Shown one piece after another: positions 1 through 64,000 of a DNA stretch of 64,000 nt (position 1 is its first letter; every line of letters starts with the position of its first letter). Position numbers and translations under genes: made by a program. This DNA is from Bacteroidetes bacterium ADurb.Bin145 (lineage in GTDB: Bacteria > Bacteroidota > Bacteroidia > Bacteroidales > VadinHA17): NCBI GenBank assembly GCA_002070505.1, contig MWDJ01000001.1, positions 216,918 to 280,917 on the forward strand, in the 5' to 3' direction. The notes beneath the pieces were generated by a model. That model had not been told where the DNA came from and ran no database searches. It saw nothing but the letters and a program-made list of their open reading frames with translations.

Positions 1-485
1 TAAACAGCGATGGTGTGGTATATTTAGCCACAAGCGGAACTGTTGGCAGGACAAATATATACCGGATCACCGGACGAAAATGGGAATGTCTCGGTGATGA
101 AGGTGGTACATTTTACTGGGTTTTTTCATTTGATGCCGGTCCTTCAGGTCTGCTATACCTGATTGAGGATTTTTCATTATCATCAGCCTTTCATACAACA
201 AATAACTTATACAAATTGCAGGATGATAAATGGAAGCTAATCGATTCAGATAATATTTCAGGGATAGGTTTTTCTGCCAGGGTTGCTTTGGACAGGAGGA
301 ATTATTGCTGGATAGCAGACCGCAAAGACGGCTCAATTATCCTTAATGTTTATAATGGCCGATCCTGGCGAAGCTCAATGCCCGGATCATTTCCGGATGA
401 TTTTATAACTACCCTTAAAGTTGATTATGAAAATAACATTTGGTTAGGCACCTATGAGAATGGCATAATTGTTCTAAATCAATAA
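1..485 (+). CDS. C-terminal part of a beta-propeller sensor-type protein (5' truncated by window edge)
   Basis: The reading frame is already open at the first base, so this is the 3' end of a longer gene; the GTG at 15 is internal. The visible 160 residues consist of repeating blade-like units. The last blade reads NNIWLGTYENGIIVLNQ, which closely matches the blades of the two-component-regulator-type propellers common in Bacteroidota. An earlier blade contains YCWIADRKDG. No histidine kinase or output domain follows, so the protein ends in the propeller. It could be a stand-alone extracytoplasmic propeller or the end of a sensor. Only 8 bases separate it from the next gene, which suggests co-transcription. 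The substrate or ligand cannot be inferred. Confidence 0.7.
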   Translation, partial: NSDGVVYLATSGTVGRTNIYRITGRKWECLGDEGGTFYWVFSFDAGPSGLLYLIEDFSLSSAFHTTNNLYKLQDDKWKLIDSDNISGIGFSARVALDRRNYCWIADRKDGSIILNVYNGRSWRSSMPGSFPDDFITTLKVDYENNIWLGTYENGIIVLNQ

Positions 486-493
486 CATACCTT

Positions 494-964
494 ATGAAAA
501 GAAAACTCATATCAGGTTTTATTATTTTATTTTTCCTGACCATTTCTGCCAATGCACAGCTTGCACTAGGGTATAATACCGACGGAAATACTCTTTGCCT
601 TTCCTACAGCCCTATAAACAGGGTATGGGGAGAATTCAGGATCAACACACGGGATTACAGCCAGTCAGGCTGGTCTCACAGCGACAGAGGGATCACACAG
701 GTTTATTGTTTGGCATCGCTTTTTACAGCAAACGGAATTGTTTTTTATGCCGGAGGTGGTGCAGGTGTGAACCTTCTATCGACAGACAATGAAAAATGGG
801 CCAGTATCAATGTACCTGTCGGATTGAAACTAAACCCATTCAGTAAGTTCCCTGGGCTCTACTTATTCGGAGAATACGATCCCATGTTCGTTGTTGAAGA
901 GGATATACCGATTATTCACAGCATATCAGCAGGATTCAGGATTCTCCTGACAAATAGCAATTAA
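494..964 (+). CDS. small exported protein, probable outer-membrane beta-barrel type
   Basis: This 156-residue protein begins with a clear Sec signal peptide (MKRKLISGFIILFFLTISANA). The mature part has alternating hydrophobic/polar stretches and ends in an aromatic/hydrophobic strand (AGFRILLTN), as in small outer-membrane barrels. Glycine-rich hairpins (FYAGGGAGVNLLS) support this. I do not recognise a named family. It follows the truncated propeller gene by 8 bases and is probably in the same transcript. Its stop codon overlaps that of the convergent esterase gene by 4 bases. Role unknown; an envelope partner of the propeller protein is only a guess from position. Confidence 0.6.
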   Translation: MKRKLISGFIILFFLTISANAQLALGYNTDGNTLCLSYSPINRVWGEFRINTRDYSQSGWSHSDRGITQVYCLASLFTANGIVFYAGGGAGVNLLSTDNEKWASINVPVGLKLNPFSKFPGLYLFGEYDPMFVVEEDIPIIHSISAGFRILLTNSN

Positions 965-2379
965 GGATTTTGTTTTGCAGCCGGGCTTAACGGTTTACCC
1001 ATTGATGAAGTGTTTACTTTTTCATCAGTTGTGAAAAGCATGAAATCAGGAGTGCTTTTGGTATAGGGTTTCCATTTCTCCTCTCCTTTTCCGTTCGGAT
1101 CACCATATTTAGCAAAATTAGTCCAGCATCCGACCATATACTGGCTAAGAGCTTCATCGCCTGGTGTCAGAGGGCGCCAGCAACGGTCAAGGGTGTGAAA
1201 CACAAACCATAGCTCTGAAGAGTGGAATGCTCCGGCATCGTCACCCGGTAAAGGACGTGCGAATTGATATGCATAAGCTTTCCCGCCCTGCTCTTCGCGG
1301 ACCAGGCAGAAGTCTTCCACAGGCTTGCTGTTGCCTCTCATATCTACTATTGTGCCTCCTATAATGTACGGTATATCAGCCAGATTGCCGTTTCTTGCAG
1401 CATCGCTGAAGCTTTCTTTCAGAACGTAACCATCGACTACCGGCCCCAGAGAAGCCATCCTCTTTTCAGCTTTCATAAAATCTTCGGTACGATTCTCAAA
1501 ATCACCGAAATCTTCTGCCTTTGCAGCACGCATTTCTTCAAGTGAATTACAGCCATAATATCTCATTATGCTCTCGCCTGCCTGTTCTGCATTGGCAAGG
1601 CTTGTTCCCGGGCGGCTGCCAATACCTCCACCGCTTTGTATGATTGCACGATGGATAAGACCTTTGGTAAGTGGTGATGCAACAAGTGTCTGAACGCTGC
1701 CAGCTCCAGCGCTTTGTCCGAAAATAGTTACATTATCAGGATTTCCGCCGAACTGGACAATATTGGCTTTGATCCATTTAAGAGCAGCAATCTGGTCAAG
1801 TATGCCGTAGTTACCGGAGAATTTATGCGGGCTTTCTGCTGTCAGTGCAGGATGAGAAAGAAAACCGAGTATACCGAGGCGGTAATTAATAGTAACAAGG
1901 ATAACACCACGTTCAGCCCAGGCAACTCCATCAAATTCATTCTCATGACCGAAACCGTTCCGGTAAGCTCCACCGTGGATCCACATTGCAACGGGCAGAC
2001 CAGCTTTAAGCTTACCTGCTGCCGGTGTCCAAACATTAAGGTACAGGCAATCTTCGTTCTTTACGTGGGGACTCTGGGCATAGAACTCCTTATCGTAAAA
2101 CGATCCCGGGTCAGTAAGTTTCTGAGGAGCAGCGGCACCGAACGTATCACATATCTTTACGCCGGCCCAGGGAATAACAGGTTGTGGTTCACGCCAGCGC
2201 AAATCCCCGACCGGAGGAGCTGCAAATGGAATACCTTTATATATAATGACATCCGGGTTTTCAGTCTCAATTCCCTGTATCTGTCCGCCTTCGACAGTTA
2301 GAACAGGATTTTTTTCTTTACAGCTGCTTAGTAAGGCTGAAATAATACAAATAACAATTGCGATTTTTAGTTTTTTCAT
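961..2379 (-). CDS. type-B carboxylesterase family lipoprotein
   Basis: The 472-residue product is an alpha/beta-hydrolase of the carboxylesterase type-B family, which hydrolyses carboxylic esters. The N-terminus MKKLKIAIVICIISALLSSC is a lipoprotein signal with a lipobox Cys, so it should be anchored in the envelope. Family landmarks are the oxyanion-hole segment MWIHGGAYRNG, the nucleophile elbow FGQSAGAGSV (Ser nucleophile) and, near the C-terminus, GAFHSSELWFVF, which carries the expected catalytic His. The family-typical phrase YKGIPFAAPPVGDLRW is present near the start. Somewhat shorter than the usual 500-550 residues. Substrate cannot be assigned. It appears monocistronic. Confidence 0.9.
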   Translation of the reverse strand: MKKLKIAIVICIISALLSSCKEKNPVLTVEGGQIQGIETENPDVIIYKGIPFAAPPVGDLRWREPQPVIPWAGVKICDTFGAAAPQKLTDPGSFYDKEFYAQSPHVKNEDCLYLNVWTPAAGKLKAGLPVAMWIHGGAYRNGFGHENEFDGVAWAERGVILVTINYRLGILGFLSHPALTAESPHKFSGNYGILDQIAALKWIKANIVQFGGNPDNVTIFGQSAGAGSVQTLVASPLTKGLIHRAIIQSGGGIGSRPGTSLANAEQAGESIMRYYGCNSLEEMRAAKAEDFGDFENRTEDFMKAEKRMASLGPVVDGYVLKESFSDAARNGNLADIPYIIGGTIVDMRGNSKPVEDFCLVREEQGGKAYAYQFARPLPGDDAGAFHSSELWFVFHTLDRCWRPLTPGDEALSQYMVGCWTNFAKYGDPNGKGEEKWKPYTKSTPDFMLFTTDEKVNTSSMGKPLSPAAKQNP

Positions 2380-2499
2380 CTTTATTTTATCTTGAAGGGT
2401 TTATATGCCTGGAGTCATAGTAGACTGTAAATCATTCTGTTCCAAAAATATTTCCACGAACGGAAATAATAAAAAACCTGAATGCGAAATTGAATTTTG

Positions 2500-2571
2500 A
2501 GCGGGAAAGGGGTCTCGAACCCCCGACCCTCAGCTTGGGAAGCTGATGCTCTACCACTGAGCTACTCCCGC
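2500..2571 (-). tRNA. tRNA-Gly (anticodon CCC)
   Basis: The minus strand folds into a complete cloverleaf. The acceptor GCGGGAG pairs with TTCCCGC with one G-T pair. The D arm is GCTCAGTGGTAGAGC, the anticodon stem is TCAGC/GCTGA with loop TTCCCAA, and the T arm has GTTCGAG. Anticodon positions 34-36 are CCC, decoding GGG. The discriminator base is U, as expected for glycine tRNAs. CCA is not encoded. An octamer repeat array starts only 10 bases upstream of the 5' end, between the tRNA and any promoter further upstream. Confidence 0.95.
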
Positions 2572-2580
2572 TTATTGTCG

Positions 2581-2650
2581 TGCAGTCATGCAGTCGTGCA
2601 GTCGTGCAGTCATGCAGTCGTGCAGTCATGCAGTCATGCAGTCATGCAGG
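2581..2650. repeat. octamer tandem repeat array, unit TGCAGTCR
   Basis: Eight perfect-length copies of TGCAGTC(A/G) run from 2581 to 2644, followed by a partial TGCAGG. The only variation is A/G at position 8. The array begins 10 bases upstream of tRNA-Gly on the minus strand, so the tRNA leader probably contains it. A TACTTTTA sequence at 2653-2660 on the minus strand is a weak match to a Bacteroidota -7 box. A reading frame across the array and tRNA is an artefact. Confidence 0.9.
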
Positions 2651-2732
2651 TCGTAAAAGTAATAAAAAGATAATTCCTCCCAAAAGAATAATAATGTTTC
2701 TTGAAAACCGGGAAAGACCAGTTATTTTTAGA

Positions 2733-2924
2733 TTAAGCCGGGGGAGTTAATTCCTTAAAGGCCTGATAAACAAGGAATACCGGCCATACTATTGCTTTCA
2801 GGAAACCCAGAACCCCCATCCAGAAGGTTGTGGCAGTCGAAATGAACCAGATTGCAGCACCAATCAGTCCGAGTCCGTAAACAGCGCCTGATGCGGATGC
2901 ATTTTTCTCAACATATTCTTTCAT
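2733..2924 (-). CDS. small two-segment membrane protein, uncharacterised
   Basis: The 63-residue product is dominated by hydrophobic segments (YGLGLIGAAIWFISTATTFW and VLGFLKAIVWPVFLVYQAF), with a short charged N-terminus (MKEYVEKNASA). It looks like a small inner-membrane protein with one re-entrant or two spanning helices. I know no function. It is probably a real gene, because a diverged second copy of its central 21 codons exists in this window at 12100-12165, where residues, rather than bases, are conserved. It has its own intergenic spaces on both sides. Confidence 0.65.
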   Translation of the reverse strand: MKEYVEKNASASGAVYGLGLIGAAIWFISTATTFWMGVLGFLKAIVWPVFLVYQAFKELTPPA

Positions 2925-3136
2925 GAGTAGTAATTATATTGGTTTATCTGATAAAGGTAATAAAGGAAGAGATTCATGTCAAATAAAATTGTTGTGCTGT
3001 CAGGCGGTCTTTAAGTCCTCCGAATTATAGCTTCCGGTTCCCGGATAATTGACGACAAATATTTTCGAATTTAAAAATTTCATATATTTACTTTATTCAG
3101 AAAGAGAATCCTAAAACAGGCATTTATAACATAAAT

Positions 3137-4204
3137 GTGAATACAAAGATCTTATTATCGTTTTGCCTGGCAATATTGTTGATTTACCCGGTTTCAGGTC
3201 AGGATGATACACTATCTGATACTCCGGCTCCAGTTAAGTTCGCTAAGAATTTCGGGCTTTTTGAAGAGGGTGAACCTGTCGAGATCACCCTCCGTTTTGA
3301 TATGAGTACATATCTGAGAACAAAACCAAAGGAAGATTATTTAAAGGCCAGAATGATCTTTCATTTCGATAAGAAAGATTCACTTGCCAGGAATATTAAG
3401 TTAAGAACCCGGGGAGAATATCGTAATACTAACTGTGTCTTCGCTCCTATCGAACTGAATTTCAAAAAAGTAGATTTCGGTTATAAGGACCTTAACAAGA
3501 TTGACAAGATCAAACTTGTCGCTCAGTGTGATACAAGAAAAGATTATGAGGATTACCTGTTAAGAGAATACCTGACCTACAAGTTGTTAAATGTGATGAC
3601 CGATACCAGTTTCAGGGTCAGGTTACTTGTTATAAATTACATCGATACCGTTAAGAAAAGGAAACCGGTCAGGCAATATGGATTTTTCATTGAGCCGGCC
3701 GATATACTGGCTGCCAGGTTAAACCTTGTCCAGACAAAGCAGGCTTTGAACCAGAAGCATATTTCCGAGAGGATTATGGACAAACTGGCTATTTTTAACT
3801 TCATGATAGGCAATTACGACTGGGGGATACCGGGGGAGCATAATGTCAAGATATTCCGTCCCGGGACTTTTTCTGCAAATAATAAACCTATTGCAATACC
3901 CTATGATTTTGACTGGACAGGAATTGTAAATCCGTCTTACGGGATCCCTGCTGATAATGTAGGGATCACCAATATTCGTCAGCGTATCTTTGCCGGGATC
4001 TGCAGGAGCAGGGAAGTATATACCAGAGACCTTGAAGAATTCAGCAGAAAAAAGGAAGAACTTTACCGGGTGATAAACGAATTTCCTTATCTCAGTCAGA
4101 GTTCAAAAAAGGATATGATTGCTTATATTGAGGGATTCTATGATTTGTTTCAAGGAAGAAATAATATTGTTGACATCTTTTTAAGGAATTGTAAGAAACT
4201 ATAA
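3137..4204 (+). CDS. exported protein with CotH-kinase-like features
   Basis: A 355-residue exported protein with a Sec signal peptide ending near VSGQ. No assured family name. The segment FNFMIGNYDWGIPGEHNVKI followed 25 residues later by PIAIPYDFDWTG resembles the catalytic and metal-binding region of CotH-type atypical kinases, where an N/D-x-x-x-x-H-N block is followed by a PxDFD block. The neighbour 19 bases downstream is a DUF4956 membrane protein, and DUF4956, CotH and VTC-type proteins are known to cluster, which supports the reading. No VTC polyphosphate polymerase is present here. Start GTG/ATG choice: the annotated start gives a complete signal peptide. Function remains an inference. 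Confidence 0.65.
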   Translation: MNTKILLSFCLAILLIYPVSGQDDTLSDTPAPVKFAKNFGLFEEGEPVEITLRFDMSTYLRTKPKEDYLKARMIFHFDKKDSLARNIKLRTRGEYRNTNCVFAPIELNFKKVDFGYKDLNKIDKIKLVAQCDTRKDYEDYLLREYLTYKLLNVMTDTSFRVRLLVINYIDTVKKRKPVRQYGFFIEPADILAARLNLVQTKQALNQKHISERIMDKLAIFNFMIGNYDWGIPGEHNVKIFRPGTFSANNKPIAIPYDFDWTGIVNPSYGIPADNVGITNIRQRIFAGICRSREVYTRDLEEFSRKKEELYRVINEFPYLSQSSKKDMIAYIEGFYDLFQGRNNIVDIFLRNCKKL

Positions 4205-4223
4205 TACTATAATAATTAAACCT

Positions 4224-4820
4224 ATGTTTAAAGATTTCTTTGATCTGAGTAACCCGAACTTTTGGGAGATGTTCATACGGTTTATAATAACTGTCGTTTT
4301 TCTGTTCATACTTATCCGCCTTATTTATTTCAGGTACTCCAAGAAAGAGAAGTTCGTTTTTACCTTTTTCCTTATGGGTATTGTGGTCTTTTTCCTTGCA
4401 GCTGCGATGGATTCAGCGTTTGTGCAGATGGGTATGGGTTTTGGCCTTTTTGCTATTTTTGCCATTCTCAGGTTCAGAACAAGGAATTTCAGCCTGAAGG
4501 ATATGTCCTATATCTTTGCAGTTATCGGGATTTCGGTGATAACTTCATTAAAGTTGGGAAAAATCCCTGGTGTAGCAGTTGTGATCTTCGATTCAATAAT
4601 CTGTCTCACAGCACTTATTCTTGAAAGATTCTCAATAAAATACAATAGCACAACTCACCGTATTGTTTACGAGAATCTTGATATGCTCAAATCAGGGAAA
4701 AAGCAAAAGCTGTTAAAGGATGTATCAGAGCTTACCGGGAGAGATATTATAAGAGTAAGGATCAGAAAAATTGATTTTAAAGAGAAAGTTGCGCTGCTTG
4801 ATATTTACTACAAGGACTGA
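4224..4820 (+). CDS. DUF4956-family integral membrane protein
   Basis: 198 residues with about four transmembrane helices in the first 135 residues, followed by a soluble C-terminal domain of about 60 residues (basic, with VRIRKIDFKEKVALLDIYYKD). The central segment GFGLFAIFAILRFRT is the hallmark of the DUF4956 family. These proteins have no assigned biochemical function but recur beside CotH-like and polyphosphate-polymerase-like proteins. It lies 19 bases after the CotH-like gene and is almost certainly co-transcribed with it. The pairing suggests a membrane partner for the exported CotH-like protein. Confidence 0.8.
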   Translation: MFKDFFDLSNPNFWEMFIRFIITVVFLFILIRLIYFRYSKKEKFVFTFFLMGIVVFFLAAAMDSAFVQMGMGFGLFAIFAILRFRTRNFSLKDMSYIFAVIGISVITSLKLGKIPGVAVVIFDSIICLTALILERFSIKYNSTTHRIVYENLDMLKSGKKQKLLKDVSELTGRDIIRVRIRKIDFKEKVALLDIYYKD

Positions 4821-4877
4821 ATCTGCCGCTTCACATTTTTCCAGTTAGCAGGAATAAGGCTTTTGTATTTTATTCTA

Positions 4878-5840
4878 TTACTGTCGATAGTTGAATCTCA
4901 ACAATGTAGCTACTTTATTCTGACCTTCATTTGAGATCAGCATATCTCCGTTGTCAAAAAAAGTTATCCCTTCAGGCATATTGAATATATCCTTATCAAG
5001 TTTTTCAATATGTTCAATAGCACCGTTACTGCTGATAATGAACAGCATATTCTCCATGGAAGAAAGGACAAACAGTTTATCAGTGACAGGATGAATGGCT
5101 ATTGCAGATGGCCTTAAATTAACTTCAGGAGTTTTTCCATCTGATTTCTTTTTCCCTTTTTTGGATTTTTTCTTATCTTTTTCAGGAGCAATGACCTTAT
5201 TGTCCAGGGCGAACCTGGTAATCTCTTCCATATCAAAATCGTACACCGGCTTTTCAGAAAGGATCCCCGATTTAAGGTCAAATCCGTAAATCAGGTACCT
5301 GTCTTTATATTCAGAGCCCTTTTCAATTTTACTTTTAGGAGCAATCAGAAGTCTTTTCCCTTTTTTATCGTAACAGAGCCCTTCACTTTCACTTGCCGGA
5401 ATGCCCGTTTGATATATCTTAGGTTCAGTGTAAGACGATGTATAATCCGAAAATTCAAACAATGTTCCATCGCTTCTAAGAACATAGAATGTATTATCGA
5501 CCCGGGCTATTCCTTCGTAGTCGCCGTTTCCATAAAAGACATGCTGATCTTTTATTTCATTCTCCAACAGATCGAATATGAAAATCACTCCGTGTTCATC
5601 CTGTATGCAGGCAACAGAGGATTGATCAATTAAAACAATACCGGATATCTCATGAAGGATATCCGGTAACGGAATAGTTTTATCGGGAACTGATAGATCA
5701 TAACCGGTTAGCTTAATATTATTGTTGTTTGTTTCAGGTTTATTTTCTTCTACAGGGCTATTGCAGCTCAATACCTCGATGAAGAACATTAAAAGAAAGA
5801 ATGAAGCAATCATTCTACCTGAATTTGGTTTTATTTTCAT
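4878..5840 (-). CDS. SdiA-regulated-type beta-propeller lipoprotein
   Basis: About 320 residues if started at the ATG at 5840; a longer frame to 5900 would put 20 unlikely residues before the signal peptide. The chosen start gives MKIKPNSGRM and then a lipoprotein signal with lipobox VLSC. The mature protein has propeller repeats including ILHEISGIVLID, DYEGIARVDNTFYVL and SEGLCYDKKGKRLLIAPKSK, which match the SdiA-regulated / phytase-like propeller family. A Lys-rich insertion (KKKSKKGKKKSDGK) sits around residue 230. Ligand unknown. Monocistronic, convergent with the DUF4956 gene. Confidence 0.75.
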   Translation of the reverse strand: MKIKPNSGRMIASFFLLMFFIEVLSCNSPVEENKPETNNNNIKLTGYDLSVPDKTIPLPDILHEISGIVLIDQSSVACIQDEHGVIFIFDLLENEIKDQHVFYGNGDYEGIARVDNTFYVLRSDGTLFEFSDYTSSYTEPKIYQTGIPASESEGLCYDKKGKRLLIAPKSKIEKGSEYKDRYLIYGFDLKSGILSEKPVYDFDMEEITRFALDNKVIAPEKDKKKSKKGKKKSDGKTPEVNLRPSAIAIHPVTDKLFVLSSMENMLFIISSNGAIEHIEKLDKDIFNMPEGITFFDNGDMLISNEGQNKVATLLRFNYRQ

Positions 5841-5929
5841 TTTCTTTTCACCTATTCTTAACCCAAAATTAACTGCTTGTACCCACTGTGCAAAATACAC
5901 AGCCCTCCTTGGTGACAGCTAAGCAGTGT

Positions 5930-8900
5930 TTACTTTTCGTCGGATTTTATCCGGAGGTTCCCATAATATGAAATTAATCGTTGCAGAACCTTATAGTACA
6001 ATATAACATACAGCAGGATTGATACCATCCAGATAACTGCAAGATTGAACCAGTAGGTGTCGATCTCCCGGTTACCTATATTTTTTACCGGAGCATAAAA
6101 ATGAGCTCTGCCGTATTTTGCTTTTGGTTTCATGAATCCGGGTTCATATTTCTGGATTATCCTGTAGCTGGTCTCATACGAGGCTCTTACTGTCGGCCTG
6201 TCAAGAACAATGTCTGACAGCCGGATATTCTCATAATTATCCTTTAGGAGAGCGTAATTGTCCAGACCTGTTGATTCCACTATAGATTTTGACACAGAAT
6301 CCCTCATCGCCCTAGCGTAAATCATTTTTTTGTTGAAGAGGCTCTTCAACCTGTCAAGATATGCCGATGTTTTTGCTTTAACCTCCGGACTGAAGGCCTG
6401 AATGTTAAGCGAGTCTTTCCAGCTCCCGGGTGTTATACCTGCAAGCCCGGATAATTCATCTAAATGATAGTTAAGTTTAAAAAAAATCTCCTTTATATCG
6501 TTCCTCCGAACCGGGTTATCTTTATATATGTCGTATTGCTGAATGTTTTTTATGAGGCTATTGATCAGGAAAGATGCATAATAATTATTCTGACTCTTTT
6601 CAATGTCGTATAATATAAAGTTCTTTTCAAACTTATTGTCTTTGAATTGTCTTACAGCAAGGGCCTCGAAAGACCACCGCGCCGTCATCAGGTCGCCGAT
6701 AACGGGTACAAATTCATGAGTCGGATATTTACCGATGTGCAGTTTATCGAATTTAACAAGTACACCGCTGAATAAAAGCTGAGGTATTATGATAAACGGA
6801 ATCAGTATGTAAATTGTAATTACAGAATTAAATGCTGAAGAGATATTCAGACCAAGTACATTGGCAAAACATGATGTTGTGAACAGAACCAGCCAGTAAC
6901 TGAGAGTCATTCCCTTTATGCCGAGTATGAAATTGCCGATCAGCACAAAGGAGATAGTTTGAACAGCCGACAGGATGAACATTATCATTATCTTTGAATT
7001 CAGGTAGCTGAACCAGCTCAGGTTGAGAAACAATTCCCTCTTCAGTATCTTTCTGTCCTTCACAATTTCTTCTGAACTTATCATCAACCCGAAGAACATC
7101 GATGTTATAACGCACATGAACATGTACGGCGGAATATTTTCATTCTGACTAAATTTATAGGATGATCCTTCTGCGAACCGTGTAAAATATGCCAGGATGA
7201 ATGCAAGCAGCGGAGGTCCAAGCAGGCTTATGAGAATATACTGTTTATCAGCTAATTTAGATAATACGTCGCGTCTAAAGAAGATCCCTGATTGTTTCAG
7301 TAACCCGGGTATGCTGTAATTATTTTCCGGGAGCTTATGTTTTTCGGAAGCAGCCTTTCTCTTATCTGAGGGTGCGTACTTACTGAATTTTTCAGCCCAT
7401 TCCACAGGGGTTACCTTTCTTATCTGAGTTGCTTTTCCATGTTCGTCAACAACCTTTGCCTCCACAATCCGGAGTATCTGGTCAGTGTTAATGTTCCCGC
7501 ATTTAACACATTGATCTTCATCAGGATTAGGATGATTACTTTGTGTTTTGAAATATACTATTGCTTCAGTAGGATTTCCGTAATATATCGGGTATCCTCC
7601 TTTATCGATGATCATAACTTTATCGAACATCTTGTACAATTCTGAAGACGGCTGATGGATATTTATTATTACCAGTTTCCCCATGTACGTTTGTTCCTTA
7701 AGGAGATTCATCACGGTTTCGGAATCGACTGATGAGAGTCCCGATGTCGGTTCATCGACAAAAAGTATTGTCGGCTCACGGAGCAGATCAAGGGCTATAT
7801 TGACCCTTTTTCGTTGTCCGCCGCTGATTATCTTTTTGAGCGGATTACCTACTTTGAGATCCTTTATTTCATCAAGATCCAGATCGGCAAGTGTCTTGTT
7901 TACTATCTCAACTATTTGACTTTCAGGAAATTTATCGAGACACATTTTTGCATTATAATAGAGGTTCTGGAAAACTGTAAGCTCCTCTATCAATAGGTCA
8001 TCCTGCGGAACAAAACCAATAACACCTTTGAGATTCTCCTTTTCACCCTCATCATAGAGGTTATATCCATTGATGAGTACTTTTCCGCTTTGTGGTTGTA
8101 AAGTTCCGCTCAGGACGCTTAGAGTAGTCGATTTGCCTACCCCGCTTCCTCCCAGGATGCCTACCAGCTTTCCCGACTCTTCATGGAAATCAAGATGGTG
8201 AATCCCGTTTTCACTGTTTCTGAATTCGAATGAGATATCAGTTGCTTCAAGTACTATTCTTAATTCATTTTCTTTTCCGGAGATAATACCTGCTACTTCA
8301 GCATAATAAACAGGATCGATGCCTGCTCCGCGGATAGACGACCCATGATCAAAAATATAAGTCTGGTTTTCAATCAGGTTCTGGCCATTCAGATAAAGGT
8401 CCTCCCCGCCTGAATATCGAAGTATGTAAGTATTGGTCGCTGCAATATGAAGGAAAGAAATGGTTCCCCTAAGGTTATTGCTGAAGATATGCTTTACATC
8501 ATCAAGCTCACTTTCCTTCTTGTTGTCGATGAAAAGAAGTTTCCGCTTTTCGGGAACATCATAGAGAGTGCCTAGTATAAAGCCTCTGATATTCCTGTAC
8601 TCATCGTCCTGTATATAAAAGGCATTGGCCACAGTCTGGATGAAGTCGAGCTTATTCTCTGTAAGTTCTTTGCCGGAGGCAATAAAATCCATCAGCTGAA
8701 CCAGGACATATACTTTTTGTTTTTGATGGAGCTCATTGTTAATTTCTTCGCATATCGACAGAATTCTCATTGCTTTCAGCGAAATACGCTTCCTGTCCTT
8801 AATACTTCCTTTTTCAATGTGTTCCGCATTGTATAATTGAAGAAATTCATCAAACATTCTCATATACCTGGTAACCAACTCATTGTTAAGAAGGCGTGAT

Positions 8901-9010
8901 AAAAAAGACCTTACAATTTTTTTTTCCGATACCGTAATAACAGTATCATCGTGAAGATCCACCATCAGGGCAAAGAGTTGAATCAGAGCCTTTAAAATGG
9001 GTTCGCTCAT
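5930..9010 (-). CDS. ABCG-like ABC transporter half-size protein with TerB-like N-terminal region
   Basis: A 1026-residue fusion. Residues 1-130 are helical and resemble TerB-type domains (LIQLFALMVDLHDDTVITVSEK). A small beta region follows (around 180-250). The ABC ATPase is around 255-480, with Walker A GGSGVGKST, signature ISGGQRKRVNIALDL and Walker B LFVDEPTSGLSSVDSE, all intact. After a Cys pair (QCVKCGN) comes an ABC-2-type permease with several helices around 590-800, a large extracytoplasmic insertion, and a last helix near the C-terminus. ATPase-before-permease order and the SGLSSVDS phrase are ABCG-like. It is divergent from the SiaBC-like operon across 205 bases. Substrate unknown. 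Confidence 0.85.
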   Translation of the reverse strand: MSEPILKALIQLFALMVDLHDDTVITVSEKKIVRSFLSRLLNNELVTRYMRMFDEFLQLYNAEHIEKGSIKDRKRISLKAMRILSICEEINNELHQKQKVYVLVQLMDFIASGKELTENKLDFIQTVANAFYIQDDEYRNIRGFILGTLYDVPEKRKLLFIDNKKESELDDVKHIFSNNLRGTISFLHIAATNTYILRYSGGEDLYLNGQNLIENQTYIFDHGSSIRGAGIDPVYYAEVAGIISGKENELRIVLEATDISFEFRNSENGIHHLDFHEESGKLVGILGGSGVGKSTTLSVLSGTLQPQSGKVLINGYNLYDEGEKENLKGVIGFVPQDDLLIEELTVFQNLYYNAKMCLDKFPESQIVEIVNKTLADLDLDEIKDLKVGNPLKKIISGGQRKRVNIALDLLREPTILFVDEPTSGLSSVDSETVMNLLKEQTYMGKLVIINIHQPSSELYKMFDKVMIIDKGGYPIYYGNPTEAIVYFKTQSNHPNPDEDQCVKCGNINTDQILRIVEAKVVDEHGKATQIRKVTPVEWAEKFSKYAPSDKRKAASEKHKLPENNYSIPGLLKQSGIFFRRDVLSKLADKQYILISLLGPPLLAFILAYFTRFAEGSSYKFSQNENIPPYMFMCVITSMFFGLMISSEEIVKDRKILKRELFLNLSWFSYLNSKIMIMFILSAVQTISFVLIGNFILGIKGMTLSYWLVLFTTSCFANVLGLNISSAFNSVITIYILIPFIIIPQLLFSGVLVKFDKLHIGKYPTHEFVPVIGDLMTARWSFEALAVRQFKDNKFEKNFILYDIEKSQNNYYASFLINSLIKNIQQYDIYKDNPVRRNDIKEIFFKLNYHLDELSGLAGITPGSWKDSLNIQAFSPEVKAKTSAYLDRLKSLFNKKMIYARAMRDSVSKSIVESTGLDNYALLKDNYENIRLSDIVLDRPTVRASYETSYRIIQKYEPGFMKPKAKYGRAHFYAPVKNIGNREIDTYWFNLAVIWMVSILLYVILYYKVLQRLISYYGNLRIKSDEK

Positions 9011-9082
9011 TGTCTTAAAATAAAGTTGATATTGCCGGAAAATTAACTCATATTATATATAGTCTGTCAGAATCCTAAATTC

Positions 9083-9090
9083 TATCTTTG
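9083..9090 (+). promoter_or_regulatory. candidate -7 box for the kinase/phosphatase operon
   Basis: TATCTTTG matches the Bacteroidota TAnnTTTG -7 consensus and lies 126 bases upstream of the SiaB/SiaC-like gene. No convincing TTTG -33 element lies 19-21 bases upstream, so this is a weak call. Confidence 0.3.
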
Positions 9091-9215
9091 CTTAAAGATA
9101 ATCAAGTTAATAAAGATTATGCACTTAGAAAAATAATTTTAGAACTCCTAAGAAAAGTGATGCAAGGGGTATGAGCTATAGTTTTTTCAATATTCATAAG
9201 GATAATTGATACAAT

Positions 9216-10121
9216 ATGCAAAAAGCAGGTGTAATCCTGAATTATACCGGACCTGTCGATTACGATAAAATCGACTCTCTTCTGTCAGACTTAAAGGGTA
9301 CACGGGAGTTTACAAGACTACAGAAGTTAACAGGAAAGAGACTATATGCCATTGTGGTTGAATGTCTGGAAAATATTGCCAGGCATTCGGCGAAAGACCT
9401 TCCGGGAAGTTCCGGATTCCAGCCTTTCATTACAATTGAACAAGAGGAAGACAAGATAATAGTCAGAGCAGGTAATCCCATTGAAGTCAGCGAAGCTGAG
9501 CAGCTGCTAAATAAGCTGGACCGTATAAACCATATGGGACCTGATGCTCTGCTTACCACGTATGAGAAAATGATCAATAAGGAGACCCGGGACGATGAAA
9601 ACGGTGCCGGGCTGGGTTTCATAATAATGAGGCTTAAATCAGGTAATAAAATTGACTTCACTATTGATAAAATCAACAGCGCCACTTATGACTTTAAAAT
9701 TATGATATCAATAAATAAATCTGCCATGAGAAAGCTAATTATTGATCAGACAACCAATTCTCCCGGAGTAGTTCTCGACCCTGAGAGGAACAGGTATGAA
9801 ATTTCAGGTGAGTCAAGACCTCCTGATGTAGGCAACTTCTATGGTGAAATCCTGAAATGGATGGACGATTATTCACAGTATCTGGGTAGATCGCAAGAAG
9901 ATAAAGATCCCCTTGAATTTAACTTTAACCTCGAGTATTTCAACTCTTCTTCTGCCAAATACATCCTGGATTTCTGCAAACAGATTGCTGCAATACCTTC
10001 AAAAGGGAAGAATGTGAGAATAAAATGGCACTATGAGGCTGAGGATATGGATATGCTGGAAGTCGGGAAAGAGTTATCAAGGATGGCAAAGTTTCCCTTT
10101 GAATTCATAAAGAAAAGTTAA
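9216..10121 (+). CDS. SiaB-like protein kinase fused to SiaC-like regulatory phosphoprotein
   Basis: 301 residues in two parts. Residues 1-168 resemble SiaB-family (DUF6272) GHKL kinases: N-box ECLENIARHSAK and G-box GAGLGFIIMRLKSG. Residues 171-301 resemble SiaC (DUF1987): LIIDQTTNSPGVVLDPE, then EYFNSSSAKYILDF and RIKWHYEAEDMDMLE. In Pseudomonas the kinase SiaB phosphorylates SiaC and the phosphatase SiaA reverses it; the target residue lies in an L-N-T-S-S motif, here F-N-S-S-S. The domains are separate genes in that system, so this is an in-frame fusion with a five-residue linker. A Met at residue 171 could allow internal initiation (ATG at 9726). The phosphatase gene follows after 14 bases. 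Confidence 0.85.
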   Translation: MQKAGVILNYTGPVDYDKIDSLLSDLKGTREFTRLQKLTGKRLYAIVVECLENIARHSAKDLPGSSGFQPFITIEQEEDKIIVRAGNPIEVSEAEQLLNKLDRINHMGPDALLTTYEKMINKETRDDENGAGLGFIIMRLKSGNKIDFTIDKINSATYDFKIMISINKSAMRKLIIDQTTNSPGVVLDPERNRYEISGESRPPDVGNFYGEILKWMDDYSQYLGRSQEDKDPLEFNFNLEYFNSSSAKYILDFCKQIAAIPSKGKNVRIKWHYEAEDMDMLEVGKELSRMAKFPFEFIKKS

Positions 10122-10135
10122 TCCTTCAGAAAGAA

Positions 10136-12100
10136 ATGCTATCCTGGACTGAGATTATCTACGATCCTGACAATATCATTATCAAGGAGTTATCTTCCGA
10201 CCGGAACGATCAGGGAAAAGCATTAACAGAAAAAATTGCTGAATATTTTTATAAAGATATACAACGTACAAAGCACCTCTTCACTTCACCCTATACATTC
10301 AAAAAAATTTTTAACAAGCTTACAGACGCAGAGAAATCCGACTGGTATGACTTAGCATCAAAGATTCCGGAGAAATTAAGTTCGTTAAACCTGTATATCC
10401 GTAAGTACGGAGAGTTCTGCAGGACCTGCCTTATACCATACAATGATCTTCAGAAAATGGCTCAGGCTGATTATGAATGGTTCATCAGTAAAAACAATCA
10501 CAACAAACGGATTACTCAGACTGAAAAAGCTTCTGAAAATGATCTGACCCCGTTTCAGGATTTACCTGATAAAGAAAGACGGTTTTTCATTGAAATGAAT
10601 CATTTGATTCCGGTCGAGCTGAAGAGATTAGGATATGAAGTAATACGCCCCGAGGAAATAACGGAAATAAACGATCAGATGGTTGCGCGGCTTGCAAGGG
10701 CTATCCACTCAAGGTATCAGAATGAGATGCGAAAACAAAACGGAGCTGCCGAAAAGAAAATATATATCTCATGGATGCTTAGTCACGGCGATAAACAGAC
10801 AGCTGATTTCGATATGCTTCCGGAAGAGATCAAACACTCTAATCTCGATAATGCATTTCATATTCCAACTAAATTACTATCAATAGGTTATAAGATAAGA
10901 CCTGTTGAGAAAGGATTTAAATCAGCCACCCTTCATCTCACTGCTGAAGAGATTGAGACAATGGCAAAGGTTGAGCATATAAGGTGGTGCTGGGATAAAA
11001 TATTACACGGATGGTTCTACGGACATATCAAGGACAGCAAAAAGAAAATACATCCCAGCATAATACCTTATGAAGAGTTATCGGAACCGGAAAAGGAAAA
11101 GGACCGTGAGCTGGTGAGGATGATCCCTGCTCTTCTCAAGGATATTGATTATGAAGCATATCCTGTCAACCCTGTCCGTCTGAAAAAATTGTCGTATGCT
11201 ATAAGACCTCATGGCAGCATTGAGAGGATCCTTCATGAAATAAGGGAATTGAACACGCAGATCAAAAGCATGATCGACCTTCCTCCCGCTGTCGATGAGA
11301 TAATCGGACTCAGGAACAGGAAGATTGAAGATGCCATAAGGGAAGTGGAAGGCAGTTACAATATAGCCCGGCGTATCCAGGGAACATATCTGCCGGATGA
11401 CCTCTTTATACGTGAATGCCTGCCAGACAGCTTTGTGATGTTTAAACCCAAAGATATAGTCAGCGGTGATTTTTATTTCTTCAGCCGGCAGGGCAATATG
11501 ATAATATTTGCTGCGGCCGATTGCACAGGGCACGGTATTCCCGGAGCCCTGCTTAGCACACTTGGTTATGGGATCCTCGATCAGGCTGTAAATGAGATCA
11601 AGCTGACTGATCCTTATAGCATCCTGAAGCACATGTATACTAAGATACACAGGTTTCTCGGGCATGATATATCAGGCAGAGGATTGTCGGATGATATGGA
11701 TATTGCTCTCTGTATGCTTGATATAAGAACCAATGTCCTTACCTATGCCGGAGTAATGAATCCGCTCTATAGAATTTCCAAAGGTGAGCTGATAGAATAC
11801 AAAGCCGGAAACCTCCGGGAACATTTCGGTGAAAGCGGCAGAAATCACTTCATATCTGAAAAGATACAATTAAATTTTAATGACACTCTTTATCTGTTTA
11901 CCGACGGCTTTATAGACCAGTTCGGAGGGAAATACCGTAAAAAATATCAGAGCAGCAGGTTCAAGTCATTTCTCATGAGCATACAGGATTATTCAATGCC
12001 CGAACAGAGCGACCGTTTGAATGAGGAGATTGAAGCATGGAGGGAAGAATACAGGGAAGATCAGACTGATGATATCCTGGTGATCGGAGTAAGAATATAG
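10136..12100 (+). CDS. RyR-repeat / SpoIIE-type PP2C phosphatase (SiaA-like partner)
   Basis: 654 residues. The N-terminal half carries RyR-like repeats. The best is at about 268-350 (EEIETMAKVEHIRWCWDKIL, HGWFYGHIKDSKKKIHP, IIPYEELSEPEKEKDRELV), with weaker copies starting near 105 (ADYEWFISKNNH) and 185. A coiled linker (around 370-420) leads to a SpoIIE/PP2C domain from about 438: PKDIVSGDFYF, ADCTGHGIPGALLS, LSDDMDIALCML, LYLFTDGFIDQFGG and a final DDILVIGVRI, so the metal-binding acidic residues are present. It should dephosphorylate a Ser/Thr phosphoprotein, most simply the SiaC-like domain encoded just upstream. SiaA itself has a membrane/HAMP sensor; here it is replaced by RyR-like modules, implying a cytosolic ligand. 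Confidence 0.88.
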   Translation: MLSWTEIIYDPDNIIIKELSSDRNDQGKALTEKIAEYFYKDIQRTKHLFTSPYTFKKIFNKLTDAEKSDWYDLASKIPEKLSSLNLYIRKYGEFCRTCLIPYNDLQKMAQADYEWFISKNNHNKRITQTEKASENDLTPFQDLPDKERRFFIEMNHLIPVELKRLGYEVIRPEEITEINDQMVARLARAIHSRYQNEMRKQNGAAEKKIYISWMLSHGDKQTADFDMLPEEIKHSNLDNAFHIPTKLLSIGYKIRPVEKGFKSATLHLTAEEIETMAKVEHIRWCWDKILHGWFYGHIKDSKKKIHPSIIPYEELSEPEKEKDRELVRMIPALLKDIDYEAYPVNPVRLKKLSYAIRPHGSIERILHEIRELNTQIKSMIDLPPAVDEIIGLRNRKIEDAIREVEGSYNIARRIQGTYLPDDLFIRECLPDSFVMFKPKDIVSGDFYFFSRQGNMIIFAAADCTGHGIPGALLSTLGYGILDQAVNEIKLTDPYSILKHMYTKIHRFLGHDISGRGLSDDMDIALCMLDIRTNVLTYAGVMNPLYRISKGELIEYKAGNLREHFGESGRNHFISEKIQLNFNDTLYLFTDGFIDQFGGKYRKKYQSSRFKSFLMSIQDYSMPEQSDRLNEEIEAWREEYREDQTDDILVIGVRI

Positions 12101-12165
12101 GAAACCCAGGGCCCCAATCCAGGAGGTCGTAGCATTTGAAATGAACCAGATTGCAGCACAAATTA
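12100..12165 (-). pseudogene. fragment of a second copy of the 63-residue membrane protein
   Basis: Read on the minus strand this stretch encodes ICAAIWFISNATTSWIGALGF, which aligns without gaps to IGAAIWFISTATTFWMGVLGF of the gene at 2733-2924. The DNA is also similar, including a shared GAAATGAACCAGATTGCAGCA. It has no start, no N-terminal or C-terminal remainder, and is squeezed between the phosphatase stop and the next convergent gene. It is best read as a decayed paralogue. Confidence 0.75.
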
Positions 12166-12169
12166 TCTT

Positions 12170-12598
12170 TTAGTCATTTGGTTCTGTGAGGATTCTCATC
12201 TCACCTTCAGCAATAAGTTTACCATCCTGAAATGCCCTGCCAGTTATAAGTGTATAACCTAAAAGTTCATCTTCTATTAGTATTTCAGACCCGATTTCAA
12301 TATTTATTGCAGGTAATGACAGAATAACCAGATTTCTTATAATTCCGATGGATCCCTCTCCTATTTCTTTATTTTCAACAAATTTCTGATAGCCTTTATA
12401 TGCTGCTGCGGTTTGAGTTATGAATTCAATCACGCCTGCCTCACTGAGGAAACCATCGCTACAAAAGATATTCGAAGCATTTATATAAAGAGAACCGCGG
12501 GCCGATTTCTCATCTTTGTAATCCAGCCTGTCAATCATTACCATTGGGGGCCTTTGCGGGATGAAATCAAGTATTTCGCACTCGTCAGGTTTTATCAT
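12170..12598 (-). CDS. ApeP/FabA-like hotdog dehydratase homologue
   Basis: 142 residues with a hotdog-fold pattern: an N-terminal LDFIPQRPPMVMIDRL, then FCSDGFLSEAGVIEFITQTA, as in the dehydratases of aryl-polyene clusters and in FabA/FabZ relatives. It lacks the GHFPG catalytic-His loop found in FabZ. The hotdog protein at 15040, across the cluster, has that loop. In aryl-polyene synthesis, ApeI and ApeP dehydratases work as a pair, so this may be the non-GHFPG partner. It is the last gene of a minus-strand set with ACP, ketosynthase and ketoreductase (41 bases from the ACP). Expected role: dehydration of a 3-hydroxyacyl-ACP in a dedicated pathway. Confidence 0.7.
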   Translation of the reverse strand: MIKPDECEILDFIPQRPPMVMIDRLDYKDEKSARGSLYINASNIFCSDGFLSEAGVIEFITQTAAAYKGYQKFVENKEIGEGSIGIIRNLVILSLPAINIEIGSEILIEDELLGYTLITGRAFQDGKLIAEGEMRILTEPND

Positions 12599-12639
12599 GT
12601 AAAATACTGAATATTTATAAATTATGAGATAAGAAAAAC

Positions 12640-12900
12640 TTATACAGATACCTGCTGACGCTGTAACCGATCATATATCAACCCGTACAGATCGCCCAGA
12701 TTCTTAACTGAGATCACATCCCTGCCTTTCAATTTAATACCGTATCTCTTTTTTATCATAACTGCGATATCCACGAAATCAAGACTTTCAAGACCGAGAT
12801 CATCTTTAAGATTACAATCCGGGGATAGTTTTTTTTCATCAATTTCAAATTCCTGTACCAGGAATTGATTGATAGCATTAATTATTTCCTCTTTGTCCAT
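12640..12900 (-). CDS. acyl carrier protein
   Basis: 86 residues, acidic and helical, with the phosphopantetheine attachment motif LGLESLDFVDI (Ser in GLESLD). It differs from a housekeeping ACP, whose motif is usually GADSLDTVE. It lies 22 bases after the ketosynthase and 41 bases before the dehydratase-like gene. It presumably carries the acyl chain for this small type II system. Confidence 0.9.
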   Translation of the reverse strand: MDKEEIINAINQFLVQEFEIDEKKLSPDCNLKDDLGLESLDFVDIAVMIKKRYGIKLKGRDVISVKNLGDLYGLIYDRLQRQQVSV

Positions 12901-12922
12901 TTTTTAGGATTGGATTAATATT

Positions 12923-14143
12923 TTAACCGGGTTTTCTAATTATCAGGCATGAATTAGTACCTCCAAATCCAAATGAATTTGAAAGAAAAGTATTTATCTC
13001 ACAGGAGGTTGTTCTTGATATGATATTCAGTCTGGAAGTTATCTCATCAGGTTCCTCAAAATTTATATTTGGTGCGATGAATGAGTTTTGCATCATTATG
13101 AGTGAATAGACTATTTCACTTGCGCCACCCATTGAAAGTTCATGTCCCGTCATTGACTTTGTAGATGTTACCGGTGGTTTGCAGTGCATAAAGATCTGAT
13201 TTACAGACTTTGCTTCGACCTGATCTCCAACAACAGTTGAGGTAGCGTGGGCATTTATATAATCAACTTGCCGGGGGTTGATCCCTGCCTCGCTTAGTGC
13301 CATATTGATCGCTCTTACCTGGCCTTTTACTTCAGGGACAGATACATGAGATCCATCGGATGAGAAACCATATCCAATTATCTCTCCGATTATTGGCGCT
13401 CCTCTCCGGAGTGCCTGCCCCATCTCTTCAAGAACAACAGTTGCTGCGCCACCGCTTGGGACCAGTCCATCTCTCTTTCTGTCGAAAGGGCGGCAGGCTT
13501 TTTCAGGTTCAGATTCCAGTTTTGAAAAGGCTCCTAATGCATCGAAATTGCCTACGCAATAGAGATTCACTTCCTGTGATCCTCCACAGATAATGATATT
13601 CTGATAGCCATGCCTGATCATCAGGAATCCCATACCTATTGCATGAGCTCCGCTGGCGCATGCTCCGCTGACTGTAAAGTTGATGCCATTCAGGCGGAAG
13701 ATAACCGACAGGTTCATCGTAACTATTGAGTTCATTGACTGGAACAGGGATCCGGAGCTCAGCATTCCGGTATCACCTGTTTCGCGGATGATATCGACAG
13801 CCTCAATTACCGGCAAAGCGGAACTGTCACTTCCATAAAGGATTCCTGCACTGTTCTGTTCCAGATATTCCGGAGTGATGGCTGCAGTTTTCAATGCCTC
13901 CGCTGTAGCAAGATATGCAAATGCCGCCTGCTGTGGCATACAGGCACGGGCACGGTGGTCAAGAATACCCTTCAGATCAGGCGTTTCCAATTTACCTGTC
14001 AGAGCCGACTGGTAACCTATTTTTTTTCTTTCATCATCGATAACGATACCAGATCGGCCATTCCATAAGGAGTCTTTCACTTCATCAAGGTTCTTTCCGA
14101 TTGAAGAATAGATGCCTGCACCGGTTATTACAACTCTGTTCAT
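12923..14143 (-). CDS. beta-ketoacyl-ACP synthase, FabF-like
   Basis: 406 residues, the normal length for KAS I/II. The Cys-His-His triad is visible: Cys in VSGACASGAHAIG, His in INAHATSTVVGD and His in TKSMTGHELSMGG. The C-terminal SNSFGFGGTNSCLI is the usual KAS ending. It catalyses decarboxylative condensation of malonyl-ACP with an acyl primer. It lies in a four-gene minus-strand run (ketoreductase, ketosynthase, ACP, dehydratase) with short gaps. No chain-length-factor partner and no starter-loading enzyme is in view, so the product is unknown. Either a specialised lipid or a polyene is plausible. Confidence 0.92.
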   Translation of the reverse strand: MNRVVITGAGIYSSIGKNLDEVKDSLWNGRSGIVIDDERKKIGYQSALTGKLETPDLKGILDHRARACMPQQAAFAYLATAEALKTAAITPEYLEQNSAGILYGSDSSALPVIEAVDIIRETGDTGMLSSGSLFQSMNSIVTMNLSVIFRLNGINFTVSGACASGAHAIGMGFLMIRHGYQNIIICGGSQEVNLYCVGNFDALGAFSKLESEPEKACRPFDRKRDGLVPSGGAATVVLEEMGQALRRGAPIIGEIIGYGFSSDGSHVSVPEVKGQVRAINMALSEAGINPRQVDYINAHATSTVVGDQVEAKSVNQIFMHCKPPVTSTKSMTGHELSMGGASEIVYSLIMMQNSFIAPNINFEEPDEITSRLNIISRTTSCEINTFLSNSFGFGGTNSCLIIRKPG

Positions 14144-14159
14144 TAAAGGATATAAGATT

Positions 14160-14888
14160 TTATGTGTACAGTCCTCCGCTTACTGAAATGACTTCTCCGG
14201 TTATATATGATGATTTTTCCGATGCAAGAAAGCCAACAAGTTCAGCAACCTCCTCTGGGGTCCCGAAGCGGTTAAGGGGAATCATTCGGGCTATTTCAGG
14301 CTTATTGATATCTTTAGTCATATCTGTGCTTATATACCCGGGGGCCACAGCGTTAACAGTTATATTCCTTTTTCCGACCTCCTTAGCCAGCGCTTTTGTC
14401 GCACCTATGAGTGCGGCTTTTGCCGCTGAGTAATTAACCTGTCCAGGTATTCCATGCAAACCAGCCAGGGATGAGATGTTTATTATCCGGCCACATCTTC
14501 TTTCAAGCATATTTTCAAGAACAGCTTTAGTAACATAGAAAAAACCATTAAGATCAATATCTAAAACATCATGCCATTCATCTTCTTCCATCAGAGTCAG
14601 CAGAGTATCCTTCTTTATTCCCGCATTGTTGACAAGGACCTCGATAAAATCGTTTTTGTGAGTCTCATTCCATTTTGTTATAGCCTTTTCAACAGCCTCA
14701 TGATCAGATACATCGAATTTCAGAACATCTCCGTTGCCACCGGCTTTTGTAATCATCTCAAGTGTCTTATCAGCCTCTGCATTGTTTAATCTGAAGTTTA
14801 CCAGGATAAAAAATCCCATTGAAGCCAGTTTCAGACAAACGGCTCTTCCAATGCCTCTGGAGCCTCCGGTTACTAATGCGTATCTCAT
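14160..14888 (-). CDS. 3-oxoacyl-ACP reductase (FabG-like SDR)
   Basis: 242-residue short-chain dehydrogenase. It has the NAD(P)-binding motif VTGGSRGIGRAV, the NNAG block (VLVNNAGIKKDTL), catalytic Ser in NISSLAGLHG, and YSAAKAALIG supplying Tyr and Lys. It is the first gene of the ketoreductase-ketosynthase-ACP-dehydratase run, 16 bases before the ketosynthase, and divergent from the FabZ-like gene at 15040. A second FabG at 20093-20839 is the more likely housekeeping copy, so this one is probably dedicated to the local cluster. Confidence 0.9.
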   Translation of the reverse strand: MRYALVTGGSRGIGRAVCLKLASMGFFILVNFRLNNAEADKTLEMITKAGGNGDVLKFDVSDHEAVEKAITKWNETHKNDFIEVLVNNAGIKKDTLLTLMEEDEWHDVLDIDLNGFFYVTKAVLENMLERRCGRIINISSLAGLHGIPGQVNYSAAKAALIGATKALAKEVGKRNITVNAVAPGYISTDMTKDINKPEIARMIPLNRFGTPEEVAELVGFLASEKSSYITGEVISVSGGLYT

Positions 14889-15039
14889 TGCGAAACAGCT
14901 ATTAAATAGTTAATTTAATACATTTTTGCAGCATTTCCAACTGTTTCGCAGTATTTATTTTTAAAAATGTTGTATTTAACCGGTCCGGTTTCAGAGAATA
15001 ATCATAAATTTATTAAGTCGTTGATCTTTAGATACCCTG

Positions 15040-15423
15040 ATGCTTCTAAATGATCTTTATACAATTGATAAGATAATTCCCCGGGACACCGGCAACACGA
15101 TCCTTGTCGAGATCCGGCTGAACCCTGATCATGATATATTTAAAGGTCATTTCCCGGGTGATCCAGTATTACCCGGCGTTTGTATAATTCAGATTCTGAA
15201 AGAGATCGTTTCCAGGCAGATGAGGATGGATTTACTTATCGACAAGATCATTTCAGCCAGATTCTTGTCGATAATTGATCCGGGGGCTGACACAGTAATT
15301 AATTTTGATCTGGAATTAGAGTCGGGAACAAAAGACACGCATATCCTTTGCAACGCAAGCATATATTCAGGAACCAAAGTTTTCTGTCGTTACAAGGGCA
15401 CATTCAAGCTCCTGCAGAAGTAA
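15040..15423 (+). CDS. FabZ/ApeI-like 3-hydroxyacyl-ACP dehydratase
   Basis: 127 residues with the diagnostic hotdog dehydratase loop DIFKGHFPGDPVLPGVCIIQ, containing the catalytic His, and a central helix with Gln (IIQILKEI). The acidic residue that usually assists catalysis sits on this helix in FabZ. It is divergent from the ketoreductase across 151 bases and reads away from the cluster, but its content belongs with it. Together with the GHFPG-less protein at 12170 it may form a two-component dehydratase. Confidence 0.8.
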   Translation: MLLNDLYTIDKIIPRDTGNTILVEIRLNPDHDIFKGHFPGDPVLPGVCIIQILKEIVSRQMRMDLLIDKIISARFLSIIDPGADTVINFDLELESGTKDTHILCNASIYSGTKVFCRYKGTFKLLQK

Positions 15424-15469
15424 TAATCTGAAGTATGTGATCAGTTTGGATTGCGGCAGGTGTATCAAT

Positions 15470-16381
15470 TTATGTCTGCAGTACACTTTCACTTGGTACA
15501 GAGTCAGTTCCTTCGGAAGGTTTTATTTCTTTCTTAGGCTGCAGTTTTCGGATTGCTTTAAAAGCTGCTACTACAAGTGCTGCGATAAGCAGTCCACCTC
15601 CCACTCCGGTAATATAAGCTAAGCCGGTCATTCCGTTACATTCGAGTGCACATGCTCCTCCGGCTACAGCAACACCCAGTATGATAGCCCCCAGAACAGT
15701 CAGTATCCTCAAGCCTGTCTTCCTTTTCATGAGTTTTTCCTCTTCAATATAGGAGTTTGTCTGATCCTGCTGACGGTCTTCATTTTTATATAATACCAGT
15801 TGTCCGGTTGCCTCTGACTGATCGACTGATTTGACTGTACTTTGCAGCTCAGAACCCTTCAGTTCAGTCAACTTCGTAAAGGATACTCTCATATCCGGAT
15901 CATTTCCTGCTGTTACCATAAGCATGAACCCTGATACTGACAGAGCCAGGTCGAACGCTTTCTGCTTCAGATAGGTATGTTTCAGTAACTTGATTGAAGT
16001 ATGCTTTTCGCGATACAGTAAGACTGATGATAAGAAAACGCCAAATAACATATCTCTGGAAAGATTTGAAAAATGTACACTGTTGTCGGCAAGATGTTTG
16101 CCAATTAAAAGCCCTGAGGCTATCAATCCGGTGTTGACAAGTGCAAACATTAATCTTGTCTTCCACGGATTCATTGCTGCCCAGTATGAAATATTAGCCG
16201 CAAGTTTTGGATTTGCCTTTATTATTCCCAGAGGGATCAGTCCGGCTAGCAAAGCCATCAGAAGGAATATGTATTCACTTTCTTTAGCAGGCATATCATT
16301 AGGGTACCCTGGCCTTCCACTGGCCCGGATCATTTTATCTTTTTCAGATGACCAGACTAACGGTAGATTATCAATGTTCAC
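15470..16381 (-). CDS. multi-helix membrane protein, uncharacterised
   Basis: 303 residues that I do not recognise. There are hydrophobic helices at about 37-54, 78-98 and 108-122 and a further one around 145-155. A polar linker (around 170-215, with KNEDRQQDQTNSYIEEE) follows, then two C-terminal helices (TVLGAIILGVAVAGGACALE and GLLIAALVVAAFKAI) and a charged tail. The two halves look like separate membrane modules. It is followed downstream by 46 bases and then the FabZ-like gene, convergent. Upstream by 27 bases lies a small lipoprotein gene in the same direction, so the two are likely co-transcribed. Confidence 0.6.
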   Translation of the reverse strand: MNIDNLPLVWSSEKDKMIRASGRPGYPNDMPAKESEYIFLLMALLAGLIPLGIIKANPKLAANISYWAAMNPWKTRLMFALVNTGLIASGLLIGKHLADNSVHFSNLSRDMLFGVFLSSVLLYREKHTSIKLLKHTYLKQKAFDLALSVSGFMLMVTAGNDPDMRVSFTKLTELKGSELQSTVKSVDQSEATGQLVLYKNEDRQQDQTNSYIEEEKLMKRKTGLRILTVLGAIILGVAVAGGACALECNGMTGLAYITGVGGGLLIAALVVAAFKAIRKLQPKKEIKPSEGTDSVPSESVLQT

Positions 16382-16408
16382 CTGACCGGGTTCATTAACC
16401 CTTTTAAT

Positions 16409-16906
16409 TCATATAATTTCAGCCTGATCAGCAGAAACCTGTCTCGCATATGATGGTTGTACATTATTAAAATATTCCTGATTAATAACTCTTAGCTGAT
16501 CGGCCGGAAAATTTAACAATTTATAATCCGGAGGATCTAAATATAAATTCCCCGGAGTATTACTAAACGATATCTCATTATTTAAAGCAGGATAGCTCAG
16601 CTGACTATTATTACTGGCTTTTAAAGTCTCATTTACTGACCTGACCGGACCGGTGTTCTTCCTTGGTGTCTTTTTGATTGCAGAACCTTTATGATGGTCA
16701 TTCCTGGCTATAATATAGCCTGATGCGGGGTGGTTTCTGCCTTTTGTTCTAACCGACTGCATTGTCTTTTTACCATAATCATATCTCGATTCAGGTGTTT
16801 TACATGCAGTATCATTATTCCTTTTAATATTGATTCTGTCTGTTGCACATGAAGTGACAATTAAAGCAGACAAAATAACTGCTGAAAGTACTATTCCCCT
16901 GCTCAT
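16409..16906 (-). CDS. small lipoprotein, uncharacterised
   Basis: 165 residues beginning MSRGIVLSAVILSALIVTSC, a lipoprotein signal with lipobox VTSC. The mature part is polar and low in hydrophobic content, rich in Asn, Lys and Arg, with no domain I recognise, so it may be disordered. It precedes the multi-helix membrane protein in the same direction (27 bases) and could be its envelope partner. The remote upstream region holds a small hairpin at 17037-17064. Confidence 0.55.
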   Translation of the reverse strand: MSRGIVLSAVILSALIVTSCATDRINIKRNNDTACKTPESRYDYGKKTMQSVRTKGRNHPASGYIIARNDHHKGSAIKKTPRKNTGPVRSVNETLKASNNSQLSYPALNNEISFSNTPGNLYLDPPDYKLLNFPADQLRVINQEYFNNVQPSYARQVSADQAEII

Positions 16907-17036
16907 AGAAATTAATTTGAAGTGATCAGATAATTTTATACAAGTTACACCAGTAAAAAAGAGAAGTCAAATTTTTTTTTGATCCTCTTTTAATCTAAAC
17001 GCAGGAGGGTTTAGCAGTATCTGGAAAAGAGAACAT

Positions 17037-17064
17037 CCTGACACTTAGGTTTATGAATGTCAGG
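17037..17064. terminator. candidate weak terminator/hairpin after the Rieske gene
   Basis: CCTGACA at 17037-17043 and TGTCAGG at 17058-17064 form a 7-bp stem with a 14-base loop, 35 bases beyond the Rieske stop on the minus strand. No T-run follows directly, so termination is uncertain. Confidence 0.3.
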
Positions 17065-17098
17065 GCACATAATGTTTAAATAGGTGCTGGATCTCTTC

Positions 17099-17521
17099 TT
17101 ATTTCCTAATAGTCAGGATATTTCCCGATTTGGTTACAGAATAAACCGATAGCGGAGAAGTTGCAGGTCCGTTTAGAACGGCACCGGCGGTTGAGAACAC
17201 AGATCCATGACATGGACAGGGAAGGTTGCCGGCAGACGCATTGTACGACACATTGCAGCCCGAATGTGTGCATGTTACCGATAAAGCCAAATAAGTTCCT
17301 GCCGAATTGATTACAATCACATCACTTGTTACAAGGAATCCGCCCGCACTCAGGAGAGCAGCATTGGCTGGAAGTGATAAGTCAATTTTTATGTCGGTTC
17401 CTGATCCATTATTGTTTCCTCCAGGATCAGATCCTTTTTCACATGATGTTAAAACCATTGGTGGAAGAATTATTGTGGCTCCTCCGATTGCTATGCTTCT
17501 GATAAGATCTCTTCTGTTCAT
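17099..17521 (-). CDS. Rieske [2Fe-2S] protein, lipoprotein/Tat-like signal
   Basis: 140 residues. The Rieske cluster motifs are canonical: C84-T-H86 with C89, and C102-P-C104-H105-G-S, giving two Cys and two His ligands plus a disulfide pair. The N-terminus MNRRDLIRSIAIGGATIILP has a twin-arginine-like start and ends with a Cys (VLTSC), so the protein is exported and possibly lipidated. It should act as a one-electron carrier outside the cytoplasm. The DUF5777-like barrel gene lies 18 bases upstream on the same strand; such pairs (often with YceI) occur in Bacteroidota. No cytochrome b is nearby, so it is not a bc1 subunit here. Confidence 0.92.
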   Translation of the reverse strand: MNRRDLIRSIAIGGATIILPPMVLTSCEKGSDPGGNNNGSGTDIKIDLSLPANAALLSAGGFLVTSDVIVINSAGTYLALSVTCTHSGCNVSYNASAGNLPCPCHGSVFSTAGAVLNGPATSPLSVYSVTKSGNILTIRK

Positions 17522-17539
17522 ATTTATAAAATTTGATAA

Positions 17540-18376
17540 TCATTTGAGGTAAAAAACTCTGACCAGGTTAAAACCGAAATAAATCTTCCCTTCTCCCCAT
17601 TGGCCATTTGTATCAGTGAGAAATGACTTTTCGAACATTCCGATAGTATTGCTGAAAAGAAGCTGAAACTGATGACCACTTGTCTTAAAATCGAATCCAA
17701 GGGATAACGGATTCTCTCTTACATATGACGGTTTGTTAAAGACAGGTATATATTGTGCAGAGAAAGCAATCCTATCAGTAATTTTAAGGCTGCCGGTTAC
17801 AGGAACACTGTAAAGGACAAGTGGTTCATTTTCACGTATTTCTAAATTATTTCTGAAAACTGATGGTGAGACCTGGAAACTGAATATGCCTTGTCTTCTT
17901 GACATCAAAACCTGAAATGACATACTGCTTCTGTCCATAAATCCATTATGTTCAGCCGGATAGATATTCCTCGTTGTGGCAACTGACCATGTCAGTAAAC
18001 CGGTCAGCGAAAAAGGAAATCCATTTTCTTTCTGTTTCAGCACTGCACTCTTAAAGTAAATATCATATGTTTTCTCCCAGGTACTTCTTCCTATTCCGGC
18101 AGCAAAGCGATCCGAAAATCCATAATCGAAGCCAAGGCGCATTGTCGCGAGATCGAGGCCAAACATATCATAGAAACCTCCGTCAATTTCTCCGAAACGA
18201 TGACCTATTACAAAATTGAATTCTCCTGGGGCAGGGAGTTCAGAAGAATGGGTCATCCCTACTCTGCCGGATGTGAATATTTTAATGTCACTTTCATTCT
18301 GCGCATTTGCGGGTTGTGCAATTAAAATTATACATATAGAGAACAACAGGTAATAAATTGCCAGGACGTTTTTCAT
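17540..18376 (-). CDS. DUF5777-like outer-membrane beta-barrel protein
   Basis: About 278 residues from the ATG at 18376 (MKNVLAIYYLL), which starts a clean signal peptide ending PANAQ; the frame stays open to 18442 but the extra residues are not signal-like. The mature protein has the DUF5777 pattern: FTSGRVGMTHSSELPAPGEF, VIGHRFGEIDGGFYDMFGLD, TMRLGFDYGFSDRFAAGIGR, and ends in aromatic strand FNLVRVFYLK typical of outer-membrane insertion. It precedes the Rieske gene by 18 bases. Function of the family is not established; co-occurrence with Rieske/YceI proteins suggests a respiratory or stress role. Confidence 0.8.
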   Translation of the reverse strand: MKNVLAIYYLLFSICIILIAQPANAQNESDIKIFTSGRVGMTHSSELPAPGEFNFVIGHRFGEIDGGFYDMFGLDLATMRLGFDYGFSDRFAAGIGRSTWEKTYDIYFKSAVLKQKENGFPFSLTGLLTWSVATTRNIYPAEHNGFMDRSSMSFQVLMSRRQGIFSFQVSPSVFRNNLEIRENEPLVLYSVPVTGSLKITDRIAFSAQYIPVFNKPSYVRENPLSLGFDFKTSGHQFQLLFSNTIGMFEKSFLTDTNGQWGEGKIYFGFNLVRVFYLK

Positions 18377-18491
18377 TTTACTGGAATTTTTATATCTCAA
18401 ACGTATCATAAACTTAAACAGATAATTTCTGTAAAAGTTCAACAGATGATATAGATAAATTATCCGGAAGGCCTCTGATACCTTGCAATTA

Positions 18492-18636
18492 TTATTCGTT
18501 GAAAAGTGCCGAGACCTCCTGTTCAGTTAAAGCTCTGTTGTAAATTCTGAAATCATCAAGGATTCCATCAAAGAAATAGTCTCCGCCAAATGCGCTTATA
18601 GTAAACAAAAAAGGTCCCTGATAACGGATATAATTT
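18492..18636 (-). pseudogene. C-terminal fragment of a LamG-type protein
   Basis: The minus strand encodes FTISAFGGDYFFDGILDDFR followed by IYNRALTEQEVSALFNE and a stop. This is the standard last strand and linker of LamG/concanavalin-like domains (F-D-G-x-x-D-D-x-R-I-Y-N-R-A-L). Nothing N-terminal remains: the frame runs back into tRNA-Thr, where the residues are meaningless. It is therefore a remnant lying directly behind the 3' end of the tRNA, a common insertion or deletion site. Confidence 0.7.
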
Positions 18637-18638
18637 TG

Positions 18639-18711
18639 AGCCTCCAATGGGACTCGAACCCACGACCTGCTCATTACGAATGAGCTGCTCTACCGACTGA
18701 GCTAAGGAGGC
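18639..18711 (-). tRNA. tRNA-Thr (anticodon CGT)
   Basis: The minus strand gives a full cloverleaf. The acceptor is GCCTCCT with TGGAGGC (one T-T mismatch at the base), D arm GCTCAGTCGGTAGAGC, anticodon stem GCTCA/TGAGC with loop TTCGTAA, and T arm GTGGGTTCGAGTCCCAT. Anticodon CGT reads ACG (threonine). CCA is not encoded. A TATATTTG box lies 11 bases upstream. A LamG gene remnant lies directly downstream. Confidence 0.95.
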
Positions 18712-18721
18712 AAAAACGGTG

Positions 18722-18729
18722 CAAATATA
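18722..18729 (-). promoter_or_regulatory. candidate -7 box for tRNA-Thr
   Basis: TATATTTG on the minus strand fits TAnnTTTG exactly and ends 11 bases before the tRNA 5' end, a natural spacing. No clear TTTG -33 element was found. Confidence 0.45.
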
Positions 18730-18735
18730 GCGAAA

Positions 18736-19971
18736 TCACTCCAGATTTTTCAGGCGCTGGAGCAAAGGCGGATGAGAATAATGGAAAAAGACATAAAGCG
18801 GGTGGGGCATCATATTCGATAAGTTCTTTACAGAGAGCTTTTTCAGGGCATCACTGAGCGCAGGACCATAACTGTTATCTTTGACAAACTTATCGGCTTC
18901 AAATTCATGCTTGCGTGATATAACATTGGATACCAGTCCTATAGCAAGTGAAAGAGGGCTATATAATATACCGAAGACTATCAATCCCAGATGAAAGCTT
19001 GATTCATCAGCTCCGAGAGAAAGAGAAAGCCCCGGATTGTCAGAGACAAGAGAAAACAGGAACAGCATAAATCCCGTCAGGATAACTGAAAATATCATTC
19101 CTGTAAGAACATGTTTCTTTCTGTAATGGCCTATTTCATGAGCCAGTACGGCTACGATCTCATCTTCACTCATTTCTTTTATGAGTGTATCATATAGCAC
19201 AATCCTTTTCTTTTTACCGAATCCGGAAAAATATGCATTGCTCTTTGTGCTTCTTCTGGATCCGTCAATCACAAAGACATTCTTAAGCCTGAACCCGGTC
19301 TTCAATGCAAAACCTTCTATCTTATCTCTCAATGAACCTTCATCAAGAGGAGTCTGTTTATTAAATAGAGGTACAATCAGCTCTGAATAAAAGAAATTCA
19401 TAAAGACTGAGAATACTGTTATCAGGATCCATGCATAGATCCAGAATAGTGTTCCGGTTTTATAGTAAAACCAGGTAATGAGACCAAGAACAGGTATACC
19501 CACAATGAGAGCAAGGAACCACGATTTAATATGATCTGTGATAAATGTCCTGGTTGTCATTGTATTGAATCCGTATTTTTTTTCAATCACAAAATTGTCG
19601 TACCAGCTGAACGGTATGTTTATAAGATCGGAGGCAAGGCCTATTATCCCAAAGAAAACAAGTGCCACTATCACCATATTCTGACTTATGCTCCTTGCTA
19701 TGTCATCCACAAAAGCAAAGCCTCCGAGAAGTATCATAGCCAGTATGATAGCAATGTTAAAAGTTGATGACCAGAGCGAAAGCCTCTTATTGTCTTTATC
19801 ATACAGTTGCGATTTCCTGTAATCTTCATCAGGGCAGATGCCTTTCAGCCGGTCCGGCAGTTTATCTGACCACATTTTGAAATTGAGATGTTCAAGATAT
19901 CTTTCAATAAGATAACCAGCGACAGGAAAGATAATTATCAGGTAAAAAATCGTATTATTCATTAAATGCAT
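18736..19971 (-). CDS. M48-family integral-membrane metalloprotease (Ste24/CAAX protease-like)
   Basis: 411 residues, the length of Ste24-type proteases. The zinc site is HEIGH within VAVLAHEIGHYRKKH, and the third-ligand motif is HEFEADKFV. Multiple transmembrane helices precede and follow the site (around 5-25, 65-115, 150-200, 290-310, 330-350). The segment PLFNKQTPLDEGSLRDKIEG and YSHPPLLQRLKNLE at the end are typical of the family. It cleaves C-terminal or membrane-proximal peptides in envelope quality control. Start may be the ATG at 19971 or the one 9 bases later (MNNTIFYLI). Confidence 0.92.
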   Translation of the reverse strand: MHLMNNTIFYLIIIFPVAGYLIERYLEHLNFKMWSDKLPDRLKGICPDEDYRKSQLYDKDNKRLSLWSSTFNIAIILAMILLGGFAFVDDIARSISQNMVIVALVFFGIIGLASDLINIPFSWYDNFVIEKKYGFNTMTTRTFITDHIKSWFLALIVGIPVLGLITWFYYKTGTLFWIYAWILITVFSVFMNFFYSELIVPLFNKQTPLDEGSLRDKIEGFALKTGFRLKNVFVIDGSRRSTKSNAYFSGFGKKKRIVLYDTLIKEMSEDEIVAVLAHEIGHYRKKHVLTGMIFSVILTGFMLFLFSLVSDNPGLSLSLGADESSFHLGLIVFGILYSPLSLAIGLVSNVISRKHEFEADKFVKDNSYGPALSDALKKLSVKNLSNMMPHPLYVFFHYSHPPLLQRLKNLE

Positions 19972-19988
19972 GGGTATAAAAAAAAGAA

Positions 19989-20067
19989 GCAGGGTGTCTG
20001 TTTAAAATAAGTGTGGAATAAATATGTCTCGCTGCATTTCCTCGTGCTAAAAGGATAGACACCCTGC
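19989..20067. repeat. long-spacer inverted repeat
   Basis: GCAGGGTGTCT at 19989-19999 and AGACACCCTGC at 20057-20067 are perfect 11-base inverted arms separated by 57 bases. The element lies between fabG (its 3' side on the minus strand) and the M48 protease gene. A run of A follows on the 19978-19985 side, which as minus-strand DNA is a T-run after the second arm, so it may terminate fabG transcription. The long spacer is unusual for a plain terminator. Confidence 0.55.
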
Positions 20068-20092
20068 GAAGCTGTAAATATAATAAAATTTT

Positions 20093-20839
20093 TTAAGTTA
20101 ACATACCTCCGCACACATGAATTATTTGTCCGTTAACATAAGAAGAGAGCTCTGATGCAAGAAATAAAGAAACATTTGCCACATCCTCGGGTGTACCGCC
20201 TCTTTTAAGGGGGATCTTGTTAATCCATTCCGTTTTTATATTCTCCGGAAGTTTGTCAGTCATCTCAGAAATGATAAATCCCGGGGCAATGGCATTGCAT
20301 CTTATGTTTCTGGATCCCATTTCTTTGGCGATACTCTTTGTAAAGCTTATTATACCGCCTTTTGATGCAGCATAATTGCTTTGTCCGGCGTTGCCCGATA
20401 CCCCTACTACAGAACTCATATTAATTATTGAGCCGCCGTTACGTTTGACCATCTGCATTATCACAGCTTTTGTAAGGTTAAATACCGATTTGAGATTGAC
20501 AGAAATAACTGTATCCCATTGTTCCTCTGTCATCCTCATTAGTAGAGTATCCCGGGTGATCCCGGCATTATTTACCAGTATATCAATCCCGGAGAAATCT
20601 TTGATTATTTCGCCAGCTACTCTCTGCGAATCAGCAAAATCAGCAGCATTGGAGACATAGCCTTTGGTTTTAGTACCATACTGTCCGATTTCTTTAACAG
20701 CATTTCTGAATTCCTCGTCATCAGCAATATTGGTTATGGCAATATCTGCACCTTCTTTTGCGAACTTCAGAGCGATTGCCTTACCGATACCTCTGGATGC
20801 TCCCGTAATTAATGCGGTTTTTCCTGTTAGTAGTCCCAT
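20093..20839 (-). CDS. fabG: 3-oxoacyl-ACP reductase
   Basis: 248-residue short-chain dehydrogenase with all FabG landmarks: TGASRGIGKAIALKFAKEGA, VNNAGITRDTLLMRM, NMSSVVGVSGNAGQSNYAAS (catalytic Ser and Tyr) followed by K, and NAIAPGFI. It reduces 3-oxoacyl-ACP with NADPH in fatty-acid elongation. It matches canonical FabG more closely than the copy at 14160-14888 and is probably the housekeeping enzyme. A TATATTTG box lies 20 bases upstream of the start; an octamer repeat array begins immediately beyond it. Confidence 0.92.
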   Translation of the reverse strand: MGLLTGKTALITGASRGIGKAIALKFAKEGADIAITNIADDEEFRNAVKEIGQYGTKTKGYVSNAADFADSQRVAGEIIKDFSGIDILVNNAGITRDTLLMRMTEEQWDTVISVNLKSVFNLTKAVIMQMVKRNGGSIINMSSVVGVSGNAGQSNYAASKGGIISFTKSIAKEMGSRNIRCNAIAPGFIISEMTDKLPENIKTEWINKIPLKRGGTPEDVANVSLFLASELSSYVNGQIIHVCGGMLT

Positions 20840-20858
20840 AATTTTTGAATTTGTGGTG

Positions 20859-20866
20859 CAAATATA
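20859..20866 (-). promoter_or_regulatory. candidate -7 box for fabG
   Basis: TATATTTG on the minus strand matches TAnnTTTG and sits 20 bases upstream of the fabG ATG. The place where a -33 element should lie (20885-20892) is occupied by an AGTCTNAG repeat array. Confidence 0.45.
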
Positions 20867-20873
20867 GGAAGAA

Positions 20874-20926
20874 AGTCTGAGAGTCTTAGAGTCTGAGAGT
20901 CTTAGAGTCTAATAGTCTGGGAGTCG
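20874..20926. repeat. octamer tandem repeat array, unit AGTCTNAG
   Basis: Six octamers follow each other from 20874 to 20921: AGTCTGAG, AGTCTTAG, AGTCTGAG, AGTCTTAG, AGTCTAAT, AGTCTGGG, then AGTCG. The first four alternate G and T at position 6. It fills the upstream region of fabG. Confidence 0.85.
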
Positions 20927-20934
20927 TTTGGCCG

Positions 20935-20958
20935 TAATGCCTTAACGCCTTAATGCCT
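20935..20958. repeat. octamer repeat spanning the sucD stop codon
   Basis: TAATGCCT, TAACGCCT, TAATGCCT run head to tail over 24 bases. The middle and last copies lie inside the sucD coding end (residues KALRR and stop on the minus strand), so the repeat straddles the gene boundary. Confidence 0.7.
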
Positions 20959-21814
20959 TTACTACAGTATTGCCGATCTCTGCCGGGGATTCGACGACAT
21001 GGATACCACATTCTTTCATTATTGCCATTTTGGCCGGAGCAGTATCGTTCTTCCCTCCTATTATGGCGCCCGCATGTCCCATCCTTCGTCCTTTCGGCGC
21101 TGTCTGTCCGGCAATAAATCCAACAACCGGTTTAGTTTCGTTTTTCCTTATCCATTCTGCGGCTTCAGTCTCCATATTTCCTCCTATCTCACCGATTATC
21201 ACGATCAGATCAGTGCCATCGTCGTGCATCATAAGTTTCACTGCATCCAGGATGGAAGTGCCAATAATCGGATCCCCTCCTATACCAATACAGGTTGATT
21301 GTCCTAAACCCAGTTTTGTGACCTGATCAACTGCTTCATAGGTCAGGGTGCCTGACCTGGAGATAATCCCAACTGTGCCTTTACGGTGGATGAATCCCGG
21401 CATGATGCCTGCCTTTGCTTCTCCAGGAGTAATGATACCGGGGCAATTTGGCCCGATAAGCCTGCAATCGTAGGACTTAATATATTCCTTGACTGTTACC
21501 ATTTCCGAAACAGGTATCCCTTCAGTTATTGCTACTATCAGCTTAATCCCTGCGTTTGCTGCCTCCATGATTGCATCCGCTGCATGAGAGGGCGGAACAA
21601 ATATTACAGATACATCGGCAGCTGTTTCCGTGACAGCCTCACGGACAGAATTGAATACCGGCAATCCAAGGTGAATCTGACCTCCCTTTCCCGGAGTGAT
21701 GCCTCCCACAAGCCTCGTTCCGTACTCTATCATCTGCGTAGAATGGAAGGTGCCCTCGCTCCCGGTAAAACCCTGAACGATAACTTTCGAATGCTGGTTC
21801 AGTAAGATGCTCAT
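20942..21814 (-). CDS. sucD: succinyl-CoA synthetase alpha subunit (ADP-forming)
   Basis: 290 residues, the normal size. The N-terminal CoA-binding Rossmann part has [20 protein letters not shown] and [10 protein letters not shown]. The active-site His motif is [10 protein letters not shown] and the conserved acidic segment is [14 protein letters not shown]. It catalyses succinyl-CoA to succinate conversion with nucleotide formation, together with the beta subunit SucC, whose gene is not in this window. The C-terminal five codons coincide with an octamer repeat. Upstream lies a compound repeat/palindrome rather than an obvious promoter. Confidence 0.95.
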
Positions 21815-21848
21815 AGTTAGTTGTAATTATTTAGAGTCGTTTTTGAAT

Positions 21849-21936
21849 GGTGCAGGTTGCAGGTTGCAGGTTGCAAGGTGTCAGGAAATTCCCGACCTGG
21901 CTCACATCCTGCAACATGCACCATGCACCATGCACC
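21849..21936. repeat. compound heptamer array with imperfect palindrome (REP-like)
   Basis: The left part holds TGCAGGT three times (21851-21871) plus a variant; the right part holds CATGCAC three times (21915-21935). The 15 bases at 21849-21863 and the reverse complement of 21908-21922 differ at only one position. Inside lies GTCAGGAAATTCCCGAC, a second dyad. The whole element can fold as one large hairpin between divergent sucD and the AraC-type gene. Confidence 0.75.
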
Positions 21937-22010
21937 TTTTTCCATTTGTTTAACATTTGATTTGATAATTACTGCAAACTCAAAAGTACCTAATTCTCTC
22001 TCCTTTTCGT

Positions 22011-22018
22011 TATATTTG
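22011..22018 (+). promoter_or_regulatory. candidate -7 box for the AraC-type regulator
   Basis: TATATTTG matches TAnnTTTG and lies 22 bases before the ATG at 22041. No clear -33 element. Confidence 0.4.
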
Positions 22019-22040
22019 GGTAAGAAAATTATGGACTGAA

Positions 22041-23162
22041 ATGGTGAATATTGATCCTGTAATATACATCGGCATATCTCAGTCATTTTTTGCGGCATTG
22101 CTAATTTCCACAAAGAAACCTTTCACTGTTGCAAACCGCCTGATGGCTGCCTGGCTTTTTCTTATATGCACAGAGCTCATAATAGCACTGCTTAACTCGA
22201 AGGTTATAGAGATGTATGCATTCCCGTTCATAGCCTTTACCTATGGCCCCCTCCTCTATCTCTATGTAAGATTCATGACGGATCCTGAACGTAAATTCAA
22301 CTGGCTTAATTTATTGCATTTTGTTCCTTTTGTAGTATTCTTTGTTGTATCGGTTGTATTCAGGGAAGTGCCGCTTCTAAAAGACCTGGGCGATTTTTTC
22401 ACACCTGACAGGTTTATATCACTGAGGATTGTTTACAGTACGGCTTTTTTTCTTTCAGTGACAGCATACAGTACCCTGTCATTCGTTGAGATACGAAATC
22501 ATCAACGTAATCTGAAGGACCTGGTCTCCTACACATCAGGGGTAATCACTCTAAACTGGCTTAAGATTCTGTCAATAAGCTTCTATGTTGCATTCCTTGT
22601 CCTTTTCGTACTGGGAGGGCTCAATATGATAGGCGACATAATTCCCTTTGACCCGTATTTCGTAGTTTTCGGCTTTATAGCGTTGTTTTCATTTGCTTAC
22701 AGTTTTTATGTAATAAAGCAGCCTGAGATTTTCGGTTCAGAGATAAAATTTAACGGGGATTTCAAGAAAGAACCGGAGAAATACACAAAAAGCGGCCTTA
22801 AGGATAAACAGGCTCTCACCTACCTGAATAAACTTCTTTCTGTAATGGAGACTGAGAAACCTTACCTGAACAGGGATCTCAGCATACAGGATCTTTCAGA
22901 GATAACCGGAATTCCACGGCACCATATCACTCAGGTCCTGAATGAAAAACACGGCAGGAATTTTTTTACTTTTATCAATGAATACAGGGTCACGGAGGTA
23001 ATTTCCAGATTCAAGGATCCAAAAAACAACAATTTCACGATTCTGGCCATCGCTTACGATTCCGGATTTAATTCAAAAACCACATTTAATTCAATATTCA
23101 AGACTATTACCGGTGTTACACCAAGCCAATACCGGGAGAAGACCACAGGGATAAAAGAATAA
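22041..23162 (+). CDS. membrane-anchored AraC-family transcriptional regulator
   Basis: 373 residues. The first 235 residues form about seven hydrophobic helices, and a C-terminal AraC-type DNA-binding domain occupies roughly 270-370. The two HTH helices are visible as LSIQDLSEITGIPRHHITQV and FTILAIAYDSGFNSKTTFNS, followed by the family-typical TGVTPSQYRE. Such 7TM-AraC proteins are common in Bacteroidota and presumably sense a membrane or envelope signal. It lies upstream of, and in the same direction as, the outer-membrane protein/RND/LolA-like set (159-base gap), so that operon is a plausible target. Confidence 0.88.
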   Translation: MVNIDPVIYIGISQSFFAALLISTKKPFTVANRLMAAWLFLICTELIIALLNSKVIEMYAFPFIAFTYGPLLYLYVRFMTDPERKFNWLNLLHFVPFVVFFVVSVVFREVPLLKDLGDFFTPDRFISLRIVYSTAFFLSVTAYSTLSFVEIRNHQRNLKDLVSYTSGVITLNWLKILSISFYVAFLVLFVLGGLNMIGDIIPFDPYFVVFGFIALFSFAYSFYVIKQPEIFGSEIKFNGDFKKEPEKYTKSGLKDKQALTYLNKLLSVMETEKPYLNRDLSIQDLSEITGIPRHHITQVLNEKHGRNFFTFINEYRVTEVISRFKDPKNNNFTILAIAYDSGFNSKTTFNSIFKTITGVTPSQYREKTTGIKE

Positions 23163-23321
23163 AAGCCAACTATCTGCACTTCATTCTGACTTTTATTAAC
23201 ACTGTCATTATTAGTTCATCCCAAGCGGCACGCACAATATCTGCTTCAGATGCTGGTTCGGGAAAGCCGGATGAGACGACGCGCTTCTGATAATGTCCTT
23301 CTTTTGTATTAAAAACAACAA

Positions 23322-24716
23322 ATGAATTCTATTCAGGTTAAGATACTATCTGTTTTTTTTCTGGTTTCAGGATTAGCTTCCGGTCAGGAAGCTGATAAGT
23401 CAAACTTCAGTGAAAATATAAGTACTAAAAGTTTGTATGGTTTTGTCAGGGGCGGGTTTTATGGCAGCTTTGATGATACTGATAATAAATTTCACATTCC
23501 CAGTTCATTTTCTGATTTTGCTTTGAAGCTTGATTATAGCGATGGTACTCATTTCAAGGGCTTTGCTGACCTGAGATACCGCTACGGAACAGAATTCTCA
23601 GAACCTGTCAGCAGATTCGACCTGAGAGAGGCATACGTCACAGCTAATGGAAAGAAATGGGACATAAGCATTGGCCAGAAGATAATAAAATGGGGCCGTG
23701 CCGACTTCACAAATCCCACGCAAAAACTTAGTCCTCAGAACCTTGTTTCCCGTTCAACCGATCACGAAGATATTGATATGGGGAATCTGCTGGCTGAGGT
23801 GAAGTGGTACCCATCCCCTGTAATGACAATTCAGGCAGTGGCTATTCCTTATTTCAGATCTTCCAGGCTTCTTATAGAACCTATTGACATTCCTTCTTAT
23901 ATTAATATCTATCAGATAGAATCATTGCTGACTGACAGGAAGATGTTGAGCTACGGGTTGAAGACGGACCTTCATGCGAGAGGGATCGATATGAGCCTGT
24001 CATGGTTTGATGGTTATGATCCTATGCCCGGCATAGCACTTACAAGGTTCTCGATCGATACAATTAACATGATACCTTTACCATCAGCTGACCTGAATGC
24101 CAAACCATATAAGATAAGGAATTTAGGATTTGATTTCGAAGCCACTGCTGGTGATCTCGGTATAAGAGGCGAAGCAGCCTGGACAAACCCCTACCTCTCT
24201 TATAAAACCAATGAGTATGTACCACTCGAAGAGATAAAATGGGTTACCGGAGTCGACTGGATGAAGGGCAACTGGCGCATAACATTCGAATACTCAGGCA
24301 AAATGATACCTGATTTTGAACCTTCAGCTGTTGATCCACTGTTGGGAACTGACATTGACCCGGCATTAATTGGTACTCTTCTTTCAACCCCGGGATTCGA
24401 TTTTGAAGGTTTTATACGTCAGCAGACCGGAGCCTTCAACAGACTCTATAATTATCAGCTTAAAAAATGGTATCACTCGGGAGGACTGAGAGTGGAGACT
24501 GACCTCCAGTATGGGAAGCTTACACCATCGGTTACTTCACTTTTCAATTTCACTTCGCGTGATCTTTTGATAATGCCCGAAATAGTCTGGAAACCTGCTG
24601 ACGGGCTTACAATTACAGCCGGAGGGGAATATTATTCAGGGAGAAAGGGTTCTCTCTTTGATATTGCAGATGATTTCATGAACTGCTTTAAAATCGGGAT
24701 TAAGGTAAACTTCTGA
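23322..24716 (+). CDS. outer-membrane beta-barrel protein of an RND-linked export operon (DUF1302-like)
   Basis: 464 residues with a signal peptide ending ASGQ and a barrel-like mature sequence ending in the aromatic strand FKIGIKVNF. Motifs such as YGFVRGGFYG, DLREAYVTANGKKWDISIGQ and IKWGRADFTNPTQKLSPQNL resemble the DUF1302-type outer-membrane proteins in which a K-W-G-x-x-D block is conserved. Two bases separate it from the RND gene. The trio with an RND pump and a LolA-like carrier suggests lipid or lipophilic export across the envelope. Confidence 0.75.
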   Translation: MNSIQVKILSVFFLVSGLASGQEADKSNFSENISTKSLYGFVRGGFYGSFDDTDNKFHIPSSFSDFALKLDYSDGTHFKGFADLRYRYGTEFSEPVSRFDLREAYVTANGKKWDISIGQKIIKWGRADFTNPTQKLSPQNLVSRSTDHEDIDMGNLLAEVKWYPSPVMTIQAVAIPYFRSSRLLIEPIDIPSYINIYQIESLLTDRKMLSYGLKTDLHARGIDMSLSWFDGYDPMPGIALTRFSIDTINMIPLPSADLNAKPYKIRNLGFDFEATAGDLGIRGEAAWTNPYLSYKTNEYVPLEEIKWVTGVDWMKGNWRITFEYSGKMIPDFEPSAVDPLLGTDIDPALIGTLLSTPGFDFEGFIRQQTGAFNRLYNYQLKKWYHSGGLRVETDLQYGKLTPSVTSLFNFTSRDLLIMPEIVWKPADGLTITAGGEYYSGRKGSLFDIADDFMNCFKIGIKVNF

Positions 24717-24718
24717 AA

Positions 24719-27037
24719 ATGACTGATATTATAATAAAATACCGCTGGTTCATAATCATAGGATGCCTTATAACAGGCATGACCCTCGGGTTGCTCATAC
24801 CATTTTCAAAAACAGATCCCGATATCAGGAATTATATTCCATCCGGAATGCATTCAAGAATTGAGACAGACAAGATAGAAAAGGAATTCGGAGTTCAGGA
24901 CATGGTTATGCTGCTCATTTCAGATTCTTCGATCCTTACTGAGGCAAATCTGAATATGATAAAAGAGATAGACAGGGATGTATCAAAACTTTCAGGAGTC
25001 ACGAACAGGATATCTCCCTTTACTGTCAGGACAATCAAGAGCAGCGAGGATATGATGGTAGCGGATCCTCTTATCAGACACATACCTTCTATAAAAGAAG
25101 ATTTAGACAATCTTAAAGTAGATATTCTGAACAACAGGTTTGCACGCGACATCGTTGTTTCGTCGGATTTGACAACCGCTTCAATAACTGCCACCATAAA
25201 TACATCGGAAACAGAAGAAGCCACGCTGCATAAGATCGATTCTATTCTGATTCAGCATAGCGGTGATTCACAGATATTTAAAGGTGGCCTGCCTTATATC
25301 CGGCAGTACATTGTGAAAGATGTTGTAAAAGATGCTGTCTTTCTTGTACCGTTAGCGCTTTTCATAATGCTCCTTATCCTTAAAGTTTCTCTGGGTGACT
25401 GGAAAAGTGTAGTCATTCCCTTTTCCGTGGTTGTTCTGTCAGTAGCAATAAGCATGGGTCTTATTCCACTTTTCGGATGGAAACTGTCGATGATAGTAAT
25501 CCTTGTACCTATCATATTGATCGCTGTGGCAAATAATTACGGTATCTATCTCGTGGCACGTTATCAGGAACTCAGGCTTCACAGCGCTGCAAATTCAAAA
25601 ACCGGGATGATTAAGGAGCTCCTGAAATCCCTGAATATGCCGATATTATTCAGCGGACTTACAACAATTGCCGGAGTTCTCGGACTTCTTACACATTCTA
25701 TTATTCCTGCCAGGCAGGTTGGTCTCCTTGCAGGCATTGGCGTATCTGCTGCCCTTTTTATGAGTCTTTTCTACATACCGTCGTTGATCTATATGAGAAA
25801 AGAATCAGGGATCGGATTAAAAACGGCCAAAACGAGAACAGATGGCTTTTACAGGTTTCTGGAAGGCCTTTCTGATCTAATAGTAAAACACTCACGCAGT
25901 ATCCTTATAAGTGCTGTTATTATAACAGTCGCAGTTTCCGCAGGGATCTTCATGCTGAAAATTGAAACTAATCAGGAGAATTATTTCTCGAAGAAAAGTC
26001 CTGTAAAGATGGCTTCTGATCTGATAAACAATAAATTCGGCGGTTCTCAGACTATCTCGGTAATGGTATCTGGCGACATTAAAGATCCAATTGTAATGAA
26101 AGGAATTGATAATCTGACCAGGGAGATGGAAAAAGCCGAAGGAGTCGGGAAAGTATTTTCCATATCGCAGGCTGTGAGAGAAATGAGTAAGGCGATATTT
26201 AACAAAGATGAAGAAGGATATGATAAGATTCCTGATTCCCGGGAAAGCATTGCGCAGATGTTTGAACTTTACAATATGAGCGGTGATCCTGATGATTTCA
26301 GGCAGATGATGAACCTTGAAAATACAAGAGCTCATATTCTGATCCGTCTGTCGAACCCGGAGAACAGCGTCATAAGAAATGCGAAATCAAGGATCAGTGA
26401 GCTTACTTCATCAATACCGGCTGAGACAACTATCGGGGGGTATGCAATAATAATGGCCGATTTTGCAAAGTCAATAATAAGAGGGCAGGCATTATCACTG
26501 ATCTTTGCGCTTGTCACGGTTTTCATTCTTCTCTCTATAATCTTCAGGTCAGCCAAAGGCGGGCTTATCGGATCAATTCCGCTGGCAATTTCGATAATGA
26601 TAATGTTCGGATTCATGGGTTTTGCAGGTATTGCCCTTGATGCTGCAACGGCACTGCTTTCATCGATAATGATCGGCGTCGGTGTCGATTTTACAATTCA
26701 GTATATCTGGTGCTTCAATAATCAGGTCAGAAACGGATCATCATTTGAGGAATCCACCCGGGCATCGATGGCAACTATTGGCCGAAGCATCATAATTAAT
26801 GCAGTTACAGTTATGGCAGGTTTTTCACCATTGATCCTGTCAGGATTCACGTCCATCAGGTTCTTTGGCTATCTCACTATAATCTCCATAGGCTCTTGCC
26901 TTCTGGGGGCTTTGATAATCATTCCTGCAATCATATTTCGTTTCAGGCCGGTGTTTGTCACAAAGGATTTAACAAAAACAAAAATCAATAAAAATGAAAA
27001 AATCAGTGATCTTCTTAATATCAATAATGTGGCTTAA
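24719..27037 (+). CDS. MMPL/RND-superfamily transporter
   Basis: 772 residues with the internal duplication of RND proteins: helix 1 near the N-terminus, an extracytoplasmic domain (DPDIRNYIPSGMHSRIETDK begins it), helices around 210-375, a second domain starting IETNQENYFSKKSPVK, and helices around 600-745. The SIMIGVGVDFTIQYIW segment, with an Asp in the membrane, is the family's proton-relay region. It exports lipids or hydrophobic compounds in relatives (HpnN/MmpL type). It sits between the outer-membrane protein and the LolA-like carrier; its 3' end overlaps the latter gene by 44 bases. Confidence 0.9.
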   Translation: MTDIIIKYRWFIIIGCLITGMTLGLLIPFSKTDPDIRNYIPSGMHSRIETDKIEKEFGVQDMVMLLISDSSILTEANLNMIKEIDRDVSKLSGVTNRISPFTVRTIKSSEDMMVADPLIRHIPSIKEDLDNLKVDILNNRFARDIVVSSDLTTASITATINTSETEEATLHKIDSILIQHSGDSQIFKGGLPYIRQYIVKDVVKDAVFLVPLALFIMLLILKVSLGDWKSVVIPFSVVVLSVAISMGLIPLFGWKLSMIVILVPIILIAVANNYGIYLVARYQELRLHSAANSKTGMIKELLKSLNMPILFSGLTTIAGVLGLLTHSIIPARQVGLLAGIGVSAALFMSLFYIPSLIYMRKESGIGLKTAKTRTDGFYRFLEGLSDLIVKHSRSILISAVIITVAVSAGIFMLKIETNQENYFSKKSPVKMASDLINNKFGGSQTISVMVSGDIKDPIVMKGIDNLTREMEKAEGVGKVFSISQAVREMSKAIFNKDEEGYDKIPDSRESIAQMFELYNMSGDPDDFRQMMNLENTRAHILIRLSNPENSVIRNAKSRISELTSSIPAETTIGGYAIIMADFAKSIIRGQALSLIFALVTVFILLSIIFRSAKGGLIGSIPLAISIMIMFGFMGFAGIALDAATALLSSIMIGVGVDFTIQYIWCFNNQVRNGSSFEESTRASMATIGRSIIINAVTVMAGFSPLILSGFTSIRFFGYLTIISIGSCLLGALIIIPAIIFRFRPVFVTKDLTKTKINKNEKISDLLNINNVA

Positions 27038-27764
27038 TGCGGTGTCAGCCCAGTTACCGGATGCTGATCAGATAATGAATAAATCCCGTGAGCTGACAAT
27101 AATCAGTTCATTGCAGGCAACAATAAAGCTCTCTATAACAGAAAAGAATGGTGCTGTAAGAAACAGGACTATCTCAATGACATCCAAGAGTTTTCCTGGC
27201 GGCCTTGAAAAAAGGCTTATTAAATTCCTTGAACCGGCTGATGTAAAAGGAACCGCCATGCTTATAGTTGATAATAAAACTACATCAGACGAGATATGGA
27301 TCTTTATGCCTGCTTTGAAGAAAACCCGTAGAATATCATCCTCAGAGAGTGGGAAAAGCTTTATGAGCTCGGAGTTCTCAAATGCCGATATGGGCTCTCC
27401 CAGCCTCGCCGACTTTAGAAGCAGGCATCTGGAAGGATCGGGTGCGGATAATACATGGATAATAGAAAGCGTTCCGGTAAATGAAGATAAAGCCGATGAA
27501 TACGGTTATTCAAGGAAAGTGAGCTATATAAGCATGGACAAATACCAGATAAAAAAGATGGATTTCTATAATTTCGATAATCAGCATTTCAAAACAATTG
27601 AAATAAAGAGCTTTTATACTTTACCGGAAGGGAAATATATGGTGTCGAACATGATCGCCAGTAACCTTATAACTAACAGAAAATCAGAGATAATATTCAG
27701 CAATATTGCAGAAAAGGTTCAGGTTGCGGATTCCTGGTTCACAGTGCAGAACCTGGAAAGGTAG
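26994..27764 (+). CDS. LolA-like outer-membrane lipoprotein-sorting protein
   Basis: 256 residues starting MKKSVIFLISIMWLNAVSAQ, a full signal peptide, so the start inside the RND gene (44-base overlap) is credible. The mature part shows KRLIKFLEPADVKGTAMLIV, EIWIFMPALKKTRRISSSES and KSFMSSEFSNADMG, typical of the LolA-like family that accompanies RND lipid exporters. It likely carries a lipidic substrate across the periplasm to the outer membrane. Same operon as the two preceding genes. Confidence 0.88.
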   Translation: MKKSVIFLISIMWLNAVSAQLPDADQIMNKSRELTIISSLQATIKLSITEKNGAVRNRTISMTSKSFPGGLEKRLIKFLEPADVKGTAMLIVDNKTTSDEIWIFMPALKKTRRISSSESGKSFMSSEFSNADMGSPSLADFRSRHLEGSGADNTWIIESVPVNEDKADEYGYSRKVSYISMDKYQIKKMDFYNFDNQHFKTIEIKSFYTLPEGKYMVSNMIASNLITNRKSEIIFSNIAEKVQVADSWFTVQNLER

Positions 27765-27791
27765 ATGTCCTTATAGAACCTGTATCTGACT

Positions 27792-27822
27792 GTTGTCTTT
27801 TCATTTAAGTTTCATACATTTG
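27792..27822 (+). promoter_or_regulatory. mnmE promoter, Bacteroidota type
   Basis: TACATTTG at 27815-27822 matches the TAnnTTTG -7 box. GTTG at 27792-27795 lies 19 bases before it, a good position for the -33 TTTG element. The ATG of mnmE is 20 bases downstream. Confidence 0.5.
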
Positions 27823-27842
27823 CCTGAAACACAAGCCAGACC

Positions 27843-29246
27843 ATGCTCAGAACAGGCGAAACGATTTGTGCTCCGGCTACTTCAGGCAGAGGTGCTATTG
27901 CAGTCATAAGGATCAGCGGCCCGAAAAGCCTGGAAATATGCAAAAGGATATTCTTCCCGGCAGACCAGAAAGTAATGATAGACAATCAGAAGGGTTATTC
28001 AATAGTATACGGGGAGATACGTTCTGATAATGAACTGATTGATGATGTTCTTGTTAGCATATTCAGAGCTCCTCATTCCTATACCGGAGAAGATTCGATA
28101 GAGATATCGTGTCACGCGTCACCATATATCCAGCACAAGGTACTTGAACTGCTGATAAAGCATGGGGCTCTCCCGGCTCAGGCCGGGGAGTTCACTCAGA
28201 GGGCATTCCTTAACGGTAAGATGGATCTCTCACAAGCTGAGGCTGTTGCAGATATTGTGGCATCGGAATCCAGGGCTGCGCACAGGATCGCAATGAGCCA
28301 GATGCGGGGAGAATTTTCCGATGAGATAAATATACTGCGTGCCGACCTTCTTCATTTTGCCTCACTTATTGAGCTGGAACTTGATTTTGGTGAGGAAGAT
28401 GTTGAATTTGCTGACAGGAAAGAACTGGAGGATATAGTTGAACGTGTTCTGAAAATCGCAAAGGACCTTGCTTCATCTTTTAGTCTAGGTAACGCGATAA
28501 AAAATGGCGTACCAGTGGTTATTACAGGTAGTCCAAATACTGGAAAATCAACCCTTCTGAACGCCCTGCTGAAGGAAGACAGGGCTATTGTATCTGAGAT
28601 ACCGGGTACGACAAGGGATGCGATTGAGGATATGGCAATAATTGATGGGGTCCAGTTTCGTTTCACTGATACGGCAGGGCTGCGAGATACTGATGATATA
28701 ATTGAAAACCTTGGGATAAAAAAGACCCACGAGAAGATACGCACAGCTGCTATTATATTGATGGTCATAGACATAAATGACAGCCTGGTTCAGATAAACG
28801 ATACAATTGATAGAGTGAGGAATACAGTAAGGGAATCTGATACCGGCAAAATCATCCTTTTAAATAAGACAGATACAGCAGAACAGGGCAAACGCGATGA
28901 GATCAGGAATAATATATCATTGACCGGGGATGAATCTATGTTATTTATTTCAGCCCTAACCGGTGAAGGAATTGATATCCTTAAAGAGAACTTAGTTAGG
29001 ATTGCAGGTAATGCCAGTCTGGATTCTGATAATGTAATTATTTCAAATATAAGACATTATCATGCATTACTTCAGGTAATAGATAGCCTTGAAAGAGTAA
29101 AGCAGGGTCTAAAAGGAAATTTACAGGAAGATCTTATTGCAACAGATATCCGCCAGGCAATCCACTACCTTGGTGAGATCACCGGGCAGATAACAAGTGA
29201 TGAAATACTTGATAATATATTCAGGAACTTCTGTATAGGGAAATAA
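27843..29246 (+). CDS. mnmE: tRNA uridine-5-carboxymethylaminomethyl modification GTPase MnmE
   Basis: 467 residues, normal for MnmE/TrmE. The N-terminal formyl-THF-binding domain starts ETICAPATSGRGAIAVIRIS. The central G domain has GSPNTGKSTLLNALL, PGTTRDAIED, DTAGLRDTDD and NKTD. The C-terminus ends NFCIGK, the conserved C-x-G-K ending. It acts with MnmG (not in the window) to modify U34 of tRNAs. Its stop is 1 base from the convergent oxidoreductase stop. Confidence 0.97.
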   Translation: MLRTGETICAPATSGRGAIAVIRISGPKSLEICKRIFFPADQKVMIDNQKGYSIVYGEIRSDNELIDDVLVSIFRAPHSYTGEDSIEISCHASPYIQHKVLELLIKHGALPAQAGEFTQRAFLNGKMDLSQAEAVADIVASESRAAHRIAMSQMRGEFSDEINILRADLLHFASLIELELDFGEEDVEFADRKELEDIVERVLKIAKDLASSFSLGNAIKNGVPVVITGSPNTGKSTLLNALLKEDRAIVSEIPGTTRDAIEDMAIIDGVQFRFTDTAGLRDTDDIIENLGIKKTHEKIRTAAIILMVIDINDSLVQINDTIDRVRNTVRESDTGKIILLNKTDTAEQGKRDEIRNNISLTGDESMLFISALTGEGIDILKENLVRIAGNASLDSDNVIISNIRHYHALLQVIDSLERVKQGLKGNLQEDLIATDIRQAIHYLGEITGQITSDEILDNIFRNFCIGK

Positions 29247-29247
29247 C

Positions 29248-30531
29248 TTACGGATGCCGGTATTTCTCCCTGTACTCTCTCTTCAGCAGTTTTGATGCCT
29301 CGGTATTGCCAATAATCTCATTCTTAGTCTGATCCCACCTGACTGTTGTTCCGGTATAATATGATATCATTGCCAGCTGCACTGTTGCTGTTGACTTGAA
29401 CGCATCTTCAGGAGTGCACATAAGGTTACTCTTATCCTTATTCTTTACAGCAGTTATGAAATTTCCAACATGATTTTCCTGCATGGCTGCCGATGATAAG
29501 CTTATATCTTCTCTTTTTGCTTCCTTACCGATACCGAAAACTGCCAGTTTGCCATCCTGGCCTACAATTGTGCCCTTATCGCCATAGAAGAATACGCCGG
29601 TCTTAAATTCTGTCATTACATCTCCGTTTCCCCACATACGGTGCTGCCATAAGACCGGCACCTTGCTGAATGCCATTTTCGCAACAAGTGTATCAGGGGT
29701 TGTTATCTGATCTTTAAGAACATATAGTCCGCCCGACGAATGGAACTCTTCAGGCATGTCAAGCCCCATTGTTTTCCTCACTAAATCTATGTAATGTATT
29801 CCCCAGTCGACAAGGTGTCCGTTTCCATACTCTTTCTCAAGACGCCAGTTATAATGTCCGATACTTGGCCTGTAAGGCAGTTTTGGTGCCGGACCGCACC
29901 ATTCGTCCCAGTCCAATGCTGCCGGAGGATCCTGTATCCGGGTGTCCTGTGTTCCCGGATCATAATGGATCTGCGCGACTATCTGGTGAACATCTCCTAT
30001 CCTGCCCGATTCTATAAGTTCCTTGCATCTTTTGAATGCATCGCTCTGTCGCCGCTGGAAACCGATCTGAACAATATTTCCGGCTTTTTGGTATGCTTTA
30101 AGCATGGCAAGTCCTTCAGTAATATCGTATGAAAGAGGTTTTTCGGAATAAATACTAAGACCTTTTTCGCAGGCTGCGATGAATTGAAGGGCGTGCCAGT
30201 GAGGTGGTGAAGCAATAAATACAGCTTCAAGACCTTTCATATCCAGAAGATCTTTATAATATTTAAATGTCTTTGGTCTCTCAGGCTGAAGCTTGGCAAT
30301 TGCATCCGCATTGGTGTTCAGGCGATCTGAATCTACATCGCAGATCCCGATTACTTCTACATTGCCGGTCTTAAAAGCAGCGTTAATGTCAACCATCCCG
30401 TACCAACCGGCACCTATAAGACCTATCCTGATCTTACGGTCTTGCTGCAAGGACGGAATGTAAAGCGATGAAGCCATGGCTGCAGTGCCAAGGGTTGTCA
30501 TTTCAATAAATTTTCTTCTTTTCATATTCAA
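29248..30531 (-). CDS. Gfo/Idh/MocA-family oxidoreductase, exported
   Basis: 427 residues. A Tat-like leader (MKRRKFIEMTTLGTAAMASS) precedes the NAD(P)-binding motif IGLIGAGWYG. The conserved EKPLSYDI block gives the catalytic-region Lys, and VDWGIHYIDLVRKTMG belongs to the substrate domain. Exported family members in Bacteroidota act on glycans or cyclitols. It lies beside, but convergent to, mnmE and is divergent from the SusC/SusD pair across a 640-base gap, so a carbohydrate-related role is plausible but not shown. Confidence 0.9.
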   Translation of the reverse strand: MNMKRRKFIEMTTLGTAAMASSLYIPSLQQDRKIRIGLIGAGWYGMVDINAAFKTGNVEVIGICDVDSDRLNTNADAIAKLQPERPKTFKYYKDLLDMKGLEAVFIASPPHWHALQFIAACEKGLSIYSEKPLSYDITEGLAMLKAYQKAGNIVQIGFQRRQSDAFKRCKELIESGRIGDVHQIVAQIHYDPGTQDTRIQDPPAALDWDEWCGPAPKLPYRPSIGHYNWRLEKEYGNGHLVDWGIHYIDLVRKTMGLDMPEEFHSSGGLYVLKDQITTPDTLVAKMAFSKVPVLWQHRMWGNGDVMTEFKTGVFFYGDKGTIVGQDGKLAVFGIGKEAKREDISLSSAAMQENHVGNFITAVKNKDKSNLMCTPEDAFKSTATVQLAMISYYTGTTVRWDQTKNEIIGNTEASKLLKREYREKYRHP

Positions 30532-31174
30532 GGGTTTTTATATATTTCACGAAAAGTGTAAGTAGCAATTATCAGTGAACTGTCAGAGACTTGTTAAATA
30601 TGCAACTAAGTTAATTTTTTTCTTTTGCTCAAACAGACGGCAGTAATAAATTTATATTGCTCCTGTCCCGGAATTCCCTTGCACCATAGGCAGGCTTTTA
30701 ATCGGCAGGTATAGTGAATTTAAGAAGATAACCAATGCGAATAGAAGTGATTTCAGCAATAGATACCATGTATTCGCTGAAGATGAGGTCAGGTATGATA
30801 TGACTGGCAATTAATATGTTATTGATGAAAACAGCGATGTTACTAAAGACTATTAGATCTCGGATCCAAATTTCAATTTCAGGGAACTCCGGCGATTCTT
30901 CTCCATATTTTTCTAAAGATTAAAATTATTTCACAGAAATAGAATTTTTCTTGTGAGATTTTATCTTATAAAGGGTATAATGTAGACTAATCCTATTCTA
31001 AATTTTTTATCTGATTAATAATACATTTTTTAATAATTCATGTTAAATTCTTACTTAAACCCTTAAACCATGAAAAAAACAGACAGTTCCTAAAATTGTC
31101 AGGTAACCTCAGAGACAAACTGACAAACTTTTTACAAAAATTTCTAGTATTTACTAACTCTAAATCATTCACTT
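30532..31174. other. 640-base intergenic region between the oxidoreductase and SusC genes
   Basis: AT-rich and without a confident gene. On the minus strand 30698-30919 is an open frame of about 73 codons without a start, containing hydrophobic IVFSNIAVFINNILIASHII; it may be a decayed membrane-protein piece. Near the susC-like start, TTGTCAG (31096-31102) and CTGACAA (31120-31126) can pair, followed by a short T-run at 31129-31133, possibly a leader hairpin. No exact TAnnTTTG box was found for SusC. Confidence 0.3.
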
Positions 31175-34100
31175 ATGAAATTAACTTCAATAAAAGGAGG
31201 ATTATTTGACTGTTCGCAGAAAATAGTTCTTCTTAGCCTGATTTTTACCGGATTATTTCTGATACTCGGGAATCAAAGGGTTTCAGGGAATGATCCGGTG
31301 TCTGAAGAAATGCTTCAACAACGTACTGTGACCGGAACGATACTGGATGAAAACAGTAATCCGATGCCCGGGGTTAATATTCAGGTTGAAGGAACAACAC
31401 TTGGGGTCATATCTGATGTTAACGGAAAATATACGATTTCTGTGCCCCGTACAGATGCAGTACTGGTCTTTACCTTCGTCGGATATAAGGAAATGAAAGT
31501 GGCATCCAGTGGGCGGACCACAATAGATGTGACAATGGAACCATCTGTTGAGAGCCTTGAGGAAGTTGTTGTTGTGGGGTATGGTGTTCAGAGAAAACGT
31601 GATGTTACCGGATCAATCTCGTCAGTTAAAACCGCAGATCTTCAAAACCTGACTATCACTGATGCAGCCCATGCACTTCAGGGTAAAGCAGCAGGTGTTC
31701 AGATTGTGAATCAATCCGGTGCGCCGGGAGCTACGGCTTCGATACAGATCCGGGGATACTCATCAAACTCGAAAACCGACCCTCTGATTATTGTCGATGG
31801 ACTGAAGGTCCCGAATATGAATTATCTCGATCCGGAGAATATTGAGTCTATTGAAGTCCTTAAGGATGGAGCTTCGGCTGCCATTTATGGTATTGAGGCC
31901 GGAAATGGTGTTATCCTGGTAACTACAAAATCCGGAGGCGGTCAGGGGAAAATATTTTACAATTTTCAATACACAACCCAATCTATTGCCAATTATCCTC
32001 ATATGATGAATGCCGAGCAGTGGATGGATTATCAGGTTGAGTCAGGTGCATGTCGACAAGAAGATTTCCTTTATGATGGTGTAACTGATACAGACTGGGG
32101 TAAATTAATGTTTGAAAAGGGTACCATGCCTCGCCACGTTCTTGGTTTCCAGGGAGGTAACGACCGCGGAAACCTGTATGTCTCATTAACTTCTATTGAC
32201 AATGATGGTATTGTAACCGGGCAGAAAGATATTTACAAACGTCTGACGGGTCAGATCAATGGTGATTATAAGTTTAAAAACTGGATCAAGGTAGGTGTTA
32301 CAACATCAGTTGACAGGACTAAAGCTAATACCGTTTCGGAGGGAAGGACCATAAGCGTGTTAGGATCTGTTCTGGCATACGACCCCATTACGCCGTGGTC
32401 CTATGCTCCAGGTACGGAACCTGCCCGTATAAAGACCTGGCTGACCCAGGGTTATACCTTACCTACCGATCCCAAGACAGGATATATCTATGGATCATCT
32501 CCCTTTGCCGGAAACAGTCTCATCTGGCACCCGGCAATAATGCGTGACAGGGCAGATAATGATAATAAAGATTTCAATATAAGGGGAACAGCATTTGCCG
32601 ATTTTACTCCGATAAAAGGTCTGACTATTACTTCAAGATTCGGATATCGGGCAGGCTACTCGCAAGCGAATACATTCAACTACCCCTTATTTGTGAACGC
32701 TACAGCTAACCAGAAGATGTCAATAAACGGCAGGTCGAGCAATAATTTGTACTATCAGTGGGAAAATTTCGCAAATTATCTCTTCGATATTGGAAATAAC
32801 AATTTCACCGTGATGGCAGGTAATTCGTATCAGCGAAGTGAAAGTAATTTCGTTTATGGCAGTGCAGATAAGCTTTCAAATGAAGCAGAAAATTACCGCT
32901 ACCTTTCCAATGCCGTAAATTCAACCGGAATGTCTATTTCAGGAATTCTTGATGAAAGTGCGAATATGTCATATTATGGAAGGGCAGGTTGGACATATAT
33001 GAACAAATATAACATCGTGGCAAGCTTCCGTGCCGATGCCTATGATACTTCAAAACTTGATAAGAGCAATCGCTGGGGTTACTTCCCATCAATTTCAGGA
33101 GGATGGACAGTCAGCAGTGAGCCATTCATGGATAATGTTAAACAAAAGATCGCAATGTCGTTCCTGAAACTGCGTGCATCCTATGGTGTAAACGGAAATG
33201 TGAATGCTCTTGGAAGTTTCCAATACAATACGACAATCGCCACAGGTGTTAATTATGGGTATGACTTCACTGGTGGTCAGATAACGGGTGCATATCCTTC
33301 AAACCGCTTGCCTAATCCTGAAATCAAATGGGAAACCTCGCGTCAGTTAAACATTGGTCTTGATGCCCGTTTTCTGCGCGACCGCCTGGATGTAAGTATT
33401 GACTGGTATAACAAGAATACATTTGATCTGCTTACAAGTACAGCAGCTCCCTCCAATACAGGAGCATCAACAATTTATGTAAATGCAGGAAAGGTTAATA
33501 ATAAAGGACTTGAATTTGTGCTTGGATGGAGAGATGAGATCGGTGGTTTTCGTTACAGTCTGAACGGTAATTTAGCAACACTGAAGAATCTTGTAACGGA
33601 AGGTACTTCGAAAAACCGTGTTGCAGGTGCAGCTGTTCAAAGCGGATACACAGTAACATATTTTGAGGAAGGATATCCTTTATGGTATCTGCGTACTTTC
33701 GTTGTTGATCACTTCGACGAAACAGGTGATGCAGTTTACAAAGATTTTGATGGTGTGCCTGGTATCAATGCACAGGATCAGACAATGACGGGAAGTGGTA
33801 TTCCAGACCTGACTTATGGTCTAACTGTAAATCTTGCCTATAAGGGCTTCGACCTGAATTTCTACGGGGCCGGCGTACATGGAAACGAAAGACTATATGC
33901 CTGTCTTCGCGGCGACTTTCCTCAGCAGAATAACCTGGCAATCTTTTATGAAGACAGGTGGACACCTGAGAATCCTAATGCAAGATTCCCAAAGCCTGAT
34001 TTTACAGACACCTATCAGACAACCACCAACCTCAGGATCTTTGATGCATCATTCTTCAAGATCAAGCAGATCCAGTTAGGATATAATGTTCCCAAGACAA

Positions 34101-34285
34101 TACTTAAGAAAGCCTGGCTTTCAGAACTGAGAGCATATGTTTCGTTAGATGACTGGTTCACATTCACAGATTATCCGGGCCTCGATCCGGAAACCAGTGT
34201 TAATACTACATCGAGTCTTGCTATAGATGCCGGTGGTTATCCTATCGCCAAGAAAGTAGTTTTTGGTATAAATGTCTCATTCTAA
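31175..34285 (+). CDS. SusC/RagA-family TonB-dependent outer-membrane transporter
   Basis: 1036 residues. A signal region is followed by a carboxypeptidase-regulatory-like domain (TVTGTILDENSNPMPGVNIQ, VEGTTLGVISDVNGKYTISV), then the plug beginning EEVVVVGYGVQRKRDVTGSI with GLKVPNMNYLDPENIESIEV and LKDGASAAIYG. The long barrel ends AKKVVFGINVSF. These proteins import oligosaccharides or peptides through the outer membrane with the SusD lipoprotein, encoded 18 bases downstream. No glycoside hydrolase follows in this window, so the substrate is unknown. Confidence 0.97.
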   Translation: MKLTSIKGGLFDCSQKIVLLSLIFTGLFLILGNQRVSGNDPVSEEMLQQRTVTGTILDENSNPMPGVNIQVEGTTLGVISDVNGKYTISVPRTDAVLVFTFVGYKEMKVASSGRTTIDVTMEPSVESLEEVVVVGYGVQRKRDVTGSISSVKTADLQNLTITDAAHALQGKAAGVQIVNQSGAPGATASIQIRGYSSNSKTDPLIIVDGLKVPNMNYLDPENIESIEVLKDGASAAIYGIEAGNGVILVTTKSGGGQGKIFYNFQYTTQSIANYPHMMNAEQWMDYQVESGACRQEDFLYDGVTDTDWGKLMFEKGTMPRHVLGFQGGNDRGNLYVSLTSIDNDGIVTGQKDIYKRLTGQINGDYKFKNWIKVGVTTSVDRTKANTVSEGRTISVLGSVLAYDPITPWSYAPGTEPARIKTWLTQGYTLPTDPKTGYIYGSSPFAGNSLIWHPAIMRDRADNDNKDFNIRGTAFADFTPIKGLTITSRFGYRAGYSQANTFNYPLFVNATANQKMSINGRSSNNLYYQWENFANYLFDIGNNNFTVMAGNSYQRSESNFVYGSADKLSNEAENYRYLSNAVNSTGMSISGILDESANMSYYGRAGWTYMNKYNIVASFRADAYDTSKLDKSNRWGYFPSISGGWTVSSEPFMDNVKQKIAMSFLKLRASYGVNGNVNALGSFQYNTTIATGVNYGYDFTGGQITGAYPSNRLPNPEIKWETSRQLNIGLDARFLRDRLDVSIDWYNKNTFDLLTSTAAPSNTGASTIYVNAGKVNNKGLEFVLGWRDEIGGFRYSLNGNLATLKNLVTEGTSKNRVAGAAVQSGYTVTYFEEGYPLWYLRTFVVDHFDETGDAVYKDFDGVPGINAQDQTMTGSGIPDLTYGLTVNLAYKGFDLNFYGAGVHGNERLYACLRGDFPQQNNLAIFYEDRWTPENPNARFPKPDFTDTYQTTTNLRIFDASFFKIKQIQLGYNVPKTILKKAWLSELRAYVSLDDWFTFTDYPGLDPETSVNTTSSLAIDAGGYPIAKKVVFGINVSF

Positions 34286-34303
34286 TCTTAAAAGCATATT
34301 ACG

Positions 34304-35929
34304 ATGAAAAATAGATACATAATAAGATTAGCGCTTTTTTTGATAATAATACTTGCTTCCTGCGATCAGGATCTTCTCGATATTAAACAAAAAAGTGCTC
34401 TCCCGTTAGAAGACTATTACGCAAATGCAGGTCCGAAAGAAGCTGAGGCTCTTATCGCGTCGGTTTACAACAGGTTGTTCAATAATGTATATGGCATAGC
34501 CACACAATTATTTGTAGATATATTAAGTGATGATCATTTCGCCGGAGGTGCTTCATTCTCTGATCTGGCAAACAATTTCCAGGAAGCCAGTAATATGATA
34601 GCCACATCTCAGACCGCGAACTTCAGGACGATGTACAACAGTTGTTATGAGGCAATATATTGGTGTAACCTGATTCTGGAAAAGATACCTGCAAGTGATA
34701 ATGCAACTATTAAACGTGTTAAGGCTGAAGCCGATTTTATAAGAGCTTTGTGCATGTTTGAGCTTGTCCGCTGGTTTGGGACGCCGCCATTTGTTGATCA
34801 TGTACTTGCAAAGGATGAGTACACAATGGGAAATGGTGATCCTGAAGTCATTATTCCATGGTGCCTGGAACATATGCAGGCTGCCGCAGATGCACTTCCT
34901 GCCCTGTCCGGTATCGGTCAGCAGAAAACTTACGGTGCACGTATCTCGAAACATGCAGCACTTGCCTATAAAGGCAAAGTCGCCCTCTGGTATGGCACGA
35001 GATATAATAAACCGGCTATTTTAAGTCAGGCTGTGGAACCTTTAAAGACAGTAGTAAATTCGAATCTTTACGGTCTTGTAGACGATATGTTTATCATTGA
35101 CAGGAAAGCAGGAGATTTTTGCAAAGAATATGTATTTGAACATAACTCTGCCGACGCCAATGGATATTCAAGCTACCAGGCCGATCTAAGACAGACCTGG
35201 ATGAATTTGCGTCCTGAGAATATGGCTATTCCCGATAATGTTTTTAATCTGGGCTGGGGATGGTGTGCAGTAACTGCTGACTTCGGTGAATTCCTTGAAG
35301 CACATGAAGGTGGTATTGAGAAGCCTCGTTTTAAATCGACGATCCACACATACGAGCAGATACTTGCCATGTCATATAATAATTCAGCTCTTCCTCCCGG
35401 AATATTCACAGGTATAGCTCATTGTCAGGGTTATTTCCGTTACAGGAACATATTATTCCGGGACGATTTGTACAAAGACATAACAGGCTGGTGGCAGTAT
35501 TCAGCAGCCAATTGTCATTATATGAGATATTCTGAGGTGTTGCTTATGTACGCAGAAGCTAAGTTCCTTGTTGATGGTGACGCTGACGGGACGGGACGGG
35601 CAGCCTTGAACCAGGTCCGGGTGAGAGCGCAGCTGGATCCTCTTACAACTATGACCTATCAGGACATTAAAGATGAGCGCCGTGCTGAAATGTGGAGCGA
35701 ACATGAACGCTTCTTTGACCTGGTCCGCTGGGGTGATGCTGCAGAAGCTCTGAAAGACAAAGGTAAAACCTGGTACACATTCTGGGGATACAAACCAGGT
35801 ACTACAGAGTGGGATGTTAGAACCCAAAAAGGCTCTGGAAATGGTTATAACAGCAAATACGTTCTATTTCCATTCCCATATGAGCAGCTGTCTGCTAATC
35901 CCAATCTGGATCAGAATAAGGATTGGTAG
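34304..35929 (+). CDS. SusD/RagB-family nutrient-binding lipoprotein
   Basis: 541 residues with a lipoprotein signal ending IILASC and the SusD-typical DLLDIKQKSALPLEDYYAN start. The TPR-like region has FIRALCMFELVRWFGTPPFV, and the C-terminal part has YMRYSEVLLMYAEAKFL, LNQVRVRAQL and DERRAEMWSEHERFFDLVRW, all diagnostic. It forms the lid over the SusC barrel. It is followed by a strong terminator, so the pair is a two-gene operon. Confidence 0.97.
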   Translation: MKNRYIIRLALFLIIILASCDQDLLDIKQKSALPLEDYYANAGPKEAEALIASVYNRLFNNVYGIATQLFVDILSDDHFAGGASFSDLANNFQEASNMIATSQTANFRTMYNSCYEAIYWCNLILEKIPASDNATIKRVKAEADFIRALCMFELVRWFGTPPFVDHVLAKDEYTMGNGDPEVIIPWCLEHMQAAADALPALSGIGQQKTYGARISKHAALAYKGKVALWYGTRYNKPAILSQAVEPLKTVVNSNLYGLVDDMFIIDRKAGDFCKEYVFEHNSADANGYSSYQADLRQTWMNLRPENMAIPDNVFNLGWGWCAVTADFGEFLEAHEGGIEKPRFKSTIHTYEQILAMSYNNSALPPGIFTGIAHCQGYFRYRNILFRDDLYKDITGWWQYSAANCHYMRYSEVLLMYAEAKFLVDGDADGTGRAALNQVRVRAQLDPLTTMTYQDIKDERRAEMWSEHERFFDLVRWGDAAEALKDKGKTWYTFWGYKPGTTEWDVRTQKGSGNGYNSKYVLFPFPYEQLSANPNLDQNKDW

Positions 35930-35960
35930 TTGATATTGTCAAGAACTTTGAATTTCTTTA

Positions 35961-36010
35961 AAAAAAGAGGCCATCTCAATTATGCTATGAGAAGGCCTCT
36001 TTTTATTTTT
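35961..36010. terminator. strong, probably bidirectional intrinsic terminator
   Basis: AAGAGGCC at 35965-35972 pairs with GGCCTCTT at 35994-36001. An inner CTCA/TGAG stem adds to it, with A-run before and T-run after (TTTTTATTTTT). The symmetric A/T flanks suit termination of both susD (plus) and the convergent histidine kinase gene (minus). Confidence 0.85.
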
Positions 36011-36030
36011 ATGAATCTGGATGTTATAAA

Positions 36031-37335
36031 TTATCTCCTCTCACGTTTAAGTATTTCAACAATATCTTCGGATGCTCTTTCCTCCGGTATAGTGAATCTG
36101 AAAATTGAACCTTTTACTGGTCGGGGCTCATACCATATCTGACCACCAAGTAATTCTATATATGCCTTTGAGATCGCCAGTCCAAGTCCTGTCCCTTCAT
36201 AATTACGCGTTGCCGTGTTTTCAGCCTGATAAAACCTTCTGAACAAATTTTCCCGGAATTCTTCCGGTATCCCTATGCCCGTATCTGAGACATAAAATTC
36301 TATAACGCCCTCTTTAAATTCATAACCGAATTCTACCTTCCCCTTACTTGTGAACTTCACTGCATTACCAACCAGATACCTGAGTACCTGTGTAATCTTA
36401 TAACTATCTGTAATAATGTTTGATACACTTTGATCGGACATTAGTGCAAAGACAAGCATGATCCCTTTTTCAGCTGCTATCCGGCAATAACGTTCAAAAA
36501 CTTTTCGCAGGAGGGAATTGAGATTGACAGTTTCACGGTTTATTCTGATGGTTCCTGTTTCAATTTTGGATATCTCTACGATATCATCAATTATCTCAAC
36601 GAGGTGATCTGAACTTCTGGCTATCACGTTAAGGTATTCCCTTCTGCTGTCTGTGGCAGGTATCTGCTCACTAAGAAGCGTAGAGAATCCGACAATAGCA
36701 TTCAGAGGAGTACGGATCTCATGGGATATATTCTGAAGAAATGCTGCTTTAAGGCGCTCGCTATCCTCACTTCTGTTACCTTTCGAAATTTTTGCATTAT
36801 CATCAGGGCTGTTCCTGCTGATCTCATTCAGGATGCCGAAAGCACCAATGACCTTTCCGGATTCTTCATCATACAAAGGAAGAGAAGTATCACGAATCCA
36901 TTTTTTGTTCCCATCGTTTGCATATAAAAGTATGTCAGCTTTATAGCTTGGTATTTCACCATTTAGGAATTTATTTCTGGCCTCCGACTTATCTGAAGGA
37001 ATACCCGGAGAAACAGGATGAACCTCAAGGATCATTTTATGAAACAGCTCTTCAGTGAAATCCTCGGGTTGAATACCAAGAAGATCATGTATACCCTCCC
37101 CTATTTTAAGGTATTGCCCTTCACCGATATTCTGTCCGAAAAGGAGCTGAAACGGCACTCCCCCTGCGTTTTCAATTACCTTGAAATAAAATATTTCATC
37201 TCCCCTCTCTTTTCCTTTCGGGCTCCAGAGAATCTTATTCATCTTTGGCAGCCTGTTGTTGCCACCTATACTTCCTGTTGTCATATTGCTGATAATACAG
37301 GTTAAATAAATAAAATACAGCCACATTTGTCTCAT
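36031..37335 (-). CDS. PAS-domain sensor histidine kinase
   Basis: 434 residues. A PAS-like region (around 60-165, ending DEESGKVIGAFGILNEIS) is followed by HisKA with phosphoacceptor His in FLQNISHEIRTPLNAIVGFS, and an HATPase with N-box LVGNAVKFTSKG, G1 DTGIGIPEEFR and G2 YEGTGLGLAISKAY. No transmembrane segment is convincing except a doubtful N-terminal stretch; the true start could be the Met at 37281. No response regulator is adjacent. It is divergent from the ECF sigma gene, and one copy of the shared 21-bp element lies between them, so it may belong to the CHAT island. Confidence 0.9.
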   Translation of the reverse strand: MRQMWLYFIYLTCIISNMTTGSIGGNNRLPKMNKILWSPKGKERGDEIFYFKVIENAGGVPFQLLFGQNIGEGQYLKIGEGIHDLLGIQPEDFTEELFHKMILEVHPVSPGIPSDKSEARNKFLNGEIPSYKADILLYANDGNKKWIRDTSLPLYDEESGKVIGAFGILNEISRNSPDDNAKISKGNRSEDSERLKAAFLQNISHEIRTPLNAIVGFSTLLSEQIPATDSRREYLNVIARSSDHLVEIIDDIVEISKIETGTIRINRETVNLNSLLRKVFERYCRIAAEKGIMLVFALMSDQSVSNIITDSYKITQVLRYLVGNAVKFTSKGKVEFGYEFKEGVIEFYVSDTGIGIPEEFRENLFRRFYQAENTATRNYEGTGLGLAISKAYIELLGGQIWYEPRPVKGSIFRFTIPEERASEDIVEILKRERR

Positions 37336-37420
37336 TTAATTGAGACAAACATTGCTATAAAAACACCCGAATGCACAAATATGTTTTCACATATTGATAC
37401 ATATCTATTGGTTTAATATG

Positions 37421-37441
37421 GATGTACCCCCAGTTGTTACC
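37421..37441. promoter_or_regulatory. shared 21-bp element, copy 1
   Basis: GATGTACCCCCAGTTGTTAC followed by C, located between the histidine kinase (minus) and ECF sigma (plus) genes. It differs at one position from copy 2 at 41868-41889. The sequence beyond it (TTAAAAACGCATATTTTTT) is also similar to that next to copy 2. It may be a promoter element of the ECF sigma factor or an operator. Confidence 0.6.
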
Positions 37442-37527
37442 TTAAAAACGCATATTTTTTCTTAAAGTCCTGAAGTTTTTTTTATTTTTGAATCGGATTA
37501 CTTGCAATTTCAGTTTGTAAAAGATCA

Positions 37528-38091
37528 GTGAAAGAATATTCCGATACTGAAATCATTCAATGCCTGCGGGAGAGAAAAAGTTACGTAGTTCATTATCTTT
37601 CAATGAGGTACCTTCCAATGATACGTCTTATGGTCACGCGTTCAGGCGGTTCCTCTGAAGATGCAAAAGATATTTTTCAGGAAAGTCTTATCATTATTCT
37701 TGAGAAAATAGATTCCGGCGAATTCACGCTTACCTGTAAATTCATGACTTTCCTGTACTGTGTTTGCGACAATCTCTGGAAGGCTACGAAGGCTAAAAGA
37801 CAATCAGCTGCAAATTACCTGCGCAGTATAGCTGATTCTGAGAGTAATGATGACAGCGATTTTACCGAGAATTTTGATGATGAAGTATATAAGGAGATTT
37901 TTGCCGAGGTTTTCAGATCACTTGATCCAATGAGCCGCAAAGTACTTAAAATGCACTGGAAGCAAAAAACACACAGGGAAATTGCCGAGGAACTCGGATA
38001 TACTTACGGTTATGTGAGAAAGAAGAAGTATAATGCTCAGGTAGAAATGGCGGAAAAAGTAAAAAGGATTCTTAAAGAGCAAATTAGTTGA
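37528..38091 (+). CDS. ECF-type RNA polymerase sigma factor
   Basis: 187 residues, GTG start. Region 2 contains SSEDAKDIFQESLIIILEKI and KFMTFLYCVCDNLWKATKAK. Region 4 has LDPMSRKVLKMHWKQKTHRE and IAEELGYTYGYVRKKKYNAQ, a sigma-70 HTH. It is followed after 27 bases by a single-pass TPR protein, the position normally taken by an anti-sigma factor, and convergent with the TPR-CHAT protease. This sigma-TPR-CHAT arrangement suggests it controls the protease island, with the shared 21-bp elements as candidate target sites. Confidence 0.92.
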   Translation: MKEYSDTEIIQCLRERKSYVVHYLSMRYLPMIRLMVTRSGGSSEDAKDIFQESLIIILEKIDSGEFTLTCKFMTFLYCVCDNLWKATKAKRQSAANYLRSIADSESNDDSDFTENFDDEVYKEIFAEVFRSLDPMSRKVLKMHWKQKTHREIAEELGYTYGYVRKKKYNAQVEMAEKVKRILKEQIS

Positions 38092-38118
38092 TCAATTTAA
38101 GTAAAATGAGAGATCAAT

Positions 38119-38856
38119 ATGATCAGGAAGAATAAATACATGGAAGAACTACTTATTGCTGAAAAAGACATAGAAACAGCAAAAAACGACCCGCTATATT
38201 CTGAAACAGATAAGCTGGCATTGCAGCTTGTATCAAATTTCATAAGCAAAACTTCAGGAAACAGTATGAATGAACGTTTCATTAAGGAAAATATAGCCGG
38301 AGTCGACACTTCTGGTCACATTGAAACAAAGCCAGCTGTAAGGAAAGTGCTGACGCGGTATCTTGCAATTGCAGCTGCAATTGCAGGTGCTGCACTTCTG
38401 TTAAGATCTATCTTCCCTTCCTCCGATCCGGACAGGTTGTATAACAGATTTTATGCACCCATGAGTTTAGTGTCGGAAGTAACACGGACATCGACGGATG
38501 TCACGGCTAACCTGAATCTTGAAACTGCTATCGGGTATTACAAAAAGGGCGATTACGAGAAGGCAATGAATAGTTTCTCAAATCTTTCACCTGACGGAAT
38601 TCCGGAAGGTAATATATTCTTTTACAAGGGAATCACCAGCCTTGCACTTACAAAATATAATGAAGCATTAACCCTGCTTGATAAGGCTGCCAACTCTGAC
38701 AGTGATTATATTAAAGAAGCACAATGGTACCTTGGTCTGGCATTTCTGAAGACCGGCGATAAAGAAAAAGCCGCAGAATTATTTCGAAATCTATCGCTGA
38801 TACCTGGCTATTATAAAGACTCCGCCGGACTGATTCTTCGCCGTCTGAAAAAATAG
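38119..38856 (+). CDS. single-pass membrane protein with C-terminal TPR repeats
   Basis: 245 residues. The N-terminal 78 residues are cytoplasmic-like and charged, one transmembrane helix spans about 79-99 (YLAIAAAIAGAALLL), and the C-terminal part (around 135-240) holds TPR repeats such as AIGYYKKGDYEKAMNSFSNL and QWYLGLAFLKTGDKEKAAEL. The topology matches an anti-sigma-like sensor with an extracytoplasmic TPR domain, but I see no zinc-binding anti-sigma motif. It follows the ECF gene by 27 bases. Its last 46 bases overlap the 3' end of the convergent CHAT gene. Confidence 0.8.
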   Translation: MIRKNKYMEELLIAEKDIETAKNDPLYSETDKLALQLVSNFISKTSGNSMNERFIKENIAGVDTSGHIETKPAVRKVLTRYLAIAAAIAGAALLLRSIFPSSDPDRLYNRFYAPMSLVSEVTRTSTDVTANLNLETAIGYYKKGDYEKAMNSFSNLSPDGIPEGNIFFYKGITSLALTKYNEALTLLDKAANSDSDYIKEAQWYLGLAFLKTGDKEKAAELFRNLSLIPGYYKDSAGLILRRLKK

Positions 38857-41576
38857 ATAGTAATACCGGCAATTATGACCAATAATGCAGAAGCTAAAAA
38901 CAGGACTAAATCCCTGTTATAAGTGACTGAGTTGTTATTTCCCAGGACTTTATATGCGGCCCAGTAATAAGGATTCTTGAGTGAAGGGGGGGAATTATTT
39001 AAGAAATCAATCTTGGCATGATGCAATGCGTCATCCTTTTTCTCACCTTTAGCCAGATAATAATAGAAACGGCTCATTATATCGGCGCTGACTTCATCGT
39101 TTATTTCCCAGGAAGTCATGATCACTGAGGCTGCCCCGGAAAGGAAAAAGCTTCGTGCAAGACTCATGAGGCCCTCGCTGTGGTACAATTTTCCGATACC
39201 TGAATTACATGAACTTAGGACAATCATTGGTGATGCAACTTTCAAAAGACTGATCTCGTAATTAAAGAGCATTCCATCATTCAGTGTATCATTGCGGGAG
39301 TCAAACAGAAGGTACGAGTATTTTGAATCAAGAGTATCTGATATTGAATGCATCGCCAGGTGAAAGATGCCAGGAGCATCAAGAGCCGTTCTGAAATTTG
39401 CTTCAGTGGCTGATTCTCCGGTATACCTGCTGCCCCTGAACCATTTAAAAAGCTTATCTGTCTCCTTTGTTGCGCCAGAAAGTTGCATTGGGTTTTTATC
39501 GGCTTGCTTAAAGAGACTGTAATCGGGCAAAAAGGCATAAACCTTCCTGGTCCAGGAGGTTTTATTGAATATCATAGAAGAGGAAGGACCATAGGAAATA
39601 ATATATTTATTTATAAGAAAAGGAAGACCCTCAAATGATGTTATCGAACCGGAAGGAAATGATTCGATTAATGCATCAAATGGCAGCCAGACAATTTCTT
39701 CATCCGGGATTATAATCAGATGATCTGTATGGAGGTACTTTTGTACAGGTTCTATCAGCTTATTATACATGTAGTTAAGCGCAGCAGTATATTCCGAGAA
39801 ATACTGCTGATGATTACTTGCATTAATTGCCGGTAAACCTCCCCTCTGTATGATTTCTGTATTATTTACGAAAAGAGAATCAAGCTCCGATTCATATATT
39901 AGTATAGTGTCCCTGGTAATAATGAATGAAAAACACCTTCTTACACCATTTTTGTATTTGCCCGCCAGAAGAAAATCAATTATAGTCTCATCACGCTTCA
40001 GTCCCTTCATTATCTGGTTTATTGTCATTGGCATGGTTTTATGCAGCAGATCAGAATATTCCGGATATTTTTCGTAAATTTCTTCTGAGAGCATCTCAAG
40101 CTTCCTGTTCATGGCGAAAATTTGATCTTTCCAGAGATTTATTTTTGCAGAATCAGGTTTTTGATTTTGCAGTTCATTGTTGATAAAGTTATTATAAGTA
40201 TTGATCATTAGTTCAAGATCGTTTTTTTTCTCATGCAGGGAGTCCGGAATAATAGCTGAATAAAAAAGTTCATTTTCAGTAATTTCATCTCTTAGAACAG
40301 AGGCTTTTGTATTCTGAGCGATCTCATACATTTTCCTTACAAGTGACGGCTCTCCTGTAAGATCTAATTCATTTTTAATGATCTCAATAGCATTTATATA
40401 AGTATCTTTTTCATTTTCGGCAAGATAGGTCCTGTTATCAGATGTGACAAGTTCGTCTTTCATATCTTCAATCACCTTCAATGCAATGCCGATAGCTTCA
40501 CTTGCAGCCCTGCCGTATTTTATTCTGGAAGCCGGATCCGTTTCTGTCCCGGATAATTTTTCCATTGCCAGCGCCTTGGCTTTAAGATTCTCAAGAAATC
40601 GTATTTTAAACAGTGAGGAATCGGCAGGCGGATTAGAAAAAACATCTGTATTATTGAATCCATTTACAATTGATATCAGGGCTTTCTGGTAATAAGTGAG
40701 AGCTTTTTCCGGTTCAGATAAGTCAAGAAAATGATCTCCCAGATTCTTATATGCCAATGATAACTGAGGGCTTTTTTCACCGTAGTTCTGTAAATATATT
40801 GAATGTGCCAGGTTTAGTAACTCGTATGCTTCGGAGTACTTGCCTTCCAGTTCCATCAGTTGGGCGAAGACTGAATATGCTTCCGCAAGCCTATAATGCT
40901 GATCGCTGTATTGTTCCTTCAATAATTCTATGCTTCGTGTAAAAAATATTTCCGCCGTACTGAAGTTTTTCAGACTTACATTAACCCGGGCAATATTCAT
41001 ATAAACTGTAGCCAGTGAAGGAAGTTTATTTCTCGAAATAAGACTGGCACTCTGATTAAATAATTGTAATGCATGCTGGTATTCTCCTGTCTCAGTGAGT
41101 ATTCTGCCATAATTCATGTAAGCTAATGACAAACTTGAGATCACATCTTTATCCTTATCAACAAGCCCATCATAGATCCTAATTCCTTTCTCGAAGTATT
41201 CAAATGCATTTGAATATAATTTCTGAATGCCAAATATTATAGCTTTGTTGATATATATATCTCCAAGCGATTGTGAAATATTTTCTGAACTGGTCAGAGA
41301 CTCAGCCTTATTATAATAATCGAGGGACCTGTCATATTTTCCCAGCAGAAAGTTTGTTGCTCCAAGATTATTAAATATAGAAACCTTATAGTATAGCGGG
41401 ATTGAATCGATCGATTCAAGCATTAAGAGCAGATGTTGCTCCGCATTCAACAGATCACCTGAGTTATAAGATCGAAGGAAGTTCTTATAACCTGATTCAA
41501 GGTTGTTATCCTGGGTAACAGGGAACAACCTGAATGAAAAAAAAATAACAATAAATAAAAGTAAAGCCCTTTTCAC
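38811..41576 (-). CDS. secreted, membrane-anchored TPR-CHAT caspase-fold protease
   Basis: 921 residues, GTG start with an AAGGAG ribosome site 8 bases before it. A signal peptide (MKRALLLFIVIFFSFRLF) is followed by about eight TPR units of the kinesin-light-chain type, a helical linker, and a C-terminal CHAT domain with VWLPFDAL, the catalytic His743 in FHLAMHSISD and Cys790 in IVLSSCNSGIGK. GAASVIMTSWEINDEVSADI and AHHAKIDF-like motifs follow. A final helix (LVLFLASALLVIIAGITIYF) and FRRRR stop-transfer tail anchor it, so protease and TPR face the periplasm. The upstream 52-residue peptide gene, in the same direction, is a candidate substrate or partner. Confidence 0.93.
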   Translation of the reverse strand: MKRALLLFIVIFFSFRLFPVTQDNNLESGYKNFLRSYNSGDLLNAEQHLLLMLESIDSIPLYYKVSIFNNLGATNFLLGKYDRSLDYYNKAESLTSSENISQSLGDIYINKAIIFGIQKLYSNAFEYFEKGIRIYDGLVDKDKDVISSLSLAYMNYGRILTETGEYQHALQLFNQSASLISRNKLPSLATVYMNIARVNVSLKNFSTAEIFFTRSIELLKEQYSDQHYRLAEAYSVFAQLMELEGKYSEAYELLNLAHSIYLQNYGEKSPQLSLAYKNLGDHFLDLSEPEKALTYYQKALISIVNGFNNTDVFSNPPADSSLFKIRFLENLKAKALAMEKLSGTETDPASRIKYGRAASEAIGIALKVIEDMKDELVTSDNRTYLAENEKDTYINAIEIIKNELDLTGEPSLVRKMYEIAQNTKASVLRDEITENELFYSAIIPDSLHEKKNDLELMINTYNNFINNELQNQKPDSAKINLWKDQIFAMNRKLEMLSEEIYEKYPEYSDLLHKTMPMTINQIMKGLKRDETIIDFLLAGKYKNGVRRCFSFIITRDTILIYESELDSLFVNNTEIIQRGGLPAINASNHQQYFSEYTAALNYMYNKLIEPVQKYLHTDHLIIIPDEEIVWLPFDALIESFPSGSITSFEGLPFLINKYIISYGPSSSMIFNKTSWTRKVYAFLPDYSLFKQADKNPMQLSGATKETDKLFKWFRGSRYTGESATEANFRTALDAPGIFHLAMHSISDTLDSKYSYLLFDSRNDTLNDGMLFNYEISLLKVASPMIVLSSCNSGIGKLYHSEGLMSLARSFFLSGAASVIMTSWEINDEVSADIMSRFYYYLAKGEKKDDALHHAKIDFLNNSPPSLKNPYYWAAYKVLGNNNSVTYNRDLVLFLASALLVIIAGITIYFFRRRRISPAESL

Positions 41577-41577
41577 T

Positions 41578-41616
41578 TTTCAGCTCCTTGCCATGTTAAT
41601 CTAGGCACGGCTGAAA
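41578..41616 (-). promoter_or_regulatory. hairpin covering the CHAT gene ribosome-binding region
   Basis: On the minus strand TTTCAGC pairs with GCTGAAA and TGCC pairs with GGCA, with loop TAGATTAACAT. The sequence AAGGAG lies on the 3' side of the structure and the GTG start follows directly. The fold could limit translation of the protease. Confidence 0.55.
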
Positions 41617-41674
41617 GTAATTAAAATCAGTCAAATAAAAAAGGCAATACTAATATCTGGTCCTTTCTCAATTA

Positions 41675-41833
41675 CTACGGTCTCTTTGGAGGAATAATTA
41701 TTGGTTCGAGACCTTCTTCTCCATCGCCTCCACGAATATGACTTAATGTTCTTACATCAAGGATTTCAAATCCCTTTATTCCGGAAATAATTTCATTGAG
41801 ATTTTTCTTACCGGGGTTCATTTTTGTATTCAT
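41675..41833 (-). CDS. 52-residue peptide with double-glycine motif, upstream of the CHAT gene
   Basis: Too short for most gene finders; found by reading the minus strand. ATG at 41833, stop TAG at 41675-41677. The peptide begins MNTKMNPGKKNLNEIISGIK, continues GFEILDVRTLSHIRGGDGEE and ends GLEPIIIPPKRP. The first half is amphipathic, ends in a double Gly (IRGG), and resembles the leader plus GG of Bacteroidota natural-product precursor peptides. The tail is acidic then proline-rich. No cysteines or typical lanthipeptide Ser/Thr clusters occur in the core. It lies 98 bases before the CHAT start, in the same direction, and 35 bases from copy 2 of the shared element. Real coding is likely but not proven. 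Confidence 0.55.
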   Translation of the reverse strand: MNTKMNPGKKNLNEIISGIKGFEILDVRTLSHIRGGDGEEGLEPIIIPPKRP

Positions 41834-41867
41834 GACTTAAAAAGTTTGGTTTATATAGTTATATTTT

Positions 41868-41889
41868 GATGTACCCCCGGTTGTTACCC
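41868..41889. promoter_or_regulatory. shared 21-bp element, copy 2
   Basis: GATGTACCCCCGGTTGTTAC followed by CC, one mismatch to copy 1 over 21 bases. It is 34 bases upstream of the peptide ATG on the minus strand. Copies 2 and 3 are inverted relative to each other, each with the GGTAACAAC orientation facing its nearest gene. The region between them is A/T-rich with a long A-run (42022-42033). Confidence 0.65.
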
Positions 41890-42043
41890 AAAAAAGATAA
41901 ATTTTTTAGGAGTTTTTCTCTGGATATTGATTATGTAGTTGGATATCAATAACATTGAGAAACAAGAAAATTTACAGAAAGAATTTTTTTTATTTCTGAT
42001 TCTCGCAGGAGAAAAAAATAAATAAAAAAAAAACGGGTTTTCA

Positions 42044-42062
42044 GGGTAACAACCGAGAGGTA
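42044..42062. promoter_or_regulatory. shared element, copy 3 (inverted, diverged)
   Basis: GGGTAACAACCGAGAGGTA on the plus strand, the reverse-complement form of the GGTAACAACCGGGGGTAC element. The first 12 bases equal copy 2 exactly, then two G-to-A changes. It lies 89 bases before the 101-residue protein gene, so the gene sets on both sides may share control. Confidence 0.5.
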
Positions 42063-42150
42063 AAACGAATATAACTTATGTAAGAGTTATTTTTTCTGAA
42101 TAACCTGATCGATAATTATTGGGATTTAAATAAGATTTAATATCAGTCAG

Positions 42151-42456
42151 ATGAAGGAAATGTACTATTTAGGTATAAAGGAAAGACTTAACGGTGGTCA
42201 TTTGTTACATAGTCAAAACTGTCCGTTTCTTTCTGAGTGTAAGGAAATGATATTCCTTGGAAGTTTCTTATCGGTATCAGAAGCCATACGCGAAGCTACC
42301 AGCTTTTACATGAAGGTTGAAAAATGTCCTTTTTGCTTACGGAATCACTCGACAAAACATTCCTTCATAAGCGTTCTAAAAGATACGCAGGCATTGTTTG
42401 TATCAGCATTACCGGATCATGATGACTTTGATTTCATGATCTGCTGCACAAACTGA
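42151..42456 (+). CDS. 101-residue Cys/His-rich small protein
   Basis: The pattern HSQNCPFL, then FLGSFLSVSEAIREAT, then VEKCPFC resembles the small zinc-binding module (H-x3-C ... F-x-S-x2-EA ... C-P-x-C) found in Ada-like and nuclease-associated domains. Four metal ligands (His, Cys, Cys, Cys) are plausible, with another Cys pair near the C-terminus (ICCTN). I do not recognise a named family. It is divergent from the peptide/CHAT pair and carries copy 3 of the shared element upstream. No signal peptide, so cytoplasmic. It may be an adaptor or regulator in the island. Confidence 0.6.
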   Translation: MKEMYYLGIKERLNGGHLLHSQNCPFLSECKEMIFLGSFLSVSEAIREATSFYMKVEKCPFCLRNHSTKHSFISVLKDTQALFVSALPDHDDFDFMICCTN

Positions 42457-42458
42457 AC

Positions 42459-43541
42459 TTATTTATTTTGGGTTAAATAAGGTCTGACCTTTACCTTAAA
42501 AGCTTCCTGGGGATTTTTAACAAGAATAAGGTCTATTTCTTCCTGTGTGAATCCTTTTTCTTTCAGTAACGGAAGAAAAAATTCAAAAATATCAGTAAAG
42601 CCATTAAACGGTCCCCCATCGGGTTTTGCCGGATCATACCATCCTGAATCATGGGAGATAAGAACTTTATTGAGCAAACCCTGTTTTTTCAACTCTGCAA
42701 TTCTGTTTGCATACCATTCAAGACTTGATGGATCGCCGCTCTTTACTTCGGGTCGGTTGCGAATATTGTCGAGAGAGATCCAGGTTCCGGCTTTTGCGGC
42801 TTCGATGTTCTTTTCAGGCGATGACTGCTGGGCATGCACCCAGATAAAGGCTGAAGGATCAACTCCATTCTTTTTCAGGATCTCTATCTGTTCGAAAGCC
42901 GGCTTATCAGGCCCGGTATGGGAAGCAATTGTCAAACCAGTTGCAAGATGAGTCAGAGCTGCAGCTGTTATTAATTTTATATCTTTAGGAGCCAGATTAT
43001 CAGCCGGATCCACCGCGATTTTTATAAAGCCCGGTTTTATTCCTGTCCCGTCAATCCCGTTTTTAAACTCATCAATCCAGATTTCAGCCAGTTTATCGGT
43101 TGATAAAGCGTAAAATTCTGCTGGCAGATGTATATTATTAAACCCGTAATATCCGGTATTTGTTATAAAATTTATTCCTGTTTCTTCAGAAAGGCGTTTA
43201 AGGATCACAGGATCACGTCCAAGGTAAGCAGGTGAACAGTCGAAAATTGTCAATACTCCTTTATTGCCGGCACCTTTAACGAACGGGAGTGCCTTTTTTA
43301 TAACTGAATCTTTGTCCCATCGAAAATATCCTGTACTGTCTGCTGAAATAAAATCGACAAGTATATGCTCATGAGTAAGAGCGACTCCGGTTTGCGATGA
43401 AAGCACCGGGCCGTTCACTGTTATGATATAATCTTCTGACTCCTGTTTACAGGTTATAATTATTATACCAAAGACCAGAAAAAGAATCAGCCATAGAATG
43501 AACTTGAAAGTATAATCCTGGTTATCTTCCTGTTCTTCCAT
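42459..43541 (-). CDS. phosphotriesterase-family metallohydrolase, exported
   Basis: 360 residues. The first metal His pair is in GVALTHEHILVDF, the carboxylated-Lys region is GIKPGFIKIAVDPADN, the later His are in TIASHTGPD and FIWVHAQQSS, and the Asp in VLISHDSGWY. This is the complete ligand set of the phosphotriesterase-like (amidohydrolase) family. An N-terminal hydrophobic stretch ends IIITCKQ, probably a lipobox, so the protein may be membrane-anchored; the first 12 residues could be an over-long start. It follows asnB by 32 bases in the same direction. Substrate unknown; many members are lactonases. Confidence 0.88.
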   Translation of the reverse strand: MEEQEDNQDYTFKFILWLILFLVFGIIIITCKQESEDYIITVNGPVLSSQTGVALTHEHILVDFISADSTGYFRWDKDSVIKKALPFVKGAGNKGVLTIFDCSPAYLGRDPVILKRLSEETGINFITNTGYYGFNNIHLPAEFYALSTDKLAEIWIDEFKNGIDGTGIKPGFIKIAVDPADNLAPKDIKLITAAALTHLATGLTIASHTGPDKPAFEQIEILKKNGVDPSAFIWVHAQQSSPEKNIEAAKAGTWISLDNIRNRPEVKSGDPSSLEWYANRIAELKKQGLLNKVLISHDSGWYDPAKPDGGPFNGFTDIFEFFLPLLKEKGFTQEEIDLILVKNPQEAFKVKVRPYLTQNK

Positions 43542-43573
43542 AATATTAATTTTAAGCAGCTCTAAAATTAATA

Positions 43574-45241
43574 CTATTTATAGGAACTTGTATGGATATT
43601 CTTGACTGCCCTTCCCGAGGGATCGATCATATTCTGAAATGAAGCGTCCCATGCAAGAGCTTCAGCAGTACTGCAGGCTACAGAAGGTACTGACGGAACA
43701 CATGATGCAGCTGAGTCGGAAGGGAAATGTTCTGAGAATATTGTACGATAGAAGTATTCTTCCTTTGATGCAGGCGGATTTACCGGGAACCTGTATTTTG
43801 CATTTTTTAGCTGTTCATCGGAAACCTCTTTTGATGCCAGGGCCCGGAGGGTATCTATCCAGTTGTATCCAACTCCGTCAGAGAATTGTTCTTTCTGTCT
43901 CCAAACAATGTTTGCAGGGAGGTAATCCTCAAAAGCTTTACGGAGGACATATTTTTCCATTTTGCCGTCTCCAGTCATTTTATCGGCAGGATTAATACGC
44001 ATAGCCACGTCGAGGAATTCTTTATCGAGGAAAGGAACTCGCCCTTCGACACCCCACGCTGCAAGCGATTTGTTAGCCCTGAGGCAGTCGTACAGGTGCA
44101 GCTTACTCAGTTTTCTCACGGTCTCTTCATGGAATTCCCTGGGACCTGGTGCTTTATGGAAATAAAGATAACCTCCAAAAATTTCGTCAGCACCTTCGCC
44201 AGAAAGGACCATTTTTACCCCCATTGATTTTATTACCCTGGCTAACAGGTACATGGGGGTTGATGCCCTGACAGTTGTAACGTCATATGTTTCAATATGA
44301 TATATTACATCCCTGAGAGCGTCCAGTCCTTCCTGAAGAGTAAAATTTATCTCATGATGAATGGTGCCGATATATTCTGCAACCTGACGTGCATAATTCA
44401 GATCTGGGGAACCTTCCAGTCCGATCGCAAAAGAATGCAGCTGGGGCCACCAGGCATCACTTTTATCCATCGTCTCGATACGCTTGGCAGAATATTTTTT
44501 TGTCACAGCAGAAACGATTGAGGAATCAAGGCCTCCTGATAGCAGGACGCCATAAGGAACGTCGGACATAAGCTGTCTGTGAACGGCATCTTCAAGGGAT
44601 TTCTTTAGTTCTTCAGGAGATGTATGATTTCTGCTAACTGCTTCATAATTCATCCATTCACGGCTGTACCATTTTTTTATACCACCCTCCCTGCTGTACA
44701 TATAATGTCCTGGAAGGAATTCCTGTATCTTATTGCAGACACCTTCAAGTGCCTTCATTTCAGACGCCACATAGAAATTACCAAATTGATCCCATCCGAT
44801 ATACAGAGGGATGATTCCGATATGGTCGCGGGCAATAAGATATGCATCTTTCTCCTTATCATACAGGGCAAATGCAAAAATGCCGTTCATTTCTTCAAGA
44901 AATGCCGGACCCTTTTCCCTGTAAAGAGGGAGAATCACCTCGCAATCAGAGCGGGTCATGAAATTATAAGAGTCTTTATAACGTGCCCTTATCTCCTGAT
45001 GGTTGTATATTTCACCATTTACTGCCAGAATAAGGTTTCCATCATTGCTTAAAATCGGTTGTTTCCCCGACTGAGGATCAACTATTGACAATCTTTCATG
45101 AGCCAGTATAGCTTTTTCGCAGTAGTAGATCCCCGACCAGTCAGGTCCACGGTGTCTGAGCTTCTTTGACATCGCAAGAACGCTGTTCCTGAGCTCCAGA
45201 TAATTCACTTTCAAATCAAAAACACCTACAATTCCGCACAT
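43574..45241 (-). CDS. asnB: asparagine synthetase B (glutamine-hydrolysing)
   Basis: 555 residues, the length of E. coli AsnB. The N-terminal glutaminase starts MCGIVGVF (Cys2 nucleophile) with RHRGPDWSG and AHERLSIVDPQSGKQPI; the synthetase has the PP-loop GVLLSGGLDSSIV and VLSGEGADEIFGGY. It makes asparagine from aspartate, glutamine and ATP. The promoter upstream is well formed (45298-45327), and the phosphotriesterase-like gene follows in the same transcript. Confidence 0.97.
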   Translation of the reverse strand: MCGIVGVFDLKVNYLELRNSVLAMSKKLRHRGPDWSGIYYCEKAILAHERLSIVDPQSGKQPILSNDGNLILAVNGEIYNHQEIRARYKDSYNFMTRSDCEVILPLYREKGPAFLEEMNGIFAFALYDKEKDAYLIARDHIGIIPLYIGWDQFGNFYVASEMKALEGVCNKIQEFLPGHYMYSREGGIKKWYSREWMNYEAVSRNHTSPEELKKSLEDAVHRQLMSDVPYGVLLSGGLDSSIVSAVTKKYSAKRIETMDKSDAWWPQLHSFAIGLEGSPDLNYARQVAEYIGTIHHEINFTLQEGLDALRDVIYHIETYDVTTVRASTPMYLLARVIKSMGVKMVLSGEGADEIFGGYLYFHKAPGPREFHEETVRKLSKLHLYDCLRANKSLAAWGVEGRVPFLDKEFLDVAMRINPADKMTGDGKMEKYVLRKAFEDYLPANIVWRQKEQFSDGVGYNWIDTLRALASKEVSDEQLKNAKYRFPVNPPASKEEYFYRTIFSEHFPSDSAASCVPSVPSVACSTAEALAWDASFQNMIDPSGRAVKNIHTSSYK

Positions 45242-45297
45242 TCTTTTCTTCTTTTCCGGTAAATACTATTTCAATAAGTCAATAAAATTACTTGCGG

Positions 45298-45327
45298 CAA
45301 AACTATAAAATATTTTTAATATACAAA
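45298..45327 (-). promoter_or_regulatory. asnB promoter, Bacteroidota type
   Basis: On the minus strand TTTG at 45327-45324 is followed after 18 bases by TAGTTTTG at 45305-45298, close to the consensus TTTG-N19-TAnnTTTG. The asnB ATG lies 57 bases downstream. Confidence 0.55.
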
Positions 45328-45791
45328 AATATTATTAATTAATTAAGCATTTTAACTTTATAATATTAATTGTTAAGAACATTTAAATTATATATAGTTA
45401 ATAATAAGCTCATATTAATTAAATATTTTAAATACATTAATTATTTATTGCTTCAATGCTGGTCTGCCTGGATATATTGAAAATAAATGCAACAATCGAA
45501 TCACCGACTCCTGTTAAAAATCTTTAAAATTTCCTAAAAAGATCTTAATGTAATATATTCTCTAACTATTTATTACATCTTTTTTTATATTGCGTGTTAA
45601 CAAATGGAAGTCATATTTAATGCATAATCTGATGGCGGGAAAGGCAGTCTTGCAGCTTATTACCTTAAAAGTAGTAAACTGTTTCTTGCCATATATAAAT
45701 ATGAGTATTTTTGGCTCAGATTTACATGGAACATTTGACGACCATTGCCTAAGTTAATCTGTATAATTAATTAATTTATTGTGAGTACATT
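45328..45791. other. very AT-rich intergenic region upstream of the redox operon
   Basis: No gene is visible. The stretch 45328-45440 is almost entirely A/T with repeated TTAATTAA-like tracts. A TTTGACG-like block near 45735 may be part of the promoter of the downstream operon, but no clear TAnnTTTG box follows. No tandem repeat or tRNA is present. Confidence 0.4.
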
Positions 45792-47123
45792 ATGAAAAGA
45801 ATAATAGTTATAATTGCTTCCCTTATAATCATTGTTGCAATTGGTTATGCTGTCTTTTATATTTTTTCACAAGGTGCTCCAGCTTCTCCAGCGAACCCTG
45901 TAAGAGTTAAACCGGTTGATTTATCTGGCAGCGAGAACATTTCTGAATGGAGGGAAGAAAACCGTACAGGTAATTCAGCTGAGACAGGACTATTAAAATC
46001 ATGGCCGGATGCAGGCCCGGAATTGATCTGGTCGAACCTTGATTTACCAAAAGGCAACTCTTCTGTTTCATTCGGGAATAATACAATTTATCTTACCGGG
46101 AATGATAATGTCAATGATATTTTAGTTGCTCTTGATGAATACGGAAAGATCAAATGGAAGACTCCTTACGGACGTATCTGGAAGGGATCCCACCCTGAAA
46201 GCCGCTGCACTCCAACTGTTGAAGGAGATATGGTATATGTTTCCAGCGGATTTGGTGATTTAGCTTGCATAAATGGAATTTCCGGCCAGATAATATGGTC
46301 AGTCAAAGCAAGTGAGATATACAAAGGTACATACGGGTCGTGGGGTATTGCTGAATCTCTTTTAATTGATGGTGATAAGCTGTATTTTACTCCGGGCGGA
46401 CCTGAAACGACTACCATTGCCCTAGATAAAAATACCGGACAACTTGTATGGAAAACTGAGAGCCTTGATGTCCCCGCCTCATATTCCTCCCCGGTTCTTG
46501 TTGACTACAGCGATTATAAGCTTCTTATAAATGTCACTCCCAGGTATGTCTTCGGAGTGGACGTTTCGGATGGTAAAATTCTATGGAAAATAGATCACCT
46601 TGAAGCGCTTGGAAGCAAAGAAAAAGGGAATGATCAAATATTGTGTGTAACCCCTTTGTTCTTCAACAATGAGGTTTACTTTACAGGAGGCTATAATCAT
46701 GGCAGTGTTCTTTTAAGCCTTACTGAAAATGGCAGAAAAGCATCTGTGAAATGGACCGAAAAAAATCTGGATGTACATCACGGGGGAGTGGTTCTTGTAG
46801 ATGGATATATTTACGGGGCAAACTGGATAAACAATAATACCGGCAATTGGTGTTGCCTTGAAGCGAGTACCGGAAAGAAGATGTATGAAGAAACCTGGAA
46901 ATGCAAAGGATCAATTATCTCGGCTGAGGGATTGCTTTACATATATGACGAGAGAACCGGACATGCAGGTCTTGTAAGGCCGGATCCGGAAAAATTTGAC
47001 CTGATAAGCAGCTTCAGGGTCAGGGAAGGCTCAGGCCCCTATTGGGCTCACCCGGTAATACACAATGGGGTTCTTTACCTGCGACATGGTGAAGCACTTA
47101 TGGCATATAATATAAAAGTATAA
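45792..47123 (+). CDS. PQQ-like beta-propeller protein 1
   Basis: 443 residues with a single N-terminal transmembrane anchor (IIVIIASLIIIVAIGYAVFY) and an extracytoplasmic propeller. Blades show the PQQ-repeat pattern G-x-x-x-W: LVALDEYGKIKWKTPYG, ACINGISGQIIWSV, IALDKNTGQLVWKTES, FGVDVSDGKILWKID. A conserved HPES and VHHGGVV are seen, but I cannot confirm a PQQ-binding site, so ligand binding is open. It is the first gene of a 13-gene operon, followed after 20 bases by a second propeller. It may act as a scaffold or redox-sensing partner for the Fe-S proteins. Confidence 0.85.
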   Translation: MKRIIVIIASLIIIVAIGYAVFYIFSQGAPASPANPVRVKPVDLSGSENISEWREENRTGNSAETGLLKSWPDAGPELIWSNLDLPKGNSSVSFGNNTIYLTGNDNVNDILVALDEYGKIKWKTPYGRIWKGSHPESRCTPTVEGDMVYVSSGFGDLACINGISGQIIWSVKASEIYKGTYGSWGIAESLLIDGDKLYFTPGGPETTTIALDKNTGQLVWKTESLDVPASYSSPVLVDYSDYKLLINVTPRYVFGVDVSDGKILWKIDHLEALGSKEKGNDQILCVTPLFFNNEVYFTGGYNHGSVLLSLTENGRKASVKWTEKNLDVHHGGVVLVDGYIYGANWINNNTGNWCCLEASTGKKMYEETWKCKGSIISAEGLLYIYDERTGHAGLVRPDPEKFDLISSFRVREGSGPYWAHPVIHNGVLYLRHGEALMAYNIKV

Positions 47124-47143
47124 TTACCCCCTGCCTAAAAAGA

Positions 47144-48607
47144 ATGAGTCCCGGAAGGATAAATAACCATATTATAACAGGTCTGTCAATTGTTGTTTCA
47201 ATTGTATCGCTTGTATGGTGGTTCTCTGGTGATCATTATCCTGCTGAAATTGAGATGAGGAAAGCAGGCATGGACAACAGGCCGAAGATTGAACCGAGGT
47301 CTGAAAGTGTTGTCATCGGGGAGTTCTTCAGCAATATGGGCCAAATGGATGAGATCTTTCCCGGCAATTGGCCAAGGTTCAGGGGGGCTTATTTTGACAA
47401 TATCAATCACGACACGATCTCCATCGCTGATTCATGGGAACCAGAAGGTCCTCCGGCAGAGTGGAAGATCTCCCTGGGGGAAGGATATTCTGGTCCTGCT
47501 GTATTCAAAGGCAGAGTCTATGTTCTCGATTATAATGAAAGGATCAAGGCTGACATGCTGAGGTGTTTTTCACTGAAATCAGGTGCAGAACTTTGGAGAA
47601 GATGGTATTATGTTGATATCAAGCGCAATCACGGATATTCCAGAACTGTGCCTGCTGTAACTGACAAGTTCCTTGTTTCAGTCGGACCCCGGTCGCATGT
47701 TATGTGTACGGATCCTCTCACAGGAGATCTCTTCTGGACACTTGATATGGAAAAAGAATTCGGGATATCGGGCAGTACGAAAGGGAAGATTACCCCTGAC
47801 TGGTACACTGGCCAGTGTCCGCTTATTGATGACGGGGTTGCTGTGCTGGCACCGGGCGGAAAAGCTCTGATGATAGGTGTTGATTGTGCCACAGGTAAGG
47901 AGCTTTGGAGAACTCCAAATCCTGACAGCCTCAGAATGTCTCATGGATCAATTATGCCCATGACAATTCACGGCAGGAGAATGTACGTATATAATGCCAT
48001 TGGCGGAGTATGCGGGGTCTCGGCAGAGAGCAGCGATAAAGGCCGTTTGCTGTGGCTCACAAAAGAATGGAATCCTGCAACAACTGCTGCCTCTCCGCTT
48101 TACCTTGGGAATAATGAGATAGCAGTTTTCGGCAGTTATGGGGCCGGAGGTGCAAGGTTAAGGATCGATTTTGACGGCACATCATTCTCAGCAAAAGTAA
48201 TTGAGATGCATAAAGCAATGGAAGGAGCATCAAGCGATCAGCATACACCAATAATCACCGGCAACTTACTTTGGACAGTAATGCCAGAAAACGCAGGGGA
48301 ATTAAAAAAACAACTTGTATGTTATAATATTTCAGATCTGAGAAAACCTGTATGGACAAGCGGCAAGGAAAACCGCTACGGAAGAGGGCTCGGTCCATAC
48401 ATAGTCAGCAATGACAGGATGTTCCTGCTTGATGATGATGCAAACCTTTACATTTATAAACTTGAATCATCAGGCGCCTCACTCCTTTCACAGTACAGAA
48501 TACTTGATGGGATTGAAGCATGGGGGCCAATGGCCCTGGCTGGTAATTACCTCATAATGAGGGATTCGAGGAATCTGGTTTCTTTGTATATCGGAAAAAA
48601 AGAATAA
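47144..48607 (+). CDS. PQQ-like beta-propeller protein 2
   Basis: 487 residues, one N-terminal anchor (IITGLSIVVSIVSLVWWFSG) then a propeller beginning NWPRFRGAYFDNINH, the usual W-P-x-F-R-G opening of this family. Blades include LRCFSLKSGAELWRRW, MCTDPLTGDLFWTLDM and GVDCATGKELWRTPN. The C-terminal end has no membrane segment. It lies 20 bases after propeller 1 and 2 bases before the NHL-like gene, so tight co-translation is likely. Confidence 0.88.
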   Translation: MSPGRINNHIITGLSIVVSIVSLVWWFSGDHYPAEIEMRKAGMDNRPKIEPRSESVVIGEFFSNMGQMDEIFPGNWPRFRGAYFDNINHDTISIADSWEPEGPPAEWKISLGEGYSGPAVFKGRVYVLDYNERIKADMLRCFSLKSGAELWRRWYYVDIKRNHGYSRTVPAVTDKFLVSVGPRSHVMCTDPLTGDLFWTLDMEKEFGISGSTKGKITPDWYTGQCPLIDDGVAVLAPGGKALMIGVDCATGKELWRTPNPDSLRMSHGSIMPMTIHGRRMYVYNAIGGVCGVSAESSDKGRLLWLTKEWNPATTAASPLYLGNNEIAVFGSYGAGGARLRIDFDGTSFSAKVIEMHKAMEGASSDQHTPIITGNLLWTVMPENAGELKKQLVCYNISDLRKPVWTSGKENRYGRGLGPYIVSNDRMFLLDDDANLYIYKLESSGASLLSQYRILDGIEAWGPMALAGNYLIMRDSRNLVSLYIGKKE

Positions 48608-48609
48608 CG

Positions 48610-49530
48610 ATGGAAAGAAAGAAAATTCTGGCTTTAATATCACTTGCAATAATTCTTACCTTCATTGGTTACATAGTCTATGATACTGTCAGGAGTGAAA
48701 GAAAATCCACTGAAATCCTCTCGACAAGGAATGATAAAGGACCATCTGATCAATGGCAGATATCTCAGGTCGTTGAGTTACAGAAAGGCCTGAAAGCTGT
48801 TACAGCTGCTTCTGACGGGAAAATTTATGCCGGAGGTGAATCGTTTATTGTCAGTTTTGACAGTAGCCTGAAAAAATTATGGCAAATAGAGACAGCTGGA
48901 ATGACAACTGCTCTCGCAATAAGCGGGGATACTCTTTTTGCAGCTTCAGAGGAGACAATCTGCCTGGTCAGCCCTTCCGGTGAAATAATAAATGAATGGG
49001 GACCATATGAAGCAAAAAGTTTATTTACTTCATTATCTGCCAATAAGAATTATCTGGCAGTTGCTGATGCCTCAAACAAAATAATTTTTATAATTAAGAA
49101 AGATGGTGAAGTTCATTCCATGATAGGACAATCAGATGAGAAACTGCTGATACCAAGTCCGTATTTTGATGTATTCCTGACTGACGATAATACACTTTTC
49201 TTTGCTCATACGGGAAAGTACAGAATTGAAAAATGGACAATTGGAGGGAAGTTCATTTCATCTTTCGGAGAATCCGGATCAGATCCGGATAAATTCTGCG
49301 GTTGCTGTAATCCTGCACATTTTACTATTATACCAGGAGCTTATATCACAGCTGAAAAAGGGATCAACAGGATTAAAATAACAGGGTTATCCGGGGAATT
49401 TGTTGAATATGTATCCTCAGCCAATGATTTCATTGCTTCAGTCCCGCTGGACGTTTCTTCAGCAGATGGGAAAACAATTTATGGTGCAAATCCGGCCGAT
49501 TCAAAACTCTATGTTTTCAGGCGAAAATAG
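48610..49530 (+). CDS. NHL-type six-bladed propeller with CGCCNP motif
   Basis: 306 residues with an N-terminal anchor (ILALISLAIILTFIGYIVYD) and blades such as KWTIGGKFISSFGESGSDPD and EKGINRIKITGLSGEFVEYV, as in NHL repeats. The distinctive DKFCGCCNPAHF contains three close Cys residues. It is not a heme motif because CxxCH is absent. Similar Cys clusters occur in NHL proteins adjacent to Fe-S proteins in other phyla, so a metal or redox role is possible. It is directly upstream of the Cys-rich mini-protein. Confidence 0.8.
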   Translation: MERKKILALISLAIILTFIGYIVYDTVRSERKSTEILSTRNDKGPSDQWQISQVVELQKGLKAVTAASDGKIYAGGESFIVSFDSSLKKLWQIETAGMTTALAISGDTLFAASEETICLVSPSGEIINEWGPYEAKSLFTSLSANKNYLAVADASNKIIFIIKKDGEVHSMIGQSDEKLLIPSPYFDVFLTDDNTLFFAHTGKYRIEKWTIGGKFISSFGESGSDPDKFCGCCNPAHFTIIPGAYITAEKGINRIKITGLSGEFVEYVSSANDFIASVPLDVSSADGKTIYGANPADSKLYVFRRK

Positions 49531-49574
49531 ATTTTCAGTAAGACCGCAATTAGTTAAGAACATTTAAGAAGATT

Positions 49575-49778
49575 ATGTATAATAAAAACAATTTGAATCT
49601 GACACGAAACAGTTTCATTAAGAAAATTGTGAGGATAGTTTTATTATCTGTCATTGCCGGGATAGTATTCGTTCTTGGCGGTCGTATCTCTGCAGGCGGT
49701 AGCTGCAGATCATGTCCCGGCAGAGGTTTTTGTAATGGTGAAGAAGAGTGTAATAAATATTTACCTGACAGAAAATGA
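49575..49778 (+). CDS. 67-residue Cys-rich membrane mini-protein
   Basis: One transmembrane helix (IVRIVLLSVIAGIVFVLGG) followed by a short tail with five Cys residues (SCRSCPGRGFCNGEEECNKY). The tail spacing C-x2-C-x5-C-x5-C could bind a metal or an Fe-S cluster. It is translationally coupled to the ferredoxin gene by a 4-base ATGA overlap. No known family; probably a small subunit or assembly aid of the membrane complex. Confidence 0.7.
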   Translation: MYNKNNLNLTRNSFIKKIVRIVLLSVIAGIVFVLGGRISAGGSCRSCPGRGFCNGEEECNKYLPDRK

Positions 49779-50341
49779 AAGAAGGGAAGAATATATATGA
49801 GACGAGGAGGGATTTTGTAAGGAAGTTCGGAAAGGTGCTGGCTGTAATACCTGTCGCCGGGTTGCCGGTGCTTCTTTCAAGAAAAACTGTTGCCAAAGGT
49901 TATGTCTGGCAGATTGATCCGTACAAATGTATCGCTTGTGGTCAGTGTAAGACAAGCTGTATACTAACTCCTTCAGCATCGAAATGTGTGCATGAGTATG
50001 CACTTTGCGGATATTGTGATCTGTGTGGAGGATATCTTAAGGAAGGAGCTAAATCAATCGGTACGGGAGCAGAGCTTCAGATGTGTCCGGTTGGTGCAAT
50101 CACCAGGAAGTTCGTAGAGGAACCATTCTTTGAATATTCTATAAATGAGGATCTGTGTGACGGATGTGCCAAGTGTGTCAAGGGGTGCAAGGATTTTGGA
50201 AATGGTTCTCTTTATATGCAGATAAAGCAGGATTTATGCGCAAACTGCAATGATTGCTCAATAGCCAGGAACTGCCCGGCACAGGCTGTATCGCGGGTGT
50301 CATCAGATCAGCAATATATTGAAAAGGAACGACCCGTCTGA
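49775..50341 (+). CDS. exported multi-cluster ferredoxin-like Fe-S protein (NapG/DmsB type)
   Basis: 188 residues. A twin-arginine-type leader (TRRDFVRKFGKVLAVIPVAG) indicates folded export. Cys motifs are CIACGQCKTSC, CGYCDLCGG, CPVGAITRKF, CDGCAKCVKGC and CANCNDCSIARNCPAQAVS, giving room for up to four [4Fe-4S] clusters. The nearest functional analogues are periplasmic electron-transfer subunits such as NapG. It is followed by a NapH-like membrane protein after 59 bases, the same pairing as NapG-NapH. Confidence 0.88.
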   Translation: MKEGKNIYETRRDFVRKFGKVLAVIPVAGLPVLLSRKTVAKGYVWQIDPYKCIACGQCKTSCILTPSASKCVHEYALCGYCDLCGGYLKEGAKSIGTGAELQMCPVGAITRKFVEEPFFEYSINEDLCDGCAKCVKGCKDFGNGSLYMQIKQDLCANCNDCSIARNCPAQAVSRVSSDQQYIEKERPV

Positions 50342-50400
50342 TAGTAATTGCAGTATATGGCTAAAGATAAAAATAGATTATTAATAAGACGGGAACAGCA

Positions 50401-51687
50401 ATGATAAAGCGATATATTAAACCTGTACTGATCGTTATGATCCTGCTCTGGAGCACTGTTTCATCAGCACAGGAAAGATTTCCTCGTCCAGAGTTTCAGA
50501 CTGATTACATATATCCTGAACACCAGCTGCCTTTGCACCGTTCCCAGATATGGGAATATATTGATGTTGGTGTACTGGTTGCCGCGCTGTTGTTAACATC
50601 ATGGCTGGCCATAAAAAAACGATCCAGAAAAGGACTGATCTGGATGTCGGTTTTTTCCCTGGCATATTTTGGATTCTTTCGCGAAGGGTGCGTATGCCCG
50701 GTCGGATCAGTACAGAATGTGGCATTAGCTCTCTTTAATGGAAGTTATACAATCCCACTTACTGTACTCCTTTTCTTCCTTATTCCTTTGATCTTTGCCC
50801 TGCTTTTCGGAAGGGTTTTCTGTGCAGGAGTCTGCCCTCTTGGTGCTATTCAGGAGTTAACAGGATTCAAACCTGTAAAACTGCCCAGGCCTGTTGAGTC
50901 AATAATGGCAGCAGTACCTTTCATTTATCTGGCTCTTGCTATACTTTTTGCAGCAATGGAGAGTCAGTTCATTATCTGCAAATACGATCCATTTGTCGGC
51001 ATCTTCCGTTTGGATGGCAAATACACGATGATAGTATTTGGAGCTCTTTTGTTACTTGCCGGGATATTCATTAACAGGCCCTACTGCCGTTATTTGTGTC
51101 CTTACGGAGTGCTTCTTAATATCTTCTCGAGGTTTGCCGGAAAACACCTGACTATCACCCCCGCCGAATGCATTAATTGCCGCTTATGTGAAGAAGATGC
51201 CTGCCCTTATGACGCAATTTTACCGTCAAATTTTGATCAAACGCAAGAAGACCCTTCGAGATCGAGAAAACGTTTCATCAGGTATTTCATGCTGATCCCA
51301 TTATTTGCAGTTGCAGGAGGAGTGATACTATATAATTCGGCTCCGGCTTTAAGTTCTGTACACAGAGATGTAAGGCTTGCAAGGGAAATACGTGCTGAGA
51401 ATGAATCAGGTATTGAAGCAGTATCAAAAGCAGCATCGGCTTTTAAAGAATCAGGGCAGACAGAAGAAGAACTTTACAGTAAAGAACAATTGTTAATAGA
51501 AAGGTTTAAAAAAGCAACAGTCTGGGCAGGATTTTTTCTTGGACTGTCATTGGGAATAAGCCTTTTTGCAATGACAATAAGGAATACACGGACGGAATAC
51601 AAGCCGCATCAGGGAAAATGCTTTAGCTGCGGGCGTTGTTTCAGGTATTGTCCGGTTGAAGCAAAAATCAAGAATGAGAAAGCATGA
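50401..51687 (+). CDS. NapH/NosR-like polytopic membrane Fe-S protein
   Basis: 428 residues with an N-terminal signal/anchor, about five transmembrane helices and several membrane-face Cys motifs: CVCPVGS, FCAGVCPLGAIQE, CRYLCPYGV, then CINCRLCEEDACPYDAI and, after a last helix, CFSCGRCFRYCPVEA near the C-terminus. The C-x3-C-P motifs are typical of NapH/NosR/RdxA proteins that pass electrons between quinol and periplasmic ferredoxins. Its stop overlaps the next gene by 4 bases. It is the membrane core of the proposed electron pathway. Confidence 0.9.
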   Translation: MIKRYIKPVLIVMILLWSTVSSAQERFPRPEFQTDYIYPEHQLPLHRSQIWEYIDVGVLVAALLLTSWLAIKKRSRKGLIWMSVFSLAYFGFFREGCVCPVGSVQNVALALFNGSYTIPLTVLLFFLIPLIFALLFGRVFCAGVCPLGAIQELTGFKPVKLPRPVESIMAAVPFIYLALAILFAAMESQFIICKYDPFVGIFRLDGKYTMIVFGALLLLAGIFINRPYCRYLCPYGVLLNIFSRFAGKHLTITPAECINCRLCEEDACPYDAILPSNFDQTQEDPSRSRKRFIRYFMLIPLFAVAGGVILYNSAPALSSVHRDVRLAREIRAENESGIEAVSKAASAFKESGQTEEELYSKEQLLIERFKKATVWAGFFLGLSLGISLFAMTIRNTRTEYKPHQGKCFSCGRCFRYCPVEAKIKNEKA

Positions 51688-53432
51688 GTACTGAAGACAA
51701 GAATATAACCACATTTAAAGCAATAGGCAATGTTGCGGGAATATTTACATTGGTCGTTGCAATAACTATGATATTCAGCCTGGTCCAGTTAAAAACTATT
51801 AATCCGCTGGACAATCCGGTTTTGCTTGCACTTAAGGAGCAATATGACAATGATCCTGACAATGCCAACCTCGCCGAACAGATACGGGCTATGGATCTGA
51901 TGGCACGGAAAGCATATTTTGCTTCCCGAAGGCAGATAGAGACAGGGTCGTACCTGCTGCTGGCCGGTGCAATTGTTTTTGTTTTTTGTCAGCGGTTTAT
52001 ATCAGGAAAAGAGAAGCTTACAGTATCCATTCCTGGTGAAAAGCCGGATGTCCTTTCAAGGCAAGAGATCGGCCGCCGTCTGTTGCTGTATTCTGCTCTT
52101 GTGATCACTGTCGGAGCAATATTTTCGTCCTTCCTTCTCAGGGGGTATCTGCCTGAGACCAGGCTGATGAAAAAAGAAAAGAAAGGTAAAGAACTGTTTG
52201 CAAATATCTTTAAGAAAGGCGACAAATCATCACAGGGAACGGACCAAACCGAAAACTTTGAAACAGCAGCTGATTTCAGTCCTGATAAGACAAATTTCCC
52301 TTCATTCAGAGGTCAGGACGGCAGGGGTATTGCAGGTGGTTCAGGATATCCTCTTGAATGGGATGGTGAAGAAGGCAAGAATATAAAATGGAAAGTCATT
52401 GTACCTGCATCCGGAAAGAGCTCACCGGTTATATGGGGTGACAGAATATTTCTTACAGGTGCAGAAGATAAAAAATGTGAAGTTTACTGTCTTGATAAAA
52501 AAACCGGAAAGCTTATCTGGACGGCTTCTGCATCAGGTATTGCAGGAGAACCGGAAACATTGCCTAAAATGGATACTGAGGCAGGTCTTGCTGTTTCGAC
52601 AGTGGCTGCCACTGCCGATGTCGTTTGTGCTATTTTTGCAAATGGCAATCTGGTCTGCCTGGATCACAACGGGGTACAGAAGTGGGCCAAGAACCTCGGA
52701 GTGCCGGAAAACGTATATGGTTATGCCTCCTCCCTTATAATACACGGAGATATCCTAGCGGTCCAATTTGATTCAAATGAAAAAATATCTCTGATGGGAT
52801 TTGACCTAGCATCAGGGGATCTCAGATATGAAGTCATCAGAAGGGGACGTGCAGTATGGTCATCTCCCGTTATTGGCAATTTCAACGGTACGCCCCAGAT
52901 CATAATTAACGGTAATCCGGAAGTTACTGCTTACGATCCTGTCAACGGTAAGGAGCTTTGGTCAGTAGAATGCATGAGCGGAGATGTTGCTCCTTCTGCT
53001 GCAGTAAATAGCAGGTTTATCTATGCGGTAACAGATTATGCAAAACTTGTTGCTATAAAGCCCGGAAATAAAGCATCAATAGTATGGGAAGATAACATGT
53101 TTACTCCTGATGTACCCAGTCCGGTGGCAACTGAAAAGTACCTGTTTGTACCGACAGGTTATGGAGATGTTGCCTGCTACAACGCAGAAAAAGGTGACAC
53201 GGCATGGACGCACTATTTTACGGATCCCTTCTATGCTTCACCAATAGTGGCAGACAGCAGGGTTTATATGCTTGACAGGACCGGTAAAATGCATATAATG
53301 GAAGCAGCTGGAAAATTCAATCTGCTTGCTGAATCGTCACTCGGGGAAGCAGTTGACTGTACTCCTGCTTTTTCCGATAACAGGATCTATATAAGAGGTA
53401 AGAATTATCTTTATTGCATCTCAGAAAATTGA
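51684..53432 (+). CDS. PQQ-like beta-propeller protein 3 with three N-terminal helices
   Basis: 582 residues. Helices at about 14-36, 90-110 and 132-154 precede an extracytoplasmic propeller that opens NFPSFRGQDGRGIAGG and has blades YCLDKKTGKLIWTAS, ICLDHNGVQKWAKN-like repeats and TAYDPVNGKELWSVE. A Lys-rich cytoplasmic loop (KKEKKGKELFANIFKKGDKS) sits between the last helix and the propeller. The multi-helix anchor is unusual for the family and suggests integration into a membrane complex. It starts within the NapH-like stop and ends within the start of the NuoE/F-like gene. Confidence 0.85.
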   Translation: MSTEDKNITTFKAIGNVAGIFTLVVAITMIFSLVQLKTINPLDNPVLLALKEQYDNDPDNANLAEQIRAMDLMARKAYFASRRQIETGSYLLLAGAIVFVFCQRFISGKEKLTVSIPGEKPDVLSRQEIGRRLLLYSALVITVGAIFSSFLLRGYLPETRLMKKEKKGKELFANIFKKGDKSSQGTDQTENFETAADFSPDKTNFPSFRGQDGRGIAGGSGYPLEWDGEEGKNIKWKVIVPASGKSSPVIWGDRIFLTGAEDKKCEVYCLDKKTGKLIWTASASGIAGEPETLPKMDTEAGLAVSTVAATADVVCAIFANGNLVCLDHNGVQKWAKNLGVPENVYGYASSLIIHGDILAVQFDSNEKISLMGFDLASGDLRYEVIRRGRAVWSSPVIGNFNGTPQIIINGNPEVTAYDPVNGKELWSVECMSGDVAPSAAVNSRFIYAVTDYAKLVAIKPGNKASIVWEDNMFTPDVPSPVATEKYLFVPTGYGDVACYNAEKGDTAWTHYFTDPFYASPIVADSRVYMLDRTGKMHIMEAAGKFNLLAESSLGEAVDCTPAFSDNRIYIRGKNYLYCISEN

Positions 53433-55852
53433 GCAGAAAGAACGACGATATTGTTAAATCAGAATGCGGATGTCAGCTTCCGGATATTGGTTCCGTAATA
53501 GCTGCTGTAGATGAGGTTGTTAAGTATACCGGACGGGAAAAAGATAAAGTGATCCTTATTTTGCAGGAAGTCCAGAAAAGGATCAATTATCTGCCATCGG
53601 AGGCCCTTAAGCGTATATGTGAAGTTACAGATATAACCCCGGGACAGATATCTGGGGTATCAACTTTTTATTCACAATTCCGTCACCTCCCGGTAGGAAA
53701 GCATATTATTAAGATATGTGCCGGCACTGCCTGCCATGTAAAGGGCTCTCAGCTTATTTCAGAATCATTTAAAAGGGTTCTTTCGATAGACGATTCAAGG
53801 AACAGTTCACCCGACAATATGTTTTCTATTGAGGAGGTAGCTTGCCTGGGTTGCTGCACTCTAGCTCCGGTGGTCCAGATCGATGGCAAGACATACGGAC
53901 ACGTAAAACCAACACAGACAGAAAATATCATTGATAATTTTCTGCGATCTCATGATAAGAATGTCGAACCCGAAAAGGAAGAAGATGGAAAAAGCTTTGA
54001 AGCTGAAGTAAGAATAGGACTCGGATCATGTTGCGTTGCAGGAGGAAGCAAAGAGATACTCTCAAAGCTCCTTGAGATAAAGGAAGGGTTTGGCCTTAAC
54101 ATAAAGGTCAAACCTGTAGGCTGTGTAGGAGTCTGCAACCAGACACCATTGCTCGAGATAGTCAAGCCAGATGACAATCATTTCAGATACACAAATGTAA
54201 GAAAGGGGCAGGTTGAGGAAATACTTTTAAAACACATCCGACCGGGGTCTGTAAACAACAGGTTCAGGTACAGGCTCAATGATCTTGCCGATACATTCCT
54301 CTCAGATGAAAAGCAGAGGAGCCCGATAAATCTTCCGGGAAATATAAGGGAAAAATATCTTGATAACTTCCTGAAAAAACAGATCCGGCTTGCTACCCTG
54401 CATAGTGGCATACTCACTCCTGATTCAATTGATGAATACTTACTGCTCGGCGGATTCGAAGCATTAAAAAAATCAATTTTTCTGCAAAAGCCATCCGATA
54501 TTATTGAAATTATCAATCAGAGCGGACTAAGGGGACGGGGTGGTGCAGGTTTCCGTACAGGTTTGAAATGGAGGATATCGGCTGATTCACCAGGATCTGT
54601 GAAATATGTTGTCTGCAATGGTGATGAAGGCGATCCGGGAGCTTTCATGGACAGGATGCTTCTCGAGTCATTTCCATACAGGATAATAGAAGGAATGCTC
54701 ATCGCCGGGTATGCAACAGGAGCAGCAGACGGGATATTTTATATAAGAGCTGAGTACCCACTGGCTGTTTCCAGGGTTAAGGATGCAATTAAGCAATGTT
54801 ATGAAAAGGGTTTTCTTGGTGAAAAAATCCAGGGATCAGGATTTACATTCAATATAAGGATCTTTGAAGGAGCCGGGGCCTTTGTATGCGGTGAAGAGAC
54901 AGCTCTTATTGCTTCGCTCGAAGGAAAACGTGGGACACCTCACCTGAGGCCTCCTTATCCGGCAGAAAAAGGATTCATGGAAAAACCTACACTGGTAAAT
55001 AACGTTGAGACTCTGGCACTGGTCCCATGGATAATCAATAATGGCGCTGAAGCATTTAATGAAATAGGAACAGAAAAAAGCAAAGGAACAAAAGTATTCG
55101 CTCTTGCCGGGAAAGTGGCACGAGGAGGACTTATTGAAGTGCCTATGGGAATTACGATCGGAGATATAATATACAATATTGGTGAGGGTGTGGCTGAGGG
55201 ACGAAAATTCAAGGCTGTGCAGATAGGCGGTCCGTCAGGAGGCTGCATCCCTGCCTCACTTGAAAATACTCCGATTGATTTTGAGCAGCTCACTGATATG
55301 GGAGCCATGATGGGATCAGGAGGAATGGTTGTACTTGACGATAGTGATTGCATAGTGGATGTAGCGAAGTACTTTCTTACTTTTACACATAAACAATCAT
55401 GCGGTAAATGTACATTCTGCCGTGTTGGTACAAAACTGATGCTTGATATTCTGACAAGACTCAGTGAAGGTAAAGCGAGTCTTATGGAAATAGATGAGCT
55501 GGAAAGGCTGGGTCAGTATGTAAAGGACGGAAGCCTGTGCGGGCTTGGTAAAACTGCTCCAAACCCTGTCCTGACCGGTTTGAAATACTTCAGGGAGGAA
55601 TATGAGGCACATGCTAAAGGATACTGTCCTGTAAAGAAATGCCGGGACCTCATCAAATATACTATAACAGATAAGTGTACAGGATGTACAAAATGCTCCC
55701 AGGAATGCCCGGTGAATGCAATCCCTTTCAGACCTTTTGAAAAACACGAGATCGATCTGACATTATGCACTAAATGTGATAATTGCAGGATCGTTTGTCC
55801 GGAAAACGCAGTAGAAATAGCAGATATTAATGATCAGCATAACAATAGATAA
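53429..55852 (+). CDS. NuoE-NuoF-like fusion, NAD(P)H-dependent flavin/Fe-S subunit (HydB-type)
   Basis: About 807 residues, starting at the TTG that overlaps the preceding TGA (a TTG at 53414 would overlap by 19 bases). A NuoE-like domain has CAGTACHVKG and CLGCCTLAPVVQIDG. A second thioredoxin-like [2Fe-2S] domain has GSCCVAGG and GCVGVCNQTP. The NuoF-like core has GRGGAGFRTGLKW, NGDEGDPGAFMDR, GAGAFVCGEETALIASLEG (FMN/NAD sites) and SCGKCTFCRVGTK. The C-terminus carries two [4Fe-4S] motifs (CTGCTKCSQECP, CTKCDNCRIVCP). It resembles HydB of bifurcating hydrogenases, but no hydrogenase large subunit is in the window. Confidence 0.92.
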   Translation: MSRKNDDIVKSECGCQLPDIGSVIAAVDEVVKYTGREKDKVILILQEVQKRINYLPSEALKRICEVTDITPGQISGVSTFYSQFRHLPVGKHIIKICAGTACHVKGSQLISESFKRVLSIDDSRNSSPDNMFSIEEVACLGCCTLAPVVQIDGKTYGHVKPTQTENIIDNFLRSHDKNVEPEKEEDGKSFEAEVRIGLGSCCVAGGSKEILSKLLEIKEGFGLNIKVKPVGCVGVCNQTPLLEIVKPDDNHFRYTNVRKGQVEEILLKHIRPGSVNNRFRYRLNDLADTFLSDEKQRSPINLPGNIREKYLDNFLKKQIRLATLHSGILTPDSIDEYLLLGGFEALKKSIFLQKPSDIIEIINQSGLRGRGGAGFRTGLKWRISADSPGSVKYVVCNGDEGDPGAFMDRMLLESFPYRIIEGMLIAGYATGAADGIFYIRAEYPLAVSRVKDAIKQCYEKGFLGEKIQGSGFTFNIRIFEGAGAFVCGEETALIASLEGKRGTPHLRPPYPAEKGFMEKPTLVNNVETLALVPWIINNGAEAFNEIGTEKSKGTKVFALAGKVARGGLIEVPMGITIGDIIYNIGEGVAEGRKFKAVQIGGPSGGCIPASLENTPIDFEQLTDMGAMMGSGGMVVLDDSDCIVDVAKYFLTFTHKQSCGKCTFCRVGTKLMLDILTRLSEGKASLMEIDELERLGQYVKDGSLCGLGKTAPNPVLTGLKYFREEYEAHAKGYCPVKKCRDLIKYTITDKCTGCTKCSQECPVNAIPFRPFEKHEIDLTLCTKCDNCRIVCPENAVEIADINDQHNNR

Positions 55853-56924
55853 CCATAAAGTCGCTGTAAAAGAAGGAGATACAATTCTCAAAGCGGCAGA
55901 GAAAGCGGGTATAGTTATTCCGACTCTCTGTCATAAGGATGGAGTGGAGCATTATTCGTCATGCATGGTATGTATTGTAAAAGACATAAAAAAGAACAGT
56001 TTTCTGCCATCCTGTTCTGCTATGGCAAAAGAGGGTATGGAAATAGATGCATCAGGTGAAGCAGTTATAATGATGCGCAAAAAAGCTGTAAGCATGCTCC
56101 TCACTGAGCACAGGGCTGAATGTGAAGCTCCGTGCAGGATAGTTTGTCCTGCCGGTTATAATATTCCATTAATGAACAGGATGCTGACAGCAGCCGATTA
56201 TGAGGGTGCTACAAATCTGATCCGCTCCGAAACTGCCGCTGAAGAACTAAAGTGTATTTCCTGTAAAGCATATTGTGAAAATGCATGCAGAAGGAAAAAG
56301 ATTGACGAGCCTTTGTCAATAAGAAATACAAGGATTTTCATATATGAGCATATAAACAGGCATGTGGCAGCGGATAAAGTTATAGATAATAATCTGAAGC
56401 CTGTAGTTCAAAAAAATGCTTCAATCGGGGAAGAACCGAATTTAAGAAAAAGGTTCTTTTCTAAAACTGGCCGTATCGAAGATAATGAATTGAAGGAATG
56501 GCTAAAGGAATGCTCCGGGGACGGAACAAGATACAGGGTTATAGATGATTTTGAGTCTGCCTCAAAAGAGGCCGGAAGCTGCATGCATTGTGATTGCCGT
56601 GCTGCCAGTAATTGTCGTTTAAGGGAAGTAGCAGAATCGTTATCTCTTAAAGATCCTTCAGGCAAGATTGTCAATCTGCCACTGGCTAAAAAGATAAATC
56701 ACCGAAGCGGCCTGATTTTTGAGAATGGTAAATGTATCAAGTGCGGTCTTTGTGTAAGGGTATGTGAAGACAGTAAAGAAGAACCTGTTCTTTGTTTCAT
56801 AAACAGGGGATTCATATCCGTTATATCAGAGCCACTTACTGAAGAGTTCGACAATACACTTATTACTCAGACAGATATATGTGTAAGTGTTTGTCCGACA
56901 GGAGCACTTGCAAAATTCAGATAA
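55830..56924 (+). CDS. NuoG-N-terminus-like Fe-S protein lacking a catalytic domain
   Basis: 364 residues with a [2Fe-2S] domain (TLCHKDGVEHYSSCMVCIVK, then SCSAMAKEG), then an ECEAPCRIVCPAGYNIPLMN segment that opens a GltD/dihydropyrimidine-dehydrogenase-like helical Fe-S region ending CISCKAYCENACRRK, a CMHCDCRAASNCRLRE motif, and a terminal cluster CIKCGLCVRVCEDSKEEP with VSVCPTGAL. In NuoG, FdhA or HydA a molybdopterin or H-cluster domain would follow; here the protein ends. The start ATG lies 23 bases inside the preceding gene and gives the natural ferredoxin N-terminus. It likely docks electrons to or from the NuoE/F-like partner. Confidence 0.88.
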   Translation: MISITIDNHKVAVKEGDTILKAAEKAGIVIPTLCHKDGVEHYSSCMVCIVKDIKKNSFLPSCSAMAKEGMEIDASGEAVIMMRKKAVSMLLTEHRAECEAPCRIVCPAGYNIPLMNRMLTAADYEGATNLIRSETAAEELKCISCKAYCENACRRKKIDEPLSIRNTRIFIYEHINRHVAADKVIDNNLKPVVQKNASIGEEPNLRKRFFSKTGRIEDNELKEWLKECSGDGTRYRVIDDFESASKEAGSCMHCDCRAASNCRLREVAESLSLKDPSGKIVNLPLAKKINHRSGLIFENGKCIKCGLCVRVCEDSKEEPVLCFINRGFISVISEPLTEEFDNTLITQTDICVSVCPTGALAKFR

Positions 56925-56930
56925 AGAGCC

Positions 56931-58046
56931 ATGAAGCTATTGAGTACAATATTTTTTATTTGTTTCTCAGCGCTGATGCTTGATGCACAGAACATGCAGG
57001 CCGACTGGCATATTTTCCGTGGCAAGGGAGATCTCTCAGGGAATTCGCTTCAGGATTTACCCGATTCACCTGTCCTATTATGGAGCTTAAGAACAAATGT
57101 CAGAACTAAATCGTCGCCTGTGGCTGGCGAAAAAATGATTTATTTTGGTAATGATAAAGGTACCCTTATAGCAGCAGGTGATGATGGAAAGATAAAATGG
57201 AAAGCTGAGACCGGGAAGACTACTGAAGCGGCTCCGCTTATCTGGTCCGATAAGGTCATCGTCGGATCAACAGATGGAAAGCTAAGGGCTTATAATAAGG
57301 CCAACGGGAAAACTGCATGGACGTATTCAACTGATAATCAGATACTGGGATCGGCCAATACATGGACAGTCAATAAAAGAACAGGAATTATTTTCGGCAG
57401 TTATGATTTCTATCTTCATTGCGTAGATCCGGTATCCGGAAAGTTTATCTGGAAGATGGAAACCGAGAATTATGTAAATGGAACGCCGGCAGTATCAGGG
57501 AACATGATAGTATTCGGAGGTTGCGACGGGATTATAAGGGTTGCTGATCCTGTATCGGGCAAGGAGAAAGACACAATAAATATCGGAGTTTATATTGCCT
57601 CCTCCCCTGCCCTATATTCCGGAAAAGCATGTTTTGGTGATTATGACGGAAATTTCTATTGTGTAGATCTTACTTCCGGAAAAATTGCCTGGGCAGTCAA
57701 TTCCTCGGAAGAAGGAGGATCCATTCTCGGAATTCCGGCTATCGGATATAACAATGTAGTGATCGGGAATGAAGACAAAAACATTTACTGCTATGACCTG
57801 CAGACAGGGAAGCTCAAATGGAAATTCAGGACTAATGGCAGGATAAGCGGATCAGCAGTCATTACACCGGGCAAGGTGCTTTTTGGAAGCGGAGACGGAT
57901 ATATTTACATCCTGGGATTAAAAGATGGCAAAAAGCTCTGGAGCTTCAATGCGGGGGCTCCTATCAGTTCTTCTCCCGCTCTGATGAATGGGCGGATTTA
58001 TTTCCTGACTGAGGACGGAAGGCTTCTTGCATTTGGAATCAAATAG
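56931..58046 (+). CDS. PQQ-like beta-propeller protein 4, secreted
   Basis: 371 residues with a cleavable signal peptide (MKLLSTIFFICFSALMLDAQ) and no transmembrane anchor, unlike the other propellers of the operon. Blades: LIAAGDDGKIKWKAETGKT, RAYNKANGKTAWTYSTD, HCVDPVSGKFIWKMETEN, RVADPVSGKEKDTI, YCVDLTSGKIAWAVN, YCYDLQTGKLKWKFRTNG and ILGLKDGKKLWSFN, a nearly complete set of G-K-x-x-W repeats. It lies 6 bases after the Fe-S gene. It is likely a soluble or outer-membrane-associated periplasmic partner. Confidence 0.9.
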   Translation: MKLLSTIFFICFSALMLDAQNMQADWHIFRGKGDLSGNSLQDLPDSPVLLWSLRTNVRTKSSPVAGEKMIYFGNDKGTLIAAGDDGKIKWKAETGKTTEAAPLIWSDKVIVGSTDGKLRAYNKANGKTAWTYSTDNQILGSANTWTVNKRTGIIFGSYDFYLHCVDPVSGKFIWKMETENYVNGTPAVSGNMIVFGGCDGIIRVADPVSGKEKDTINIGVYIASSPALYSGKACFGDYDGNFYCVDLTSGKIAWAVNSSEEGGSILGIPAIGYNNVVIGNEDKNIYCYDLQTGKLKWKFRTNGRISGSAVITPGKVLFGSGDGYIYILGLKDGKKLWSFNAGAPISSSPALMNGRIYFLTEDGRLLAFGIK

Positions 58047-58048
58047 TT

Positions 58049-59338
58049 ATGAAAATAGTATACATTATAACCGGATCCGGGGGTTCGTTCTATTGTGCGA
58101 ATTGTTACCGGGATATGCTTTATCTCAGGGCTATTAAAAAGGTTCCGGGGATCAGTGCGAGCGCCATTCCTTTGTACCTTCCGCCTGATGAAACAAATAT
58201 TGAAAGCGGTTTTGACAAAGAAGTATTCTTTGGAGCCATCTCCATGTTCCTGAGGGAAAAAGTCAGATTCCTGAGGAATATGCCTTCCTTTATGGACAAG
58301 ATATTTGATTCAAAACCTCTGCTGAAAATTGCAGCCCGGCAGGCAGGTGCAACACGTACGCATGGATACGAAGGTCTGACACTGAATATGATAGAAGGAG
58401 GCACTGCATTCCGGAAAGATGAAATGGACCGCCTTGTTGAACATCTTGTCAAAGGAGGCAAGCCTGACATAATTCACCTTTCCAATGCCCTGATAATCGG
58501 GATAGCAAAGCATATTAAAAAACGGATTAATGTAAAGATTGTCTGTTCACTTCTGAACGAGGATGACTGGATCGATGAAATGGACGAACCTTATCGTTCA
58601 CAGGCATGGAAAATGATCGCTAAGGAAGCACCGCATATTGATAATTTTGTAACTCCGAGCAACTATTTTAAGAATCTCTTCACTGCCAGAACAGGTTTAA
58701 AAAGCAGTAACATACATATTGTTCCGCTTGGCTTCGATCCTGAATTCACCATGCCTGCTACAAATGAATTGCATGACCCTGCCATTGGATTCTTTTCAAG
58801 AGTAAATTACCATAACGGATTCGATAAACTTGTTGATGCCTTTATTGATCTCAAGACAAAAAATGCTCTACCTGGTCTGACTTTGAATGTGTGTGGCGGG
58901 TTTACAGGTGATGATAAGCCATTCATCTCTTCACAGATGAGGAAAATAAGAGAAAAGGGGTTTCAGAAATGCGTCAGAATATTCCATGAGTTTCATGGAG
59001 AAAATAAGCTGGCGTTCTTCCGTTCGGTTGATGTGATAAGTGTTCCGGTAAGGAAATATGACGGTTATGGACTGTACATACTGGAAGCAAACAGTGCAGG
59101 TATTCCTGTAGTTCAGCCTTCAACCGGAGCCTTCCCCGAGATACTGGAAAAAACCGGAGGAGGGATAATCTATTCTCCGGATACTGTTGAAGAGTTATCA
59201 GCTGCATTGCTGAGATTGCTTAAGGACAGGAAATCAATAAATGAGTTTGGTGAAGCCGGAAGCAAGAGGGTAAGATCAGAATTGTCACTTTCGAGGATGT
59301 CCTCAGGATTATCAGCAGTATATAATAATATCTCCTGA
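58049..59338 (+). CDS. family-4-type glycosyltransferase
   Basis: 429 residues with two Rossmann halves. The donor-binding half has IGFFSRVNYHNGFDKLVDAF, then DVISVPVRKYDGYGLYILEA and GIPVVQPSTGAFPEIL, the GT1/GT4 nucleotide-sugar pattern with an E-x7-E-like motif. The N-terminus VYIITGSGGSFYCANCYRDM carries a C-x2-C not usual for this family. It starts 2 bases after the propeller gene and so belongs to the operon. A role in glycosylating an envelope component of the system is an inference from context. Confidence 0.85.
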   Translation: MKIVYIITGSGGSFYCANCYRDMLYLRAIKKVPGISASAIPLYLPPDETNIESGFDKEVFFGAISMFLREKVRFLRNMPSFMDKIFDSKPLLKIAARQAGATRTHGYEGLTLNMIEGGTAFRKDEMDRLVEHLVKGGKPDIIHLSNALIIGIAKHIKKRINVKIVCSLLNEDDWIDEMDEPYRSQAWKMIAKEAPHIDNFVTPSNYFKNLFTARTGLKSSNIHIVPLGFDPEFTMPATNELHDPAIGFFSRVNYHNGFDKLVDAFIDLKTKNALPGLTLNVCGGFTGDDKPFISSQMRKIREKGFQKCVRIFHEFHGENKLAFFRSVDVISVPVRKYDGYGLYILEANSAGIPVVQPSTGAFPEILEKTGGGIIYSPDTVEELSAALLRLLKDRKSINEFGEAGSKRVRSELSLSRMSSGLSAVYNNIS

Positions 59339-59360
59339 GGCTTTTATACTATAATATTAT

Positions 59361-60026
59361 ATGCTACGGTTAGAAAACATCTCAAAATCCTATCTTCAGC
59401 GCGGGCTGGTCCTTGATAAGCTTGACCTGCAGGTTAATAAGGGTGATTCACTGGCAATTACCGGACCATCGGGTTCCGGCAAAACAACACTGCTCAACAT
59501 AATCGGACTGATGGATCATCCTGATTCCGGTGATGTGTTTTTTAACGGATCTTCAATTTTGAGCTATGGCCCTGATGAATCAGCACGTTACAGGAACAGA
59601 AATATTGGTTTTGTTTTCCAGGATCATCTTCTGCTTTCGCATCTCAACATTAAGGAGAATATTCTTCTTCCCCTGCTCGCTTCAGGAAATCACAGGAATG
59701 ATTTTAAAGAAAAAGCTGAGTATGCCGGTGTGCTGATGGAGAAAACTGGTATAGCTTCCCTCGGTGATAAATTCCCGTTTCAGATCTCCGGTGGAGAAGC
59801 ACAACGGGCAACTCTTGTACGCGCTCTTGTAAATAAACCCTCCTTGCTGCTTGCTGATGAACCAACAGGTTCGCTTGACTCTAAAAACGCTTATCTTCTT
59901 GGTAATCTTCTCAGGGATTTAAATGAAGAGCTGGGAGTTACCCTGATTGTAGTTACGCACTCATCCGATCTGGCTTCAATGATGAAGCTCAATCTGAAGC
60001 TGGATAACGGCAGACTCGTCAAATGA
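59361..60026 (+). CDS. ABC transporter ATP-binding subunit, LolD/MacB type
   Basis: 221 residues, a single ABC domain. Walker A GPSGSGKTTLLNI, Q-loop VFQDHLLLSHLN, signature ISGGEAQRATLVRAL, Walker B LLLADEPTGSLDS and a switch His in VTHSSDL are all intact. It pairs with the FtsX-type permease encoded 18 bases downstream. Such ABC systems act on lipoproteins or as mechanotransmission pumps rather than classical importers. Confidence 0.93.
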   Translation: MLRLENISKSYLQRGLVLDKLDLQVNKGDSLAITGPSGSGKTTLLNIIGLMDHPDSGDVFFNGSSILSYGPDESARYRNRNIGFVFQDHLLLSHLNIKENILLPLLASGNHRNDFKEKAEYAGVLMEKTGIASLGDKFPFQISGGEAQRATLVRALVNKPSLLLADEPTGSLDSKNAYLLGNLLRDLNEELGVTLIVVTHSSDLASMMKLNLKLDNGRLVK

Positions 60027-60044
60027 TCTTTAAAAGTCTTCATA

Positions 60045-63000
60045 ATGAAGCCCGGCATGTTGAAAATAATAACCCGATCGCTCATCTTTTACAGGAAAGA
60101 TGCAGTTTATCAGGTCATTATTGTCTTGTTACTGTCGGCGATAATTACAGGTTCCCTCCTTACGGGAACCTCTGTCCGGAACAGTCTTAGAAGAACATCT
60201 GACCAGAAATCCGGTAATGCCAGAATAATCGTGAGTTCCGGCCAGAGGTTTTTCAGCAGCACACTTGCGGATAAATTATCAGTAAGAACCGGCAAAAGGG
60301 CTGTAGCGATTCTTGAGACTGAAGGATATTGTTCAAATTTTTTAACAGGATCCACATCTCTGAATGTCCGGATTTTCGGAGTGAATGATGAATTCTTTCA
60401 GTGGAATTCATCAGATTCACTGTCAATAATGCCCGGTGATGCGGCAGTGAATTCGAAACTTGCAGAAGAGCTGGAACTCAAACCCGGTGATGAAATAATC
60501 ATTAAGTTCAAACCTGTCGATCCCCTGCCCTCAAATGCACCTTTTGCACCTTCTAAAGATGATGAATCATCGAAGGTTTTAAGAGTAAGTCATATCCTGA
60601 CTGCTGAAAGTGGAGGAAATTTCTCTCCAGGTATCAGCCAGGTCATCCCAAAGACACTATTCATAAATATCTCCGATATTGACGATGGCATCGACGGGAA
60701 ATTTAATGCTAACAGGATATTGTTCAGCAGCGGCACAGCAGATTCAGTTTTACATCCTTTAGTGGAAGTAACTTCTTTATCAGATATAGGATTTACTGTA
60801 AGACGGTCAGAGAAGACCGGCGAATCCGAAATAATTTCTGACCGGATATTCATTGACAGTATACTGGTTTCAGATATCCTGGCGAAAATACCTTCTGGTT
60901 CACCGGTCCTGACCTACCTTGTGAACAGCTTTTCTTTTAACGGAAGGACAACACCTTACTCTTTTGTTGCATCGATACCCTCCTCAGTTTTTCCCGGTAT
61001 CTCCGATGATGAAATATTACTGAATAGATGGCTCGCAAAAGATCTGGAAATTGAACCCGGTGATTCTGTTGTTCTGAGATGGTATGATACCACTTTTGGA
61101 AATCATCTGGAGGAAAATGAAAAAACTTTCCGCGTCAGCAGGATCCTTGACGACAACAACAAATATGCAGACCCGCTGCTAATGCCTGATTTTCCTGGGA
61201 TATCAGGCAGTACTACCTGCTCCGGATGGGATGCAGGAGTTCCTATCCTTTTAGATCAGATAAGGAAAAAGGATGAAGAATACTGGAACAGTTTCAGAGG
61301 TACACCCAAGGCTTTCATCAACTATTCTGAAGGAAAGAAAATATGGGGAAATAATTTCGGAGTGGCGACCGCGTTAAGGTTCCCTGGATCATTAGCTCCG
61401 CAGGATATAGAAAAATCGCTTTATGGCTCACTGGATCCGGTTGATGCAGGCTTAACAGTTACTGACATAAGAAAAGCAGGCGCCAGTGCAGCCTCTGAAG
61501 GTGTCGATTTCAGCTCTCTCTTCCTGGGTCTTGGATTCTTTATCATTTTATCCTGTCTTATACTCTTTTCTCTGGCAGTGACAATTTTTTTTGATACAAG
61601 AAGGAATGATGTCAGGGCTTACTATTCACTTGGATTCAGGAACAGACAAATAAAACTCTTCTTATTTTCAGAAATAACGGCGCTTTCAGTAATCGGTGCA
61701 ATTCCAGGGGTTTTTTGCGGATTATTGGTTAACCGGATTGTGATAAGTGCACTGAATTCTGTCTGGCAGGGAGCTGTTCAGACAAACACACTGTCATCTG
61801 ACTTCAGCCTGGTGCCGCTCATAGCGGGTTTTATATCAGTGATAACCCTGACCGCAGTTGTAATTTACATAAAAACATCTTCATTCCTGAAGAGAATGAA
61901 TGTCAGTTCAGAGGAAAAATCAAAATCCAGATTCCTGAGTTCATATTTTTTTCTGATCCTCGTCACACTCGTACTTACTATTGGTCTTTTTCTTTCTGCT
62001 GTGCTTTACAGGAACGCAGAAACAATACTTTTTTTTGCCGGAGGGGTATTTTTGTTCGGACTGTTTATTCTTCTTCTGAGATACTATTATTTATATGAGC
62101 CAGGGAAAAAAGAAAAAGACAGTTTTTCTGTGCGAAGACTATCTAAAAAATACTATAATCATAACCCTTCGCATGCAATTACCCCTGCTGTAATAATTGC
62201 AGCCGGAATTTTCGCAGTTATTATAACAGGTGCCAATCGTCAGGTAGTAAGCGACAAGATGCTTCTTCCGGAGGGAGGCACTGGTGGTTATTTATTATGG
62301 GGAGAATCAGCTATTCCGGTAAAGGAAGACCTGAATCTTGATAAAAGCAGGAAGGATTACGGTTTTGAATCTGAAGAGTTCAGGGAAATGTCGTTTGTCC
62401 AATGCTGCAGGGTATCAGGTGATGATGCCAGCTGTCTTAACCTGAATCATGTCACTTCCCCACCCATCCTTTCGGTTGATCCGAAATATTTTATTGATAA
62501 GGGTTCTTTTTCATTTGTGTCCAGTCTTACAAAAGGCAACAATACCGTTACATGGGCAATGCTTGATGAAAAGCCGGGGGAAAATACAATCTATGGCATA
62601 GCCGATCAGACGGTGCTTAAATGGGGCCTCAAGGTAAATATTGGGGATACGCTTAAGTTCAGGGCTGAAAACGGGCAGATACTGAATGTTATAATAGCAG
62701 GAGGTTTAAAATCGTCTGTTTTCCAGGGTAATATTATTATAGGGAGCAGGAATTTCTCTGAATTCTTCCCGTCTGTTTCAGGAAGCTCGATATTCCTGAT
62801 TGACGGAAATAAAAAGTATAAAGATCTTTACATCAATACGTTGCAAGAGCGTCTTTCATCATATGGGCTTTTCGTACAGTCAGCTGGCGAAAAGCTCTCT
62901 TCTTTCTTTGTTGTTACAAACACATATCTTGATGTCTTTGTCATCCTTGGAGTTTTCGGACTTATACTGGGTGTAACAGGGCTTGGATTTGTTCTGGCGA

Positions 63001-63299
63001 GAAATTATAATCTGAGGAAACGCGAATTTGCTTTTCTTGCTGCGACAGGTTACACTCAGGAGTCGATACGGAGCTTTATTCTGACAGATCAGATAATAAT
63101 CCTGTTCTGGGGAATTGCAGCAGGAACAATTTCAGGTCTTGCGGCTACATTTCCTTCGCTGCAAAACGACGGTGACATACCATGGAACCAGATTTTGTAT
63201 ATGGTCCTGGCAATATTAGTAACAGGAATAATATCACTGCTTATTTCGGTAAGAAGAATAACAAGCCGATCGCTGGTAAGTCAGCTCAGGCGTGAATGA
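60045..63299 (+). CDS. FtsX-like/MacB-type ABC permease, double-length
   Basis: 1084 residues starting at ATG 60045 or at the ATG 12 bases later (MLKIITRSLIF). It has an N-terminal helix, a large extracytoplasmic domain of about 430 residues (MacB periplasmic-core-like), then FtsX helices around 490-620, a further stretch of helices around 640-740, a second periplasmic domain, and final helices around 965-1070 (VTGLGFVLARNYNLRKREFA is the FtsX-typical turn). This is two FtsX halves in one chain. It is the last gene of the redox operon; exported cargo unknown, lipoproteins or glycolipids plausible. Confidence 0.9.
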   Translation: MKPGMLKIITRSLIFYRKDAVYQVIIVLLLSAIITGSLLTGTSVRNSLRRTSDQKSGNARIIVSSGQRFFSSTLADKLSVRTGKRAVAILETEGYCSNFLTGSTSLNVRIFGVNDEFFQWNSSDSLSIMPGDAAVNSKLAEELELKPGDEIIIKFKPVDPLPSNAPFAPSKDDESSKVLRVSHILTAESGGNFSPGISQVIPKTLFINISDIDDGIDGKFNANRILFSSGTADSVLHPLVEVTSLSDIGFTVRRSEKTGESEIISDRIFIDSILVSDILAKIPSGSPVLTYLVNSFSFNGRTTPYSFVASIPSSVFPGISDDEILLNRWLAKDLEIEPGDSVVLRWYDTTFGNHLEENEKTFRVSRILDDNNKYADPLLMPDFPGISGSTTCSGWDAGVPILLDQIRKKDEEYWNSFRGTPKAFINYSEGKKIWGNNFGVATALRFPGSLAPQDIEKSLYGSLDPVDAGLTVTDIRKAGASAASEGVDFSSLFLGLGFFIILSCLILFSLAVTIFFDTRRNDVRAYYSLGFRNRQIKLFLFSEITALSVIGAIPGVFCGLLVNRIVISALNSVWQGAVQTNTLSSDFSLVPLIAGFISVITLTAVVIYIKTSSFLKRMNVSSEEKSKSRFLSSYFFLILVTLVLTIGLFLSAVLYRNAETILFFAGGVFLFGLFILLLRYYYLYEPGKKEKDSFSVRRLSKKYYNHNPSHAITPAVIIAAGIFAVIITGANRQVVSDKMLLPEGGTGGYLLWGESAIPVKEDLNLDKSRKDYGFESEEFREMSFVQCCRVSGDDASCLNLNHVTSPPILSVDPKYFIDKGSFSFVSSLTKGNNTVTWAMLDEKPGENTIYGIADQTVLKWGLKVNIGDTLKFRAENGQILNVIIAGGLKSSVFQGNIIIGSRNFSEFFPSVSGSSIFLIDGNKKYKDLYINTLQERLSSYGLFVQSAGEKLSSFFVVTNTYLDVFVILGVFGLILGVTGLGFVLARNYNLRKREFAFLAATGYTQESIRSFILTDQIIILFWGIAAGTISGLAATFPSLQNDGDIPWNQILYMVLAILVTGIISLLISVRRITSRSLVSQLRRE

Positions 63300-63327
63300 C
63301 ATTAAGAATAATTACCGATTAAAAAAA

Positions 63328-64000
63328 TTAACAACGGTTCAATCCAAGGTTTAAAACCGGTTTGATATCCGGATTCAGAGAATCCATAACGACAAGAGCT
63401 GCTCCGAGAGCAGTAGCGTTGAAAACCTCTGAAGTATAAACATTCTTCATCGGGTAAGCGTTTGCTATGAGATCAAGGAAAAGTTTGTTTTTTGAGAAAC
63501 CCCCTGTGATATAAATATTCTCAATATTGTTATCATCCGGGATGACAAGATCAACAGAGTCGGTTGTCAGTTCTGATAGTTCTACCATCAGCTGGTGATA
63601 TCCTTCTTCAAATGATTTGAATGTATAGAAATCCAATTTATCTTTTATTTTCCGTGAGTATGGAAATTCATCAAAAAAGAACCGGTTCCTCCGGCTTCTT
63701 TGCCTGCAAACATCAAGAAGTCTCTTATCGGGTTGGATCCTCTGAAAGTAACCGGGTTCAACATTGAAATGCCCGATTAATTTATTCAGAAGAACTTCAT
63801 GGAAGTGTCCGAGGAACAGACGCGAGGATTTTACAGGTTGTTTTGTGATACTAAGATAGCACAGGCAATCCCTGTCAAGCTGCTCCGCAGTAAGTTTCTC
63901 ACTATTAAAGGGATTCATATTGATGCACCATGTTCCGGTAGAAATCAGGATAAACCTTCCGTCACTGCTTTTAAAATACGGGGCTAGTGAAGCCGAGCTG
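63328..64000 (-). CDS. FGGY-family carbohydrate kinase (5' end beyond the window)
   Basis: The reading frame continues past the window end, so an in-frame ATG at 63918 is internal. The visible C-terminal domain includes RFILISTGTWCINMNPFN, the phosphate-binding block of FGGY kinases, and IYITGGFSKNKLFLDLIANA followed by TALGAALVVMDSL, the adenosine-binding region. It phosphorylates a sugar such as rhamnulose or xylulose in related proteins; substrate unresolved. It is convergent with the ABC permease gene, with 28 bases between stops. Confidence 0.88.
   Translation of the reverse strand, partial: SSASLAPYFKSSDGRFILISTGTWCINMNPFNSEKLTAEQLDRDCLCYLSITKQPVKSSRLFLGHFHEVLLNKLIGHFNVEPGYFQRIQPDKRLLDVCRQRSRRNRFFFDEFPYSRKIKDKLDFYTFKSFEEGYHQLMVELSELTTDSVDLVIPDDNNIENIYITGGFSKNKLFLDLIANAYPMKNVYTSEVFNATALGAALVVMDSLNPDIKPVLNLGLNRC

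Follow-up and report, generated by a model that had tools for sequence, protein, structure and literature searches.

The window, a stretch of 64,000 nucleotides from Bacteroidetes bacterium ADurb.Bin145 (GCA_002070505.1, contig MWDJ01000001.1, positions 216,918-280,917 of the forward strand), carries a run of thirteen open reading frames (ORFs) at 45792..63299. The assembly comprises 3.95 Mb in 218 contigs and is 92.5% complete. The thirteen frames, labelled A to M, all lie on the + strand, and their coordinates agreed with the list of open reading frames:

A, 45792..47123, + strand: 443 aa, membrane-anchored PQQ_2-type propeller, TM 4-22; accessory
B, 47144..48607, + strand: 487 aa, core propeller
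C, 48610..49530, + strand: 306 aa, core NHL-like propeller
D, 49575..49778, + strand: 67 aa, one TM (18-36) and four Cys; frequent companion of the core
E, 49775..50341, + strand: 188 aa, NapG-like ferredoxin with a Tat-type signal and four [4Fe-4S] motifs
F, 50401..51687, + strand: 428 aa, NapH-like polytopic Fe-S membrane protein
G, 51684..53432, + strand: 582 aa, TM 16-34, 88-106 and 129-147 followed by a PQQ_2 propeller; core
H, 53414..55852, + strand: 812 aa, TTG start as listed, BfuC (NuoE) fused to BfuB
I, 55830..56924, + strand: 364 aa, BfuA/StnC-like Fe-S arm without the whole FAD+NADPH (GltD) domain
J, 56931..58046, + strand: 371 aa, exported PQQ_2-type propeller; accessory
K, 58049..59338, + strand: GT4 glycosyltransferase, PF00534 65 bits; accessory
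L, 59361..60026, + strand: LolD/MacB-type ABC ATPase, PF00005 106.9 bits; accessory
M, 60045..63299, + strand: 1084 aa FtsX-type permease, PF02687 61.8 bits, two stretches; accessory

From A to M, the recomputed junctions were +20, +2, +44, -4, +59, -4, -19, -23, +6, +2, +22 and +18 bases, which reproduced the gaps of 2-59 bases and overlaps of 4-23 bases given in the preliminary description. Judged by this spacing alone, A-M would be read as a single transcript; terminator-like sites (21, where shuffled sequence gave 14.6 on average) were of little weight either way. The operon is probably more than a chance grouping because the same gene order is kept in other genomes. The heme-binding motif CxxCH, reported earlier as lacking, occurred in none of the 13 proteins, and domain searches found no complex I membrane subunit family among A-M. 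The analysis of A-M also supported the earlier view that no recognised terminal enzyme is encoded.

H was composed of BfuC (NuoE), a Trx-like 2Fe-2S domain, an FMN/NAD domain, a 4Fe-4S domain and a 2x4Fe-4S domain, in this order. The Pfam models PF01257 (161.6 bits), PF01512 (151.4 bits), PF10589 (105.4 bits) and Fer4_7 exceeded their cut-offs; SLBB scored 18.5, under its cut-off of 27. The pairing of each Pfam model with its InterPro entry was our own assumption. In the Bfu domain test, these models were used instead of the InterPro entries that the available part of PMC9304861 specifies. The nine top PDB chains scored 720 to 549 bits, with 9n5u_B (719.8), StnB (675.6), NiFe-HydB (592.7) and HydB (587.3) as the best, followed by formate dehydrogenase (374.6) and complex I (at most 351). 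Residue conservation was counted on one best ORF per locus, with at least 75% of the window protein length. The available part of PMC9304861 gives C438, C476, H525, C531 and C536 as the B2-cluster ligands of NiFe-HydB and describes the B2 histidine as absent from non-bifurcating homologues. The corresponding positions of H are C646, S684, H733, C738 and C743. C646, H733, C738 and C743 were invariant (39/39), and position 684 was Ser, Thr or Cys in 16, 9 and 14 sequences, respectively; the window has Ser at this position, for which the consulted part of PMC9304861 names Cys and Thr. Moreover, E184 and D186 of StnB correspond to E405 and D407 of H, kept in 39/39, and the Cys residues of the NuoE (BfuC), Trx-like, NuoF and C-terminal ferredoxin parts were retained in 38-39 of 39 sequences. 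The BfuB/BfuC domains, the B2 ligands with His and a BfuA-type partner gene, I, were all present. Judged by these features, H can be assigned as a core protein of the electron-bifurcating Bfu (HydABC/Stn) type, and bifurcation by H is predicted. The preliminary description had named NuoE/F/G-like proteins; H is indeed NuoE+NuoF-like and I resembles the N-terminal part of NuoG, but rather than generic Nuo parts they appear to form a Bfu core.

The I protein of the window aligned with StnC in two blocks, 2-173 with 4-175 and 242-360 with 553-671 (E 1.3e-37). I of the locus L033 aligned with residues 4-284 and 424-671 of StnC, skipping the NADPH half, and StnC beyond ~671 was matched by neither protein. 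The 37 I sequences fell into 16 long forms, in which the FAD half was kept and the junction was short as in L033, and 21 short forms with neither half, the window's included. The NADPH half was absent in 16/16 long forms, and both halves in 21/21 short ones. I thus contained no StnC-type GltD-like FAD and NADPH domains, the mark of Stn/Nfn-Bfu. A complete GltD domain in distant I proteins was rejected, since the FAD half alone is present there. An NADPH transhydrogenase, considered from the insert in distant I, was dropped because the NADPH half is missing from all 16 long forms. In the H tree, the 21 rows with short I were on one side of one branch with weak support (86/68), and the planctomycete rows all had a long I; the tree contained three long branches, its deep forks were unsure, and L020, L022 and L026 were without an I label. 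The tree weakly suggests that the NADPH site was lost early and the FAD half later, once, in one Bacteroidota branch. Because the NADPH domain is missing from I, NADPH is unlikely as the third partner. The NAD(P)H entry of the path originally described would therefore be narrowed to NADH. We met no Bfu enzyme with a comparable loss of flavin domains in the portions of the literature examined.

The twin-arginine motif of E (R11R12xF, RRDF at 11) and 16 Cys were conserved in 42 rows, and Fer4_6 scored 33.4 bits. F matched Fer4_5 (PF12801) with 56.3 bits against a cut-off of 22, and contained two CX3CP motifs and two ferredoxin motifs parted by a TM pair, with C97/C99 and further Cys residues conserved. 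The label NapG/NapH-like is upheld by these features, but not by the dedicated models: E matched no NapG model, and F scored 51.1 with the napH/MauN model TIGR02163, below the cut-off of 213.05. A flavinylated NapH-like system was rejected, as no FMN_bind match was found in A-M at E 0.01. In many Bacteroidota loci, a D-like small ORF with four Cys separated C from E. By pattern search, it was seen in 15 of the 27 planctomycete-phylum stretches showing C and E and was missing from 12/27, for which reason D was discarded as a universal core gene.

The four PQQ-like propellers of the preliminary description, A, B, G and J, all exceeded the PF13360 cut-off of 27.6 bits (71.8, 56.1, 94.8 and 130.4 bits, respectively). 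N-terminal TM helices were predicted in A, B, C, D and G, and J has an N-terminal hydrophobic, signal-like stretch (1-19). C had been described as an NHL propeller; it matched no Pfam NHL model (CPSF_A alone was hit, with 17.2, below the cut-off of 27), but in a profile comparison with the PDB it matched NHL propellers of the TRIM type and designed propellers. The motif F-x-G-C-C-x-P (FxGCCxP) of C was present in 45/45 rows. Among B, C and G, the most conserved polar residues were found in B, spread along its length; D129, Y130, C141, N162, H163, S166, R167, T168, C188, Q224, C225, H267 and T368 were conserved (44 rows). The motifs are 36 to 61 residues apart, and since this spacing corresponds to about one per blade, an axial pocket in B is suggested. 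B is therefore a candidate catalytic or docking subunit; it may catalyse, but as no known cofactor site was recognised in B, C and G, it may also bind rather than catalyse. Weak PDB matches of B were tetrathionate hydrolase, quinoprotein ethanol dehydrogenase and BamB. PQQ enzymes were rejected, as the propellers remained far below the family cut-offs: the best TIGR03075 score for PQQ-dependent dehydrogenases was 73.6, below 480.05. For PQQ synthesis, the genome was searched for PqqB, which reached 36.7, below the cut-off of 245.

The accessory genes varied between genomes. A was present in 0 to 5 copies in relatives, and J followed I in many Bacteroidota loci and also in L125 and L143. K, the GT4 of the preliminary description, was found in L125 and L137 as well. 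The FtsX-type ABC pump corresponds to L and M by their Pfam matches; L scored 206.9 with the LolD model, below the cut-off of 307.75, and M showed predicted TM clusters. The presence of J, K, L and M varied within Planctomycetota, with K-L before B in L137 and J-K-L after I in L125.

Bacteroidota and Planctomycetota share the core order B-C-E-F-G-H-I, often accompanied by D. A scan with F yielded 37 named loci, 36 of Bacteroidota type and one from Planctomycetaceae, and tblastn of A-M found the same gene order. In profile searches of the 37, all seven core genes were seen in 26/37, at least four including F in 34/37, and no inversion in 37/37. With 37 stretches from other genomes (L081, L105 and L106 were left out), the set grew to 74, many of which end early at contig or fetch ends; all seven core genes were visible in 39/74, and 72/74 had no core inversion. 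Two stretches were exceptions: in L077 the core was followed by an additional B-type propeller, and in L097 an additional G-type propeller preceded B, while F was unlabelled. In the order profiles, overlapping ORFs were dropped by score, and an absent letter is no proof of an absent gene; L024 breaks off inside G at a run of N, and L036 ends at a contig edge in F. L014 and L037 come from the same isolate, and L095/L096, L100/L101, L077/L078 and L132/L133 are same-genome pairs. Gene-neighbourhood comparison, proposed earlier as a way to judge co-conservation, thus found the order kept in two phyla. It also redrew the 13-gene unit: the core B-C-E-F-G-H-I is co-conserved, whereas A, J, K, L and M are accessory and differ from locus to locus. 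The sources named for the loci were rumen or omasum, fen and lake.

With class and phylum of the relatives' genomes inferred from the named loci, F was found in 4/395 genomes of the window's class and in 1/316 of its phylum, the window's own. In the class of the planctomycete G024, it was found in 15/297 genomes (11 matching nearly the whole model, 4 the initial two thirds of it), and in G024's phylum in 26/246. The system is therefore rare in Bacteroidota and commoner in Planctomycetota.

Upstream of A in rumen loci, we observed genes for a radical SAM protein, IPPS116 (a DUF116/polyprenyl synthase fusion) and two cyclase-like proteins, which together with fdx make up a five-gene cluster. The larger cyclase-like protein gave squalene-hopene cyclase domains of 93.6 and 54.9 bits and contains DGDDT, which we take to be the class II acid motif. 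The cluster adjoined the redox genes in eight genomes of five lineages (L019, L031, L032, L034, L040, L041, L077/L078 of G345, and L125). It was divergent from the redox genes in L041; in L031, fdx and the radical SAM gene alone stood beside them, followed by the contig end; in L125, of the planctomycete phylum, sixteen genes, a D-like ORF among them, were on one strand. The adjacency occurred at four places of the H tree (L019; L031; L032/L034/L040/L077; L041) and in L125, outside the tree. It hints at envelope-lipid chemistry. Among the literature matches listed, none dealt with DUF116 and terpenoids together.

The composition of the set, its co-conservation, the Bfu hallmark residues and the domain losses are evident at the sequence level. 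We consider it probable that the core B-C-E-F-G-H-I, often with D, forms a membrane-tethered Bfu enzyme with an extracytoplasmic third substrate. H would bind NAD(H) and ferredoxin, which makes ferredoxin a predicted further player of the system, and I would carry mid-potential electrons away from H. F would then move the electrons from I across the membrane, and our guess, from the gene order, is that I docks on F. E, and perhaps also D, would hold electrons outside, and the anchored B, C and G would provide the site where the third substrate is reduced or oxidised. Such a transmembrane path retains the order of the preliminary description, from Fe-S proteins through the NapH-like membrane protein to exported propellers, but electrons may travel along it in either direction. 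The available part of PMC9304861 describes Bfu enzymes as reversible, and the net direction would therefore depend on the third substrate; we slightly favour confurcation, in which NADH and reduced ferredoxin drive a reduction outside. That the third substrate is an extracytoplasmic terpenoid lipid, a cyclised polyprenoid that is possibly glycosylated, seems to us unlikely. If true, it would connect the NADH/ferredoxin pools directly with redox chemistry on envelope lipids and add new propeller catalysts.

Two sub-readings, neither of which excludes the Bfu explanation, differ in what the propellers act on. It is possible, though we propose it only tentatively, that a cyclised polyprenoid of the envelope is produced, glycosylated, transported and redox-modified by the terpenoid genes, the redox core, GT4 and the FtsX-type ABC transporter, with the Bfu core supplying or draining electrons. 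The adjacency in eight genomes speaks for it, as does the distribution of IPPS116 in the window's class of 395 genomes, where it was found in 1/4 with F and 0/391 without F, a small number. In a survey of 28 genomes (G000 and those of 27 of the 37 loci, leaving out L007, L009, L014, L017, L018, L020, L022, L023, L037 and L042), DUF116 was present in 13/28, in 11 of them as the IPPS116 fusion; all five genes were present in nine of the ten Bacteroidota with the fusion, and in G026 the cluster was split over two contigs. However, the other 17/28 were without the fusion, including G018, the genome of L031, and neither DUF116 nor IPPS116 was found in the window's own genome, which is 92.5% complete. 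In G024's class, IPPS116 was present in 222/297 genomes and in 11/15 of those with F, which is the background rate. The terpenoid link was accordingly rejected as a general rule, given the absence of the synthase from the window's genome and the background rate in G024's class. Alternatively, the propellers would oxidise a low-potential extracytoplasmic donor (a sulfur compound, for example), from which the Bfu core would generate NADH together with reduced ferredoxin; the terpenoid genes would then be neighbours by chance or co-transfer. We regard this respiratory role as rather doubtful. The described reversibility of Bfu enzymes would permit it. When neighbour families were compared across 17 planctomycete stretches, two of those present in three or more looked sulfur-related (MBL/rhodanese and TauE-like) and occurred in L038, L100 and L103; a gene resembling sulfide:quinone reductase, with a score under the model cut-off, was noted in L038 as well. 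Yet these sulfur neighbours are confined to three genomes, with labels given by eye or below cut-off, and a GFO/IDH-like family was common to more stretches. The top PDB match of B, tetrathionate hydrolase, points the same way but is weak and partial (E 3.3e-5).

Two further explanations give the propellers other roles. Together with the Fe-S proteins they could serve as a haem-free wire to an acceptor that is insoluble or reached through a shuttle, which would fit the lack of CxxCH in the 13 proteins, the several anchored or exported propellers and the varying copy number of A. Nevertheless, no outer-membrane protein family was matched among A-M, the rumen/omasum, fen and lake sources have no evident common acceptor, and propellers of this sort are not known to carry a redox cofactor, so that we find extracellular electron transfer improbable. 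It is highly improbable that the propellers are BamB-like scaffolds with a non-redox envelope role and that the redox genes serve another purpose: A, B, G and J did match BamB/PQQ_2 models, under the BamB equivalog cut-offs, but the genes for B, C and G lie among those for E, F, H and I, in an order that two phyla share, and many polar residues are conserved in B. The membrane-tethered Bfu enzyme is our preferred explanation.

The likeness of H to the Bfu family (HydABC, NiFe-HydABCSL, Nfn-Bfu/Stn), as presented in the available part of PMC9304861, extends over a BfuBC core with the FMN/NAD domain, the BfuC 2Fe-2S and Trx-like 2Fe-2S domains, the B1 and B2 ligands including the His, and the C-terminal 2x4Fe-4S domain. 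The window set differs in having BfuC and BfuB in one chain, a BfuA that is cut down, and NapGH-like proteins with exported propellers as the third partner. Compared with the StnABC transhydrogenase (8OH5/8OH9; PMC10482914, seen in part), H resembles StnB with a StnA-like (NuoE) part and I resembles StnC, but the NADPH half is missing in 37/37 I sequences and the FAD half in 21/37. With NapGH and MauMN, the set shares a polytopic Fe-S protein, F, beside a Tat ferredoxin, E, with four [4Fe-4S] motifs; however, no nitrate reductase or methylamine dehydrogenase is encoded among A-M, the second ferredoxin motif of F follows a further TM pair, and the napH model stayed below its cut-off. In the flavinylated systems, according to the accessible part of PMC8238504, a NapH-like protein also links the membrane to extracytosolic redox chemistry, but A-M had no FMN_bind match (E 0.01). 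The propeller repeats resemble those of PQQ-dependent dehydrogenases, though with scores far below the family cut-offs.

The main text of PMC9304861, as far as available, does not mention NapH or PQQ, and by term search NapH, PQQ and propeller were all absent from the available main text of PMC11406978. Among the matches listed in the literature searched, mainly open-access main texts, none described a Bfu core combined with propellers and NapGH-like proteins. The mix of cytosolic flavin/Fe-S proteins and surface propellers had not been recognised, in the preliminary description, as a characterised system; this assembly was indeed not found in the literature searched, but H and I belong to a family already described, in what is available of PMC9304861. 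The same source names H2 along with third substrates that include formate, aldehydes, NADP+, F420 and quinones, and leaves 17 clades unassigned. The set raises the questions of whether low-potential ferredoxin electrons can pass to or from the periplasm without haems and what role conserved propellers without PQQ hallmarks play. Should the terpenoid neighbours prove functional, they would suggest a so far undescribed envelope lipid. The component systems, Bfu, Stn and NapGH, are already known, and the union of a Bfu core with NapGH-like proteins and exported propellers would be the new aspect; the window set would represent a concrete further Bfu class, with an extracytoplasmic third partner reached via NapGH-like proteins.

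The operon (genes A-M) is preceded in the window by the following genes:

31175-35929, + strand, SusC/SusD-like pair, with TonB plug and SusD_RagB matches
38811-41576, - strand, TPR-CHAT protein (PF12770, 153.6 bits)
42459-45241, - strand, phosphotriesterase-family gene and asparagine synthase

An opposite-strand gene of 554-555 aa, judged by length and place only, also lies before the operon in the homologous loci L009, L010, L012, L015, L016, L037 and L039.

Near gene I, which encodes a trimmed BfuA, small ORFs were noted by eye in three homologous loci (L033:15785-16156, L033:17778-18209, L035:9174-9545 and L041:15950-16405). They look like inserted, hitch-hiking genes that left the core order intact. 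Outside the window, its own genome (G000) holds a second NapH-like ORF of 533 aa (G000:C5:133510-134034), which is also the best Fer4_5 match in that genome.

In planctomycete stretches, MBL/rhodanese and TauE-like genes of sulfur-related appearance adjoin the core (L038:1-5810, L100:5083-7374 and L103:13570-15858), and L038 additionally carries SulP-like and sulfide:quinone reductase-like genes near it; all these labels were given by eye or fall below the model cut-offs.

The DUF116-polyprenyl synthase fusion of the terpenoid cluster is present in 222 of the 297 genomes from the class of planctomycete G024; no publication on it was found among the matches listed in the literature searched. 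The terpenoid cluster is itself adjoined by a histidine kinase and response-regulator-like pair (L059:5001-6843, L068:4314-6107 and L019:3516-5318), and a related kinase is likewise present in L067. The L019 histidine kinase passed the PF06580 cut-off in the family search, and the gene order in this locus runs from the terpenoid genes through the kinase/response-regulator-like pair to gene A.
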